A stretch of DNA of 64,000 nucleotides. It comes from Buddleja alternifolia. Its lineage: Eukaryota; Streptophyta; Magnoliopsida; Lamiales; Scrophulariaceae. Below, piece after piece: positions 1 to 64,000 of the stretch. Both the position numbers and the translations under genes were made by a program. Position 1 is the first letter of the stretch; each line of letters opens with the position of its first letter. The notes below the pieces were generated by a model. It worked only from the letters and a program-made list of their open reading frames with translations. It did no database searches and had not been told where the DNA came from. The stretch is from NCBI GenBank assembly GCA_019426215.1, contig CM033393.1, positions 27,468,591-27,532,590 of the forward strand, read 5' to 3'.

Positions 1-651
1 CACAACTTTCTTGGACATAATAGCATAGATGAGGGTGGCCCGTTCCTTGTTTGCCTCTGACCGATTGGTACTCGGTATTATATTGAATCGGATGAAGTCG
101 AGCCAGAAAGCAACCTCGGGAAGTAGAGCCCTACGGGGGACATGAGCTTCTCCGAGTACCCACTCCCAACCCTCTCGGGCAATAACCCGCAAAATACCCG
201 ACAGGCTAACCCGGAGGCGCCCTGCATTGTAAAGAGTGGTGAACTGGCATGTCTGAGGGGTGGGGGTGCCTATGCTCTCCCTAATCTGTCTCAACTCATA
301 ATCGACATTTTTGCCCCGTACCAAAAGGGTAGTCCCCAGCCATCCTCGCGTCTCAATCTCATCATAAACCCCGGAGCTGAAGAATTCCAGGACCCAAGGA
401 AGACGGATGGCCTCGGGCTTTTGACAGAAAAACTGTAAGTGATGGAACTGTATCAATTCGTGCACAGAGGGCTGTCCCCGGGTGGTCAAATAGTGCTCCT
501 TAATAAGGGTGCGGGGGGTGCTCAAACTCTGACACATAATTTGGACTTTGGAGTTTTCGAAACGGGTATTATCGGGAGTCTCGGGCTCATTAGAGGAACC
601 CTCACCCACTTTTTTCTTACCCTTGAACGGTTTGTTGGTAGTTCTCGTCAT
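1..651 (-). CDS. Third ORF of element A (Athila-type ORF3, partial)
   Basis: An open frame of 217 codons runs from ATG at 651 to base 1 without a stop, so its C-terminus is outside the window. It begins MTRTTNKPFKGKKK, a basic start, and later has WVLEFFSS, YNAGRLRV, and near the edge LLPEVAFWLDFIRFNIIPS followed by RATLIYAIM. The last part resembles the domain annotated as 'putative plant transposon protein' in many Athila-type ORFs downstream of pol; that match is from memory and not searched. I see no signal peptide or membrane segment in the visible part, so an envelope role is not supported here. Codon use and the undamaged frame contrast with the nonsense codons in gag-pol. It lies 938 bp downstream of the pol stop, in the same orientation. 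Confidence 0.7.
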   Translation of the reverse strand, partial: MTRTTNKPFKGKKKVGEGSSNEPETPDNTRFENSKVQIMCQSLSTPRTLIKEHYLTTRGQPSVHELIQFHHLQFFCQKPEAIRLPWVLEFFSSGVYDEIETRGWLGTTLLVRGKNVDYELRQIRESIGTPTPQTCQFTTLYNAGRLRVSLSGILRVIAREGWEWVLGEAHVPRRALLPEVAFWLDFIRFNIIPSTNRSEANKERATLIYAIMSKKVV

Positions 652-1588
652 TTGCAACAACAATGGTTAAAATGAATCTCAATTTCTCAACTACTCAAAT
701 CAACCCGAATGCAACCAACCCAACACAACAATCGTCAACGCCCAACAACACACCAAAATCAGAGAGCAACCCACAATCCAGCAACAATATATCACAAATT
801 AAACAACAACAAACCACAAATCGACAACAACCCACAAATCGATAACAACCCTCTAATCCAATAAATTCCTCAAATGCAACAAAAACCCACAATCGAACGA
901 AGCCCCAAATAATCCTCAAAATATAACGTAAGGCACCTACTCGTCGGCTATGAATCGAAAATGGAAGAACGGTAAAGCCAAAACTCACCTTTTTCCCCAA
1001 AATTATCGCACCGAGTCGGATGTGAACGAGGAGCCACTGTGCAGCGAGTTATGTTGATGGAAAGTGGCGGTGAAACACGGTGGAAATGGCTGGAAATGGT
1101 GAGAGAGTCGCCGGAAATCGCGTGGGAGAGGAGTTGTGAAGAGTTTGTGAAGAATTTTGACCGTTTTGACCCACAATTAGGTTTAAATCAGAAACGGGCG
1201 CCTAGGCGTGCGTATTTGGGCGCCTAGGCGCGCGACACAGCGTACCTGGATTTTTAAGTGAAACTTTCCGCGCCTAGGCGGGCGTCTTTCGGCGCTTGGG
1301 CGGTCCTTTCAGAAACATGTTGAAACACATAGGCGCTATGGGCGCCTAGGCGCGCGTCGATAGGCGCCTAGGCGGGCTCTTCAGAAATATTTTGTAAAGA
1401 ATTTCCATTTCCTGTTTCAAAAGGGGAAAGACAAAACACTTAAAACACAAACTAACAAAGATTTAAGACTAGAAAATAAAGCAACAAACGGGATAATAAG
1501 AGAAAAAGAAAAGGAAACGAAAAGAAAACATGGGTTGCCTCCCAAGAAGCGCTAGTTTAGAGTCATTAGCTCGACTGAAGGCGAAGAA
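652..1588 (-). other. Non-coding spacer of element A between pol and ORF3
   Basis: Downstream of the pol stop the minus strand carries the complement of 'gggttgcctcccaagaagcg' (about 1530-1550), a stretch I recognise as common just after pol in plant Athila-type elements. Next come three 22-bp-phased palindrome doublets (1197-1374, listed separately). 700-850 is low complexity, rich in CAA on the plus strand, with a short tandem repeat of 'cgacaacaacccacaaat'. A minus-strand frame over 695-1000 is an artefact of this low complexity. No convincing gene is seen here. Confidence 0.6.
1197..1374. repeat. Phased palindrome array 1 (three doublets, 22-bp pitch)
   Basis: Six 12-bp imperfect palindromes of the form GGCGCCTAGGCG lie at 1197, 1219, 1269, 1291, 1341 and 1363. 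Each doublet has an exact 22-bp start-to-start distance (12-bp palindrome plus 10-bp spacer), while the three spacers differ. The distance between doublets is 72 bp from 1197 to 1269 and 72 bp from 1269 to 1341, so the doublets also form a 72-bp tandem repeat. The same 72-bp period is seen in the gag array at 5457-5634. Confidence 0.85.
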
Positions 1589-4342
1589 TCACGGAGGGTC
1601 CGCAAGGATGAAGGACTCTTTGTCTCTCGGTCCATCCATCCCTAAGTAAGGTTTTAGACGTTGAGCGTTGACCAAGAAAGTATGTCCTTTATCTTTTGTA
1701 AGCTCGACGGCACCGGATGGATAGACATGGGAAATAAAAAATGGGCCCGACCATCGAGACTTAAGCTTCCCGGGGAAGAGTCGGAGTCTAGAGTTGTATA
1801 GCAACACCCGCTCTCCCTTGTGAAATTCCCGGGGGAGAATATGTTTGTCATGCCACATTTTGGTCCGCTCCTTATAGAGTTTCGCGTTCTCATAGGCGAG
1901 ATGACGCCATTCTTCGAGCTCGTTGAGTTGTAGCAAACGTTGTGTACCTACACGTTGAGAGTCAAAATTTAGAAACTTAATGGCCCAATAAGCACAATGC
2001 TCAAGTTCAACGGGCAAGTGACATGTTTTGCCAAAAACAAGACGATATGGGGACATGCCAATTGGGGTTTTATAGGCGGTCCGATAAGCCCAAAGAGCAT
2101 CATCCAATTTAAGGGACCAATCCTTTCTTGATGCGTTGACAGTTTTTTCTAAAATACGCTTAATCTCCCTATTTGAGACCTCCACTTGGCCACTAGTTTG
2201 TGGGTGGTATGGGGTCGAAATTTTATGCTTCACCCCGTACTTGGTCAATAAAAGTTCAAACTGCTTGTTGCAGAAGTGGGTGCCCCCGTCACTAATGATG
2301 GCTCGGGGAGTTCCAAATCGAGTAAAAATATGCTTCTTCAGAAAACGAGTGACAACACGAGCATCATTAGTAGGCAAGGCCACGGCTTCCACCCATTTGG
2401 AGACATAGTCTACTGCAACAAGGATATATTTATTTGAACAAGAACTGGGGAAAGGGCCCATGAAGTCCACACCCCATACATCAAACAACTCACACTCTAA
2501 CATGCTATTTAAGGGCGTTTCATGATGTTTAGAGATGTTCCCCATTCGTTGACAGCGATCACAAGATTTGACATAATGATGTGCATCTTTAACAAGAGTA
2601 GGCCAGAAGAAACCTGATTGGAGGATTTTAGCTACCGTTTTGGAGGGCCCAAAATGGCCACCCACCGCCATATCATGACAATGAGATAGGATAGCATGCA
2701 CGTCCGTTTCGGGTATGCAACGTCGAATTAAGCCATCTGCACAAACTTTGAATAGAAAGGGTTCGTCCCAAAGATATTGCTTCACATCAAATAGAAATTT
2801 CTTCTTTTGATGAAAAGTGATATCCGGGGAAAGACGGCCCGTAACAATGTAATTGGCAAAGTTAGCATACCAAGGTGAAATTTTGTCAGAAATAGCAAGG
2901 AGGTGTTCATCCGGGAATTCCTCACGAATTGGTATCTCATCTAACGGATCATTCACTAGCTCTAATCGTGAGAGGTGGTCGGCTACTACATTTTCGGTGC
3001 CTTTCTTGTCTTTTATCTCTAAATCAAATTCTTGGAGTAACAAAATCCACCTAAGAAGTCTTGGTTTAGCATCTTTCTTGGCAAGCAAATATTTTAAAGA
3101 CGAATGATCGGTGTAAACTATCACTTTGTATAGCACGAGGTAAGAGTGGAATTTATCGAATGCAAAGACTATGGCTAGTAATTCTTTTTCCATGGTGGCA
3201 TAATTCAATTGTGCATCGTTAAGAGTTTTACTAGCATAGTAAATGGTTCGAAATACCTTCTCCTTCCTTTGGCCAAGGACCGCTCCAACCGCGGTGTCAC
3301 TCGCATCACACATCAACTCGAATGGTAAGCTCCAATCGGGGGGTGACATGATAGGGGCGGAAACTAAGCGTTCCTTCAAATCAAGAAAGGCTTGCATACA
3401 AGAAGAATTGAAATCAAAAGGTGCATCTTTGACAAGCAAATTAGACAACGGTTTCGCAATTTTAGAGAAATTCAAGATGAATCGCCTATAGAAACTGGCA
3501 TGCCCGAGAAAACTCCTAACAGCTTTGACCGAAGTGGGCGGGGGAAGTTTTTCAATGACCTCAATCTTGGCTTGGTCCACTTCGATCCCTTTTTGAGAGA
3601 TCTTGTGGCCAAGCACAATCCCCTCCCGGACCATTAAATGACATTTTTCCCAATTCAAAACAAGGTTGGTTTCCTCACAACGTTTAAGCACAACATTTAA
3701 ATGAGCAAGACAAATATCAAAAGTTGTTCCGAATACAGAAAAGTCATCCATAAAAAATTCAAGGAAATCTTCAACCATATCATGAAAAATAGCCATCATG
3801 CATCTTTGAAAAGTGGCCGGGGCATTACACAAGCCAAATGGCATCCTTCTATAAGCAAATGTGCCATAAGGACAAGTGAAAGTGGTTTTCTCTTGGTCCT
3901 CGGGATCTATGGAAATTTGATTATAGCCGGAGTAACCATCTAGAAAACAATAGAAATCATGCCCGGCTAATCGTTCAAGCATTTGGTCAATAAAGGGGAG
4001 GGGGAAATGATCCTTACGGGTGGCATCATTCAACTTACGGTAATCTATACACACACGCCACCCACTAAGTATACGAGTTGGGATTAGCTCATTATTCGCA
4101 TTCTCAATTACCGTTGTCCCCCCTTTCTTAGGCACCACTTGGGTAGGGCTCACCCATGCACTATCAGAAATAGGATAGATTATACCTGAATCGAGCAGTT
4201 TAATCACTTCCTTCTTTACTACCTCTTGGATTTGTGGGTTTGACCTCCTTTGGGGTTGGCGTATAGGCTTGGTGGAGTCCTCCATAAGTATTTTGTGCAT
4301 ACATATCGCTGGACTAATGCCTTTGATGTCCGCAAGTTTTCA
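1589..4342 (-). pseudogene. pol: Pol of element A: reverse transcriptase, RNase H, integrase
   Basis: Part of the gag-pol polyprotein; it copies the element RNA into DNA and integrates it. From the methionine at 4300 the frame is open for 903 residues. [13 protein letters not shown] near 81-91, [11 protein letters not shown] near 119-129, and the YXDD box as FMDD at 183-186. RNase [12 protein letters not shown], then [10 protein letters not shown] and ADHLSRL. Integrase: an HHCC-type finger ending CDRCQR, then the D,D,E residues in WGVDFMG, IISDGG and GQVEVSNRE, and a C-terminal [16 protein letters not shown] (GPY/F-like). The frame joins the upstream part except for a TGA at 4340-4342 where AFGW would be expected (TGG to TGA). 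The stop at 1589-1591 looks natural. Catalytic residues all appear kept, so RT and integrase were probably functional until recently. Confidence 0.92.
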
Positions 4343-6150
4343 CCCAAAAGCCCGTTTGTGAGATCTCAATACCGTCATTAATTGCTCTTCTTGTGATCCT
4401 GAAAGAGATGAGGAAATGATCAATGGGAGTGTTTCATCGTCGTTCAAGTACACATATTTAAGGTGGGAGGGGAGGGGTTTGAGTTCGAGAGAGGGGGGTT
4501 CTTCAATAGATGGGAGAGGTGCTCCCGACAATGATCTATCAACTTTGATGGAGCCTCCCGAATGAGAGGAAGATTTGTACTCCAAGCTTAGAACTCTTTC
4601 CACTAGATCATCTCTCTCCGAGTCCACTTGCATGGATTTCATAAGATCCTGTTCGAGAGAATTTTCAATTGTATTGTCCTGTAAATACTCAACAATCAAC
4701 GGGTCAAATGTATCAATTCGATAACACGAGTCATGATCAATAGGGTGGTTAAGGACTTTGTAAACATCAAAGGTAACTTTGTCATCGCCCACATTCAAGG
4801 TAAGCTTACCATTAGCAATGTCAATTACCGCCTTACCCGTGGCTAGGAATGGTCTCCTTAGGATTAATGGTACCTCCACATCTTCTTCCATATCGAGTAC
4901 CACGAAATCAACGGGAAAATAAAACTTATCGACTTGGACAAGAACGTCTTCGATTATCCCCTTGGGCCTCTTGATTGATCAGTCGGCTAGTTGAAGGCTC
5001 ATTGAGGTCGGCTTGGGATTTCCAAGGCCTAGCTTTTTAAATAGTGAGTATGGAAGAAGATTGATGCTGGCCCCCGAGTCACATAACAACTTCTTGAACG
5101 ATAAGGACCCAATCGTGCACGGGATTGTGAGGCTCCCGGGATCTTGGAGCTTAGTTGGCAATTTATTGAGCAATACGGCGGAGCATTTTTCCGTGAGGCA
5201 CACCGTCTCATTCTCCTCCCACTTCTGCTTGTTGGAGAGTATGTCCTTGAAGAACTTCACATAATTCGGCATTTGGAGAATGGCGTCAATAAACGGAATA
5301 TTAATTCTCACTTCCCGAAGGATTGCCAAAATTCGAAGAAAGCTCGGATCCATCTCCTTTTTCTTCTTTTTGTGAGCATTTGGGAAGGGGAGACGAACTT
5401 CGATAGGGGGAGAAAGCGTTGGATTAGACGGATGAAAACCCACTGAAACAGGAGGCGGCGCCTGGGCGTGTATGTCAGGGCGCTCGGGCGCGGGATTCAG
5501 AACAGATGCATGTGGCAGAGTTGTGGGTGGCGCCTGGGCGCCATCAGAGGGGCGCTCGGGCGCGGGATTCAGTGAATCCTGTCCAGAACAGGGGAGATCA
5601 AGCGCCTGGGCGTGCAAGTCGGGGCGCTCGGGCGCGGATGTACTGGCAGTGTCACTCTCCAATTGTTTGCCACTTCTCAAGGCTATGGCATTGCATTGGG
5701 CCTTCGGGTTCTTTTCCGTGTCGCGTGGGAGAGTCCCCGGGGCTCTACCGTTAACCGCATTAGACAGTTGCCCCACTTGTGTTCGCAAATCCTTCATCTC
5801 CATACACATATCCTTTATCATACCCCGAAGTTCGTTGAAAGATGTATCGGACTTTTTCATGTGAGCATCTAGTTTCTCATCGATTGTGGGAGGTCGCATT
5901 TGCACTTGACCTTGACCTTGTCCATTGAAATTGCCTTGCCTCGGGGGTGGGTTATTGAAAGGTGGCCGTGGAGCTTGATAGATCCCCGGTTGTGCGTTCT
6001 GTGCGGGGTTGGGCCTTTTTGGAAAATTCTCGGGTACATGAAAGTTCACCCGAGGTTGATTTTGATTCCCCACATAATTAACATTGCCAACCTCTGGTTC
6101 CAAGACTACTACTCCCTCAACTACTTCCTCAATACAAGCAACCTTTTTTA
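4343..6150 (-). pseudogene. Gag C-terminal part and aspartic protease of element A
   Basis: Same frame as pol. The segment 4979 to about 6150 has a proline/glutamine-rich stretch, a helical region (DEKLDAHMKKSD to VGQLSNAVN), the conserved AIALRSGKQL, three 24-residue repeats with the pattern APERP-x3-AQA, a lysine run, and the protease active site LLCDSGASINLLPYSLF. TGA at 4979-4981, directly after LQLAD, interrupts the protease; reading continues in the same frame from 4978 to 4343 with VVLDMEEDVEVPLILRRPFL, the usual second half of the fold. No CCHC zinc knuckle was seen, which is common in Athila gags. The start of this segment is set by a frameshift in an A-tract near 6145-6150, so it has no start codon of its own. 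Confidence 0.85.
5457..5634 (-). repeat. 72-bp coding tandem repeat in gag carrying phased palindromes (array 2)
   Basis: Palindrome units start at 5457 and 5479, 5529 and 5551, 5601 and 5623. Each pair has the 22-bp pitch, and pairs repeat every 72 bp (24 codons). In the minus-strand reading frame this gives three 24-residue peptides starting APERPDLHAQAL, APERPSDGAQAP and APERPDIHAQAP. The nucleotide palindromes (GGCGCCTGGGCG and GGCGCTCGGGCG on the plus strand) are better kept than the spacers. It is the only copy of the motif in the window that lies in coding sequence. Confidence 0.85.
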
Positions 6151-7004
6151 GAGGATGAGGCCTCTTCATCGTCGGGGTAAAGCTCGTCTTCTCGGGCCAA
6201 CTGTTCGACTTTGTCCCATACACTTTGACAGTCTAACCCAAGGAGATCTCCTCCCGCACCCGCGTTGAGTCTATGCCGAATACGTGACCTAACCCCATCA
6301 TAGAAGTGGAGTACTTGTTCATTCAACCCAAAATTATGATCGGGACATTTACGGAGCATGCCCTTATATCTAGCCCAAGTCTCGGCTAAAGACTCATTGC
6401 TCCTTTACCTAAACCCTTTTATATTACTCCGGAGCTCATTGATTTTGGAGGGTGGAAAGAATTTATTTAAAAAGGCATTGACCAACTCACCCCATGTTGT
6501 AATAGATTGTGGAGGTAAGGATTTGTACCATGTTGTCGCCCTATCCTTCAATGAGAAATGGAAAACTCTTAGACGAATTGCATCAAGATCCCGTGGGTGA
6601 TATTGAATGGTCACAAGAGCATCGTCTATAGTCTCTAAATGAGCGTGAGGTGATTCGTCCGGTTCTCCATAGAAAGGTTCTCCTTGCACCATATTAAAAA
6701 TGTGAGCCGGAATGTGGTAGTTTGGTGCAAAAAAGTTAGGCACGACCACGGGCCCCGGAATAGTATGGACCCTAGGTGGTAAGCTACCCCGAACCGACGG
6801 GAGTTGTGGAGGAGGTACCGCTTGCATGGCTTGTAGAACACCTTGTAACCACTCCCTAGTTTCCGGTGAGTTCATGTCCGGGAAATTTCCATTCGGGTTT
6901 TGGTTGAGATTATTGGCCATTTCTCTTGCTCGCCTACTAGTCCGAAGAACTCGTTCAATTTCGGGCTCCAACTCGTATAGAGGCTTGTTTGAGGAGCGGG
7001 TCAT
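6145..7004 (-). pseudogene. gag: Gag N-terminal part of element A
   Basis: The structural protein of the virus-like particle. The likely start is the ATG at 7004 (MTRSSNKPLYELEPEIERVL), not the upstream in-frame methionine at 7055, because homologous plant gags begin close to this acidic helix. Core features are HLETIDDALVTIQYHPRDLDAIRLRVFHFSLKD-like sequence, ATTWYKSLPPQSITTW and ELVNAFLNKFFP, the usual retrotransposon gag domain. TAA at 6405-6407 interrupts FR-RSNESLAETW (probably from CAA). The frame continues in phase to KCPDHNFGLNEQVLHFYDG, then is lost at an A6 tract (6145-6150): five A residues would restore phase, so one base was gained. A programmed shift is less likely. Confidence 0.88.
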
Positions 7005-7138
7005 GCACCTCAAGAACCTAACAATTAAATACAAGAACAAAATTAGACTAAACACGAAAATAAAAGAGAGTCAAGAAATAAACGAAAACTAAGAATTATG
7101 AAAAATGTAAACGAAAATCAAAAACTAAAATAAACAAG

Positions 7139-7156
7139 TCCCCGGCAACGGCGCCA
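7139..7156 (-). promoter_or_regulatory. Primer binding site of element A (tRNA-Asp type)
   Basis: The minus strand reads TGGCGCCGTTGCCGGGGA, 6 bases after the LTR end. This 18-mer is the form complementary to the 3' end of plant tRNA-Asp that Athila-type elements use to prime minus-strand DNA synthesis. It fixes the orientation of the element and the inner boundary of the LTR. Confidence 0.9.
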
Positions 7157-7162
7157 AAAACT

Positions 7163-8887
7163 TGACACGCTAATACCTAACGTGCTTTTAATAGCAAGTG
7201 CACTAGTCGTGTGTAGTAATAAAAGTGGACAAAATAAGTCCGGGTTGTCGAACCACGGAGACTTGAATTTTTGTTTATGATTAATGAAAATGGACAAAAG
7301 TAAATTGCAATAAAACGAGTAAGCAAGTGAAGAACCAAAGAGAAACAAACTATAGATTAAATCTCACGTATGATAAAATGACTAAGGCACATGCTACAAC
7401 CGAATCTACTCGTCAATATAGATGAGCTACTCTTCGAATTATTAGACTCCTATTGCTTTGGTGAAAATTCCTTAGATAATTATTACCCGATGTCTCGGCA
7501 CATAATAATCCTATGATTAATTGATGGTTCTCTAAATATGTCTATCTGAGAATCTAATCAATAACCACGCATTAACGTTCTAGAGTTTCCCCGGATATAT
7601 CCGGCTAACCGCACCCGGAAATCTTTACCTATGTTTAGGGGCAATTCCACATTAGTTTCGGATGATGAGTTGATTCCATTGAACCCTAATCTATCTTCTC
7701 TCGAATGACTAGACTAGGCAAGATAGCAAGCATATGGTGATCAAGCACATGATTGTAATAAAAGCTCAAAATCAACACACAAAGCAATATGAGAATTAAT
7801 ACGAAAATTCACTTCACATATATTGATTCATAAATTGGCCTTCACATGGCCTTAGTTCTACAATATTAGCCTCTCATCAAGGCCTTAAGAAAATCTAATA
7901 CAAACATATACATACTCATGGAAATAAACATGTAAATGCAAGCAATTAAAACTCCCTCAATTGATTGATGATGGATCCTTGCTTTTGAACTTCAATCCTT
8001 AGCTCCTCTCTCTTTGTTCCCCTCCAAAAGTGATGAAGAATGGTGATGAATGATGATGGGTGAAGAGTAATGGCCAGCTGCCTCCTCCTCCAAGGTGTGA
8101 TCGGTCAAGAGTGAAGAAAATGGCTTAAGAAGACCAGAAAATGATGGGGTCCCTAGTGTGTGTCTCCCTAGTGTGTCCTTCACTACTCTAAAGTGTGTAG
8201 TATAAAATTCCATAAAGTAGATCTACCAAGAAACACACTTATGACATCCCCTCAACACATGTGATGACCTCTTGGCTTTAAATGTTCCATTCCACCATCA
8301 AATGATGATCTTTTGGCTGAAAGGAATCAAAACTCGGGTGTGGTCACGCCTAGGCGTGGGCATTACGGCGCTCGGGCGCCGCTGACAGAATGCCGAAATT
8401 AAATGCAATGTGTCCTGCGCAGCAATCGTATTTCATTCATAACTCTCTCCACGAAACTCCGATTTGGATGATTCAAGTCCTCATATGAAGCTAACACATA
8501 GTTTTACAACATTGTAGAAGGGAACTTCATCCAATTCGGTCTCTAAACATACGAAAATAGCGCTCGAACGTGGAAAGTGGTGCAGATACGGCGCCTAGGC
8601 GTGGATAGGACGGCGCCTAGGCGTGGTAAGCAGAATGTTGACGTTATTTGCATCTTGTCCAGCGCCTGGGCGTGGTCATACTGGCGCCTGGGCGTGGTCG
8701 ACAGAAGCAAATTGTCCTGAACTTGTTTTATACGTCGTTTTTCGCCTCGTTTCTTCGTATGCTTTCATTTATCACCTGTAATCACTTAACAGCCCGATTA
8801 AACGCAAATGTGGCATGATTTAGGCAATAAATGAATCCATAGCATAAGTCTCATGGGCTTAAAAACACGTAAAAATGCCTCTTATCA
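7163..8887 (-). repeat. 5' LTR of element A
   Basis: On the minus strand it runs from TGATAAGAGGCATTTTTACG (8887) to TTAGGTATTAGCGTGTCA (7163), giving TG...CA ends. Length about 1725 bp. Both ends match the LTR at 9634-10988 (opposite orientation) and, more weakly, the solo LTR at 15041-16448. It contains three phased palindrome doublets (8345-8694). The minus-strand frame at 7992-8213 and others inside it are not genes. Confidence 0.9.
8345..8694. repeat. Phased palindrome array 3 in the LTR of A
   Basis: Units start at 8345 and 8367, 8590 and 8612, 8661 and 8683. Every pair has the 22-bp pitch. Sequences are CGCCTAGGCG or CGCCTGGGCG cores, with one CGCTCGGGCG. The second and third doublets are 71 bp apart. 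The array lies in the 5' third of the LTR as transcribed, which would be U3. Confidence 0.85.
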
Positions 8888-9633
8888 TTTGGTTTTGTGG
8901 CCTTTGACACTCGAGTGATTAAGCCCTTAGGGGTGTCTCTACACTTAATACCCTAAAACCGTCTGGTGTAGGAGTTATTGGCTCAAAGCTCGTTACAAGG
9001 GTGTCATAGAAAGCCTAAGAGAACCGAACATTGCACATGGTCTAGCCTCTAATGTTGTGAGTTGAAATTTGCATAAGTTAAAGCCCAAAGTTGATAAATT
9101 GATGAAATTTTAAGTGATTATGAAGTTTTCCTCAATTCTCATGCCGTGTGATTGCTCGAAAGTCGATAAAATATGGGATTAATGCTTGAAAAGTGGTAAG
9201 AATGCCACTCGATTATAATACCTTAGACTTCTCACTCTACACCCTTAGGATGGTCTTTTCAAAATTGAGGCGTAACATGAGCAAGTATGTGACGTGTATA
9301 TATATATAACCTTGAGCTTAAACAGACGAATTCATGCCATTGCTTTGTTATTAATCACATTGATTTGGGTTGATTGAGTGTGGTGGAAAATCCTTCGATT
9401 TTGTGGGTATATCATATGCAAACCCTCACGAGACTATAACTCGTCCTTTGAGGTAACTCAAGGGTTCAAAGGCTTGTTGCATTCGCTAAATGCAACCGTA
9501 TCCTCCACGAAAGTCGGTTAGGTAGTTTTTCATTTTTTTTCTCTTTTTCTTTTTATTTCTCCCATGTTTGATGATGTTTTTCCTAACCTATAGCTTATCG
9601 CTCGAGGACGAGCAATTGATAAGTTTGGGGGGT
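8888..9633 (+). other. 3' internal end of Athila-like element B with polypurine tract
   Basis: No ORF is present. The stretch ends with 'gctcgaggacgagcaattg' and the purine run 'aagtttggggggt' (9621-9633) directly before an LTR starting TGATAAGAGGCG. A purine tract touching the LTR start is the plus-strand primer site, so this is the last 0.75 kb of the internal region of a plus-strand element. The rest of B is missing; A's LTR starts at 8887, so B was either interrupted by A or lost by deletion. Confidence 0.7.
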
Positions 9634-10988
9634 TGATAAGAGGCGTTTTTACGTTTTTTTAAGCCTATGATATGATATTGTTGGAGTTATTTATTGCCTA
9701 AATCATGCCACAGTCGCGTTTAATTAGGGTGTTAAGTGATTTCAGGTGATAAACGAGAGCACACGAAGAAAAAGGCGAAAAACGGTGCACGACACTTTTT
9801 GAAGCCTGTCGACCACGCCCAGGCGCCGAGCTGACCACGCTCGGGCGCCCATCAAGAACAACAAACTTGATCCCTGTTGACCGCGCCTAGGCGCCGTTAT
9901 TCCCGCGCCCGAGCGCCGTACTTTCCACGCCTGGGCGCCGCCGGACTTCTCCCCCAAGAAAAGTACGCCACGTAGGCCGCGCCTAGGCGCCGTCTTGCCC
10001 GCGCCTAGGCGCCGGCGTAACCGTTTTTCAATTGTTTAAAAGCCAAATTTCAGAGAGAAAAGGGGGTTCGAAAATCTGGGAATTGGAGGCACTTTGCTGG
10101 GTTTTTGAGCCACAATTTCATCAACAATTGAAGGGGAAGAAGGGGGATTGAGCTAGAGATTGAAGCTACAAGCAAGGATTCATCATCATTCAAAACTTAG
10201 GGAGTTTCTTTTGCATTTCATTTACATGTTTATGTTAATAACTATGTATATGATTGTTTTAGACCTTCTTGAGCTATTGAATATGAGCTAATCTTGTAGA
10301 ACTAAGGCCATGTGAAGGCCTAATTTACAAATCATTATATGTGAAGTTAATTTTCGTATTAATTCCCCTATTGCTTTGTGTGTTGATTTTGTGCTTTTAT
10401 TCCAATCATGTGTTTGATCACCATATGCTTGCTATTGTGCCTAATCTAGTCATTCGAGAGAAGACAGGTTAGGGTTCAAAGAAATCAACACATCATCCGA
10501 AACTAATGTGGAATTGCTCCTAGAAATAGGTAAAGATTTCCGGGTGCTGTTAGCCGGATTTATCCGGGGAAGCTCTAGAACGTTAATGCGTGGTTATTGA
10601 TTAGATTCTCGGATAGACATATTTAGAGAACCATCAATCAATCATAGGATTGTTATGTGCCGAGACATCGGGTAATAGTTAATTAAGGAGTTTCCACCAA
10701 AGCAATAGGAGTCTAATAATTCGAAGAGTAGCTCACGTATATTGATGCGTAGATTAGGTTGTAGCATGTGCCTTAGTCGTTTATCGCTCTTGATTTTTAA
10801 TCTATAGTCTGTTTCTCTTTGTTCTTCGCTTGTTTCTCGTTATAGTGCAATTTACTTTCGTCCATTTTCATTAATCAAAAGCTAAAAATTCAAGTCCCTG
10901 TGGTTCGACAACCCGGACTTTTAGTCCACTTTATTACTACCGCGACTAGTACACTTGCTATCAAAGCACGTTAAGTATTAGCGTGTCA
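9634..10988 (+). repeat. 3' LTR of Athila-like element B
   Basis: Runs from TGATAAGAGGCGTTTTTACG to TTAAGTATTAGCGTGTCA, about 1355 bp. It is the same LTR family as 7163-8887 but in the opposite orientation, so the two LTRs form a large inverted repeat with a 0.75-kb centre. At 10989 the sequence changes abruptly to minus-strand copia gag, so B inserted into copia C. The 10500-10988 part carries the conserved end seen in all three Athila LTRs ('ggttcgacaacccggactt'). Confidence 0.88.
9816..10013. repeat. Phased palindrome array 4 in the LTR of B
   Basis: Seven units CGCCYRGGCGCC start at 9816, 9838, 9884, 9906, 9928, 9980 and 10002. Pitch is 22 bp within the groups 9816-9838, 9884-9906-9928 and 9980-10002. 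The 52-bp step from 9928 to 9980 is also seen in the solo LTR array (16030 to 16082). The triplet shows that the 22-bp unit can extend. Confidence 0.88.
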
Positions 10989-11353
10989 TGCTCCTTCATC
11001 TGTGCTGAACCTTCTCACACGATAGACAACTTATCCCATATCTCTTTCGAAGTCTTACATTGTTTGATCTTGTTGGACAATGCATCATTATCTCCTCATG
11101 CTAAGTAGAGTGCACTTCATCCAACATTATCCATATTTGCTCTTTTTCTATCATCTGGCATCCATTCTAACTTGGGTTTTTCAACATAACCATCTGGAGT
11201 TGCTTCAGTCGGTCCAGGGGCTCTCGTGATGACTTTCATGATCTGAATGGGGCCATCTGTAATTACATCACACATTTCATTATTGCAAGAGCATAAATAA
11301 GCTAATGCTCTAAGTTTCCAAGAATCATAGTTTGATTCAACCAATTTAGGCAT
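10989..11353 (-). pseudogene. Copia gag fragment of element C (SIRE-like), truncated
   Basis: From ATG at 11353 the minus strand encodes about 78 residues starting MPKLVESNYDSWKLRALAYLC, with EMCDVITDGP and TPDGYVEKPK, followed by a stop and a degenerate continuation to 10989. It is clearly related to the gag of D (from 18841) but differs at many positions, so the two are separate insertions of one family or very old duplicates. The reading ends at the LTR of B at 10988, which interrupts it. The PBS complement lies at 11469-11479. Confidence 0.75.
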
Positions 11354-11481
11354 TTTGTTAAAAGCCGTAGTATGAGATTTTTAAAAGAGAATTAAAGCGA
11401 CTAAGTTTAGAAAAATGGATCTAAACAAGCAAATACGCTCGGAAACGCTTAGGTTTCTACTTCAACCACTCTGATACCACT

Positions 11482-12853
11482 TGGTGGTCCCAAGTGGCAT
11501 ATGAAAGGGTCTAGAAGGGGGGGTTGAATAGACCCTGAAGTCTTTTTCGACTTCAAAAATTTCGTATAACTTTTAAAGGTTTTAATGCTTAGAGAGATGA
11601 GCGCTTGGGTTAGGCGCTACAGTAAAGATAACTTAGACTTAGTGATTTTAGCAATTTATCAAAGTAGGGTAACGCTTCACTTATCAGGGTTAGCACAGCG
11701 AAAATGATTTTTAAAGCTTTAGCGTTCGTTTTGGTCAAATAGTCGCTTAACCGTTTTTCTTATCTTTTTCAAGATAAATGATCAAATATAAAGTCAGATA
11801 ATAAAACTATAAATGACAGTAAATAACACAAGAATTTATAAGGTTCATTGGGTGGTGTATTCCCATCTACATCCTTCTTCTCCTTGAACACTTGGAGGAA
11901 TTCCACTAAGTTGATAATCAAAGGATCACACAGAGGCTTCTACAAAATAGAGGAGGGGATGATGATCTTGGGCTCCTTGATCACACAGACTTTAGCACCA
12001 ATGAAGATCTTCACCAACAAGCTTCTATCACTCAGAAATACTGCTTGTAGAATCAACAACTTCTTCACACAGACAGAGGATGCTGAGGGTTTTGATCACG
12101 GGTTTGTTTGATTTTAGAAAGTTCAAACAACTTAGGATGTCTCAATAATATTGTATGGTTCTTCTTTGAAGATGTTTGAGATATCTATGACTGTCTGGAA
12201 TGTATGTAAAAAGCTTGGAAGAATTTTGGCTATGGAGTTTCTAAGCTTTTTCTAGAGAGAGAATTTCAGCAAAGTTTTGAATTTCATGTGTATGTACGTG
12301 TATCTCTATGTATTTTAGGGTTTGCTGGAATGAGGTATTTATAGGCAATTTCTTGGGATTTGTCCGTTGTACACATGTAGGTGTGTGCCTCTCACGCGCG
12401 AGTGAGTTATACCTTTTTTTTTACATTCCTGAAATCCTGCTGCACTAATTTGATATGGCAGGTTTCAACTCTGAAATTCTGACAGTCTTAGCCAATAGGT
12501 AGCTTGCTCCGTATACAATCTGTCCTTATCATATTTAATGCTCTTATCAAGCATTTAATGCATTTGAATTTATTTCTCGTTGGAAATAAATGCCCGTTAA
12601 ATGATTGCATTTAAGTCCCTAGTGACTTCAGAATTTATTTCAGGTGAATCTGATCTACTTGATCTCTTGATTACTTTGATCGCTTGATTCATAAACCTTG
12701 AAACAGTCCATAGCGATTGGCAGTTGCTTAAGACAGAATCTTCATCTTCGCTTGACTTCAGACGTTGATCTTCAACTTCATCTCTAATCGACTCACCTAG
12801 AATTCTATTAGCGACTCGGTATCTAATACTTAGTCTAAAATCTACAAAGATAC
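11482..12853 (-). repeat. SIRE-like copia LTR between elements C and D, 5' end missing
   Basis: The 3' end (11482, minus-strand ...GGGACCACCA) abuts a primer site TGGTATCAGAG (11469-11479), so it serves as 5' LTR for the gag fragment C. It aligns by eye to the LTR of D (18938-20365) over most of its length, for example 'tcgttggaaataaatg' and 'actcacctagaattctat'. Near 12853, after a shared 'aaagata', it joins directly to the RNase H coding sequence of D; the remaining start of the LTR and the polypurine tract are missing. The frame at 11848-12111 is not a gene. Confidence 0.75.
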
Positions 12854-13690
12854 TTTGGTTATCACAATGAATAAGGGTTGGACCTAGTATTATTCCATAA
12901 TCTCTAAGTTGTTGCCTCATCCACAACACTTGTGCACAACAACTTCCTGTAGCTACATACTCGGCTTCAGTTGTAGAGGTAGCTATAGATTGTTTTTCTT
13001 ACTATGCCATGAAACTAACCTATCACCTAGAAATTGATATATACCACTAGTACTCTTATGATCTATTTTGCAACCTGGAAAATCTGCATCTGAGTAACCA
13101 ATTAGTTCAAAAGGAGAGTCCCTTGGATACCATAGGCCCACATTTTGTGTGCCGTTTAGGTATTTAAGGATCTTCTTGGCAGCAATAAAGTGTGACTCTT
13201 TAGGATCAGCTTGAAAATGTGCATACATGCATACCGAAAATATAATATCAGGTCTACAGCAGTAGGATAACGAAGTGATCCAATGATACCTCTATAATTA
13301 GCGATATCAAACTTCTTCCTACTTTCATCTTTATCTATTTTAAGCGTTTGGCTCATTGGGATTTTTGAAGATGATGCATTTTCCATACCAAATTTCTTAA
13401 TCATATCACGTGTATATTTAGCTTGGTTAATAAATATTCCATTAGGGAGTTGTTTAACTTGTAATCCTAAGAAGAAAGTTAATTCACCCCTCATGCTCAT
13501 TTCAAATTGTTCTTGCATCATTTTTGAAATTTTTTCACACAGACGCTTGTTAGTAGAGCCATATATAATATCATCAACATAAATTTGCACTAAAAGAATA
13601 TCTTCGTCATTGGTAATTTTAAATAACGTTGTATCAACTCTGCCTTTTGAAAAGCCTTTACCAATAAGGAAAATAGAGAGATTGTCATAC
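12854..13690 (-). pseudogene. RT C-terminal half and RNase H of element D
   Basis: Reading from 13590: MQIYVDDIIYGSTNKRLCEK with the YVDD catalytic box intact, then GELTFFLGLQVKQLPNGIFI and GSLRYPTAVDLILYF. A frame change near 13210 leads to YAHFQADPKESHFIAAKKILKYL-like sequence and RNase H (YSDADFPGCKIDHKSTSGIYQF). The last part encodes MRQQLRDYGIILG and IHCDNQS and then stops matching the family, at the junction with the LTR fragment near 12853. The N-terminal RT motifs are absent: sequence just upstream (to about 13690) corresponds to the region shortly before YVDD, and then jumps to the linker after integrase. Confidence 0.82.
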
Positions 13691-15040
13691 CATGCACTTC
13701 AAGTTCACATATCCTTGTTTGCTCTTGATGATCACTCTCTTTATGTACATCAGCAATTCTTACATTGTTATCCAAAGTAACCTCACGAGTAATCTTAGGA
13801 GGTGGCACTGAGATCTCATCATCGTTGTCACTATCATCATCAATGGTAATCTTAGACGCTTGATGGCATAGATCTTCAAATCCTACATTATTCATATTAA
13901 CCTTACTCGGTTCTTGGTTAGCATCATCAAAAACAACATGAATAGATTCCTCAACCTTCGATTTGATCTTGTTTAGGATGCGAAAAATTCATTCCATTCT
14001 TGGCGTAGCCTAGAAAGATTTCCTCATCCGCTTTAGGATCAAATGTCTTTAGGCTTTGGGATCCATTATTATGGATAAAGCATTTAGAATCAAAGACGTG
14101 AAAGTATGAAACATTTGGCCTTCGTCCCTTCCATAGTTTATATGGAGTTTTCCCATGCTCTTTGTTGATCATGCACCGGTTTTGAGTGTAACAAACAGTG
14201 TTGATCACTTCAGCCCAAAACCTAGGAGCTAGCTTGGACTCTGCTAACATCGTCCTAGCGGCTTCCTTGAGCGTTCTATTCCGACACTCAGCAACACCAT
14301 TCTGTTGGGGAGTTCTAGGAGTTGAATACTCATGATGTATTCCATTCTCTGCACAAAACTTCTCAACAGCTTTGTTAGTAAACTTAGTACCGTGATCGCT
14401 CCTTATTCTTGCAACCTTAAGATTTTTCAATATTTGAAGTTGCCGAATAAGCGTTGTTAACTTGTCACAGGTCTCATCTTTGGATGAAAGAAATTCCACC
14501 CAAGTAAATCGAGAGAAATCATCTACTCTATCACCAAAGTATACTTTTTACCGCTCACACTGATCGTTTGAACAGGTCCAAACAGATCCATGTGAAGTAG
14601 TTTAAGTATTCTAGAGGTAGATAGATGAGGTTTTCTCTTGAAAGATGATTTAACTTGTTTACCCATTTGACAAGCATCACAAAGGCGATCCTTGTGAAAT
14701 GGTCCTTTTGGTAATCCCTCTACAAGATTTAGATTTATAAGTTGAGAGATTGTCTTAAAATTGAGGTGATTCATTTTTCTATGCCATAACCAACCCGTTT
14801 TAGATTCATTTTTAGCAACAAAACATGTTGGGTTGTCATCAATTGTTGAACCCCAATCTACCAAATATACGTTGTTTGTTCTTTTACCTTTCAATTTAGT
14901 AGACTTAGTCTTAACGTCATTTATATAGCAACAGTCTCTTGAGAATATGACTTCAGAGCCTTTATCACAAAATTAACTTATGCTTAATAAATTGTGCTTC
15001 AGACCCTCAACATAATAAACATCACTTATCATGATGTTCC
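13690..15040 (-). pseudogene. Integrase and linker of element D
   Basis: 14523-14894 holds the zinc-binding part: WLWHRKMNHLNFKTISQL and LCDACQMGKQVKSSF (HHCC pattern), then LLHMDLFGPVQT, where the D of HMDLFG is the first catalytic residue. 13951-14499 continues with RSDHGTKFTNKAVEKFC (second D) and QQNGVAECRNRTLKEAAR (E in GVAE), and MLAESKLAPRFWAEVINTVC. The short frame break at about 14510 separates these. 13690-13895 is an acidic linker (DDDSDNDDEI). Catalytic D, D and E are all present. Upstream, the frame is cut at 15040 by the solo LTR. Confidence 0.85.
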
Positions 15041-16448
15041 TGACATGCTACAAGCTAACGTGCTTTAGTAGCAAGTGCACTATTCGTGTGTAGAAATAAG
15101 TGTACGGTAAGTCCGGGTTGTCGAACCACAAGAACTTGAATTCTAGTTTATGATTTTCGATAACAAAAGGAAGTAAATTAGAGATTTAACTAAAAAGGAA
15201 AGTAAAATAAGCTAAAGCGAAAGTAAAGAGAAATTAAACATCCAATGTGGAGAGGTGACTAAGGCTCATGTTCGGGCACATGTTGCGTATTGCTATCCTA
15301 AGATCATTACCAATTCATTAGACATAGATTGCTATGGTAAAAGCTCCTAAGGTAAAGAATAACCGATGTCTCGTGATAGACTCCTATACTTAATTGGCGA
15401 TTTCCTAAGTATGTCTACCTGGGAATCTAACCACTAAGCATGCATTAAAGAACTAGAGCTTTCTCGATTAAAATCGAACGATTTCACCTGGGAATCTTTA
15501 CCTATGTCTAGGGCAATTCCTATTTGGTCGGTGATGTTGTGAAATTCTTGCACCCTAAGTCAACTTTCTCTCGAATAATTCACCTAGGCATGATATCAAA
15601 CACATGGTGATCAAGCATATGTAAGGCATTCAACCACAAAATCACAACACATAGCAATATATGAATTGAAATGGAAAACGATCTTATTATCACAATACTA
15701 ACAACATGGCCTTCTCATGGCCCTAGTTCAACAATTTAGCTCATAAAATGCATAACGAAAAAGCTAAGCATAAGATCCATGTTCATAGACAAAGATGAAT
15801 CTAAAGCTAAGAAACTCCCTATGTTGAATTGATGATCGAATCTTTAATTGGAGTCTTGAATCTCTTCTTTCCCTTCTCTTTTGCTCTTTAAAAGTGATGA
15901 AAAGTGAGGTCCCAATACCAAAAAATCCCCAAAATTGACTTAGAATTTGAACCCCCCCCTTTTTTTCCTTTCATTTTTGGCCTTTATACATTCAAAACCG
16001 CTGTATCAGCGCCCAGGCGTGACCTAAATGGCGCCTAGGCGCGGTCCAGGTGGACTAAATGGCTTGGGGAATAAGTTGACGGGCGCCCAGGCGCGGGTGA
16101 GGAGGCGCCTAGGCGCCGGATGCAGAGTCTGAACCGTTTTCTTGTTTTTCAGCGCATAAATTGTATTTTCTTCATAACTTTCTCCACGGACCTTGGATTT
16201 CGATGATTCAAGTTGCCACGTGAATCCCAGACGGAGTTCTACAACGTTCTAGAAGAAACCTTCCTCAAATTCGATTTGAAAATATACTGAAATACTGTGT
16301 TTTTGTGCACTTTACGTCGATTGCAGTGATTTTCCACCTTTACTCAATAAACACATAGATTATAAGCATATGTGGCATAATTCAAGCGATAAATGAATTT
16401 AAAACATAAACGTAAGGGCTTAAAAACATGTAAAAATGACTCTTATCA
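15041..16448 (-). repeat. Solo Athila-like LTR inserted in element D
   Basis: Plus-strand ends are TGACATGCTACAAGC and ATGACTCTTATCA, so the LTR lies on the minus strand (TGATAAGAG...CATGTCA). Length 1408 bp. The flanks are GTTCC (15036-15040) and GTTTC (16449-16453), a 5-bp target duplication with one change. The copia frame continues across the insertion (protease end ...GTVHRGN on one side, MISDVYYVEGLKHNLLS-like on the other). There is no internal sequence, so it arose by LTR-LTR recombination. It is related to the LTRs of A and B but more divergent. Confidence 0.88.
16008..16115. repeat. Phased palindrome array 5 in the solo LTR
   Basis: Units start at 16008, 16030, 16082 and 16104: two doublets with 22-bp pitch, 52 bp from second to third unit. 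Cores are GCGCCCAGGCG and GCGCCTAGGCG. The position in the LTR corresponds to that of arrays 3 and 4. Confidence 0.85.
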
Positions 16449-18841
16449 GTTTCCCCTATGCACAGTACCTATACCTTTGGTTTTACCTTTGGAGTTGTCA
16501 CCAAATACAACTTGAGGACAATTGGCATCTCGATAGTTGATCAATAGATCCTTTGAACTAGCCATGTGCCTTGATGATCCACTATCGAAGTACCAAACAG
16601 ATGTATCATCTCGAGCTCTAGGTACCTGCAATCAAAAGGAAAATTCTATTTCTATTTAGGTACCCATTGTTGCTTGGGTCCTTTAACATTAGTAGCATCG
16701 TTAGTTTGAATTAGAACTTTAGGAACCCATATTTGCCTAGTCTTCATTGTAGGAATACTGGTCTTCTTGGGTTACACATAGTGTTATGTGTGTTTTTTGG
16801 GTGTATAATAATATCCTCAATTATAATCGTAATCATAATCATAATCATAATCATAATAGCGATAATATGATCTAGACTTCCTTGGAAATTGACGCTGGTT
16901 TTTCCTTGGCACTGGCTTGGGTTGCACTTTTGGTGCTAGACGCTTAGCGCTTGATTCACAGTGGTTAGGTTTATCCTTAGCCTTTTGAGCGTTTGGATGA
17001 ACCTGTCTTTGAAAATCATTTGCCTTTGCCTTACCCTTGTCTGAGTCAGCTTTGGCTTTCTCATTTGGTCTCGTACCATTGTCGCTCAGTTCATTTTGTG
17101 TTTGACTTTGTGAACCTTTCTCAATAAAGAAAACACCCTTTCATTTGTTGTTTGCCATAACATTAGATTTGTTTGGTTGTTTACCAAATTTATTACATCC
17201 TAAACTGGTTTTTTCACCAAAAATTCTTGTTACCTGAGTCACATTGTCTAGCTTTCTTGACGCTTTAGACAATGATGAGACGAGCTGTTCTGATTTAGCA
17301 AGTTTAGCAATCAGCTCAGCTTCTCTCTTGACTATTATATCAAGATCCTTTTTCAACTGGGTTATCTCACTCTCAAGCGATTGGTTCTTCTCAATGCATT
17401 ATTGCTGAACTTGCAACTCTGCTTTGAGCGTTACTTTATCACTTGTGAGCGAAGAAATGATATCAAAGTGATTATGATATAATTTGGTGGCATCTTGACA
17501 ATCATTATAATATTCTTTGACTTTGTCAAGTAATTCTTCATAAGAGAGAGGGTAAGATATCTCAGAAGACACTTAATCATCTCTGGCCATGAGAAAGACA
17601 AGCGCTGAGTCATCCACTGGCTCATCATCATCACTACTCTCCTCTGAAGACTCCAAATCTTCAGGTGCGGACGCTGGTTCTGATTTCGCTAGCAAACCTT
17701 GTTAACGAAGGTTGCTCCTGAATTGGTTTCTATCCACGTAATCCTACCTTGAGGGCTTGGATACATTTGGATAAGGGGCAATTTACCTGGTAGTGCCCTG
17801 GTTTCCTGCAATTATAACAAAGATTAGTTTTCATCTTTTGTTCATTTGTTAACCTTGTAGTATGTGGTTTTGAGACTACTGGAGATGAAAGATTATGTTA
17901 AGTATTCGCTTGATACTGAATCGGCGCTAGAGGAGAAGATGCAGGATATTGAGGCGCTTGATACTGTTGTTGTGCTGGAGCAGGCGCTTGATATGAAATT
18001 TGTCCTTGATGCTTAGGACTATTCCCTTTCTTTTCATATCTTAAGTACTTTCTGAATCTATTTAGAAGCGCTAGTTCCTCATCCTCACTGATATCCGAAA
18101 CCTTTCCCTTGTTACCTAATTTACCCTTGATTGATGCTATAAGCACTCCAGACTCAATTACCGGACTACTCACAACATCACTGGCTGAATTCTACTCAAA
18201 CTCAAATGCTTAGAGTTCTGAAAAGGCGTCTTCTGGACTTAAAAGATCCAACATATTAGATTCTCTCATCGCTGTTGTCTTCATAAAAAATTTACTAGGT
18301 AGACTTCTGAAAATCTTAACCACCATTTCTCTGTTTTGCAAGCCATTCCCAACGATGTAAGTTCCGTAACAAGAGCTGTGAATCTTATGTCCAATTGCTC
18401 TAGTGTCTCGTTAGGCAACATCTTAAAACCATTAAACTTTTCTTTGGCGATTGAAAGTTTGTTTTCCTTGATTTGTGTTGAACCGCCACAAATTATGGCT
18501 AACTTGTCCCATATCTTCGTGGTAGTGTTACAAGATTTGACCTTGTTGAATAAGTTGTCGTTATCACCAATAGCAGTGTACAAAGCGTTTCGACCAACAT
18601 TGTCTAGATTAAATCTTCGACGCTCATCTGTGGAATATTCCTGCTTAGGCTTCTCAACATAGCCATCTGGAGTCTCTTTTGTGGCTCCAGCTGCTCTGGT
18701 AATTACTTTCTAAATCTGAGTAGGTCCATCTGAAATGACATCACACATTTCGTCATCATAGGAACACAAATAAGTAAAAGCTTTGACCTTCCATGAGTTA
18801 TGGTTTGACTCGGTCAACTTAGGAACTTTAGAAAATGCCAT
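16449..18841 (-). pseudogene. Gag and protease of element D
   Basis: Start ATG at 18841 (MAFSKVPKLTESNHNSWKVK). TAG at 18710-18712 interrupts after 43 codons. The body continues with ALYTAIGDNDNLFNKVKSC, TTTKIWDKLAIICGGSTQIK and LPNETLEQLDIRFTALVTEL, typical of SIRE gag. A CCHC knuckle, CYNCRKPGHYQVNC, lies near 17795-17840. The C-terminal region includes a coiled-coil-like stretch (17141-17356, KKDLDIIVKREAELIAKLAK) and an (ATAATC)n run at about 16817-16857, which encodes alternating Tyr-Asp. The protease active site appears as YFDSGSSRHMASSKDLL (16446-16631 region, DSG). Several stops and shifts separate these blocks. Confidence 0.82.
16817..16857. repeat. (AATCAT)n-type microsatellite in gag of D
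   Basis: A run of about six imperfect copies of 'aatcat' within the gag C-terminal region. In the minus-strand frame it reads as alternating Tyr and Asp codons. It is probably a slippage product. Confidence 0.7.
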
Positions 18842-18937
18842 GAAAAATTTAAAAGCAACTAAATTTTGAAAAAGGATCTAACAAGCAATTATGCTTGGAA
18901 ATTTTAAAATTTCAACTTTAACCGCTCTGATACCACT

Positions 18938-20365
18938 TGTTGGTCTAAAGTGGCATACGAAACGGGGGGTTGAATAGACCCTGAAGTCTTTTTGGACTTC
19001 AAAAATTATTCGTATTAAAATTAATTTGGACATTTGAAAATGTTGGAGTTTGACTAAGCGTCTACTGAAGACTATTTTTAGAAAGTTTACTTAGACTTCA
19101 AGATTTGAATATTCTAACCAGATAGGTTTAAACATTCACTTCTTTAATCAGTGTTAGCACAACGGAAAGATTTGAGTCTTCTCTTTGAAAGTTTTAGCGT
19201 TCCAAAATGCAACTTAGTTACTTAGCGTTTGATGTAGTCAAATAGACACTTAACTAATTTTCTTGTCTTTTTCAAGATAAAAGGTAGAATATAAATATAG
19301 ACAGTAAATCAGTAAATAAATAAGACACTCGAATTGTAAGGTTCACTGGGTTTGTGTAATCCCAGCTACGTCCTTCTACTCCTTTCTACACAGGAGGAAT
19401 TCACTAAAATGAATCACGAAGCTTCGCACAGACAACTTCTACACAGTAGCAAATTCATGAAGGCTTGATCTCGAGTTCCCTGATCACACAGATTTGAACT
19501 CCGCTAAGATCTAATTCTGACAATGCTTCTCTCACTCAGAAATAATGTTTTGTCTTCAACAACTTCGTCACACAGATGGAAGAGGTTGATGGGTTTTTAT
19601 CATAGTTTTGTTTGATTTGAAAAGTTCAAACACTTTGGTAATATCTCTTTGAAAGGTTAGGTTCTTCTATGAAGAGGTAAGAGATATTGATTTGGCTGTT
19701 CAACGAAATTTCGGCTATGGAGGATTTGAGCTTTGAATGTTAGATATAGATTTCAACAGCGTAAGTGAATAATTCTGTGTATTAGGTTTGAGCTGTGAGT
19801 ATCTATTTATAGACTTTTCTCGGGATTTGTCCTTTGGACACAAGAAGGAGCGTGAGAAGCACGAGGCGCGTGACTTAGTCTTTTTCTGACATCTCTAAAA
19901 AAAATTCTGCTGCACAGAGTGGGTAGCAGACCTATTTTGAGTTAACAGCCAATGGGGAAGGCACATCCGTCCCGTCAATAGTCCTTATCACATCTAATGC
20001 TCTTATCAAGCATGTAATGCATTTGAATTTATTTCTCGTTGGAAATAAATGTCTATTGATTGCATTTAATAACATATTGACTTCGGATTAACTTCAGGTG
20101 ACGACAAGCGCTCAAAAACGAAACACATCCTGAATATAATCACTTGACAGCTGCTTAATGAATGTCTCATCTTCAAAGTCTTCAGACGCTGATCTTCGAT
20201 TTCACCTTGTTAGACTCACCTAGAATTCTATCTTAGCTCAAGCACTAGATATTAGTCTAAAGCTTTAAAGATAAAATGCCTTAACTAAAAATTACAACTT
20301 GATAACTTTAAACGCTTATACAGATTCTAACAAAAGATAAACTTACATATCCTTGGGGTCTAACA
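18938..20365 (-). repeat. 5' LTR of element D
   Basis: The inner end is ...CTTTAGACCAACA on the minus strand at 18938, 2 bases from the primer site. The outer end is set at 20365, where the minus strand reads TGTTAGACCCC; this gives TG...CA ends with partial mirror symmetry (TGTTAGACC and AGACCAACA). Other 'tctaaca' copies near 20400 and 20490 make the outer boundary uncertain by about 130 bp. Length about 1.43 kb. Confidence 0.65.
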
Positions 20366-20804
20366 TGAAACCTATCTTGTCATCATTAAAACATCTAACA
20401 AGAAATTTCCTAACAGTCCTAACAGTATTAATTTATAGAGGTTTTACTGTACTAAGTTTACATATTTTTCCACTTCTGAATGTTTATCTAACAGAAGAAA
20501 CATCCAGGATTGGGGCCATTATGATGTGTCAATATAATAATTCAGGGTAATTAAGTAAATGGTGAAATGACTTTGGGGATGTAATGAAATTAAATTAGGG
20601 AAAATTATGTTTAAAGGAGTAAGAAGTTATCAAATTAATAAACACACAATAACTTTTAACTAACTTTTCTTTTTTGAGGTATATAATTGGTTATATGTAT
20701 CAATTACATCATGGATATGAATCATCAATCAACATATGTCATTAATACTAAATTACAACAGTTAACAACTACCAATAAAGTAAAAAAAGACTCACACACT
20801 GTCA

Positions 20805-20868
20805 GTGGGAGTAGAAAATGCTTAGAAAATGTTCTCACATTTTCATTTTTAAGCATCTTTAGTCCCAC
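20805..20868. other. Imperfect foldback of 64 nt
   Basis: The arms start GTGGGAGTAGAAAATGCTTA (20805) and end AAGCATCTTTAGTCCCAC (20868), separated by a loop around 'ttctca' (20832-20837). Arms of about 27 to 31 nt pair with a few mismatches and a small bulge. It may be a tiny MITE remnant or a hairpin RNA; no target duplication was seen. Confidence 0.5.
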
Positions 20869-21654
20869 CATCTAAAACATATTCATGTAGGTCGTTTCTC
20901 CAATTAAGAGAGTATCAAAAGTAGGAAAAAACAATCACTTATCATAATTTGATGAATCATGCAGTTAATTATTTTAATTAATTTTTCCATAATATGAAGT
21001 ATCATATGGTTTAACAAGCATTCCTTGCCGAAGTAATTTAAAATATACTTAATTTTAATGTTTAATATATTATTTATTGTTAATTTTTTATTTCTTGTTC
21101 AATGACTGGAACTTGATCTGAAAGTCGTTACTCGAAAAAATAGAATAAAAAAAAATTTGAATATAATTTTATGTTATTTTAAAGTAGTTTTAAGTGTTAT
21201 AAATTTGTCTCACAATATATATAAAAAGATTCGCATTTTTCATCAATTTAATATGTGGTTTTGTACAAAATAAGAAAATAAACGTCAACTAGTGATGAAC
21301 GAAAGATTAGTGGATGGAAAATAGGTATTTTTTTCAAATAAATAATCAAATATAATTTTGTATTGAATTTGACATTTTAGTAAACTATAGAAATCTACTC
21401 TCCCTAATAGTTAAAAGTTACAGTTAAAAGTTATGTGCCTTTACTAATTTGAAAATTTCCTATTGCCTTAATAATAAATTTTTCATTAAATTACTGTTGT
21501 CCATTATCAATATTTACTATTGGGTCCAGTTAAAAGCTTCAGCTCATAAAAAATAACAGTCATACAATGTTAATGAGCATCTAATCATTTTTTAAGAAAC
21601 ACCCAATACTATGTACGTATAAAGCTCTGGTTTCTATGGTTTGTCATGATTCAG

Positions 21655-21735
21655 GTCGGACTCAACGTTCCGAACACATTTTCTGAGATTCCTGACTTCG
21701 ACGTTGACACTATTTTGACCCCGCATCAAAACTGA
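21655..21735 (+). CDS. Possible last exon of a host gene
   Basis: After an acceptor-like sequence ending 'tcatgattcag' (21654) there are 26 sense codons and a TGA (21733-21735). The peptide starts VGLNVPNTFSEIPDFDVD and ends TPHQN. The stretch is less AT-rich than its surroundings and lies between AT-rich flanks like an exon between intron and 3' UTR. I cannot name the protein and found no further exon upstream with confidence. It could be chance. Confidence 0.25.
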   Translation, partial: VGLNVPNTFSEIPDFDVDTILTPHQN

Positions 21736-22279
21736 AAAGAAATATAATGAACTAAATCATAATTATATCATGTTGCTTCTTTATTTTTCTTTTGTATTTA
21801 GTATCAAACTTTGAAAATTAACCTTTCGTTTCTTTTGAATAATTATAATTTAAATAAGAAAATCAAAGAGATAAATAGAAGAAAGTTTTAGGAATTCACA
21901 AGTGTGCACAACATGTAAGTATTATATGGCTAAAAGTTTTTCATACGATGTCATCTATATATTTAAAGGTGTAATATATTCATGACCTATAGTTGAGAAA
22001 CTCTCACAATCTATTTTTTTTAAAAATTAAAAAATTCAAAACAGTTAACAAATTATGACATTAAGAAGATAAATTATTTATGTTTCACAAAAGAGGTTCG
22101 TATCAAAAAGGAGGTATGATGTTATTTTCAAATTAAAACACATAAAATGCTAAAAACCTCAATTATGTCGTTGCTCTTTAAATCTTTAATACATACTCAT
22201 TATGGTTAAGATGGCCTAGAAATTCCAAGAAATTTTTTGAGCAACTCGTACTTTTATAATATAATAGATAATTGATGAT

Positions 22280-22760
22280 CGTAAATTTCGTCAGTAAGAG
22301 AATATCACGTGATTTACCATGTGGGGAGGGAATCAGGTCCAACTCACAACAAACTAGGTTGGGGGTTAAAAAATTTATAAACTGCACTCTCTGTTATGCG
22401 AGCTGCCTACGTACCCGAAAAAATGGGATAAGTTTGTTCGTAGTTCTATGGTGAAATTACTCTCAGAAGTAGCCAGTGGATTTTTTCTAAGAGAGTCGAT
22501 CATCAATGTCATCAGATCCTTTGGGGGTATATATAAGATTGATGGTAGGCTATGGGCCGGGGCTTGAGCATTGGCCCATTTACCTCTTTATTAAACCCAT
22601 TACTTGGCCCTTTTGTATTATAACCTCTTGAACATAGCGGGTCATATTCACAATGGGCCGCCAGCCCCATGGGCTTGACTATCATAATAACCGTGGACTC
22701 GATCCGTAGGTAGTTCCCCGGCTCAAGTCGGGGGTAGATTAATTACCATAATGCCCCTAG
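22280..22760 (-). repeat. Probable LTR (part) of a Tat-like element H
   Basis: On the minus strand the sequence has a TATA-like stretch (22528-22536), then GGTACGTAGGCAGCTCG (22399-22415), a 17-mer identical to one in the LTR of the Tat element G (56211-56227), followed in both by GAGTGCAGT and TATAA. The upstream part has 'cccgacttgagccgggg' and similar GC-rich stretches like the U3 of G. Boundaries are not determined. It would be the 3' LTR of H, whose gag lies at 36541-37799 on the same strand. Confidence 0.5.
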
Positions 22761-23151
22761 ACATTTTTTGTGCACATTATAATGCCTCTACTCCTCGGTG
22801 TAGAAATATGTATGGATGTATGGCAAGCTTTGTCACCTCAGGGGGTCTAATGAGTCAACCCTTTGAAGGGGGGATATCTTAAGTGTTATCTCGAGGCAAT
22901 GTAGGTGTTGACTTAAGGCAACACCCAAAGGAAGCTTGTTGTCTCGAATAGGACTTGGAATTCTAAGGCACCTATCGGAGATTTTGGTATCCTGAAGGGG
23001 ACTTATAATTTTTTAGATGGGCCTTTGCACAGAGGTGAGGAGGCAAGGGTCCTTAACTTGTCTCAAGGGGGTAAGAGCTTTGCTTTTGCTACTAGGTGAG
23101 AGTGCAAGGTCCTTTGCCTCAAGATGAGGAGGTAAAGGCCTTGGCTCTATG
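22761..23151 (-). other. Non-coding internal DNA of H, left of the E insertion
   Basis: Contains loose repeats of about 50 to 60 bp built from 'aggtgagg', 'caaggtcctttgcctcaag' and similar words. The same wording resumes after element E ('atggtcctttgcctctaggtgagg' at 33054 onwards), which shows that E interrupted one repeat region. No ORF. Confidence 0.55.
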
Positions 23152-25276
23152 TGTTGGGTTGACTCATTCCCTCGGGTGGCTCGTGGTAGCGGAAATTAAA
23201 AAATTTCAAAAGTAAACGTACAACCACCCAAAAACAGGAATATGGAATTGGTTCGATCGAATTTGATAAGGAGGTAAGCGAAATTATACCTTTCAAAAAT
23301 TTGGTTTCACCTCGTACTTTGGATCTCAGCAACCCTGTGGTGCAAATCCACACAATTTCCCTTGGGTGAGAAATTGCCCGTTATCTTTTCGTATCTCCCG
23401 GTTTAGAGTGCTCCAAGCGTCGCACCTCTAAGATGTATCCACACCTCGTTCAAGTCACCAATCGTCTTGCCTTGCGTGCTAGACAACAAAACGATTCTAA
23501 GCTTAACTTAGGCTTGATTATGTGAAGGGTAGGAATATTTTCTAAGTCGTTTAATTCAACACATGAATAGAACGACGTCTTGTTGGAAAGGGAGAAGGTG
23601 GCCGATTTTTAGGTTAGGGAAGGGGGGAGGATTTTCCAGCAATTATTCATCATCCTTTTAGTCTTCTTCATCTCTTATTTATAGGTGAAGATTACCTAGA
23701 GTCCTATTAGGAAAAGGAAACTTCCTTTCTCCCAAACTCTCTAGTAATCCTTATCCTGTGAAGACTTGGAGGAGGGGAAAACTCTTTTCCTCCTCCACCA
23801 CACATAAAAAAAAAAAAAAACGCCCCCTCCCTTATTTACTCATAAAATTGGTCAACACAAGTCAATTGGATTCTAGGATTTAATTTTGACTTCTCAATTT
23901 AATTATAGGTTCAACCCATCAATTAAATACAAGTCAAATTAAATCCAACCAACTACTTCCAACATTTATTTATTTTACTTGGGCTCTACCCAATTAAATA
24001 AAATACTTGGACTCTACTAGATCCATTAATTTAATTAATTCTACAAGATTAATTAAAAGAGTACAATTAATTGAATCCTTCAATTAATTTATATTCCATA
24101 TTAGGAAAGTACCAAACTTTCCTAATTCCCTCAATTTCCTCGAAATTGATTAATCACATCTATTCAAGCAGTGACTCTCTCGAGTTAGTGTGTGACCCCT
24201 TAGGCTCGTTTCTATCTAGTAGTAAGTACACCTTCTCACAGTGCTAGTGTACCTTCCTAAAATGGAAAGTACTAGATTAAATCAATCCTTTGATTTAATC
24301 AAGCCTCGAATTAGTCACCAAGCTAATTCTCGGCACTGAGAAATCGCGGTTCCCCACCTAGCATAGGGTCCGGAAGACCTAGATAAAACGAAAGTAAAGA
24401 TACGCCTTTTGCGATCTTGATCCTCGCATAAGTAAGATCTCTCTATCTAATCTCCCGATTGAATCTAGAGCATTGGCTAAGGTCGAAGCTCTATTAATTC
24501 AATACTATGCTTCCCACGTTATGTGAAATCGACTTCGACTATCTAAACGAGGAAACCCTACGCCTCTTTAGATATCATACTTCGGCCGAAGATTCCTTAA
24601 GTCGATTCACTATGTAACCATAGGAGATTAGCCGATTGGCTAATGTCAGAGATAGATTCCTCTTGATTCTCACGTGTCTTACTACGTAAGACGTGCATGT
24701 CTGAGTTTGCCCATATTCGATCATCTAAAGTGATCATGTAACAAATCAAGAACATGCGCGGTTACGCATAAGACATCCAATGGAATCTTAGGTCCAAAGG
24801 ATTACTCTTATACTACACGACTGGGAATCCATTTCAGGAACTTCCATGGGGTTGTTCAGTTCGCCCCTTACCACAATGGCAACCCTCATATATGCATTGA
24901 CTTTCACCGTGCCAGTATCTATGGAACGAGATGCACTTCTACCAGAGTATGCATCATATGAGCAAGTCTTTTGGGTTGCATCGATATCCCTTTATCTCGA
25001 TGAACCCTTTCACGACTTGTAACAATGTTTAAAGATCACAGCCTTCGAGACATATTCCATCATTGCCACACCCAATGTGCAATGATGTCCCATAGCTATG
25101 TGTGATTTTTCGGGACTTTATTCTAAGCCAAAGTAAAAAATTAATTTAAGAATAAAGACATGCCAAACATAAAAAAGAGATTGACTTTATTTGTAAGAAA
25201 ACGATTGTTCAACTCTAGAGTTACTATTACAAAGAACGGCGCCCAATAATTGGTGCGCCGGGCACTAACTCTAACA
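23152..25276 (-). repeat. 3' LTR of element E
   Basis: Minus strand from TGTTAGAGTTAGTGCCCGGC (25276) to GAGTCAACCCAACA (23152); 2125 bp. Compared with the other LTR it lacks about 25 bp ('...ccactagaagttccacattc...' is present only at 32560-32585) and has a longer A-run near 23805-23820. ORF-like frames inside it are not genes. Confidence 0.95.
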
Positions 25277-26605
25277 ATCTCCCACTTGCCCTAGCGCCAA
25301 TTGCCCATGTACTTGAGCCCATTCTTCCAAGATGTCCTTCAAATACTTTTTGGCTAAGGGGTTTGGTGAGTGGGTCCGCTATGTTGTCTGCTGTATCCAC
25401 GCGCTCCATTCGCACGTCACCTCTTCCAATGATTTCTCGTATCAATCAGAATTTCCTCAGAACATGTTTGGATTTTGATGAGACCTCGGCTCTTTTGCTT
25501 GCGCAATAGCCCCGTTGTTATCACAGTATACCATTACTGGATCCCCAACGGATGGAACGACACCCAATTCTTGGATGAAGTTCCTCATCCAAACAGCTTC
25601 TTTTGCAGTCTCATTTGCTGCAATGAATTCTGCTTCAGTGGTGGAGTCGGCTATGGTTGCTTGCTTGGAACTCTTCCAGCTAACCGCTCCGCCATTAAGC
25701 AGAAATACAAACCCAAAGACCGACTTCGAGTCATCCTTGTCGGATTGGAAACTCGAATCAGTAAACCCCTCTAATTCCAATACTCCTCGTCCGTATATCA
25801 AGAACAATTCCTTAGTTCTCCTTAGATATATAAGGATTGTTTTCACCGAACGCTAGTGTGCCATGCCTGGATTCGCTTGATATCGACTGCACGCACTCAA
25901 TGCATAAGCTACATCGGGTCTTGTGCATATCATCGTGTACATTATACTACCTATCGCAGAAGCATAGGGAGTTTTGGACATTTTCACTCTTTCTTCCTCA
26001 GTCTTTGGGCACATAGACTTGGAAAGTGTGATGCCATGTCCTATTGGTAAGAATCCCTTCTTGGACTCTTCTATTTCAAATCTTTTGAGTACGCGATCGA
26101 CGTATGCATATTGGGAGAGACCTAGCATCCTATTCGATCTATCCATATAGATCTTCATACCGAGTATGTAGGACGCCTCTCCCATATCTTTCATGGAGAA
26201 TTTATTAGAGAGCCATACTTTAGTTGACTGCATCATCCCTACATCATTTCCAATTAGTAGGATGTCCTCGACATAAAGTATGATGAACGTGACTGCGCTC
26301 CCACTATCTTTCTTATACACACATGCCTCTTCAACATTTTGAACGTATCCATACTCTTGTATGACAGTGTCAAAACGTTTGTTCCAACTTCGAGAAGCTT
26401 GCTTAAGTCCATAGATGGACCTTTGGAGTTTACACACTTTGTGTTCGCTCCCTTTGGATGTAAAGCCCTCTGGCTGTTGCATGTAAATCTCTTCCTCAAT
26501 TTCTCCATTGAGGAATGCAGTCTTTACATCCATCTGCCATATTTCATAATCAAAATATGCAGATATTGCATGCATAATCCTAATGGATTTTAGCATAGCC
26601 ACTGG
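25227..26605 (-). pseudogene. RT and RNase H of element E
   Basis: Continues the polyprotein after the stop at 26606-26608. Motifs: WQMDVKTAFLNGEIEEEIYM, KLQRSIYGLKQASRSW, the catalytic box as YVED (26275-26264, GAG where GAC or GAT is expected), YILGMKIYMDRS, then TAG at 25853-25855 replacing the Trp of the family's AHWNAV. RNase H follows: YGRGVLELEGFTDSSFQSD, SWKSSKQATIADSTTEAEF, YCDNNGAIAQAKEPRSHQ. One A is missing in an A-run near 25470, after which the frame holding ADPLTKPLSQKVFEGHLG (25227-25445) is read; a further TGA lies near 25447. The YVED change alone should abolish polymerase activity. Confidence 0.9.
25277..25287 (-). promoter_or_regulatory. Polypurine tract of element E
   Basis: The minus strand reads AAGTGGGAGAT directly before the LTR start TGTTAGAG. 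The identical 11-mer precedes the 3' LTR of F (48762-48772), and a variant AAGTGGGATAT precedes the right LTR of I. Confidence 0.9.
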
Positions 26606-29176
26606 TTAGAAGGTTTCCTCATAGTCAATCCCTTGTCTTTGAGTAAATCCTTTTGCCACGAGGCGAGCCTTATAGGTGACTGCCGCTCCATCAACTCCAA
26701 GCTTTCGCTTGTAGACCCACTTATAGCCAATGGGCTTGATGCCCTCAGGTGGGTCAACCAAGGTCCATACCTTGTTGGAGTACATGGAGTCCATTTCGAA
26801 TGTCATGGCCTCTAGCCATCTTCTAGAATCAATGTCAGACATTGCACTCTTAAAACTCTTCGGATCAGAGTCTAGAGGAGGATCTTGAGTGCCCTCCTCT
26901 TGCAATAGGCCTAGCCATCTTTCAGGCTCCTTTGGGATCCTCTTTGATCTCCTCAAAGGTTGTGTGTTTTCAGTGGGTGCCTCTGATGTAGCCTCGTTGG
27001 TGTCGGGTGGGTTAATTTGTATCTCTTGACTTGATCCATTCTTATGGGCCTCATCAAGTTCTACAGCCTCGACTTTCCTATTTAGAAGGTGACCCCTCTC
27101 CAAGAAATTGGCATTTCTCGAAACAATAACCTTTTGTTCCGTTGGGCTGTAGAAGTAATATCCAACAGTTTCCTTTGGATATCCGACAAAATAGCACAAA
27201 GAGAACTTGGGGTCCAATTTGTCTCCCACTAAGTGCTTTACATAAGTTGGAGACCCCCACATTCTCAAATGATTATACGAGGGCGTCTTTCCACACAAAC
27301 TTTCATATGGGGTATTGGGCACCGTCTTGCTGGGCGATCTATTCAACAGATAGACAGCCGTTTCATGAGCATAGCCCCACATGGAGTTAGTAACTTTAGT
27401 GAGACCCATCATGGTTCGAACCATATCTAGCAATGTTCGATTCCTATGCTCGGCTACCCCGTTATGTTGAGGCGTGTCGGGCGATGTCCACTGTGAGAGA
27501 ATTCCATTCTCTCTAAGATAATCAAGAAACTCGGTAGACAAGTATTCTCCTCCTCGATCCGATCGAAGAGCCTTAATACTTCTACCAAGTTGTTTCTCTA
27601 CTTCATTTCCGAACTCCTTAAACTTCTCAAAGGATTCAGATTTATATCTCATAAGATATAAGTAACCAGACCGTGAATAATCATCGGTAAAAGTTATGAA
27701 GTAGCTTTGGCTCCCATGAGTGCTCACACTCATTGGCCCACACACGTTCGTATGGACCAAGTCCAATGGTTTTGTGGCTCGTTTCGCTTTCCTCGAAAAT
27801 GGTAACTTGGTCATTTTTGTTTTAAGACATGATTCGCAACTTAACAATTCATCTAAGTCATTTACACCTAAATGTTTTGCCATTGTTCGAATTCTTTCTT
27901 TGGAAATATGTCCAAGTCTTTCGTGCCACATTTGTGTGTTTACTTGATTATCTTGTTTACGTTTGTTACTTTGTTGAATATTGAGATTGGAAATTATTGG
28001 GGATATAGTATACATTCCATCCTTCATTTTCGATTCCATAACAAGAGACGATTCATAAAACAAAAACAAACTTTTATTACGAATCTCAAAAAAATATCCT
28101 TCTCTATCCAAAATCGGAATCGAGATAATATTTCTTATTATTTCAGGAACAAAATAAACGGAATGTAAAACTAATTTCCTATCTCCCAACTCTAAGTAGA
28201 TTGTCCCCACGGCTTTGGCAGCAGCCAATGCTCCATTCCCCATCCGCAGGGTCATATTTCCTCTATTTAGCTCCTTGGTTCTTTTCATCACCTGCAAATC
28301 ATTGCAGATATGAACACCGCATCCAGTGTCAAAATCCCAAGAAGAATCGTTCACAGTGAAGTTAACTTCAACAAAGAACATACCTTGAGCCGGAGGCTCT
28401 TTGCAGTTCCTTTGCCAGTGCCCAACTTTCCCACATTTGAAGCACTCATCAGACTTTTTAGACTTAGACTTCTTACCCTTCTTCACACCACCATTACCTT
28501 TCTGCTTCTTAGTCTTATTCTTCTTCTTGTTCCCCTTCTTGAATTTTGATGAAGAATTCATAAGAAGCACCAGTTTATCCTTCTTGATGGTGCTTTCTGC
28601 AGTCTTCAACATGTTCAACAGCTCAGGAAGCTTTGCTTCAAGTTGGTTCATGTTGAAATTGACCACAAATTGATCATAAGAGTTAGGCAATGACTGTAGG
28701 ACCAAATCCATAGAAAGCTCATTGTCAAGTGCCACGCCCAGACCAGCCAATTTTTCAATTAGCCCGATCATTTTGAGTACGTGCGCACTTACGTCAGAGT
28801 TTTCAGTCATTCGAGCTTTGAAGAGCTCCTTGGAGATAGCATATCTTTCTCGCCTAGTTCTAGTGCCATACAGCTCTTGCAAATGAAGGAGGATCGACGC
28901 AGCATTCTCGATCGTCTCATGTTGTCTCTGCAACTCGTTGCTCATAGAGGCTAACATGAGACATCGCACTTGCATGTCATCTTCCTTCCATTGTTGGTAC
29001 TGGAACTTTTCATCATCAGCTGAATCCTCTTCCGACTCATCTTGCACCAGTATGTAAAGCACATATTGTCTTCTTTCAGACGAAAGGATAATCTTAAGGT
29101 TACGAAGCCAATCTTCAAAGTTTGATCCAGTCAGTTTGTTTGTTTCAATTAGGGTTTTGAAAGGATTATTGGCCAT
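26606..29176 (-). pseudogene. Gag-protease-integrase-RT(N) polyprotein of element E
   Basis: An open frame of 856 residues from ATG at 29176 (MANNPFKTLIETNKLTGSNF). Gag domain 1-200; basic stretch 205-243; CCHC knuckle CFKCGKVGHWQRNC at 245-258; protease DTG at 283-285 (SWDFDTGCGVHICN); integrase zinc part MWHERLGHISKERI and CESCLKTKM; catalytic core VHTNVCGPM, RSDRGGEYLS and PQHNGVAEHRNRT; RT start ARLVAKGFTQRQGIDYEETF. The first catalytic Asp of integrase is Asn here (AAC, plus-strand 27746-27748; the F copy has Asp). TAA at 26606-26608 replaces the Ser codon in ETFSPVA. Apart from this, the frame is long and clean. Confidence 0.93.
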
Positions 29177-29312
29177 TTTTGTTTATCTACAAAAATGCAT
29201 AACAGACAATCAATAACGGATTTTCAAATAAAGTCGTTATACAATTTGGTCTTTAATTGTACAAGTTTCCCACTATTTTTCTCAAATCATACCACCCTCT
29301 TGACATGATTCG

Positions 29313-29673
29313 AAGAAACGTTAGTTTCTTTAGTGGGCTTGAGATCCATTCTCACTTCATCATATGCCCCATTTTCTGAGCTAACATACGATGATTTTGA
29401 ATAGTAGACTTACCGGACCTTCTATCTTTTTAGATAGTTCTCAAGATGGTTTTCCTCATCTCCCACATGTGCCCCATTTTCTGAGCTAACACATGAGGGA
29501 CGATGTTAGGCTCGACCCATCAAGTATCCCATGTATAACCATCAATTTCATTGCCCACATTTTCTGAGCAAAGCAATGAAATCAACCGATTTCCACGGGG
29601 CACCGTAGTGCTTAGTAAACACTCACAGCCTACCTCGAATCCAATCCACCCCATTTTCTGAGCAAAAGGATTG
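29313..29673 (-). promoter_or_regulatory. Array of four hairpins with a shared loop, plus a fifth small hairpin, in the leader of E
   Basis: The 15-mer GCTCAGAAAATGGGG (minus strand) lies at 29649-29663, 29472-29486 and 29367-29381, with a variant ending ATGTGG at 29555-29569. Each copy sits in the loop of a hairpin with a different stem: CAATCC/GGATTG (29642-29647 with 29668-29673), ATTTCATTGC and its complement (29545-29554 with 29573-29582, 10 bp perfect), an 11-bp stem with one mismatch (29461-29471 with 29490-29500), and a 9-bp stem with one G-U pair (29358-29366 with 29385-29393). Loops are 18 to 20 nt. A fifth stem AAGAAAC/GTTTCTT lies at 29313-29330. Stem sequences differ but pairing is kept, as expected for a functional RNA structure. 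Confidence 0.8.
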
Positions 29674-30426
29674 AACCTTTAGCGGCATTTCACATGGTGT
29701 ATACTTATGATGGAAGGCATGATAATAGAATTCCATTCTTAATATCATATAAGCCTAATATTTTCACAGGAGGGAATTATAACATGCTTATTGGGAGGTC
29801 TCATCAGATTTAATTATCTTGTTCTAATTATATATCCTATGCATGCATTACATCACATAATCATCATAGACAGATAAGTAAAACATCCACAAAGAGGTAA
29901 AATTGAGGATGAACCACCTCGAGCCCTAACCTAGCAACCCACTCGAGCCAAAGTGGGTCTGGACATTCTAGAAAATAAAAACATAACCTAGACTATTACA
30001 GTGGTATCGTCTCAGCATAGAAGTCTTCAAGTCTTGGCTCCGTCTCCTTACTCCGTCTTCAATTACATAGAATATCAAAAACTACTAATCTACTATACGA
30101 AAAGGAAAGAGCTAAACCGGCTGTTATTTACAACTCTAGAATAATTACATACATAGAAAACCAACACTACGACTAGGCTCGTGGTTCATCCTTTTATCAC
30201 ATAAACATGCCAAGCAACAAACATACATGTGATAAAGTAAATTTTACCCATTCATCATTCAAACTAGATTGCAAATATCATTGGTATAAGTTCGATATTG
30301 ATTTCTAAAACCTTTCTCAGAGTTTACAAGTCTAAAACATCATAGGTAAGGTCTTTGGGCCACCCACCTTCAGAAAGTACGAAGAAAGGAATTTTTTTTT
30401 ATTATTATTTAACTCTTTGTTGACCA

Positions 30427-30480
30427 CGCCTGGGCATGGTCATCCGTGCGCCTGGGCGTGGGTTACCCCACGCCTAGGCG
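30427..30480. repeat. Phased palindrome array 6 in the leader of E
   Basis: Core units CGCCTGGGCA, CGCCTGGGCG and CGCCTAGGCG start at 30427, 30449 and 30471: exact 22-bp pitch over three units. It lies about 405 bp inside the primer site, the same relative place as array 7 in F. Confidence 0.85.
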
Positions 30481-30884
30481 CTGCGTGCAGCGGCTGTTGC
30501 TGTTCGCGATTTTCAAATCAATTTTTTGCACGTTCGTGATTCTTTCGAGTTTCGATTAATGAATTTGAATTCTCCTAAGGTCTGAGTTTTATAACTTGAT
30601 GATTAAACCTTCGGTTCAACCATCTCGCAACACCCCACCAAAGGTGATTTCATAAAACTAGATCAAAACCTTCGAAAACAATCATATACCCAAATTTCAG
30701 ATTTCATGATTTTTAAAACCAATGACTTGTAAACATTAAAATCATAAAAATCAAACAACATCCCAAATCAAAATCAATCAAAGTCTAACAACAAACATAT
30801 TGATTATCATGCTTTCGATTTTACAATTAAAACGTAAAAACAAACATGCATAATCACATAAAAAATTCAATCGGGCCAAACCAT

Positions 30885-30897
30885 GGCTCTGATACCA
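30885..30897 (-). promoter_or_regulatory. Primer binding site of element E (initiator tRNA-Met type)
   Basis: The minus strand reads TGGTATCAGAGCC one base after the LTR end, the usual Ty1/copia primer site complementary to initiator tRNA-Met. Confidence 0.93.
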
Positions 30898-30898
30898 C

Positions 30899-33038
30899 TG
30901 TTAGGTTGACTCATTCCCTCGGGTGGCTCGTGGCAGCGGAAATTAAAATTTTACAAAAGTAAACGTACAACCACCCGAAAACAGGAATATGGAATTGGTT
31001 CGATCGAATTTGATAAGGAGGTAAACGAAATTATACCTTTCAAAAATTTCGTTTCACCTCGTACTTTGGATCTCAGCAACCCTGTGGTGCAAATCAACAC
31101 AACTTCCCTTGGGTGAGAAATTGCCCGTCGTCTTTTCGTATCTCCCGGTTTAGAGTGCTCCAAGCGTCGCACCTCTAAGATGTATCCACACATCGTTCAA
31201 GTCACCAATCGTCTTGCCATGCGTGCTAGACAACAAAACAATTCTAAGCTTAACTTAGGCTTGATTATGTGAAGGGTAGGAATATTTTCTAAGTCGTTTA
31301 ATTCAACACATGAATAGACGACGTCTTGTTGGAAAGGGAGAAGGTGGCCGATTTTTAGGTTAGGGAGGGGGGCGGATTTTCCAACAATTATTCATCATCA
31401 TTTTAGTCTTCTTCATCTCTTATTTATAGGTGAAGATTACATAGAGTCCTATTAGGAAAAGGAAACTTCCTTTCTCCCAAACTCTCTAGTAATCCTTATC
31501 CTATGAAGACTTGGATGAGGGGAAAACTCTTTTCCTCCTCCACCACACATAAAAAAAAACGCCCCCTCCCTTATTTACTCATAAAATTGGTCAACACAAT
31601 TCAATTGGATTCTAAGATTTAATTTTGACTTCTCAATTTAATTATAGTTTCAACCCATCAATTAAATACAAGTCAAATTAAATCCAACCAACTACTTCCA
31701 ACATTTATTTATTTAACTTGGGCTCTACCCAATTAAATAAAATACTTGGACTCTACTAGGTCCATTAATTTAATTAATTCTACAAGATTAATTAAAAGAG
31801 TAAAATTAATTGAATCCTTCAATTAATTTATATTCCATATTAGGAAAGTACCAAACTTTCCTAATTCCCTCAATTTCCTCGAAATTGATTAATCACATCT
31901 ATTCAAGCAGCGACTCTCTCGAGTTAGTGTGTGACCCTTTAGGCTCGTTTCTATCTAGTAGTAACTACACCTTCTCACAGTGCTAGTGTACCTTCCTAAA
32001 ATGGAAAGTACTAGATTAAATCAATCCTTTGATTTAATCAAGCCTCGAATTAGTCACCAAGCTAATTCTCGGCACTTAGAAATCGCGGTTGCCCACCTAG
32101 CGTAGGGTCCGGAAGACCTAGATAAAACGAAAGTAAAGATACGCCTTTTCCGATCTTGATCCTCGCATAAGTAAGATCTCTCTATCTAATCTCCCGATTG
32201 AATCTAGAGCATTGGCTAAGGTCGAAGCTCTATTAATTCAATACTATGCTTCCCACGTTATGTGAAATCGACTTCGACTATCTAAACGAGGAAACCCTAC
32301 GCCTCTTTAGATATCATACTTCGGCCGAAGATTCCTTAAGTCGATTCACTATGTAACCATAGGAGATTAGCCGATTGGCTAATGTCAGAGATAGATTCCT
32401 CTTGATTCTCACGTGCCTTACTACGTAAGACGTGCATGTCTGAGTTTGCCCATATTCGATCATCTAAAGTGATCATGTAACAAATCAAGAACATGCGCGG
32501 TTACGCATAAGACATCCAATGGAATCTTAGGTCCATAAGGATTACTCTTATACTACAAGACCACTAGAAGTTCCACATTCGACTGGGAATCCATTTCAGG
32601 AACTTCCATGGGGTTGTTCTGTTCGCCCATTACCACAATGGCAACCCTCATATATGCATTGGCTTTCACCGTGCCAGTATCTATGGAACGAGATACACTT
32701 CTACCAGAGTATGCATCATATGAGCAAGCCTTTTGGGTTGCATCGATATCCCTTTATCTTGATGAACCCTTTCACGACTTGGAACAATGTTTAAAGATCA
32801 CAGCCTTCGAGACATATTACATCATTGCCACACCCAATGTGCAATGATGTCCCATAGCTATATGTGATCCTTCGGGACTTTATTCTAAGCCAAAGTAAAA
32901 AAATAATTTAAGAATAAAGACATGCCACACATAAAAAAGAGATTGACTTTATTTATAAGAAAACGATTGTTCAACTCCAGAGTTACTATTACAAAGAATG
33001 GCGCCCAATAATTGGTGCGCCGGGCACTAACTCGAACA
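30899..33038 (-). repeat. 5' LTR of element E
   Basis: Minus strand from TGTTCGAGTTAGTGCCCGGC (33038) to GAGTCAACCTAACA (30899); 2140 bp. It drives the element RNA. It is related to the LTRs of F over much of its length (for example 'ggatatcgatg' and 'ccatagatactggcacggtg'). Confidence 0.95.
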
Positions 33039-33320
33039 CTATGGCGAGTGGCTATGGTCCTTTGCCTCTAGGTGAGGTGATGCGGTCCCTCATTGCAATG
33101 GTAGATCTATTTTCTATGGCCTTTTACACTTGTTGAATATTTTCTTGTGTAACACCAATGAAGAAGGTAGGACCCCATTTCAACAAAAATTTGTTAACTC
33201 ACTAGGAAAGACATTCCCCACACTCAAAAGGGATTTCCATAGTGAGTGGACATATCGCCCTTACATGATGAGAGGATCGTCTCCCAGCTACCCCCCGGTG
33301 GCCTCCTAAGGAGCCTCACG

Positions 33321-33466
33321 GTGCCTCGCGGCTGAGTACCGCGATGCACAATATGCCTTAAGCCACTTGGCCTCGTTACTTTGTGTCGCGTGGCACTCAG
33401 CGCAGTTGGCCTCGTGACCTGGTTCCACGAGGCTGTACCTCATGGCTGAGTGTCGCGAGGCACTTG
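33321..33466. repeat. Cluster of CCTCGCGG / CGCGAGG foldbacks
   Basis: Successive imperfect inverted repeats: GTGCCTCGCGG with CCGCGATGCAC (33321-33349), TGGCCTCG with CGCGTGGCA (about 33368-33396), GCCTCGTG with CACGAGGC (about 33408-33433), and TACCTCATGG with TCGCGAGGCAC (33436-33463). Loop sequences such as 'ctgagta' and 'ctgagtg' recur. No fixed pitch was found, unlike the 22-bp arrays. Confidence 0.65.
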
Positions 33467-33684
33467 ACCTCGCCGCTTGGAGTGCCTCGCGGATGGGTGT
33501 CATGAGTCTACGTGTTACATTGCTTGCGGATTGCCTCGCGGCGTGTTGCCTTGGGGCTCTCTCCCGAGGTTACTTGCCTCCGGGTAATTCTTCATGGTCT
33601 TTGTTACTTCTACTCACTTTTCCACTATTAAGTCTTGTGGAATATTTTATATAAGTCCACAACTAGGAGATAAGAAGCGTATTG

Positions 33685-33829
33685 TACTCCGTGGCTTCAT
33701 GAGCTCTAGCGGGGTGTACCCCATGGCTTCATGAGCACTAGGCCAAGTACTTAATTATTTTACCCCATGGATTCATGTGCGCTAGCGGGGTGTATAGTTC
33801 CCTGCGGTCTCATCGGTGCTTGTGGGGTG
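33685..33829. repeat. Four tandem units with CCCC...GGGG ends
   Basis: Units start near 33686, 33717, 33761 and 33797. Each is close to CCCCATGGCTTCATGAGC followed by CTAGCGGGGTG, with variations, and can fold because the ends are complementary. Confidence 0.65.
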
Positions 33830-34384
33830 TTTTATCATAGAAGTGAACGTCTTTTTGAAGATTCTCAACGTGTATATATTTATCTATTATGAAGACCCAC
33901 CCCTGCAACGGGTATTTATTTCGAGATTTGTACCCCGCTAGGTAGATGAATATTAACTCATGGGGGTTGAATTAAGGTGGGTGTTAGGCCCTATACACCG
34001 GGGGGCGACGCATGATGACCCTCGGAGAGGTGCCTCGTGGTGGCGGCAAAGCATGTTGCCTCAGGGGTTTTTAACGGAGATGACTTGTGGCTTTCTTACA
34101 TGCCTTATGTATATATCCGTGTACTTTGTCTCATGATTGTCTTTTTCTTGTATGATATGACTAAGAGCTAGTTGCACTTTAGTAGCTACTCATTAGCCCT
34201 TCATAGGCTTTGAGTGAGCCTTATATTTTTCTAACCCCGTTATCTCATGAGCTTTGGTGGGGTGCCCATGGTGGCGCTACTTGTTAGCCCCATGTGATGC
34301 CAATGGTGGCATTACTATTCCCATGGTACTTTCTCCACTGCCAATGGTGGCGTTACTATGCTCATGACATGTTTTCTATGGAGC

Positions 34385-36080
34385 CTCAACCCCTCTCATT
34401 ATTGCTGAAAGGATTGTAAGGTGGACAAGCCTCATTTGAGCCTTTGCTAGCTTAAGGGACTTTATTGTTACACTGATATTGACCTATAATGGGGTCGTGA
34501 GTTATAAAATGCTGCCTCAATTGGAAATTTTTAGTTCCAAAGGGCTATGTTGGTATGTTATTTTTTTCTTCAAATACTTACGTAAATAAACCTCATGGGC
34601 TTTATAGGACGTTGTGGGTGCTTTGGAAGACCTTTTTATTGGAGCGAATTGAGCTTTCATCCCCAGCGCCAGTTACTTATAAAAACACTACCTACAAATA
34701 TTAGCTAGCTACTCAATACCTACTTGCCCCCCACTCCTTAGTGTTTTTATGTGATTAACACCTTAAGGAGTAAGGCTTGTTCAGGGTTGAGGGCGTTTTT
34801 TGTTAGTTAATAGTCAAATGAGAGCTTGATTTTGCCCTTTATTTACATCTTTAAATGGGTAACATGTTTTGTGGCATGGTTTTTCATGACCAAGTTATAT
34901 TTTGGAGCTTGAGTTACCCTCCTGTTTTCATTTTTTGTGTGACAATGATCATCAGTTTAGATATTTTTGTATAATCTCGGTCCAAAACCTTAGTGGGAGG
35001 GAGGAGATCCTTTGTGGAGCCTCATCCCCTATCAGTATTGCTGAAAGAATTATTAGGTGGACCATCCTCGTTCCAGTCTTTGGTAGCTCGGGGAATTTTT
35101 GTTGTTCCACTCGGGGGATTTTAGTTGTTCTGCCTATATATTGACCTCTAATGGGGTCGTGAGTTATTGTATAATGCCTCTATTGGAGCCTTTTAGCTCC
35201 AAGGGGTCATTAATATGTTTAATTTGAGCACTAGCTCAGGTACTTGGCCATTTTAACGTACCGTTGGCGGGATTTAATGGATGCTAGAGGTGAGTGTCTC
35301 TTGGGAATTTTTGCTATATTTGAGCTTCACTTGTTAGCAATTCGCTTTTTGAATGCTAAAAACGCTTGGCCTTGGCCTAAAATTTTTAGCTAGCCATGGC
35401 CTTAACATATTAGCTAACCACTAGCTAGTTGTTTGTTTGTATCTCCACTCCTTTCCCCCCTACTCCTTAACATGTGAAATACATTCAGGAGTAAGTTACA
35501 AAGGGGTGTTTCTATGATGCCTAGGAGTTAAACCTTTCTCATGTAGGCTTACTGAAGATGTGTGTTCTTTGCATAGCGTATAGTGTTTTGCTAATAACGA
35601 GAGCACTATGCCCTATTTGTTGAGTGTCGACCCTTGTGAATTTTAGGTCTGGTGCCTTGAGGCTTATAGCCTTATAGTCTTTTTACTAGGGTGGCATTTT
35701 TCTTTTTTATTATGCTTTTGCTCCATTATTTGCTCAACTTTTCATGGCTGTTTGAAAATATTCATTTTTCAGGCATGGGGGGTGTTAATTTTGGTACTAT
35801 TTTAGTGCCCCCATTCCTTAGGTTTTTTAGAATTTTAGGAGACTTAAGTAGACATAAGTGTTATTTATTTGTGGCATGAGGTGAATTATCACGCTAGTCA
35901 TATTGATATGATCTCGGTTCAGAGTCCATGTCGAAAGGGGGGTAGTTTTTCAAACCTCATTTTCTCTCAGTACTACTTGAAGGATCATAAGGTGGGCTAG
36001 CCTCAACCGAGCTCTCAAGGGTTCGAGAGTCTTTTGTTGCTCTACCTATGTTAGCCTCGAAAAGGCGCTTTAAGTTTTTT
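34385..36080. repeat. Three diverged long repeats in H
   Basis: The block starting 'gagcctcaacccctctcattattgctgaaagg' at about 34382 recurs at about 35010 and, more weakly, at about 35955. The first two both continue to 'aatggggtcgtgagtta' and 'agctccaa' or 'agttccaa'. Associated words such as 'cactccttag' and 'ggagtaag' repeat at 34735, 35450 and 35805. Periods are about 630 and 940 bp. Confidence 0.6.
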
Positions 36081-36540
36081 GAGTAGCTTTGGTCGGAAAT
36101 TTTGGTTCTGAGGAGCATTTTTTTTTTTTGGTGTTGTTAATTCACCCATCGTTAATGTCATACTCATTTGTATGACGTGACTTGCATGTTGTTTAAACAA
36201 GACTAGCATATATAGTAACATAACAGTTGACGTGCCTGAAGGCACTTAAAAATCATATAACGAAAACTTCCAACATCCAACAATTAATAAAATTATACGG
36301 GGATGCAACTAGGCGCCTCAAAACTTAAGCAAGGGTAGGTGGTGCTGGTAGGCTCCCCTACTCAATAGTAATATAGGAAATAAGATAGTGTTTTTTACTT
36401 GTTATCTGCTAACGCCTCATGTAGCCTGATACCTTATCAAGCTTCGGGGATGTTTCCCAGAGGGGTTCATCTCATGCCTGGTCTTCAATACTGGCGCACC
36501 CGTCGCTCCTTTTGGTGCCCTTGCGTCTAGGTCCTCCACC

Positions 36541-37799
36541 TTAGCGTTGTGCTCTTGAAATGGACATCGCCTTCTTGGGGTGGAATGTCACAGCTCCCGT
36601 GCTTTTCCTGGGTGTCTGATTGTTGGGATCTTGGCCAAGTGTTGACCAATTTGGTTCTGCCTCCCTCCCCAGCTGACTTATCTCCATTGAGATCAAGTTA
36701 ATAGCAATTTGTTTCCCCTTATCGCTGTGAGCATTGTCGCCGTGCTTTCTTTTAGACTTCTTCAGGGCGTTAGCATAACATTCACTTGCTACCTTCATGT
36801 CCCCCACAGCTTCCCCCATTCCTACGGGGGTGGGAAACTTGAACTTTATATGAAAGGTAGATATGACATCTTGAAATAGGTTTAAGTTTGGCCTCCCTAA
36901 TATGACATTGTATGTGTAGGGGGCTTTGACTACCAAAAACTTCATCACCTTAGTGGAACGGGCAGGAAATGTACCCAATGATATGGGTATGGACACCTCC
37001 CCTAATGCTTCCACTACCTCACCAATGAATCCAGTGAGGGGGGTGTTGACCGCTTGAAATTGTGCATTGTCTACCCCTAGTTAGGTGAAGGCATTATAAA
37101 AGATGATGTCTGCTGAGCCACAACTATCTACCAAAACCTTCTTCACCCAAAAGTTGAAGATGGTCGCCCATACCACTAAGGCGTCATTCACCAATGGGAT
37201 GCCATTTTCTTGGTCTTACATTCCAAACTCTATGGTTGGAGTCTTTGGCTCTGCTTGATTCACTTGCACTCCCTCCCCCCCTCGGGTAGCTAATGACGTG
37301 TAGCCCCGACGCAGCTCTCAGCGAAGGCTTCCTAGAGTTCACAAAGTCTCCCCCTGCGGGGCCTCCCAAGATCACCCCTATGATACCATTCACTGGGGGT
37401 TGTCCAAGTTAGAATCAACCCTTGGGGGATTGCCTTTGTCTCTATCTCCACCCCTTGGTCCCGGGAGGGCTTGGATGGTTGATCCTAATGGTGCTATTAC
37501 CTCTCGTGGGTAGCCTCTTTTGATAAGCTTCTCTATCTCCACCTGCACATGGTGGCATTCTTTGATAGTGTGACCCTTATCGCGATGAAATCTACAGTAC
37601 TTCTTTGACTTAAGGTGGCTAGGATTGTCCTTCACCTTCTTAGGCCATTGAACTATGCCTTATTGCTCAATGATGGCTATGACTTGTTCCCTCAAGAGTG
37701 TAAAGGGGGTATACTTAGTAAACCCCGAAGGAGGCATGTCCTTGCGCTTCTTGGACTCTGACATCTTGTCATCATCTCTGGCCTTTCTCTTATTGCCAC
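36541..37799 (-). pseudogene. Gag C-terminus and protease of a Tat-like element H
   Basis: Three minus-strand blocks. 37390-37635: YCRFHRDKGHTIKECHHV, the gag finger that in element G reads YCHFHKDKGHDTEECYQL. 37184-37393: GGPAGGDFVNSRK, comparable to GGPVGGDSSSARK of G. From about 37180 to 36541: protease with VLVDSCGSADIIF (G has VLVDTGSSADIIF), a stop near 37080, then KFLVVKAPYTYNVILGRPNLN. The protease triad DTG is DSC here, so it should be inactive. The block is cut at 37799 by the LTR of I. No RT or integrase of H is present in the window, so H may be non-autonomous or deleted. Confidence 0.78.
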
Positions 37800-39117
37800 T
37801 GAAAGTGTTATGTGCCCAGCGAGCCATCTATTGGCTTGAACATTAACACTGTGTCAATCTTATCATTAAGATTATATCAAGACCCGTTAAGGAATGTTTT
37901 TTTATTGTTATAACTAGCGCTAGTATAGATAAAGATCACATGGATTACATATGATTAGGGGAGCGGTCGGGATATATATGGCATACTCTCAAAGACCGTA
38001 ATCCTAAATTTGTTCCAAGTCATAGATGCTGTGAAATGTGGGATATCACTGGCCTCGTCAAGACTTGTTCATGTGTGTATTTCTCCCAAGTGGTCGACGC
38101 ATTCCATTGTCAATGGCTAGTATGGCCAATGCATGCATGAAGATCCATACTTTGGTATTGGATTGAACGACCCCGCAAGGATTCCTCATTGGTGTTGTCG
38201 AACTTGGAGTCCTCCGGTTTTCATAGTGTGAAATAATCCTTAGACTTGAGATGTCATTGGAAAGGGTGCAACACACTCTACTTTGATATGCACATGCACT
38301 CCAAGAGAGTCATACGGCGTGTATGTTAGGTATAGTCTGGTAGTTACAGCCGAATAATTGACAGTCGGAGGGGATTCATCCAAGGTCACCAGTACCTGGT
38401 ATTTCCTATGCTGTTGAGTGAAACTAAATGATCGAAAATTCTCTGGCCAAAGCATTGTCTTATAAGAGGGATTGGTGATCTCTGCTTAGAAGACCAGATC
38501 ATTAATTGAACCGATATAGTCATATTTTTTTAGGCTATTAGAGTTTCGACCGTCGCCAAACCCTAGGTCTTAGATGGGAAAAGGATGAAGGAATTCGACT
38601 CACACAACGATCAAAATCTGGAGAGGTTTTCATTTTCATTGTTAACATATAGGAAGTCGTGGCGACGTTGCTAGACATTAAACCACGACCAATAGGTACC
38701 TTGGGTTAATTGGTGAAATTAATCCAAGGCCAAATTAATTATTATGAATAATTAATCTAGCCTTTGGATGGACTTATTGCTAACTTGTTAATGAGCCTAA
38801 GGGGTCACACACAATACTTAGTGTAGTACTTATTGGCTAGTTAATTCTTTATGAATTAATGGAGAGATTAATTAATTATAACTAATTAATCAGGAAAATG
38901 AATAAATTAATTAAGTAGTCTTAATTAATAAAAGTCTTATAATTTAATATTGGATTATTAAATTGGGAAAGACTAGTTAATTAATTAGTGGTCTAATTAA
39001 TTAATATATGAAAGAAGAAATAAACATATATATATATATATACTTTTTATACACATGGGCATGTGTATATGTGTATAGATTTGGTGGAGGATTCATCTTG
39101 TTCACCAAGTCTATGTC

Positions 39118-39150
<33 letters not shown>

Positions 39151-39450
39151 TTAATATATTTATCCTATAATATATTTGGTAGATCTACTCTAATTAATTA
39201 GGTAACTAATTGATATGGAAAGATCTTATAAATATATATATATATATATATATATTAGGATAAATATTGAAGATATGGAAAAATCTTATTTGATAAGATA
39301 TGATATATTTGATATGTATCAAATATATGAGATTACGAGTATCTTCATGTTCATTACACTTGGAATGAAAGGGGTTGTTTCATAATATCCTACCTTCAAG
39401 GTGAAGGAATTCTTTATGAAGGAATAGGGATAGTAATGAACACGAGGGAC
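37800..39450 (+). repeat. Left LTR of copia-type element I, right boundary uncertain
   Basis: Starts TGAAAGTGTTATGTGCCCAG at 37800. The first 545 bp align with 40507-41051, which is preceded by a polypurine tract, so both are LTR starts and the element is on the plus strand. Beyond 38344 the copy to compare is missing. The later part is AT-rich with TAATTAAT words and three (TA)n tracts (39028-39043, 39123-39150, 39231-39256). The style resembles the LTRs of E and F. The right end (about 39450) is a guess. Confidence 0.55.
39028..39256. repeat. Three (TA)n microsatellites
   Basis: Runs of alternating TA at about 39028-39043, 39123-39150 (interrupted by a C) and 39231-39256, in AT-rich DNA assigned to the left LTR of I. 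Confidence 0.8.
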
Positions 39451-40506
39451 TCGATAAACATAAACACCATTGGCAGTTAAAATGAATAGACTAGTAAACT
39501 CATAAACCTATGAACACATGTTCCATATCCTTCGAGCCGAAAAATGCTGACAGTGGATATGACGAAAGTCAAGAAATCTTGACAAGTAGTGAAGTCCCGC
39601 CTAACAGCATAAGTGCTTCAAAGATCAATCTACTGATTGAATCTTTTCTGAACACATAAGTTCTAAAGGTTAATAGGTATACTACTAGCTTGTTGGTATC
39701 ATATGTTGGCAACGTTACATGAGTAACGTACATGTGATCATCATCTCAATTTTCCAAAATGGACTTGGAAAAGGAATAGCACCCCAATTGCACAAACATA
39801 GCAATATGTGAGGGCCATTGGATTGCCATAATCCTTTTCAGTCCGAACCCATGAGTAATATGTTGACTAAGCTCAACATGGAAAAGTTAAAAGGTAATTC
39901 TTCCTGTAAAACACAACCAAAAGGTAGATGCAATTCTATGAGTTTAAATTGGTATTGACTAATATATCTCATGTATAAAGTCGAACTCCTATTTGATCCA
40001 ATAGATTGGATTGGTGTTGTTTATTGGATAACAACACGGGAAAATTGGAACTAGAAGCTCTAGTCTTAAGACATGAACTTAAGTGATGATTGAGGATTTA
40101 TTTTAAGCCAACTGAGAAAGTAAAGGCTGATGACATCTTTTGAGAAGAGACAGAGGCTGACTCTACAAGTCACGCATAAGAATGTAGTGATAAAAGGTAA
40201 TTAGATAGTGAACCTATGAGGTTCAGCCAATCGAATATCAAGTACATAAGTACTATAATTATCGATAAGGGTGTATGCTCTTTCAAAGGAGCAAAGGTCT
40301 CACCAACTATTTAGACATACCTAGTGGCAAAGCGAATAATCTAAAAGATTATTTGACCAAAATCGACATTCGAGTTGAACAAGTCAATTCGACGAAAACG
40401 TGGCAAAACCCCTTTCACCAAACCCTTCAGTAGTAGCTGTGATCAAATAGGTCATCTGGATGATGGACCTGTGTGGGAACAGTAGGCTCTTGGGCAAGTG
40501 GGATAT
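39451..40506 (+). other. Internal region of element I, non-coding
   Basis: About 1 kb without ORFs longer than 60 codons and without recognisable gag or pol pieces. It ends with the purine tract AAGTGGGATAT (40496-40506) directly before the right LTR start, which matches AAGTGGGAGAT of E and F. I is therefore a non-autonomous or internally deleted relative of the Tork-like elements. Confidence 0.55.
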
Positions 40507-41051
40507 TGAAAGTGTTATGTGCCCAACGAACCATCTGTTGGCTTAAACATTAACACTGTGTCAGTCTTATCATTCAGATTATATCAAAACTTGTTAAGGA
40601 ATGCTTCTTTATTGTTATAACTAGTGTTAGTATAGATAAAGATCTCATGGATTACATATGGTTAGGGGAGCGGTTAGGATACATATAGAATGCTCTCGAA
40701 GAGCGTAATCCTAAATCAGTTCCAAGTCATAGAGGATGTGAGATGTGGGATATCATTGGCCTCGTCAAGACTTGTTTATGTGTGTAACTCTCCCAAGAGG
40801 TTGACGCGTTTCATTGTCAAAGGCTGGTATGCCCAATGCATGCATGAAGATCTATACTATGGTATGGGATTGAACAACCCCGTAAGGATACATCATTGGT
40901 GTTGTCGAACTTGGAGTCCTTCAGTTTTCGTAGTGTGAGATAATCCTTAGACTTGAGATGTCATTAGAGAGGGTGTTACCCACTCTGCTTTGATATGCAC
41001 GTGTACTCCAGCAAAGTCATACGATGTGTATCTTAGGTATAGTCTGGTAGT
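40507..41051 (+). repeat. Right LTR of element I, interrupted by element F
   Basis: Starts TGAAAGTGTTATGTGCCCAA and aligns to 37800-38344 up to 'ggtatagtctggtagt', where the F LTR begins at 41052. The continuation expected from the left copy ('tacagccgaata') is not found at the right end of F, so DNA was lost there. The frame at 40690-40938 is not a gene. Confidence 0.75.
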
Positions 41052-43127
41052 TGTTAGAGTTTAAGCCCGCCGCACCAATTTTGGGTGCCATTCTATATAA
41101 TAATAACTCTAGCTGAACGATCTTTTTCATATAAAAAAAGTTAATCTGTTGGCATTCTTTATTCGTGTATATAGCTTGGTCTTAACTTAGAATAAAGTCC
41201 TGAAGGATCACACATAGCTATGGGACATCATTGCGCATCGGGAATGGCAATGATGGAATATGTCTCCAAGGCTGTGATCCTTAAACATATGTTTCAAGTC
41301 GTGAGAAGAGATATCGATGAGACCCAAAAGGCTTACTTATATGATGCACACTCTTGATAGAGAGTATCTCGTTCCATAGATATTGGCACGGTGAAAGCCT
41401 ATACATGTATGAGGGTTCCTATTGTGGGAATAGGTATACTAAACAACCCCATGGAAGTTCCATTAAATGGAATCCCAATCGAATCTGGAACTTCCACTGG
41501 TCTTGTAGTATAAGAGTAATGCCTAGAACCTGAGGTTCCATTGGATGTCTTATACACAATCGAACATGTCTTGGTTTGTTACATGATTACTTAAATGATC
41601 ACAAATGGGCAAAATTAGACATGGGCTGACTGTGTATGAAGGCACATGAGAATCAAGATGGGATCTATCTCTAACATTAGTCTTGTTAGTGAATCTCGTA
41701 TATTTACATAGTGAATCGACTTTAGGAATCTTTAGCCGAAGTATGATATCTAAAGAGGCATAGGGTTTTCTCGTTTAGATAGTCAAAAGTCGATGTCACC
41801 GTATTTGGGAAACATAGTTATTGAATTGATAGAGCTTCGACCATAGCCACTGCTATAGATTCAATCGGGAGATTAGATAGAGGGATATTACTTATACAAG
41901 GATCAATATCACAAAAGGCATATCTTTATATTCGTCTTTATCTAGGTCTTCGTGGCCCGTTCTAGACAGTAACCACGATTTGTAAGTGCCGAGAATTAAT
42001 ATGGTGATTAATTTGAGGCTTGATTAAATCAAAGGAATGATTTAATCTAGTACTTTCTATTTTAGGAAAGCACACTAGCACTTTGGGAAAGTGTACTTAC
42101 TACTAGATAGTAGACGGGCCTAAGAGGTCACACACTTAACTCATGAGAATCACTGCTTAAATGATGTGATTAATCAATTTGAGGAAATTAGGAAAGTCTA
42201 GTCCTTTCCTAATAAGGAATATGAATTAATTGAGGCGATTTAATTAATTCAACTATTTTAATTAATCTTGTTGAATTAATTAAATTAATGGACCTAGTAG
42301 AGTCCAAATATTTTATTTAGTTGGGCTTGGCCCAAGTTAAATAAATAATCTAATTGGAATAAGTAATATATATAATTAAACTGATTTTAATTATATGGGA
42401 ATATTTAATCGATGGGTTTAGCCCATAATTAAAAATGGAGTCAGGAATAATTCTTGGGTTCCAATTAAAGAATGATGGCCGATTTTTGAACCAAAACATG
42501 AGAGGGGTTCGAATTATTGGAGAAGAAGAAAAGGGTTTTCTTCTTCTCCAAGTTTTGGAGTTGGATTAGGATTCTAAGACTCCTATTTTATATATATGTG
42601 AATGTAAGACTAAAACCGAAAGCCTCCTATGAGTGTAAAATTCAAACCCTAGCTGGAAAAAGAAGAGAGTGTTTTTTTTTTTTTGTCATCCTTCAGAAAA
42701 CGCCCCCTACCTTGTTCCAATACGACATCGTTTTGTTCATGTGTTGAACTCAACGATTCACATATTCCATCCCTTTACATAATCAAGCCTAGGTTTTAGA
42801 CACAGATCTAGTTCGTTGGCTAGCACCAATAACGAAGTAGGTGGTGACTTGAACGAGGTGTGGATACATCTTAGAGGTGCGACGTTTGGAGCACTAACAC
42901 CTGGGATATGATTGATGGGCGATTTCCTCCAAGAAATCGTGTGGACTTGCACCACAGGGTTGAAAAGATTCAAATCGCTGCTGCGAGAATTTAATCGAAA
43001 GGTAAAAATTCTCGTAACCTTCTTTATAGCGTAATCGAGCACAACATTATTCCTGTTTCGGGTGGTTGTATGTTTAAATTTTAATTCCGCTGCCACGAGC
43101 CACCCAAGGAATAGAACCAACCCAACA
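41052..43127 (+). repeat. 5' LTR of element F
   Basis: TGTTAGAGTTTAAGCCCGCC to GAACCAACCCAACA, 2076 bp, followed after one base by the primer site. It aligns closely with 48773-50813. The ORF-like frames at 42517-42747 and 42758-43120 lie in the LTR and are not supported as genes. Confidence 0.92.
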
Positions 43128-43128
43128 G

Positions 43129-43141
43129 TGGTATCAGAGCC
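43129..43141 (+). promoter_or_regulatory. Primer binding site of element F
   Basis: TGGTATCAGAGCC one base after the LTR, the initiator tRNA-Met type as in E. Confidence 0.92.
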
Positions 43142-43537
43142 ATGGTTGGCTCGATTAAGCTATATTATGTGTTAGCATGTTTTATTTACGCATATGTAAA
43201 TTGGTGCATGTTAAAAATATGTTCGTCGTTTAGAATAATTAATTTTTTGATTAATTATTGGTACATATAATTGATTATTTTTGTGAAAAACGGTTTTGGT
43301 TTTGAAAATTCAATTGAAAAGGATGAATCTTGGGTGTGTGTGGATTTATTTGGATGGTGAAGGATGATTTTGGAATCACCGGTGGTAGGACGTCGCGAGA
43401 TGATCGGGCCGAAGGCTCAATTGTTGAGTGATTATGCCTGGCCCGAGGTGGGATCAAATTCGTCCATCATTAACTGAACGAATCACTCATGATTGAAAAG
43501 GGGAGAAATCCCGTTCAGCAACAGGTGCTGTCACCTG

Positions 43538-43675
43538 CACCCAGGCTCGGGGTGACTGGCGCCCGGCCAGCGAGACCTGGTGGTCTCGCCTCTGTCTGGC
43601 GTCTGGGCGCGTCAATGTTGGCGCCTGGGCACCTTCAGGTCAGCGCCCAAGTGTGGGTCTGCTGGCACCCTGGCA
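43538..43675. repeat. Phased palindrome array 7 in the leader of F
   Basis: Cores start at 43538 and 43560 (22 bp apart), then 43600, 43622, 43644 and 43666 (three further steps of exactly 22 bp). Between them, at about 43571-43588, is another palindrome CGAGACCTGGTGGTCTCG. Several cores are decayed (CGTCTGGGCG, CGCCCAAGTG, CACCCTGGCA), yet the pitch is unchanged. It is the longest row of units in the window. Confidence 0.82.
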
Positions 43676-44401
43676 CAGTCGGCAAACTAAGGTCGAAATT
43701 TTTTTTCTCATTTTTTTATGCCAGAAGGTGGGGTAACCCAAGAACCTGATCCCAGTTGATTGTTTAAAGACTTGTATTTGCTAAAACATGTTTTGGAAAT
43801 TGGAAATCGATATTATCCCGATGAAATTTGCAATTTTGTTTAGATGATGGATGGGTAAATTTTGGATATTGCATATATATATGTTTGTTGCTTAGCATGC
43901 TTATGTGATGGGGCTGAACCACTAACCTAGTCTATGTTGTTTGGTTTTCATTGAATGTAATATTCTAGAGTTGTAAAGAATAGCCAGTTTGGTTTTTATT
44001 TTTCTGTCAAGTAGATTAGTAGTAGTTGATAATGTAATCGAAGACGAAGCCAAGACTTGAAGACTTGTATGCTGTGGTGGAACCCATTGTAATAGTCTAG
44101 TTATTTTTACTTTCTAGAATGTCGTGGCCCACTTTGGCTCAGTGGGTAAGTAGGTTAGAGCTCGAGGTGGTTCATCCTCGATTTACCACTTTATGGGATG
44201 TTTTCCGATACGATATGTGATGTGTTGTGAGATGCATGCATAGGATAGATAACTAAACAAACTAATTGTAATACTGATGAGACCTATTTGTATACAATGT
44301 AATTCCCTCCTTGAAACATATTAAGCTAATGTGGGAATAGAATTGGAGTTCTATTTCCATTCCTTCCATCATAAGTAATTGTCATGTGATATGCCACTAA
44401 A

Positions 44402-44751
44402 GTTCAAATCCATTTTCTCAGAAAATGGGGTGGGTTGAACCTAAGAAAGGCTGTGAGCTTTACTAAGCATATGATGCCCTATGGGATCATACTTAGCTCA
44501 GAAAATGGGGGTAATGAAATTGATGATTGACCACGGGATATTTGATGTGCCGATCCTAACATCGACTACCATGTGTTAGCTCAGAAAATAGGGCACATGC
44601 GAAAGATGAGGAAAAAGATCTTAAGAGCTATCAAGGAAGATGGAAGGCCCGGTAAGGCTATTATTCGAACTAGTCATATGTTAGCTCAGAAAATGGGGCA
44701 TATGATGAAGTTTGGATAGATCTCAAGCCCACTAAAGAATTAACTATTCTT
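44402..44751 (+). promoter_or_regulatory. Hairpin array in the leader of F
   Basis: CTCAGAAAATRGGG occurs at about 44417-44430, 44497-44510, 44580-44593 and 44686-44698. Stems: GTTCAA/TTGAAC (44402-44407 with 44435-44440), a weak CATAC/GTAATG (44488-44492 with 44511-44516), CATGTG/CACATG (44570-44575 with 44594-44599), TCATATG/CATATGA (44674-44680 with 44699-44705). A fifth hairpin AAGAAT/ATTCTT (44735-44740 with 44746-44751) corresponds to AAGAAAC/GTTTCTT in E, a paired change on both arms. Spacing between loops is about 80 to 105 nt, as in E. Confidence 0.8.
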
Positions 44752-44889
44752 CGAATCACACCAAGAGGGTGGTGGGATTTGGAAAAAAATAGTAGGAGAC
44801 TTGTACAATTAAAGACCAAATTGTCTAAGAACTTTATTTGAAAATCCGTTACTTATCGTTTGCCTCGTACGTTTTGTAGATAACACGAT

Positions 44890-46103
44890 ATGTCTAATTG
44901 ATTCAAAACAATTCTCGAAACAAACAAACTAACCAGTCCCAACTTTGAAGCTTGGTTTCTTAACCTCAAGATTATCCTTTTTCTGAGAAAAGGGCGTATA
45001 TCCTTGATATACCAGTGCAAGAGGAGCCAGAAGAGGACTCATCTGATGATAAGAAGTTCAAGTACCAGCAATGGAAGGAAGATGACATGCAAGTGCGATG
45101 TCTTATGTTGGCTTTAATGAGCAATGAGTTGCAAAGGCAACACGAGACGATCAAGAACTATGCATCGATTCTTCTCCATCTGCAAGAGCTGTATGGTACT
45201 AAATCTAGGAGAGAGAGATTTTCAATCTCAAGGGAGATTTTTAGGGCTCGCATGATTGATGGCTCTGATGTAAGTGCGCACGTGCTCAATATGATAAGGT
45301 TGATTAAAAAGTTGGCTAATCTTGGTGTGGTGCTTAATGACGAGCTGTCTATGGACTTGGTCCTACAGTCACTCCCTAGTTCTTATGACCAATTTGTGGT
45401 CAACTTCAACATGAACCAACTTCAAGCTAAGCTTCCATAGTTGTTGAACATGCTGAAGACAGCTGAAAGCACAATAAAGAAAGACAAGCCAGTGCTTCTT
45501 ATGAATTCATCTTCTAAACCTAAGAAAGGTAAGAAGAACAACAACAACAAGACTAAGAAACTGAAACGCAAAGGAGGAATCAAGAAGAGTACGAAAACTA
45601 AGTCTGACAAGTGCTTCAAATGTGGGAAGACTGGGCACTGGTAAAGGAACTGCAAAGAGCCATCGGCTCAAGGTACATTCTTTGTTGACGCTAACTTCTC
45701 AGTAAACGATTCTTCTTAGATTCTAGACACTGGATGTGGAGTTCATATCTGCAATAACATGCAGGAGATGACAAGAATCAAGGAGCTAAGTAGAGGAGAC
45801 ATGACCTTGCGGATGGGAAATGCAGCACAGGTTGCTACCAAGGCCGTGGGGACGATCTACTTAGGGATAGGAGGTAGAAATTTAATATTAAATTCTATTT
45901 ATTTTGTTCCTGAAATAATAAGAAACATTATCTCGATTTCGGTTTTGGATCGAGAGGGTTATTGTTTTGAGATTCTTAATAAAACTTTATTTTTGTCTTA
46001 TGAACCGTCTCTTATTATGGAATCAAAATTGCAAGATGGAGTTTATACTGTTTTCCCAACAATTTCTAATCTCAATATTCAACAAAGAAATAAACGTAAA
46101 TGA
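44890..46103 (+). pseudogene. Gag and protease of element F
   Basis: ATG at 44890 is followed by a stop at 44899-44901. Further on ETNKLTSPNFEAWFLNLKII matches the start of E gag. After a one-base shift near 44985 the frame 45015-45440 carries DDMQVRCLMLALMSNELQRQ and LVLQSLPSSYDQFVVNFNMN. Stops follow at 45438-45440 and 45642-45644; the latter cuts the CCHC knuckle (CFKCGKTGHW then RNC). A further TAG precedes the protease LDTGCGVHICNNM (near 45725). 45759-46103 is the protease C-terminal part (YFVPEIIRNIISISVLDREG). Confidence 0.85.
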
Positions 46104-48758
46104 GATAATCAAGTAAACGCACTAATGTGGCACGAGAAACTAGGTTATATCTCCAAAGAAAGAATTCAAAGCTTGGCGACTCATTTAGGTCTCCAAGACT
46201 TAGATGAATTGACAACTTACGAATCGTGTCTCAAAGGGAAAATGACTAAGTTGCCATTTTTGGGTAAAGCGGAACGAGCCACAAGTCCATTGGACTTGAT
46301 CCATACGGATGTGTGTGACCTTATGAACATAAATGATCGAGGAAGGTTTAGCTAATTCATAACCTACATCGATGATCATTCTCGGTATGGTTACATATAT
46401 CTGATGAGATATAAATCTGAATCCTTCGAAAAATTTTAAGGAGTTTAGATATGAGGTAGAGAAGCAACTTGGAAAAAGTATTAAAGCTCTTCGATCTGAT
46501 CGGGGAAGAGAATACTTGTCTTCCGACTTCATTGATTATCTTAAAGAGAATGGGAGTCTCTCATAGTGGACTCCGCCAGGCACGCCTCAACATAATGAAG
46601 TAGCCTAGCGTAGGAATCGAACATTGTTGGATATGGTTCGATCCATGATGAGTTTCACTTAAGTTCCTAAGTCCATGTGGGGCTATGCTCTTGAAACGAC
46701 AACCTATCTATTGCATAGGGTGCCGTCCAAGGCTGTGCCCAAGACCCCGTATGAAACTTGGTGTGGAAAAGCATCCTCGTATGCTCACTTGAGAATATGG
46801 GGGTGCCCCGCTTATGTAAAGCATTTAGTGGGAGACAAAATGAATCCCAAATCCTCTTTGTGTTTTTTTGTAGGATATCCAAAGGAAACTATTAGATACT
46901 ACTTCTACAACCCTACGGAACAAAAGGTGATTGTTTCAAGAAACACCAATTTCGTAGAAAAAGGATTCCTTTTGGATAGGAAAAGCGAGGCTGTAGAACT
47001 TGATGAGATAAATCAAAGTGATTCGAATCAAGGAGTATAAAGTAACCCACCCGACACCAATGAAGCTAATTTTGATATACTACTGAGAACATACAACCCT
47101 TGAGAAGATCTGAAAGAGTTCCAAAGGCGCCTGAAAGATGGCTTGGCTTGTTGGAAGAAAAGGACTCAAAAGATCCTCCCTTAGACTCTGATCCAAAGAG
47201 TTATAAGGAAGCAATGTCTGGCATTGATTCGGGAAAATGGCTAGAAGCCATGAAGTTTGAAATGGACTCCAACAAGGTATGGACCTTGGTGGACCCACCA
47301 GAGGGCGTGAAGCCCGTTGGCTGTAAGTGGGTCTATAAGCAAAAGCTTGGAGTCGATGGAGAGGTGGAAACCTATGAGGCACTCCTCGTGGCAAAAGGAT
47401 TCACTCAGAGACAAGGCATTGACTATGAGGAAACCTTCTCACCAGTGGCGATGCTGAAATCCATTAGGATTCTGCTTGCTATGTCTGCATATCTCAATTT
47501 TGAGATCTGGCAGATGGATATAAAGACTGCATTCCTCAATGGAGAGATTGAGGAAGAGATATACATGCAATAGCCAGAGGGCTTTACATCCGAGATGAGC
47601 GAACACAAAGTGTGTAAGCTCCAGAGGTCCATTTATGGATTAAAACAGGCTTCCCGCAGCTGGAATAAACAGTTTGACACTGTCATACGAGAGTATGGAT
47701 ATGTGCAAAATGTTGAAGAGGCTTGTGTGTACAAGAAGGTTAGTGGGAGCACGGCTACGTTTCTCATACTTTAAGTTGATGATATTCTTTTGATCAGAAA
47801 CGATATTGGAATGATGCAGTCGACTAAAGTATGGCTCTCTAAACAATTTTTCATGAAGGATATGGGAGAAGCATTCTATGTACTTGGTATGAAGATATAC
47901 CGAGAGAGATCGAGTAGGCTTTTGGGACTCTCCCAATCCGTGTATATCGATTGCTTACTTAAGAGATTTAAGATGGAAGAATCCAAGAGAGGATTCTTGC
48001 CAATGGGACATCGGATTATACTTTCCAAGTCGATGTCTCCTAAGACTCGAGAAGAAAGAGTACAAATGTCCCACATACCTTATGTCTCAGCTATAGGTAG
48101 TATAATGTATGCAATGATATACACAAGACCCGATGTAGCATACGCATTGAGTATGTGCAGCCGTTATCAGGCTAATCTCGATGAGAAGCACTGGAATGCA
48201 GTAAAAGTGATCCTTAAGTACCTTAATAGGACTAAGGACATGTTTTTGATATACGGACGTGGAAAATTGAAGTTAGAAGGATACACTGATTCGAGTTTCC
48301 AAACAGATGTGGACGACTCGAAGTCGGTCTTGGGATTTGTCTATCTGCTTAATGGAGGAGCCGTCAGCTGGAAAAGTTCCAAGCAAGCAACTGTGGCGGA
48401 CCCCACCACTGAAGCAGAATATATCGCGACTTCAGAGGCTGCGAAGGAAGGTGTTTGGATTAGGAACTTCATCCAAGAATTGGGTATAGTTCCATCTATT
48501 CTAGACGCAGTACCTTTGTACTGCAATAACAACGGGGCTATTGGTCAAGCAAAGGAGCCAAGGTCTCATCAGAAATCTAAGCACATATAGAGGCGATACC
48601 ACTTGATCAGAGAGATAATTGGGAGAGGCGATGTTCGAGTGGAATGTGTGGACTCGGTAGACAATGTGGCAGAACCGCTCACCAAACGCTTAAGCCAAAA
48701 ATTATTTGAAGGACATCTAGGGAGAATGGGTCTCAAGTGCATGGGCAATTGGCGCTAG
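46104..48758 (+). pseudogene. Integrase, RT and RNase H of element F
   Basis: 46125-46355: MWHEKLGYISKERIQ and the first catalytic Asp in LIHTDVCD. A damaged stretch with RSDRGREYLS follows. 46675-47040: MWGYALETTTYLLHRVPSKA and WGCPAYVKHLVGDKM. 47100-47573: SERVPKAPERWLGLLEE, WKWVYKQKLG-like sequence and WQMDIKTAFLNGEIEEEIYM. The YVDD box has its Tyr codon changed to TAA (near 47772), leaving VDDILLIRND. 47790-48590: YVLGMKIYRERSSRLL, RNase H YTDSSFQTDVDDSKS and YCNNNGAIGQAKEPRSHQ (the Asp of YCDNN is Asn). TAG at 48588-48590; the last frame ends naturally at 48756-48758 just before the polypurine tract. Confidence 0.88.
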
Positions 48759-48761
48759 GGT

Positions 48762-48772
48762 AAGTGGGAGAT
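48762..48772 (+). promoter_or_regulatory. Polypurine tract of element F
   Basis: AAGTGGGAGAT directly before the 3' LTR start TGTTAGAG; identical to that of E. Confidence 0.9.
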
Positions 48773-50813
48773 TGTTAGAGTTTATGTCCGGCGCACCAAT
48801 TTTGGATGCCATTCTATGTAATAATAACTCTCGCTGAACGATTTTTTTTCATATAAATAAATTTAATCTTTTGGCATTCTTTATTCGTGTATATAGCTTG
48901 GTCTTAACTTAGAATAAAGTCCCAAAGGATCACAAAAAGCTATTGGACATTATTGCACATCGGGAATGGCAATGATGGAATATGTCTCCAAGGCTGTGAT
49001 CCTTAAACATATGTTCCAAGTCGTGAATGGGCTCGTCGAGATGAAGGGATATCGATGAGACCCAATATACTTGCTTATATGACGCATACTCTTGATAGAG
49101 TGTATCTTGTTCCATAGATATTGGCACGGTGAAATGCTATGCATGTATGAGGGTTCCTATTGTGGGAATAGGTATACTGAACAACCACATAGAAGTTCCA
49201 TTAAATGGAATCCCTGTCGAATGTGGAACTTCCAGTAGTCTTCTAGTATAAGAGTAATCCTTATAACCTGAGGTTCCATTGGATGTCTTATACACAATCG
49301 AACGTGTCTTGGTTTGTTACATGATTGCTTAGATGATCACAAATGGGCAAAATCAGACATGGGCTGATTGTGTATGAAGGCATGTGAGAATCAAGATGGG
49401 ATCTATCTCTGACATTAGTCTTGTCAGTGAATCTCCTATGTTTACATAGTGAATCGACTTTAGGAATCTTCAGCCGAAGTATGATATCTAAAGAGGCGTA
49501 GGGTTTCCTCGTTTAGATAGTTGAAAGTCGATCTCACCTTATTTGGGAAACATAGTTATTGAATTAATAGAGATTCGACCTTACCCACTGCTAGATATTC
49601 AATCGGGAGATTAGATGAAGGGATATTACTTATACAAGAATCAAGATCACGAAAGGCGTATCTTTATATTCGTCTTTATCTAGGTCTTCGTGGCCCGTTG
49701 CTAGACAGTAACCAGGATTTGTAAGTGCCGAGAATTAATATGATGATTAATTCGAGGCTTGATTAAATCAAAGGAATGATTTAATCTAGTATTTTCTATT
49801 TTAGGAAAGCACACTAGCACTTTGGGAAAGTGTACTTACTACTAGATAGTAGACGAGCCTAAGGGGTCACATACTTAATTCGTGAGAGTCACTGCTTATA
49901 TGATGTGATTAATCAATTTGAGAAAATTGAGGAAATTAAGAAAGTCTTGTCCTTTCCTAATAAGGAATATGAATTAATTGAGGCGATTCAATTAATTCGA
50001 TTATTTTAATTAATCTTGTTGAATTAATTAAATTAATGAACCTAGTAGAGTCCAAGTATTTTATTTAGTTGGGCTTGACCCAAGTTAAATAAATAAGCCA
50101 ATTGGAATAAGTAATATATATAATTAAACGTGTTTTAAATTATATGGGAGTATTTAATTGATGGGTTTAGCCCATAATTAAATATGGAGTCAAGAATTAA
50201 TTCTTGAATTCCAATTAAAGGATGATGGTCGATTTTTGAGCCAAAAGATGAGGGGGGTTCGAATTCTTGGTGAAGAAAAAAAGGGTTTTCTTCTTCTCCA
50301 AGACTTGTAGTTGGATTAGGATTCTAGGACTCCTATTCTATATATATGTGAATGCAAGACTAAAATCAAAAGCCTCCTATGAGTGTAAAATTCGAACCCT
50401 AGCTGGAAAGAGAAGAGTTTTTTTTTCTTGTCATCCTTCAGCAAAATCGCCCCCTATCTTGTTCCAATACGACATGTGTTGAACTCAACGTTTCACATAT
50501 TCCATCCCTTCACATAATCAAACCTAGGTTTTAGACTTAGATCTATTTCGTTAGCTAGCACCAATAACGAAGTAGGTGGTGACTTGAACGAGGTGTGGAT
50601 ACATCTTAGAGGTGCGATGTTTGGAACACTAACACCGGGGATACGACTGACGGGCGATTTCCTCCAAGAAATCGTGTGAACTTGCACCACAGGGTTGAAA
50701 AGATCTGAATCGTTCCTGCGAGAATTTAAGCGAAAGGTAAAGATTCTCGTAACCTTCTTTATAGCGTAATCGAGCACATCATTATTCCTATTTCGGGTGG
50801 TTATAGTAAGTTG
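48773..50813 (+). repeat. 3' LTR of element F, truncated at its end
   Basis: TGTTAGAGTTTATGTCCGGC onwards, aligned to the 5' LTR up to 'tttcgggtggtt'; the last roughly 52 bp (through ...CCCAACA) are missing. The frames at 50267-50482 and 50493-50777 are LTR sequence, not genes. Confidence 0.88.
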
Positions 50814-52330
50814 CTCTGAGTTTCTAAGTGCAGTATCTTGTATGAATGTACTTTCTCTTCCTGGATCTATTCTTATTATTAAAATTCTAATAAAACAAGT
50901 AAAATTATAACGATTATTTTCTAGGGCTTTTATCTCACTAATTTTAGCGGAATCATTTTTCTTTTTACTTTGCCAAATAGATAATGATGTAGGTTCTAAG
51001 CATGTTTCTAAAAGTTAAACATATTCATATCTGCCTTTTTATTTATTTCTCAATGTCTTACTACACATTGTTTTCATATGTTTACTTCCTCTGACCACAT
51101 TTGTGGGCTTCCTAATTCAATTACTAACATGGTTTCACTCATAGTTTTTCCTATGGGCTGCCTCATTCCTACATATTTTCCTGGTTGAGTTGATCCATAT
51201 TCATATACTGGGTTTTTCCATTCTGGTCTTCCACTTAGTTCTACATTTTGTAGCTGGAATTTCACTATAATCCGGTTTTACTCTAGTTCTTTTTCCTAGA
51301 TTACTACTTATACTTGATTGACTATCGGCCATAAGAGTTATTTCGTTATTATTCCTTTCCTTATTTTTAAAGAATTTTTCAAATTTTACTTTCCCTGAGC
51401 ATATATCATCTACTAAATCAATATTATAATGTTGTTTAAATTCTTCTTCAGCTGATTCTAAATTTATATCTAAGTTCATCACTTCGAAATACATTTCATC
51501 TACTAATTCTCTTAAATTATTTATCTCAAAATTTTTTGTTAATATTTCCTTTATATTTTTAGGTCTATAATCATTGTTAAGTTGACTTTCTAATTGTCTT
51601 ATCTCTTCATCTATTTCTTCTATATTTTCTTCGTCTTCATCTTCGTTTTCTATGTCAGATTCTATTTTCCAATTTGCAAATCTACTAGTTATTCTAACTT
51701 CTTCTTCTTCTATAATATTTATATAGCTTGTTTCTGTTTTATTATCAGTTTCTCCTTCTAGATATTCAAAATTTTCTTTGGGATCTTGCTTTTGGTAATT
51801 AAGAAATCTAATAGAAGTTTGACCTCTACTGTTTGTATACATTACGATTTCTCCTGGAATCTTAACTGTGTTATTTTCTTCTAAGTATTTGGTTGATTCC
51901 CATTCTTCTCCGTTTAAATCACTATTATCTATATTTAAAGGTTTAATCATTTTTACTTCTACTAAGGCGAATCCGTCTGTTATGCTATCTATGATAATCT
52001 TATATTGTGGGAAACTATTATTAGTTACTCTTCCTAAAAAGGCTATAGAACTAACTAAGTTATTACCATCATATGTTTCATATCCTCTAGTTTGTAATCC
52101 TATAGTGATTTTACTAATATCTTTAATACTTTTTATCATATTAGGAGCTACACAAAAAATTTCTGCATTATTATTCATATTTATCTCCATACTAGCGAAT
52201 ACTGCTCTCTTAGCATCAATTCAACTTTTATCTAATAATAAAACTAAAGCTTTCCCACCAGTTCCTTTTCTAGTTAATCCTTTTATTCCTACTATAATTA
52301 ATCCTAAATGTATATACTAACTTCTTTAAT
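50814..52330 (-). pseudogene. Pararetrovirus-like movement-protein region, degenerate
   Basis: A minus-strand frame of 329 codons (51201-52190) contains APNMIKSIKDISKITIGLQT and SSIAFLGRVTNNSFPQY, followed by an acidic region (EDEDEENIEEIDEEI). Together with a block in another frame just upstream (VGIKGLTRKGTGGKALVLLL) it resembles the 30K movement-protein domain at the start of the large Caulimoviridae polyprotein. The start is broken by a stop near 52230 and an indel near 52315, and the end overlaps a different frame (51074-51265), so it is not a working gene. I see no RT in the window. The match is by memory of the family pattern and could be wrong. Confidence 0.45.
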
Positions 52331-52499
52331 TGTTTTATACATTTTTGACTAACTAAGCTTATATTTTCAATATTTGTTGTAACTTTTATTTCTTTTTCTC
52401 TAAATTTTTTAATTAATTGTGTGTTAAAATCAATTTTTCCTACTTTATATAATGTTTTAGGTTGTAACTTTCTAGCTGAGATTATTTCCTTTATTGTTG

Positions 52500-53340
52500 T
52501 ATAAACTAAGATTTTTTTCTACGTCTATTATTTCTTCTATTTCTACTTATTTTTGCCTTTTCTTTTTCTTTGCTACTTGATTCACTTATAGTTCTACTAG
52601 TACCACTGAATGATCTCAACATTTTTACCAATATATATATTTTTTGGGTTCCCTTTTAGGTTTTTCAGATTCGTCTAGTGTTAGCTTTGCCAATTTTTCT
52701 TTTATACTATCTTGTAAATCTCCTTTAATTACTTCAGATATGGTGTCAATTTTAGTATTTAACTTTTCTATTTTGTTTTCTAACTTATCTATCTTTTCAA
52801 ATATTTGTAAAATTAAAGCGAATTGAATATTCCAAAGTTTATGATATAATTTATCTGAATTACTATTTCCTTGGTAGGTAGTAAATCCTGCTTTTGTATC
52901 TAAATATTTAGTTGATAGTTCAATGACCCTTTTATATTCTAGTCTATTTTCTAAATTGTTCATCCACTAACTATTCGCTCTATATTCTTCAAAGTTTTAT
53001 TAGTCTCCAAAATTTGGGTTTCAAATTTATTTATTTTTTCTATTACTTGACTTAGAGTTTTCTTAGTTTCGATTTCTGTTTGTTTCAATTTACTACTTTC
53101 CAAATTATATTTTAATTCTATTATCTCGTCTTTAGTAGGGAAAAGCTTATTATATATTTTTTTTAACTATTTTTAAAGTTTCCTCAGACTGTTGTTTAAT
53201 ATATTCTAAATTATTAATTTCACCTCTTTTTATTACTTCTCTATTTATTAAAATGGCTTCTTTTAATGATTCTAAGATTTTACAAAATTTTGTATTCTCT
53301 AATTCTAAGTTTGACGTTAGAGATATAAGTAAATCCGTTA
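52500..53340 (-). pseudogene. Small coiled-coil ORFs upstream of the movement-protein region
   Basis: 52625-52963 encodes 112 residues (MNNLENRLEYKRVIELSTKY..., IFEKIDKLENKIEKLNTKID) with a heptad-like C-terminal half. Its ATG overlaps the stop of an upstream frame as ATGA at 52961-52964; that frame, rich in Lys, Glu, Leu and Ile, reaches back to about 53155 and, after a shift in an A8 run, to about 53340. A short basic frame starting MLRSFSGTSRTIS lies at about 52500-52616. Two or three small ORFs with ATGA overlaps before a large polyprotein is the Caulimoviridae style. The assignment is an inference from layout. Confidence 0.4.
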
Positions 53341-54069
53341 AATTATTTTAAGTGTTATGTTCCAAATGTAAATTGTGCTTAAAACTTGAATCAAATCTAC
53401 AAATAAATTTATGTTTATATAAAGAGATTATTGACCTGTCAGCTAAACTATATTCAAGATCTAAATAATCTAATCTTTTAAAATTAGAAGGATCTATTTT
53501 AATAAAAGGCTAATATTAATATATTTAAGATTAAAAAAAATTTAATTTAGTTCTGGTGATCTCGTAATCTACTTGGTAAGTTAAAATAAGTATTGACTCA
53601 ATTATCTCTCCTAATTATTAGTTGCTTTCGTAATTTTAATATTAATTCCCGATTATTATAATCTAAATTTTCTAATATTTAGACAATCAATAAACGAGTT
53701 TAAAATATGAGCAGGTACAAGCATGTAAATAAATTATGAATGCAATGAAATTTTTTATATAAATTTATAAAAGCGGGTTGAGATTCTCTTTTCCTTAAAA
53801 ATGTATAATAACTCTCGTGAGTATATAAATTTGCTAAAGAAAATAAATGACTGAAATGAAAACAATCAAAAAGTTTTTAGGCCATTTGACTTGGTCAAAA
53901 ATAGCTGCTGAGCTATTTTCTTAGGTGGAGGACTATTTTCTTAAAAGAATACCATTTGGGGGCTATCTACTCAAATAATCCCATAGAATGTGGGTAATAA
54001 AAAATTGAAAAATCGTAGGAGCCTCCTTTTTTCGAGCCACGGACAAACAAAAAGAAACACGAAACAGTG
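53341..54069. other. AT-rich DNA, nothing recognised
   Basis: No ORF, no LTR ends and no repeat structure that I could support on either strand. It may be more of the viral insert or host DNA. Confidence 0.4.
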
Positions 54070-54082
54070 GTCCTATTTGCTT

Positions 54083-54275
54083 CTTCTTTTGTTTTTTCGA
54101 TTGCTTATCACAGTATCCCGAGTATTATTACATTAATCTGTTGATCGATTTAAGTCGTACACCTGGCTTGGTGGGTGAGTCTCCCAATGGGAATAACTGC
54201 GTACATAAGGAATCGAACCCAAAACCTTGCTTAAACTGAACCAAGCTGCTTACCACTTGAACCAACCCCGTTGGT
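54083..54275 (-). mobile_element. tRNA-derived SINE with 13-bp target duplication
   Basis: The minus strand starts near CACCAACGGGGTTGG (54275) and contains an A box TGGTTCAAGTGG (54253-54264) and a perfect B box GGTTCGATTCC (54209-54219), an internal RNA polymerase III promoter. It ends in an A-rich tail (CGAAAAAACAAAAG). The flanks are the direct repeat GTCCTATTTGCTT at 54070-54082 and 54276-54288. Length 193 bp. The perfect duplication suggests a fairly recent insertion. The tRNA of origin was not determined. Confidence 0.85.
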
Positions 54276-54321
54276 GTCCTATTTGCTTTAAGGACCTTTT
54301 ATTGTAAGTAACTATTTTTAA

Positions 54322-54751
54322 GGATAAAATGCATTTTCACCCCCAACTTATAGTTATATCGATCAGAGCACTTAGGTACCTAATTTATTAATGTTTAAAT
54401 TCGAATACCTAACTTTTGTAAATTGTGACACTTAACTCCGGTGGAGGATTAATTTAAAATATTTCCTCCGAAAAATCTGTCACATTTCTTAGGCATGACT
54501 TAAATTCTATAGCAAAGTGCACATATATACCATGCAATGTAAAAGTAGTCAGGTGCACATAGGGTATAGTGCAAAGTGCACATATCATGCAATCAAAGTA
54601 TAAGTAGTCGAGTACACAATTTAAGTCAAATTATTCCTTCGGTGGACTTAAGTGTCACAATTTATAGAGATTGGGCACTCAAGTGTAAAATTAATAACTT
54701 AGGTATCAAAGTGCTCCGATCGACATAAGTTGGGTCGAAAATGCATTTACC
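54322..54751. mobile_element. Long-TIR MITE of Mutator type
   Basis: The ends are GGATAAAATGCATTTTCACC (54322) and, read in complement from 54751, GGGTAAATGCATTTTCGACC. The similarity of the inverted ends continues for over 100 bp (CAACTTAT...TCGATC-GAGCACTT...). The flanks are TATTTTTAA at 54313-54321 and 54752-54760, a perfect 9-bp target duplication, the length typical of MULEs. No coding capacity. The centre has two related units around GTGCACATAT with ATGCAAT. Confidence 0.85.
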
Positions 54752-54760
54752 CTATTTTTA

Positions 54761-55362
54761 ATAACCCTCATCTGACCAACTGCCCGGAAATTCTCTCTCT
54801 CTATATTTAGATCTAGTCTTCTATTAAATATCTCACTAGTAAACCAACTTCTATCACCTCACAAATTGAGAAAATTAAATCCAAAATCTAGCCCTCTTCC
54901 TGAAAATGGAATTCGAACATCATCATTATCATCTCTTGAGAGACAACATTAATAGAAAAAATCTTGAAAACCATGGTACTCTAGTTGACGGAAAGAATCA
55001 TAGTGTTAGATAATTTTCAAAATTAATATTAACGTTAATTTATATTTAAATAGTTGTGATTTATTTTCCAAGAGTTGAATTTCTTAAAAGTTGCAACTGT
55101 TCATGAAATTATTTGAAATTTGAAAATCAAAAATTAAACGTTGGAACTCTTCTCCAAATTTTGTCTTTCTCTGAAAAGGTGCTTCCATTTTCATGTCATT
55201 TGGAAAAAGGTGTGAATATATCTATATACACAGAGATGATGGAACGGATGGAGGTACGTAAGTTTCTGTTTCATTGGTGCTGTAAACAGAGCACTAAAAC
55301 ACAAATTTCCATCATTGAATTTTCTTGTTTACTATAATGCTATGAAAGTCCCACTTCCACCC
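54761..55362. other. AT-rich DNA without a recognised gene
   Basis: Includes 'aattctctctctctatattt' and a short plus-strand frame of 74 codons (55113-55337) that shows no family pattern. It may be host DNA flanking the SINE and MITE. Confidence 0.4.
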
Positions 55363-55695
55363 TGTTGAAGCCCAACAAGATATTGGGCCTACAAGTTTCA
55401 AGTCCAGTCCAACTCATTCTATAATGGGCCAATAACCTAGGGACTATTATGTAATTATTAGACTAGGGTTTTTTTATATCAGTTGTGTATTTGTGTATAT
55501 ATATGTATCATTCAGATATAACAAGGAAGCAGACATATATTCTCTTCCAACATTCTTCTCGTTTGTATTTTAGCATAAACTTCCTACTTTTAGCATGGCA
55601 TCAAGAGCCTGAATCTTGAGGTTTTCTTTTCACAATCCTTCGATCGATCTTGGTGTTCTTTCACAGCCTTTGGCCGATTTTTTTTCCTATCACTG
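55363..55695 (+). mobile_element. 5' end of a short-LTR copia element, interrupted by G
   Basis: A 233-bp LTR candidate runs from TGTTGAAGCCCAAC (55363) to CTTTTAGCA (55595) and is followed at once by TGGCATCAAGAGCC, a variant of the copia primer site TGGTATCAGAGCC. About 85 bp of leader follow, then the LTR of G starts. The short LTR suggests an Ale/Retrofit-type copia. The rest may lie beyond the right edge, on the other side of G. Confidence 0.6.
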
Positions 55696-56317
55696 TGATA
55701 TACCAAAAGGCCCCTCGAATATTCGACCTTGGATTACCTCGTATTCTTGAAATGTATTTACTCGTTAGGCCCATCTAGTGCCTCGTATACGAGGCAACGA
55801 GGTAGGTTGCATATCCGGTCCCTATAATTATAGTATTTGCAATACACTCCAAGATCCGCGTGTTTTTGTAACTCGGATAGGGTCGGTTTATGGCCCGACC
55901 CGGTGGGCATCGAATCTGTGCCATCCATCACATACACGTGTAAAGGATCAGCAGGGAAGACGTCCTATCTGTCATTCACTCTACATTACAGCGTGGAAAC
56001 TCTATAAATACCGTCATTTATGAAGATTTAGGGGCGGAGAATCGGAGCAATAAATACTACGATGAATACATCGTGTGGCTCAGATTATTCGAAAACTTGA
56101 GAGTACGATCCCATAATATAAATACAAGGTACACTCGTAATACGAACGATAGATATCACACGTACCGAATTCGAACTACGTTTAGACTTGATCCTTGTTA
56201 GGTACGTAGGCAGCTCGTTAGTATCCGAGTGCAGTCTATAATTCGAAGAGCCCATTTATTGTTGTGTATTCGAGGTATTCTTGACTGAGAGCGTAGGGTA
56301 AAATCTGTGCTGAATCA
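55696..56317 (+). repeat. 5' LTR of element G
   Basis: The end ...GTGCTGAATCA is set by the primer site 2 bases downstream. The start is placed at TGATATACC (55696), or TGTGATATACC two bases earlier. A TATA box TATAAATA lies at 56003-56010. GGTACGTAGGCAGCTCG at 56211-56227 is shared with the presumed LTR at 22280-22760. Length about 620 bp. Confidence 0.7.
56003..56010 (+). promoter_or_regulatory. TATA box in the LTR of G
   Basis: TATAAATA about 315 bp before the LTR end, inside 'aaactctataaataccg'. It would set the element's RNA start near 56035. Confidence 0.6.
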
Positions 56318-56319
56318 GT

Positions 56320-56337
56320 TGGCGCCGTCTGTGGGAA
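56320..56337 (+). promoter_or_regulatory. Primer binding site of element G
   Basis: TGGCGCCGTCTGTGGGAA two bases after the LTR. This form is common in Tat-lineage elements. I am not sure which tRNA it pairs with. Confidence 0.85.
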
Positions 56338-56370
56338 ACTACTCGAAGGTCGCTGAAATCAGCTGTAGGG

Positions 56371-59300
56371 ATGGAGGAAGAAGTTCAAAGGGAAAAGCGA
56401 GTTCGGATAGAGGATTCCGGATCGTCTGCGCCATTGCGGAGCGGGGAAGGTCGTAATGAAGAGAAGATATTGCTAACAAAGGGAGAGCTGGACAAGATGG
56501 TGCAGGAAAAGGTGGATGAAATTTTGAGTCGACTGGGGGCATCGGGACTGGTTACTCCGAATGTTCAGAGGGCTCCGGTGACGCCTATGGCGCCTAAGAG
56601 GCTGTTTCAAGATCAAGAGGTGATGGGTTCACAGGTTAAGAAGAGGGGAGCGGTGGAGGTACAGTCCGATGACGAGGTCGACAGTAGGGCTGACCTGCGG
56701 TCAGAAGTTCGAAGAGGAAAGCAGCTTGTGGATGAAGAAAAAGGGGAACCAGTGCTATCCAAGGCTGAAATTGAAGGCATGTACGAAAAGCTTGGCAGAT
56801 TGAGTCGTAAGCCGGAGACGCTACTACCAAAAAGTAGGCCAGTTTCAGCGTTAATGGCTAGGAATTCGCCATTTTCCGAGTCTATAATGTTCGAGGAACC
56901 GCCAAGTTCTTTCAAAGCTCCACTTTTGCCTACTTACGATGGGACAGGTGCTCCGGGGCCGCATTTGACAACTTTTGAATTGTTGATGTCGTTGTATCAT
57001 CAGTCTAATGCCATTAATGCGAGGGTTTTTGTGAAGACTTTGGTAGGGCGGGCTCAGGATTGGTTCACGAGTCAGCAATCCGGTTCGATAATTTCTTACG
57101 AGCAGCTCATCAAAAGATTTGAGAATCATTTTGCGGCCAACAAGAAGGCCAGGAAATCTGTGTCGTCCATGATGGGATTCAAGCAGGGTCCTAGTGAGAG
57201 CTTGAGAGATTTTGTACATAGGTTTAATCAGGAGGTTTTAGAAATACCTGAATTAACCCATGATCTTGTTGTAACATTTCTTTTGTTGGCTTTAAGAAAA
57301 GGTACTTTGGCGTCTGCCTTAGCTCGGCGTGCACCGAAAGATCAAGAAGAATTGATGCAGTTGGAAGAGCAATGCATCAATGAAGAAGAAATGAATCTAT
57401 CAAAAGATTCCGAGGCTTGCAAGCCCGTAAACGATCCAAGAGATCGAAAAGAAAATAGCTATCGGCAGGAAGGGTCGAGGTCTGAAAAGAACCACGAACG
57501 ACCCCCTCGATATGCAAAATACGAACAGTACACCCCCTTGAAAGCATCAAGAGGAAGAGTGTTACTGGCTGCACAGCACATGAATGCCATCCGATGGCCA
57601 AAGCCAATGAAGTCGAAATCCAGAGCAAATCCGGATAAATATTGCCATTTTCACAAGGACAAGGGTCACGATACCGAAGAATGCTACCAGTTGAAAGATG
57701 AGCTGGAACGTCTCATAAAAGACGGAATTTTGAATGACTTCATTGATCGTACCCTCGCGGAAGTAAGAGCCCCAGGGGCCAACCGCGTAAAAGAGGGGAG
57801 ACGATCACGTAGCCGATCGCCTAAGCGTTTTCAATATAGAGGGAATGAGAATCGATTCGATCATCGGGTTCGTGACAATCATCTGTATGACCGGCTTAGG
57901 AATGATGAATATCCTAGAAGTGATAACTATCGATGGAGTGATGAAAAAAGGGAAGGTGGTAGCAATCGTCTGGGGGATCGGAGAAAAGAGCATACGCATG
58001 TGGCTAGGGCAGAGATACACACTATTGCTGGAGGCCCGGTCGGAGGCGACTCGTCTAGTGCAAGGAAAAAGCATAAGAGGGAAATGCGTGGCAATCACTA
58101 TCGTCAGGAGCCTACGAGGATCTTTTCAGTACAGAGTCACGACCCACCAATAGCTTTTGACGATAGAGATTACGAGGGCATGATGGTTCCCCATAATGAT
58201 CCGATGGTAATAACGATGGATGTCGCGAATTTTGCGGTGCATAAGGTGTTGGTTGATACTGGCAGTTCAGCAGATATAATATTTTGGGACGTGTTGCAAA
58301 AAATGGACTTGGGAAAGGTGAATCTGCGGAAGGTGAACACTCCTTTGATGGGATTTACTGGATCACAAATCCTGCCAAAAGGATCAATTGAGTTCGATGT
58401 ATCGTTGGGGTCGGCTCCGAAGAGGAAAACGTTGCGTGTAACTTTTTTGGTTGTAGATACCCCTTTTGCTTATAACATGATAGTGGGGAGGCCGATGCTG
58501 AATATGTTTGGAGCTATAGTTTCGACTCCTCACCTGAAGATGAAGTTTAAAACCAGGGATGGTATAGGTGAAGTGAGGGGCAATCAGTTGGAGGCGCGGG
58601 ACTGTTACACTACCTCGTTAATAACAGATTCGAGCAAAAAGAGGAAGAGAGAAGTTACGAGGGTGAATGTCATTGATGAGGATGCAGCTATACTGATGCA
58701 GCAGCTGGGAAAGAGGCAGAAGAGGGTGGATACGAGGGTGCAGCCTGTGGAACACAAGACGGTTCAACTTTTTGAAGGAGATACGGAGAAGACTACGAGA
58801 ATCGGGGGACAGCTGAGTCCTACGATGGAGGCGAAGTTGATAAAGTTTCTCAAGGCCAACACTGATATTTTTGCGTGGAAAGCTGCGGACTTTCAAGGCA
58901 TTGACCCCGATGTAATAGTGCATCGTCTGAATGTTGATCCAGAGGCGAGACCAGTTCGTCAAAAACGAAGAAACTTTGGTCCGGACAGAGATTCCATCAT
59001 TGAAGAAGAAGTGAAGAAACTGCTAGAAGTAGGTTATGTAAATGAAATTCAATTTACTGAATGGCTAGCAAATGTAGTTCTTGTACCTAAAGCCGAAAAC
59101 AAATGGCGCATGTGTACTGATTTCACTGATCTTAACAAAGTTTGCCCTCGGGATCCTTATCCTTTACCTCGTATTGACCTATTAGTAGACTCAACTGCAG
59201 GGTGTGCTTTATTGAGCATGATGGATGCCTATCAAGGTTTTAATCAAATAATGATGGCAGAGGAAGATAGGGAGAAAACTTCCTTCGTCACGGCCAGAGG

Positions 59301-62033
59301 TGTCTACTGTTACAATGTGATGCCGTTTGGTCTTCGGAATTCCGGGGCCACGTATCAGCGCTTGGTCAACATGATGTTTGAAAACGAGATAGGGAAGACC
59401 ATGGAGGTTTATATTGATGACATGCTCGTTAAATCTGTTGACGAGTCAGACCACTTGACTCATTTGATGAAATCTTTTGAAATAATGAAACGATATGGGA
59501 TGAAATTAAACCCAAATAAATGTACCTTCGGAGTTCGAGGGGGAAAGTTTTTGGGATACATGGTAACTGAACGAGGTATTGAGGCCAATCCTGAAAAAAT
59601 CGACGCAATCTTAAATATGAAATCCCCTTTGAATGTGAAGGAAGTTCAAAAACTGACGGGAAGAATGGCAAGCCTGAACAGATTCATCTCTAGATCGGCC
59701 GATAAAGGACTACAATTTTTCAAAGTCTTGCGAAAGGTCAAGAACTTCGCATGGTCCGAAGAATGTGAAAAGGCTTTTCAAGAGCTAAAAGAATACCTAG
59801 TATCACCCCCGTTACTGACAAAACCTGTCTTCGGAGAGTCCCTATTCTTGTACTTGGCTGTTTCCTTAGCCGCCATCAGTGCAGTCCTTGTCCGAGAGGT
59901 GGAGAGTGAACACAAGCCCGTGTATTACGTTAGCAAATTAATTCAGGGGGCTGAGTTCAATTATTTGGAGATTGAAAAATGGGCACTTGCTTTGGTGACT
60001 TCTGCCCGAAAATTGCGACCCTATTTTCAGTCCCACCACATCGTCGTACTAACGAACACGCCGTTGAAACAGGTGTTGGCAAAACCTGATGTCTCTGGCA
60101 GACTCGTGAAATGGGCTATTGAACTGGGAGAATTCAACATTGAATATAGAAGCCGTACCGCAGTGAAAGCCCAGATAATGGCGGATTTTGTTGTTGAGAT
60201 GACCTCGTCAGCGGTCCTTGGGGTCGCTATAACGGAACCTGTGAAGCCATGGCTCCTACATGTGGACGGTTCCTCGATGACGAAACGAGGAGGAGTAGGA
60301 GTCTGGTTGCGAACACCGGATGGGGTGGATTTGGAATTTGCTATCAAGCTAAATTTTGACGTCACCAACAACGAAGCTGAGTATGAGGCCCTCATCGCAG
60401 GGTTGAAAATGGCAAAAAGCTTGGAAGTAAAAATAATGATGGTTTATACAGACTCACAGTTGGTGGCTAGATAAGTTGCCGGTACGTATGAAGCCAGAGA
60501 GCGAACGATGATAAGATATTTGAAGCGGGTGAAGGAATTGATGCTCGAATTCGAAAAAGTCGAATTGCATCAAATTCCTAGAGATGAAAATATGAGAGCC
60601 GATGCCTTGTCGAAGTTTGCGAATCAGATTATGGGATTAACGAGCAGGAAGGTCACTCTGCTGGTGGCTGAACACTCGGAAATAGACCCATTAACATCAG
60701 TCCTTCCAGTTTCGACGGAGAGTTCATGGAAAGATGCAATTACCGACTATCTAGTCAATGACGAACTACCTCGGGACAAGGTGGAAGCCAGGAAAGTCGT
60801 TCAGAGAGCAACCAGGTTTGTTGTTGTGAGTGGAGACCTCTACAAACGATCAGTGGGGGGGCCGTTGTTACGATGTCTAACTCCATCAGAATACGAATAT
60901 GTCCTTCGTGAAATACACGAGGGAAGCTGTGGAAATCACTCTGCAGGAAGATCGTTGGCTCAAAAAATAACAAGGCAAGGTTATTTTTGGCCGACATTGG
61001 TAAAAGATGCTCATGAATTTGCCAAAAAATGCCGGCAATGTCAGCGGCATTCTAATGAGATACATCGACCAGGAACCCCTATGGAGCCAATTAAAATTGC
61101 GTATCCGTTTGACCAATGGGGCATTGATATCCTAGGTTGGTCGAACCTCATCGATGCACGTGTTTAAATAACAAACAACATAAAATGCATTTCTGACCGA
61201 TTAAATTGTATGCAGGGCCTTTTCCTCCTGCACAACATCAAAAGAAATTTGTCATTGTAGCAATCGAGCATTTCACGAAATGGATAGAAGCAGAAGCTGT
61301 GGCCCGCATCACAGAGAAAGTCGTCATCGATTTCATCTGGAAGAATATAATCTGCAGGTTTGGTATACCTCGAATACTGATATCGGATAATGGGACGCAA
61401 TTCAATGGTAAAGCCATCACAGATTGGTGTTCCGAATTGAAGATTCAGCAAAATTTCACCGCGGTGGGTCATCCCCAGGCTAACGGACTGACAGAAGTGG
61501 CAAATCGTATACTAATGCAACACCTCAAAACCAGACTCGATGGTGAGCGGAAGGGATGGGTAGACGAGCTTCAAGGAGTGTTATGGGCATATCGAACAAC
61601 ACCTCGTTCGTCTACAGGCGAAACTCCATTTTGTTTAGTTTATGGCTCGGAAGCGGTAATTACAGCGGAGATTGGAATGATGACTCATCGAGTGAGCGCT
61701 TATGACCCTGAAGAGAACAGGTCCACAAGAGAATTCGAGCTGGATGTCATTGATGGTGTGCGTGACAAGGCGTTTGCCAGTATGTTGAGGCAAAAGAGCA
61801 CCATGGCAAGAGCATACAACAGAAGGGTGAAGGCTCGGTCTTTTCAAGTTGGAGACCTGGTTCTGAAGAGGGTGGAAGTATCGAGGCATGTTAAAAAGTT
61901 AGAAGCGAACTGGGAAGGACCATTTAAGGTCGTAAAGATTACGAAGGCAATGACCTATCGCTTACAAGATCTTGTGGGTAACGACCTGCCACGCCCTTGG
62001 AATGTAAATAACTTGCGCAAATTCTATGCATAA
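56371..62033 (+). pseudogene. gag-pol: Gag-pol polyprotein of element G
   Basis: ATG at 56371 (MEEEVQREKRVRIEDSGSS) opens 1367 codons. Gag core around PLLPTYDGTGAPGPHLTTFE and AQDWFTSQQSGSIISYEQL; finger CHFHKDKGHDTEEC from residue 425; protease VLVDTGSSADIIF with DTG at 629-631; RT with VYIDDMLVKS (YIDD 1014-1017); a first RNase H that has lost the usual DASD wording (YLAVSLAAISAVLVREV); a second RNase H with HVDGSSMTKRGGVGVWL (Asp 1299), NNEAEYEALI and YTDSQLVA. TAA at 60472-60474 follows LVAR (probably from CAA). The same frame goes on with the integrase finger (HSAGRSLAQKI, CRQCQRH) and WGIDIL, is interrupted at 61136-61215, and resumes with GPFPPAQHQ, LISDNGTQF, GLTEVANRI and a C-terminal WEGPFKVVKI to 62033. 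Confidence 0.92.
61136..61215 (+). other. Apparent 80-nt spliceosomal intron within integrase of G
   Basis: The sequence starts GTTGGTCG and ends TTGTATGCAG, with a branch-point-like TTCTGAC at about 61186-61195. It contains an in-frame stop and is not a multiple of three. Removing it joins CTAG to GGCCTTTTCC and restores DILGPFPPA, the conserved wording at the first catalytic Asp of integrase, with no residue gained or lost. Plant introns of this size are common. The alternative is an 80-bp insertion that happens to have splice-site ends. Confidence 0.7.
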
Positions 62034-62320
62034 AGGGGGCATTTACGATGCAGTGTTGTTAAATCCAATGATGTATCTTTACTTCGATTTTAGAAGGTGC
62101 TTTATACATATGTGAGTGAGCATATATAATAAATCAACATAAATCAAAGTAAATCAAAATGGGATAAGATCCTCGTTCAAAACATTTGGCAACTACAGAA
62201 ACAGGAAACAATCCCAAGATCATCAAAACAAAAACGATACGTTTCACATATCATCAAAACAGCTGTTAGAACAAAAACCAAAACCATGCAAAATTAAAAA
62301 CTAGTCCAACTACTCTATAG
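62034..62320. other. Spacer between pol and the antisense gene of G
   Basis: 287 bp with 'aaatcaacataaatcaaagtaaatcaaaat', a short degenerate repeat of about 10 bp. The two genes converge here. No terminator or further feature was recognised. Confidence 0.5.
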
Positions 62321-64000
62321 TCAATCTTCGATAACTTGGGGCTCGTCAGCTGAGGCTGCGGCTTCGCCTTCACTCCGATGAACAGTTGCCTCCAATTCTC
62401 GTTCGAATTGGATACTCGCTCCAGATTCGCCGATGACTAAGGCATCGAATTCCGGGAAGTAAGTATAAGCGGCACCATCAGGGGGGGTGGCCGATGGTCG
62501 TTTGAGGGGTGCTCTCAGGTAGGAGTTAACAAATTCTTCCTCCTGGAAAGTAGAGGGGAGATTCTCCGTTTCCTTCAAGTAATCGAGGGCTTTACAGAAG
62601 CGGTCTTGGACATCGTTCAGGGCTTGATCGAGTAAGCGGTCGTCGATTACAGTGGAGTGGAGCATGTCACGGGCCTCGCTCAGACGAGCATCGTCAAGCT
62701 GGCGTCGAAAGGAGGACGATTCTTGGAATTCCCGACGACCGGCAGCTTTGCCCAGGGTGAATTGACGTCGTTTTTCAGCCTCGGTCCCCTCCTGCAAGGC
62801 ACTTAGTTGCTGACGAAGCTCAGTGTTAGCTCGTTCGAGATCCGCCATTTTGAGTTTATCAGCATCGTAGGAGCGGCAGAGCATATCGAGCTCCGTCTGC
62901 GGATGAATCAAGTTAGTTTCATCTTTTGAAAATGGCAACGGGGCTAAAGATAGCAGCAAATACAACTTACTTGTAGAGAGGACGCTCTCTCTTTGTCCTC
63001 CTGGGCAGTAAGCAACTCCGCTTGGACTTGTCCCTTGTAGTCCGTCAGTTCTTGCTGAGATCTTCTCAGGACCTCCTTTAGGCTCGAGCTGGTAAGGGAC
63101 AACTGATGTATCAACAGCTTCGTCTGCAACGACACAGAAATGACACTGTCAAGTGAAGTTATAAAGGGAATTAGACCAGGAAGATAGAACGTTGCAAATA
63201 GTATACCTTTTCGAGGTATTGAGCGGCTTGCTCCTCGACGATGGGGTGAGGCTGATTGAGAATCAGAGCCTTATCTCTGGGTAAGAGTGTGCGATGAAAT
63301 AGTTCGATGGCGGTGTTGCCACTGCGATCCTCGAGTATGCTACTATCAGGATATATGTGCCAATCCTGTATAAGTGGCTGCTGATCAGAACGAGGGGAGG
63401 CACGTTCAGTTACCTCACATTCGAGGTAGTCTTTAAGCAGCAATGATTCGGCCTCGTTCAGCAGTTCATAGTCGCGGGCTGTGGGCTCGTTTGGACGTCC
63501 AGTTTGGGGGGTTGTAAGGGTCCCTTCGGCTGGAATGGATTGAGATGTACCCCCCGGTGAGGTCGTTTTTCGGGACGACCATACGCAGCACCAGTTAGCT
63601 CTCCGACTGTTTTGGTCCGGCGACGACGGACGAGAGAGCCTTCCTCAGCCTCGGATGTGGGTCCGGTGCTAATGGCTCGGGGAGGACGAGGTGTGGTCGG
63701 AGCTGTTTGTGCGGATAGGTCGCGGGTGGACCCATGAATGGGGGGCTCACCGATCCTTAGGGAAGGTTGCCCTTGAGTTCATCCCCGGCCACGCCCTCGG
63801 CCAGCACCTCGACCAGTGGCGGCGGCTGCCGTTGAGCCGCTTCGGCAGCGATAACAGCTCTTCTATTCAAACGAGCCTGTCTCTCTTCCATAGCTACGAA
63901 TAAAGAAAAAACGGCATTAGTTGACCATAGTACATTGAAGAATATCATAAATGATGCAAGAAGAAATTGTTACCGAGATTCTCGACGGCAGGCACGTCGG
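62321..64000 (-). CDS. Antisense multi-exon gene of element G, 5' end outside the window
   Basis: Minus-strand exons are proposed at 63973 to the edge, 63207-63893, 62971-63123 and 62321-62896 (stop near 62321). Introns are 63894-63972 (GTAACA...TCGTAG), 63124-63206 (GTATAC...TTGCAG) and 62897-62970 (GTAAGT...CCGCAG), 79, 83 and 74 nt long. The latter two are phase 0 and joining the exons keeps one frame. The protein is hydrophilic and helical: QEDKERASSL, then ADLERANTELRQQLSALQ (coiled coil), RRQLDDARLSEARDML and an acidic tail. Tat-lineage elements are known to carry extra ORFs in antisense between pol and the 3' LTR; the function is unknown. The large exon shows two frame changes (stop near 63757, and near 63560-63580), so this copy may be damaged or have another splice pattern. 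Confidence 0.6.

Follow-up and report, generated by a model that had tools for sequence, protein, structure and literature searches.

The window, a 64,000-nucleotide stretch of the Buddleja alternifolia genome, contains Ty3/gypsy and Ty1/copia retrotransposon sequences in which a 12 bp box recurs in short arrays. The original prediction named seven places with such units, from 1197-1374 to 43538-43675, and they are present at all seven. The relevant features are listed below, with the spacing in bp between the starts of successive boxes in brackets.

1-666, minus strand: extra open reading frame (ORF) with PF20167 (putative plant transposon protein; Pfam, E 1.4e-18), extending beyond the window
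1182-1187, minus strand: TTTAAA, putatively TATA-like from its sequence, about 21 bp past the last-box start in the element sense
1197-1374, unstranded: array of three pairs (22, 50, 22, 50, 22) between pol and the extra ORF of a minus-strand gypsy element
1589-4339, minus strand: reverse transcriptase (RT), RNase H (RH) and integrase of a Ty3/gypsy element (Pfam)
4979-6232, minus strand: gag C-terminal ORF with an array in its linker (homology to plant retrotransposon gag/protease proteins; no Pfam hit)
5457-5634, unstranded: array of three pairs within the gag ORF
6405-7070, minus strand: gag (Retrotrans_gag, Pfam)
8345-8694, unstranded: LTR array, type A, of a minus-strand gypsy element; one pair, a 223 bp step, then two pairs
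9816-10013, unstranded: LTR array of a plus-strand element; seven boxes (22, 46, 22, 22, 52, 22)
10035-10040, plus strand: TTTAAA, 33 bp past the last-box start
15983-15988, minus strand: TATAAA, 31 bp past the last-box start
16008-16115, unstranded: LTR array, type B; two pairs (22, 52, 22), sense minus by homology to type A
26606-29182, minus strand: gag to the start of RT of a copia element (Pfam)
30427-30480, unstranded: three boxes (22, 22) in a Ty1/copia leader (element on the minus strand; LTRs 23152-25276 and 30899-33038)
43538-43675, unstranded: array with some decay, lying in the leader of the group's second copia copy (plus strand; LTRs 41045-43067 and 48765-50802)

Pfam domains of Ty3/gypsy and Ty1/copia flank the arrays, upholding the claim that two superfamilies share them. 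The gypsy elements have the order gag - RT/RH - integrase with an extra ORF after pol, which we take to be an Athila-like Ty3/gypsy layout, and carry arrays at three sites: the LTR, the gag linker and the region before the PF20167 ORF (the 3' arrays). PF20167-like stretches were found in five of the 31 sequences searched, in all five cases 523-604 bp past the 3' array; within the window, tblastn of the PF20167 ORF gave a sole hit at 1-663. The array-bearing gag linker aligns poorly with other plants, and the pair signature occurs in none of the 120 gag homologues listed (the best 120 of 149, the top-scoring having 47% identity). The two boxes of each pair in the gag array are read in two frames (APER, and HAQA or GAQA); on this ground, and because the listed homologues lack the signature, a protein-level cause of the gag repeat was set aside. 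The boxes of the second copia array, allowing up to three mismatches, start at 43538, 43560, 43600, 43622, 43644 and 43666, such that copia arrays differ in length between three and six boxes; the 22/22 spacing was found in 20 of 21 copia copies at up to two mismatches per box. One spacer in the copia leader, GGGGTAACCC, could fold into a short hairpin.

The unit GGCGCCYRGGCG, described beforehand as a palindrome, is not palindromic by itself; the common core is CGCCYRGGCG, or RCGCCYRRGCGY when its flanks are included. There are 35 matches to this core in the window at up to one mismatch, against a mean of 1.16 and a maximum of 4 in 100 dinucleotide shuffles, and 19 box pairs at a 22 bp pitch (up to three mismatches), against none in 100 shuffles. 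Across the 853 Mb assembly, the exact pair GGCGCCYRGGCG-N10-GGCGCCYRGGCG has 3,100 and 2,884 matches on the two strands (sum 5,984), certain places being counted on both because the word is nearly palindromic, and the reversed control of this pair has no matches. The GC content of the seven window arrays is 0.51-0.72, compared to 0.35-0.48 in their flanks, and their CpG observed/expected ratio is above that of the flank in five arrays and below it in both copia arrays.

The 22 bp pitch, proposed to be invariant, is dominant only, since distances of 20, 21, 23 and 27 bp also occur. Pairs of GGCGCCYRGGCG with spacers of N0-N9 have 793 + 709 matches in the assembly (among the first 100 listed, 84 with N8, 15 with N9 and one with N7), and those with spacers of N11-N30 have 1,163 + 1,056, of which the first 100 listed comprise 55 at 42 bp, 23 at 27 bp, 10 at 23 bp and 12 elsewhere; the 42 bp distances are as a rule second neighbours (20+22). 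Loci L001-L038 were selected for the presence of pairs; with 69 pairs of this locus-selecting kind dropped beforehand, the window and 30 loci give 148 distances of 12-35 bp between neighbouring boxes, 108 of them exactly 22 bp. When spacers from the window and L009-L078 were grouped into lineages by complete linkage (single linkage at 7/10 fused nearly all), 35 of 54 lineages had a pitch of 22. The pair at 22 bp was likewise kept in all 20 LTR copies fetched irrespective of their boxes. On a larger scale the layout is one of pairs (22, ~50, 22, ~50), the pair being the basic unit: 73 of the 78 gaps of 40-54 bp between neighbours (window and 30 loci, selecting pairs dropped) measure 44-52 bp, and only five are 44 bp, twice 22. 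The argument that all boxes face one side of the helix is thereby weakened, as most pairs lie 46-52 bp apart, out of register, and pitches of 20, 21, 23 and 27 bp occur. The expected diversity of spacers was borne out, with 46 distinct sequences among the first 100 exact 22 bp pairs listed; the arrays are therefore not one long conserved repeat.

In one homologous group of LTRs, a TATA-like hexamer (TATAAA, TTTAAA or CATAAA) follows the start of the last box by 31-34 bp in 12 of 12 members, which are related, falling into about four subgroups, and thus not independent; the chance rate for such a placement is 0.0076 per position (0.8% of positions there). The suggestion that the motif is a shared enhancer gains support from this fixed position in the one LTR group. 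Among the 3' arrays, TATAWA lies at +19, +19 and +32 in three of ten, and TTTAAA can be read at about +21 in three more. No TATA-like hexamer is found at the matching place in type A LTRs, nor TATAWA in any of the 12 gag array stretches read, and in L015 and L036 the TATA is 121 bp distant.

Across nine LTR segments less than 93% identical, the fixed letters of the boxes are conserved at 0.951, the spacer at 0.591 and the rest at 0.708, with the box layout ranking 15th of 207 placements, as 14 of the 206 others scored as high. Spacer gaps per substitution in this alignment are not below those of the flanks (0.046 versus 0.026 and 0.0), so a constraint on length is not shown by it. Within young families the advantage of the boxes over the surrounding sequence is slight at most: 0.954 versus 0.935 in the type B LTR family, and 0.955 versus 0.940-0.961 in the copia family.

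Arrays also appear to have exchanged sequence, as 3' arrays (L012, L021, L028) and LTR arrays (L024, L071, L072, L074-L077) have a linker module in common. When linkers of at least 15 bases and equal length were compared at 80% identity or above, sharing between classes was found only between 3' and LTR, one additional 3' linker matching an array left unclassified. One 22 bp step is missing from L067. The proposal that the repeat spreads by conversion gains support among gypsy arrays, through the shared module, but not between copia and gypsy: the best match of 12 copia spacers to 112 others was 8 of 10 letters, the level of shuffled sequence.

Based on these patterns of sequence, there is about an even chance that the boxes are promoter-proximal sites for a dimeric host DNA-binding protein, reshuffled by recombination. 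Such a protein, sequence-specific and encoded by the host plant, would bind single boxes as two half-sites, CGCYY and RRGCG, and the dominant 22 bp pitch suggests a working unit of two boxes approximately two helical turns apart. Since a TATA-like hexamer directly follows the gypsy units in several LTR groups, and the PF20167 ORF likewise has units upstream of it, these arrays would most likely be promoter-proximal regulators of the genomic transcript, and probably of a second, internal transcript too; in the copia group the same boxes are placed in the 5' leader. Arrays may grow, shrink and swap pieces because identical boxes allow recombination, or template switching by reverse transcriptase.

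It seems rather unlikely, though quite conceivable, that the boxes are instead a functionless GC-rich module spreading by slippage, gene conversion and template switching, the 22 bp pitch being inherited with each module. The linker common to 3' and LTR arrays, array lengths differing by whole steps (as in L067 and the copia arrays of three and six boxes), the near-equal conservation of boxes and flanks within families and the presence of other pitches would all be expected of such a module. However, divergent LTRs keep their boxes over their spacers despite the CpGs that the boxes contain, the site before TATA-like hexamers is consistent in one LTR group, and, but for the unclassified array, the linkers compared cross no class boundary other than 3'-LTR. 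An improbable alternative is that the arrays recruit a chromatin or anti-silencing factor, perhaps one encoded by the elements such as the PF20167 protein, in the manner of VANC. In PMC5735166, VANC targets in VANDAL transposons are described as short DNA-binding motifs in tandem arrays, with rapid turnover between related elements, a likeness to the boxes, although the VANC motif is YAGTATTAY, its hosts are DNA transposons and its binding protein is demonstrated, whereas that of the boxes is putative. The spread of arrays along the element, in LTR, gag and 3' region rather than at the promoter alone, would suit such a factor, as would the adjacency of the PF20167 ORF to the 3' array. Against this, nothing was found to connect PF20167 with DNA binding, its structure model was unusable (mean pLDDT 32.2), and copia elements in the window have boxes, yet the PF20167 hit is confined to the gypsy element's ORF.

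That paired boxes form RNA hairpins, with a 12 bp stem and 10 nt loop, as a small-RNA, packaging or dimerisation signal, is quite improbable. The boxes are self-complementary and able to pair, those of the antisense strand matching at 11.2 of 12 positions with G-U allowed; the copia leader spacer could itself fold; and palindrome-rich Sirevirus LTRs have been tied to small RNAs (as cited in PMC10760457). However, no covariation in pairing, within or between boxes, was detected in 109 distinct pairs, which argues against hairpins and leaves both these and cruciforms unsupported. Complementarity of real pairs was 9.84 in sense, against 9.92 for re-dealt pairs (share of the null at or above the observed value, 0.987), and 11.20 in antisense, against 11.28 (0.985); the gag class alone leaned the opposite way in antisense, not significantly (11.735 against 11.659, share 0.081). 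Furthermore, in sense the pair-breaking change G>A at position 7 (85) outnumbers the C>T change at position 4 (22), after which a G-U pair would remain, and the window has no Rfam match at gathering scores.

A bolder version of the dimer-site reading, which we hold with little confidence, is that one factor acts as a common switch for both superfamilies, gypsy and copia having separately acquired paired 12 bp sites at a 22 bp pitch, used at LTR promoters and the internal promoter of the extra gene. If so, one protein could control much of the genome's transposon load; in the boldest form, in which that factor is the PF20167 protein, this would be the equivalent of VANC among retrotransposons. 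To our knowledge, proteins recruited to plant retrotransposon promoters are known for few families. A word with a preferred spacing and thousands of pair matches, found in gypsy and copia elements, offers a bait for finding the protein, and the motif is a test case for regulatory modules jumping between elements.

A search of the openly licensed literature did not find the motif in print. The statement that no described element has these properties needs qualifying, as the closest known sequences, the palindromic repeated motif (RM) boxes of Sireviruses, are alike in several respects. As set out in section 9 of Bousios et al. 2010 (PMC2829016), these are GC-rich palindromic boxes in LTRs, upstream of TATA and of ENV, present in many copies per element and said to form CpG islands. 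The boxes described here are likewise GC-rich, palindromic, numerous within an element and common to elements of low overall similarity; they too lie upstream of a TATA-like hexamer in LTRs (12/12 in one group, not in type A). Further arrays precede an extra gene, the PF20167 ORF, which may or may not correspond to ENV. However, the motif departs from that of Sireviruses in its core (CGCC-YR-GGCG rather than CGG-CCG), in its lineages and in its occurrence in two superfamilies. Sireviruses are Ty1/copia elements, and in the same section RM is described as Sirevirus-specific and absent from classic retrotransposons, whereas the hosts here are Ty3/gypsy elements with PF20167, carrying Ty3/gypsy domains, and Ty1/copia elements; the gag array is an additional site, and the fixed 22 bp pairing goes unmentioned in the RM section.

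Similarly, the maize Copia palindrome CACCGGACNNNGTCCGGTG is reported in passages of PMC10760457 to be also the commonest motif in structured regions of Helitrons, another instance of one palindromic word across unrelated transposon superfamilies in a single genome. Its sequence is different, it is defined via predicted RNA structure, and those passages describe no fixed pairing. One further likeness, a lead only, comes from the soybean Rps1-k region, in a passage of PMC2330051 that names no element: the 19 bp tandem unit GCTCGCCTGGGCGAGCTGA, listed in Table 4 at 1.9 copies, contains a tandem CGCCTGGGCG.

Arrays of a 12 bp palindrome-like word, the box (core CGCCYRGGCG), were present at all seven places where they had been claimed, and are genuine and far above chance. 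With at most one mismatch, the core occurs 35 times in the window, against a mean of 1.16 and a maximum of 4 in 100 shuffles, while pairs of boxes starting 22 bp apart, with at most three mismatches, occur 19 times and never in the shuffles. Across the 853.6 Mb assembly (429 contigs, containing the window), the exact pair with a 10 bp spacer had 3,100 forward and 2,884 reverse matches, these 5,984 not equating to distinct places because some match on both strands; a reversed-pair control gave no matches across the same assembly. The first 100 exact pairs listed contained 46 distinct spacers.

Exact boxes with 0-9 bp spacers had 793 and 709 matches on the two strands of the assembly, the first 100 listed comprising 84 with 8 bp spacers (mostly of one sequence type), 15 with 9 bp and one with 7 bp. 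Similarly, spacers of 11-30 bp gave 1,163 and 1,056 matches, and the first 100 listed corresponded to start-to-start distances of 42 bp (55 cases), 27 bp (23), 23 bp (10) and others (12); those of 42 bp are as a rule second neighbours, combining a 20 bp and a 22 bp step. Among neighbours in the window and loci L009-L038 of the same assembly (core CGCYYRRGCG, at most one mismatch), 156 were at 22 bp, and with 69 pairs of the type used to select loci set aside, 148 neighbours remained in the 12-35 bp range, of which 108 were at exactly this distance. When spacers from the window and L009-L078 were grouped by 60% identity, 35 of 54 lineages were at 22 bp. Gaps between pairs are looser, 73 of the 78 measuring 40-54 bp in the window and L009-L038 falling at 44-52 bp. 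These distance and lineage counts, together with the spacer diversity, therefore indicate that 22 bp is strongly preferred, with exceptions; the invariance of the original prediction did not survive, given spacers of 7, 8 and 9 bp and distances of 23 and 27 bp.

The window features referred to here are, in forward-strand coordinates:
1-666, ORF with PF20167
8345-8694, type A LTR array
9816-10013, '9.8-kb' LTR array
16008-16115, type B LTR array
30427-30480 and 43538-43675, boxes in copia leaders

A single gypsy-type element carries arrays at three sites: in its LTR, within the gag ORF and beyond pol (the 3' array), all visible in L011. Pfam identified reverse transcriptase, RNase H, integrase and Retrotrans_gag domains in the window copy, and an ORF with PF20167 lies downstream of the 3' array (E 1.4e-18 in the window, 4.7e-26 in L028). 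Of 31 sequences searched, five (the window, L023, L024, L025 and L028) contain PF20167-like stretches, always 523-604 bp after a 3' array, that of L023 being interrupted. In a sequence search, the lone above-threshold homologue of this ORF (window 1-666; L028 5896-7230) was from Buddleja alternifolia, at 39% identity. Elements of the copia group carry boxes in the leader, between the 5' LTR and gag, and boxes are found in other LTR-like groups (L010, L015). The gypsy and copia hosts are presumed to be Athila-like and Tork-like, as named in the original prediction. Directly 5' of the LTR-homologous stretch of L011 is tandem DNA (554-1706) with many offset self-matches of 74-86% identity, and L027 (710-9113) contains head-to-tail copies, 98-99% identical, of a 3.3 kb unit with LTR-type arrays, possibly an element array formed through unequal recombination.

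All 12 LTRs of the type B, 9.8-kb, L022/L017 and L025/L026 groups have a TATA-like hexamer 31-34 bp downstream of the start of the last box (TATAAA in eight, TTTAAA in three, CATAAA in one), as against 0.0076 of positions in the same stretches having one at this distance; the four hexamers searched were picked after some sequences had been seen, and because the LTRs are related they represent about four subgroups rather than 12 independent cases. Type A LTRs lack a hexamer at the matching place, and in L015 and L036 TATA is 121 bp away. TATAWA was found in none of the 12 gag array stretches read and in 3 of 10 3' arrays (at +19, +19 and +32); by inspection, a further three of the 3' arrays have TTTAAA near +21. 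The most likely reading, to which we give an even chance, is that the arrays are promoter-proximal and consist of putative dimer sites for a predicted factor. Sirevirus LTRs are described as harbouring repeated palindromes of CGG-CCG type, both 5' of TATA and ahead of ENV, which are termed Sirevirus-specific (PMC2829016); of the systems compared, the present arrays most resemble these in place and build, but they depart from them in core and in host lineage, both defining features.

A 25 bp module with a 17 bp linker (at most three substitutions) is shared, in one sense orientation, by 3' arrays (L012, L021 and L028; six occurrences) and LTR arrays (L024, L071, L072 and L074-L077; seven occurrences, L071-L077 being classed as LTR from the matches to the LTR stretch upstream of a pair through which they were fetched), and the boxes are therefore ends of shared modules. 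In maize, the principal copia palindrome is reported to be the most frequent motif of structured Helitron regions as well (PMC10760457). Comparison of 12 copia spacers with 112 others revealed nothing shared above chance between copia and gypsy elements, the best match being 8 of 10 letters and at least 8 being reached in 106 of 200 shuffles; copia elements may have acquired the word by transfer or by convergence. Across nine LTR segments of less than 93% mutual identity, retained from 19 after removal of 10 redundant ones (the window and L016 contributing two each; mean identity 0.717), identity was 0.951 at the fixed letters of the box, 0.591 in the spacer and 0.708 elsewhere. The pair ranked 15th of 207 same-layout placements, so some other stretches are equally well kept, and spacer gaps per substitution were not below those of the flanks. 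Identities were 0.955 (box), 0.940 (spacer), 0.961 and 0.940 (flanks) in 21 copia copies, and 0.954 (box) and 0.935 (rest) in 12 type B LTRs; young families have little or no excess conservation of boxes. This pattern fits, without proving, selection on active lineages with drift in dead copies. The main rival to the promoter reading, a self-spreading repeat without selected function, is rather unlikely. An anti-silencing target, ranked next, is improbable; VANC targets are described as short motifs in tandem repeats (PMC5735166).

RNA structure ranks last, as the least probable of these rivals. Neighbouring boxes can pair with each other in RNA, and in the gag class taken by itself there is a non-significant tendency to do so. 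Over 109 distinct pairs, complementarity between partners was no higher than when re-dealt (sense 9.84 versus 9.92; antisense 11.20 versus 11.28), and the halves within a box vary independently (4.96 versus 4.96). Sense-strand box variants in LTR, gag and 3' arrays of the window and L009-L038 include 85 G>A at position 7 and 22 C>T at position 4, a bias that may derive from a few ancestral boxes. As 22 is not divisible by three, the boxes of a gag pair are in two reading frames; since, in addition, the linker containing them aligns poorly to gag of other plants and the pair signature was found in 0 of 120 gag homologues listed, the common feature is a nucleotide word rather than a peptide.

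A box-free stretch lying upstream of a pair had 40 matches, from which 20 LTR copies were drawn blind to the boxes; one or more pairs at 22 bp are retained in all 20 (at most one mismatch per box). One copy (L067) lacks a box plus spacer, a single 22 bp step, and seven (L069, L071, L072 and L074-L077) have a different array, after which, where sequence extends, the upstream segment is seemingly duplicated. In one copia leader copy (L046 175-184, reverse-complemented locus), the spacer GGGGTAACCC is present as its reverse complement, GGGTTACCCC, as though the stretch flanked by two palindromes had been inverted.
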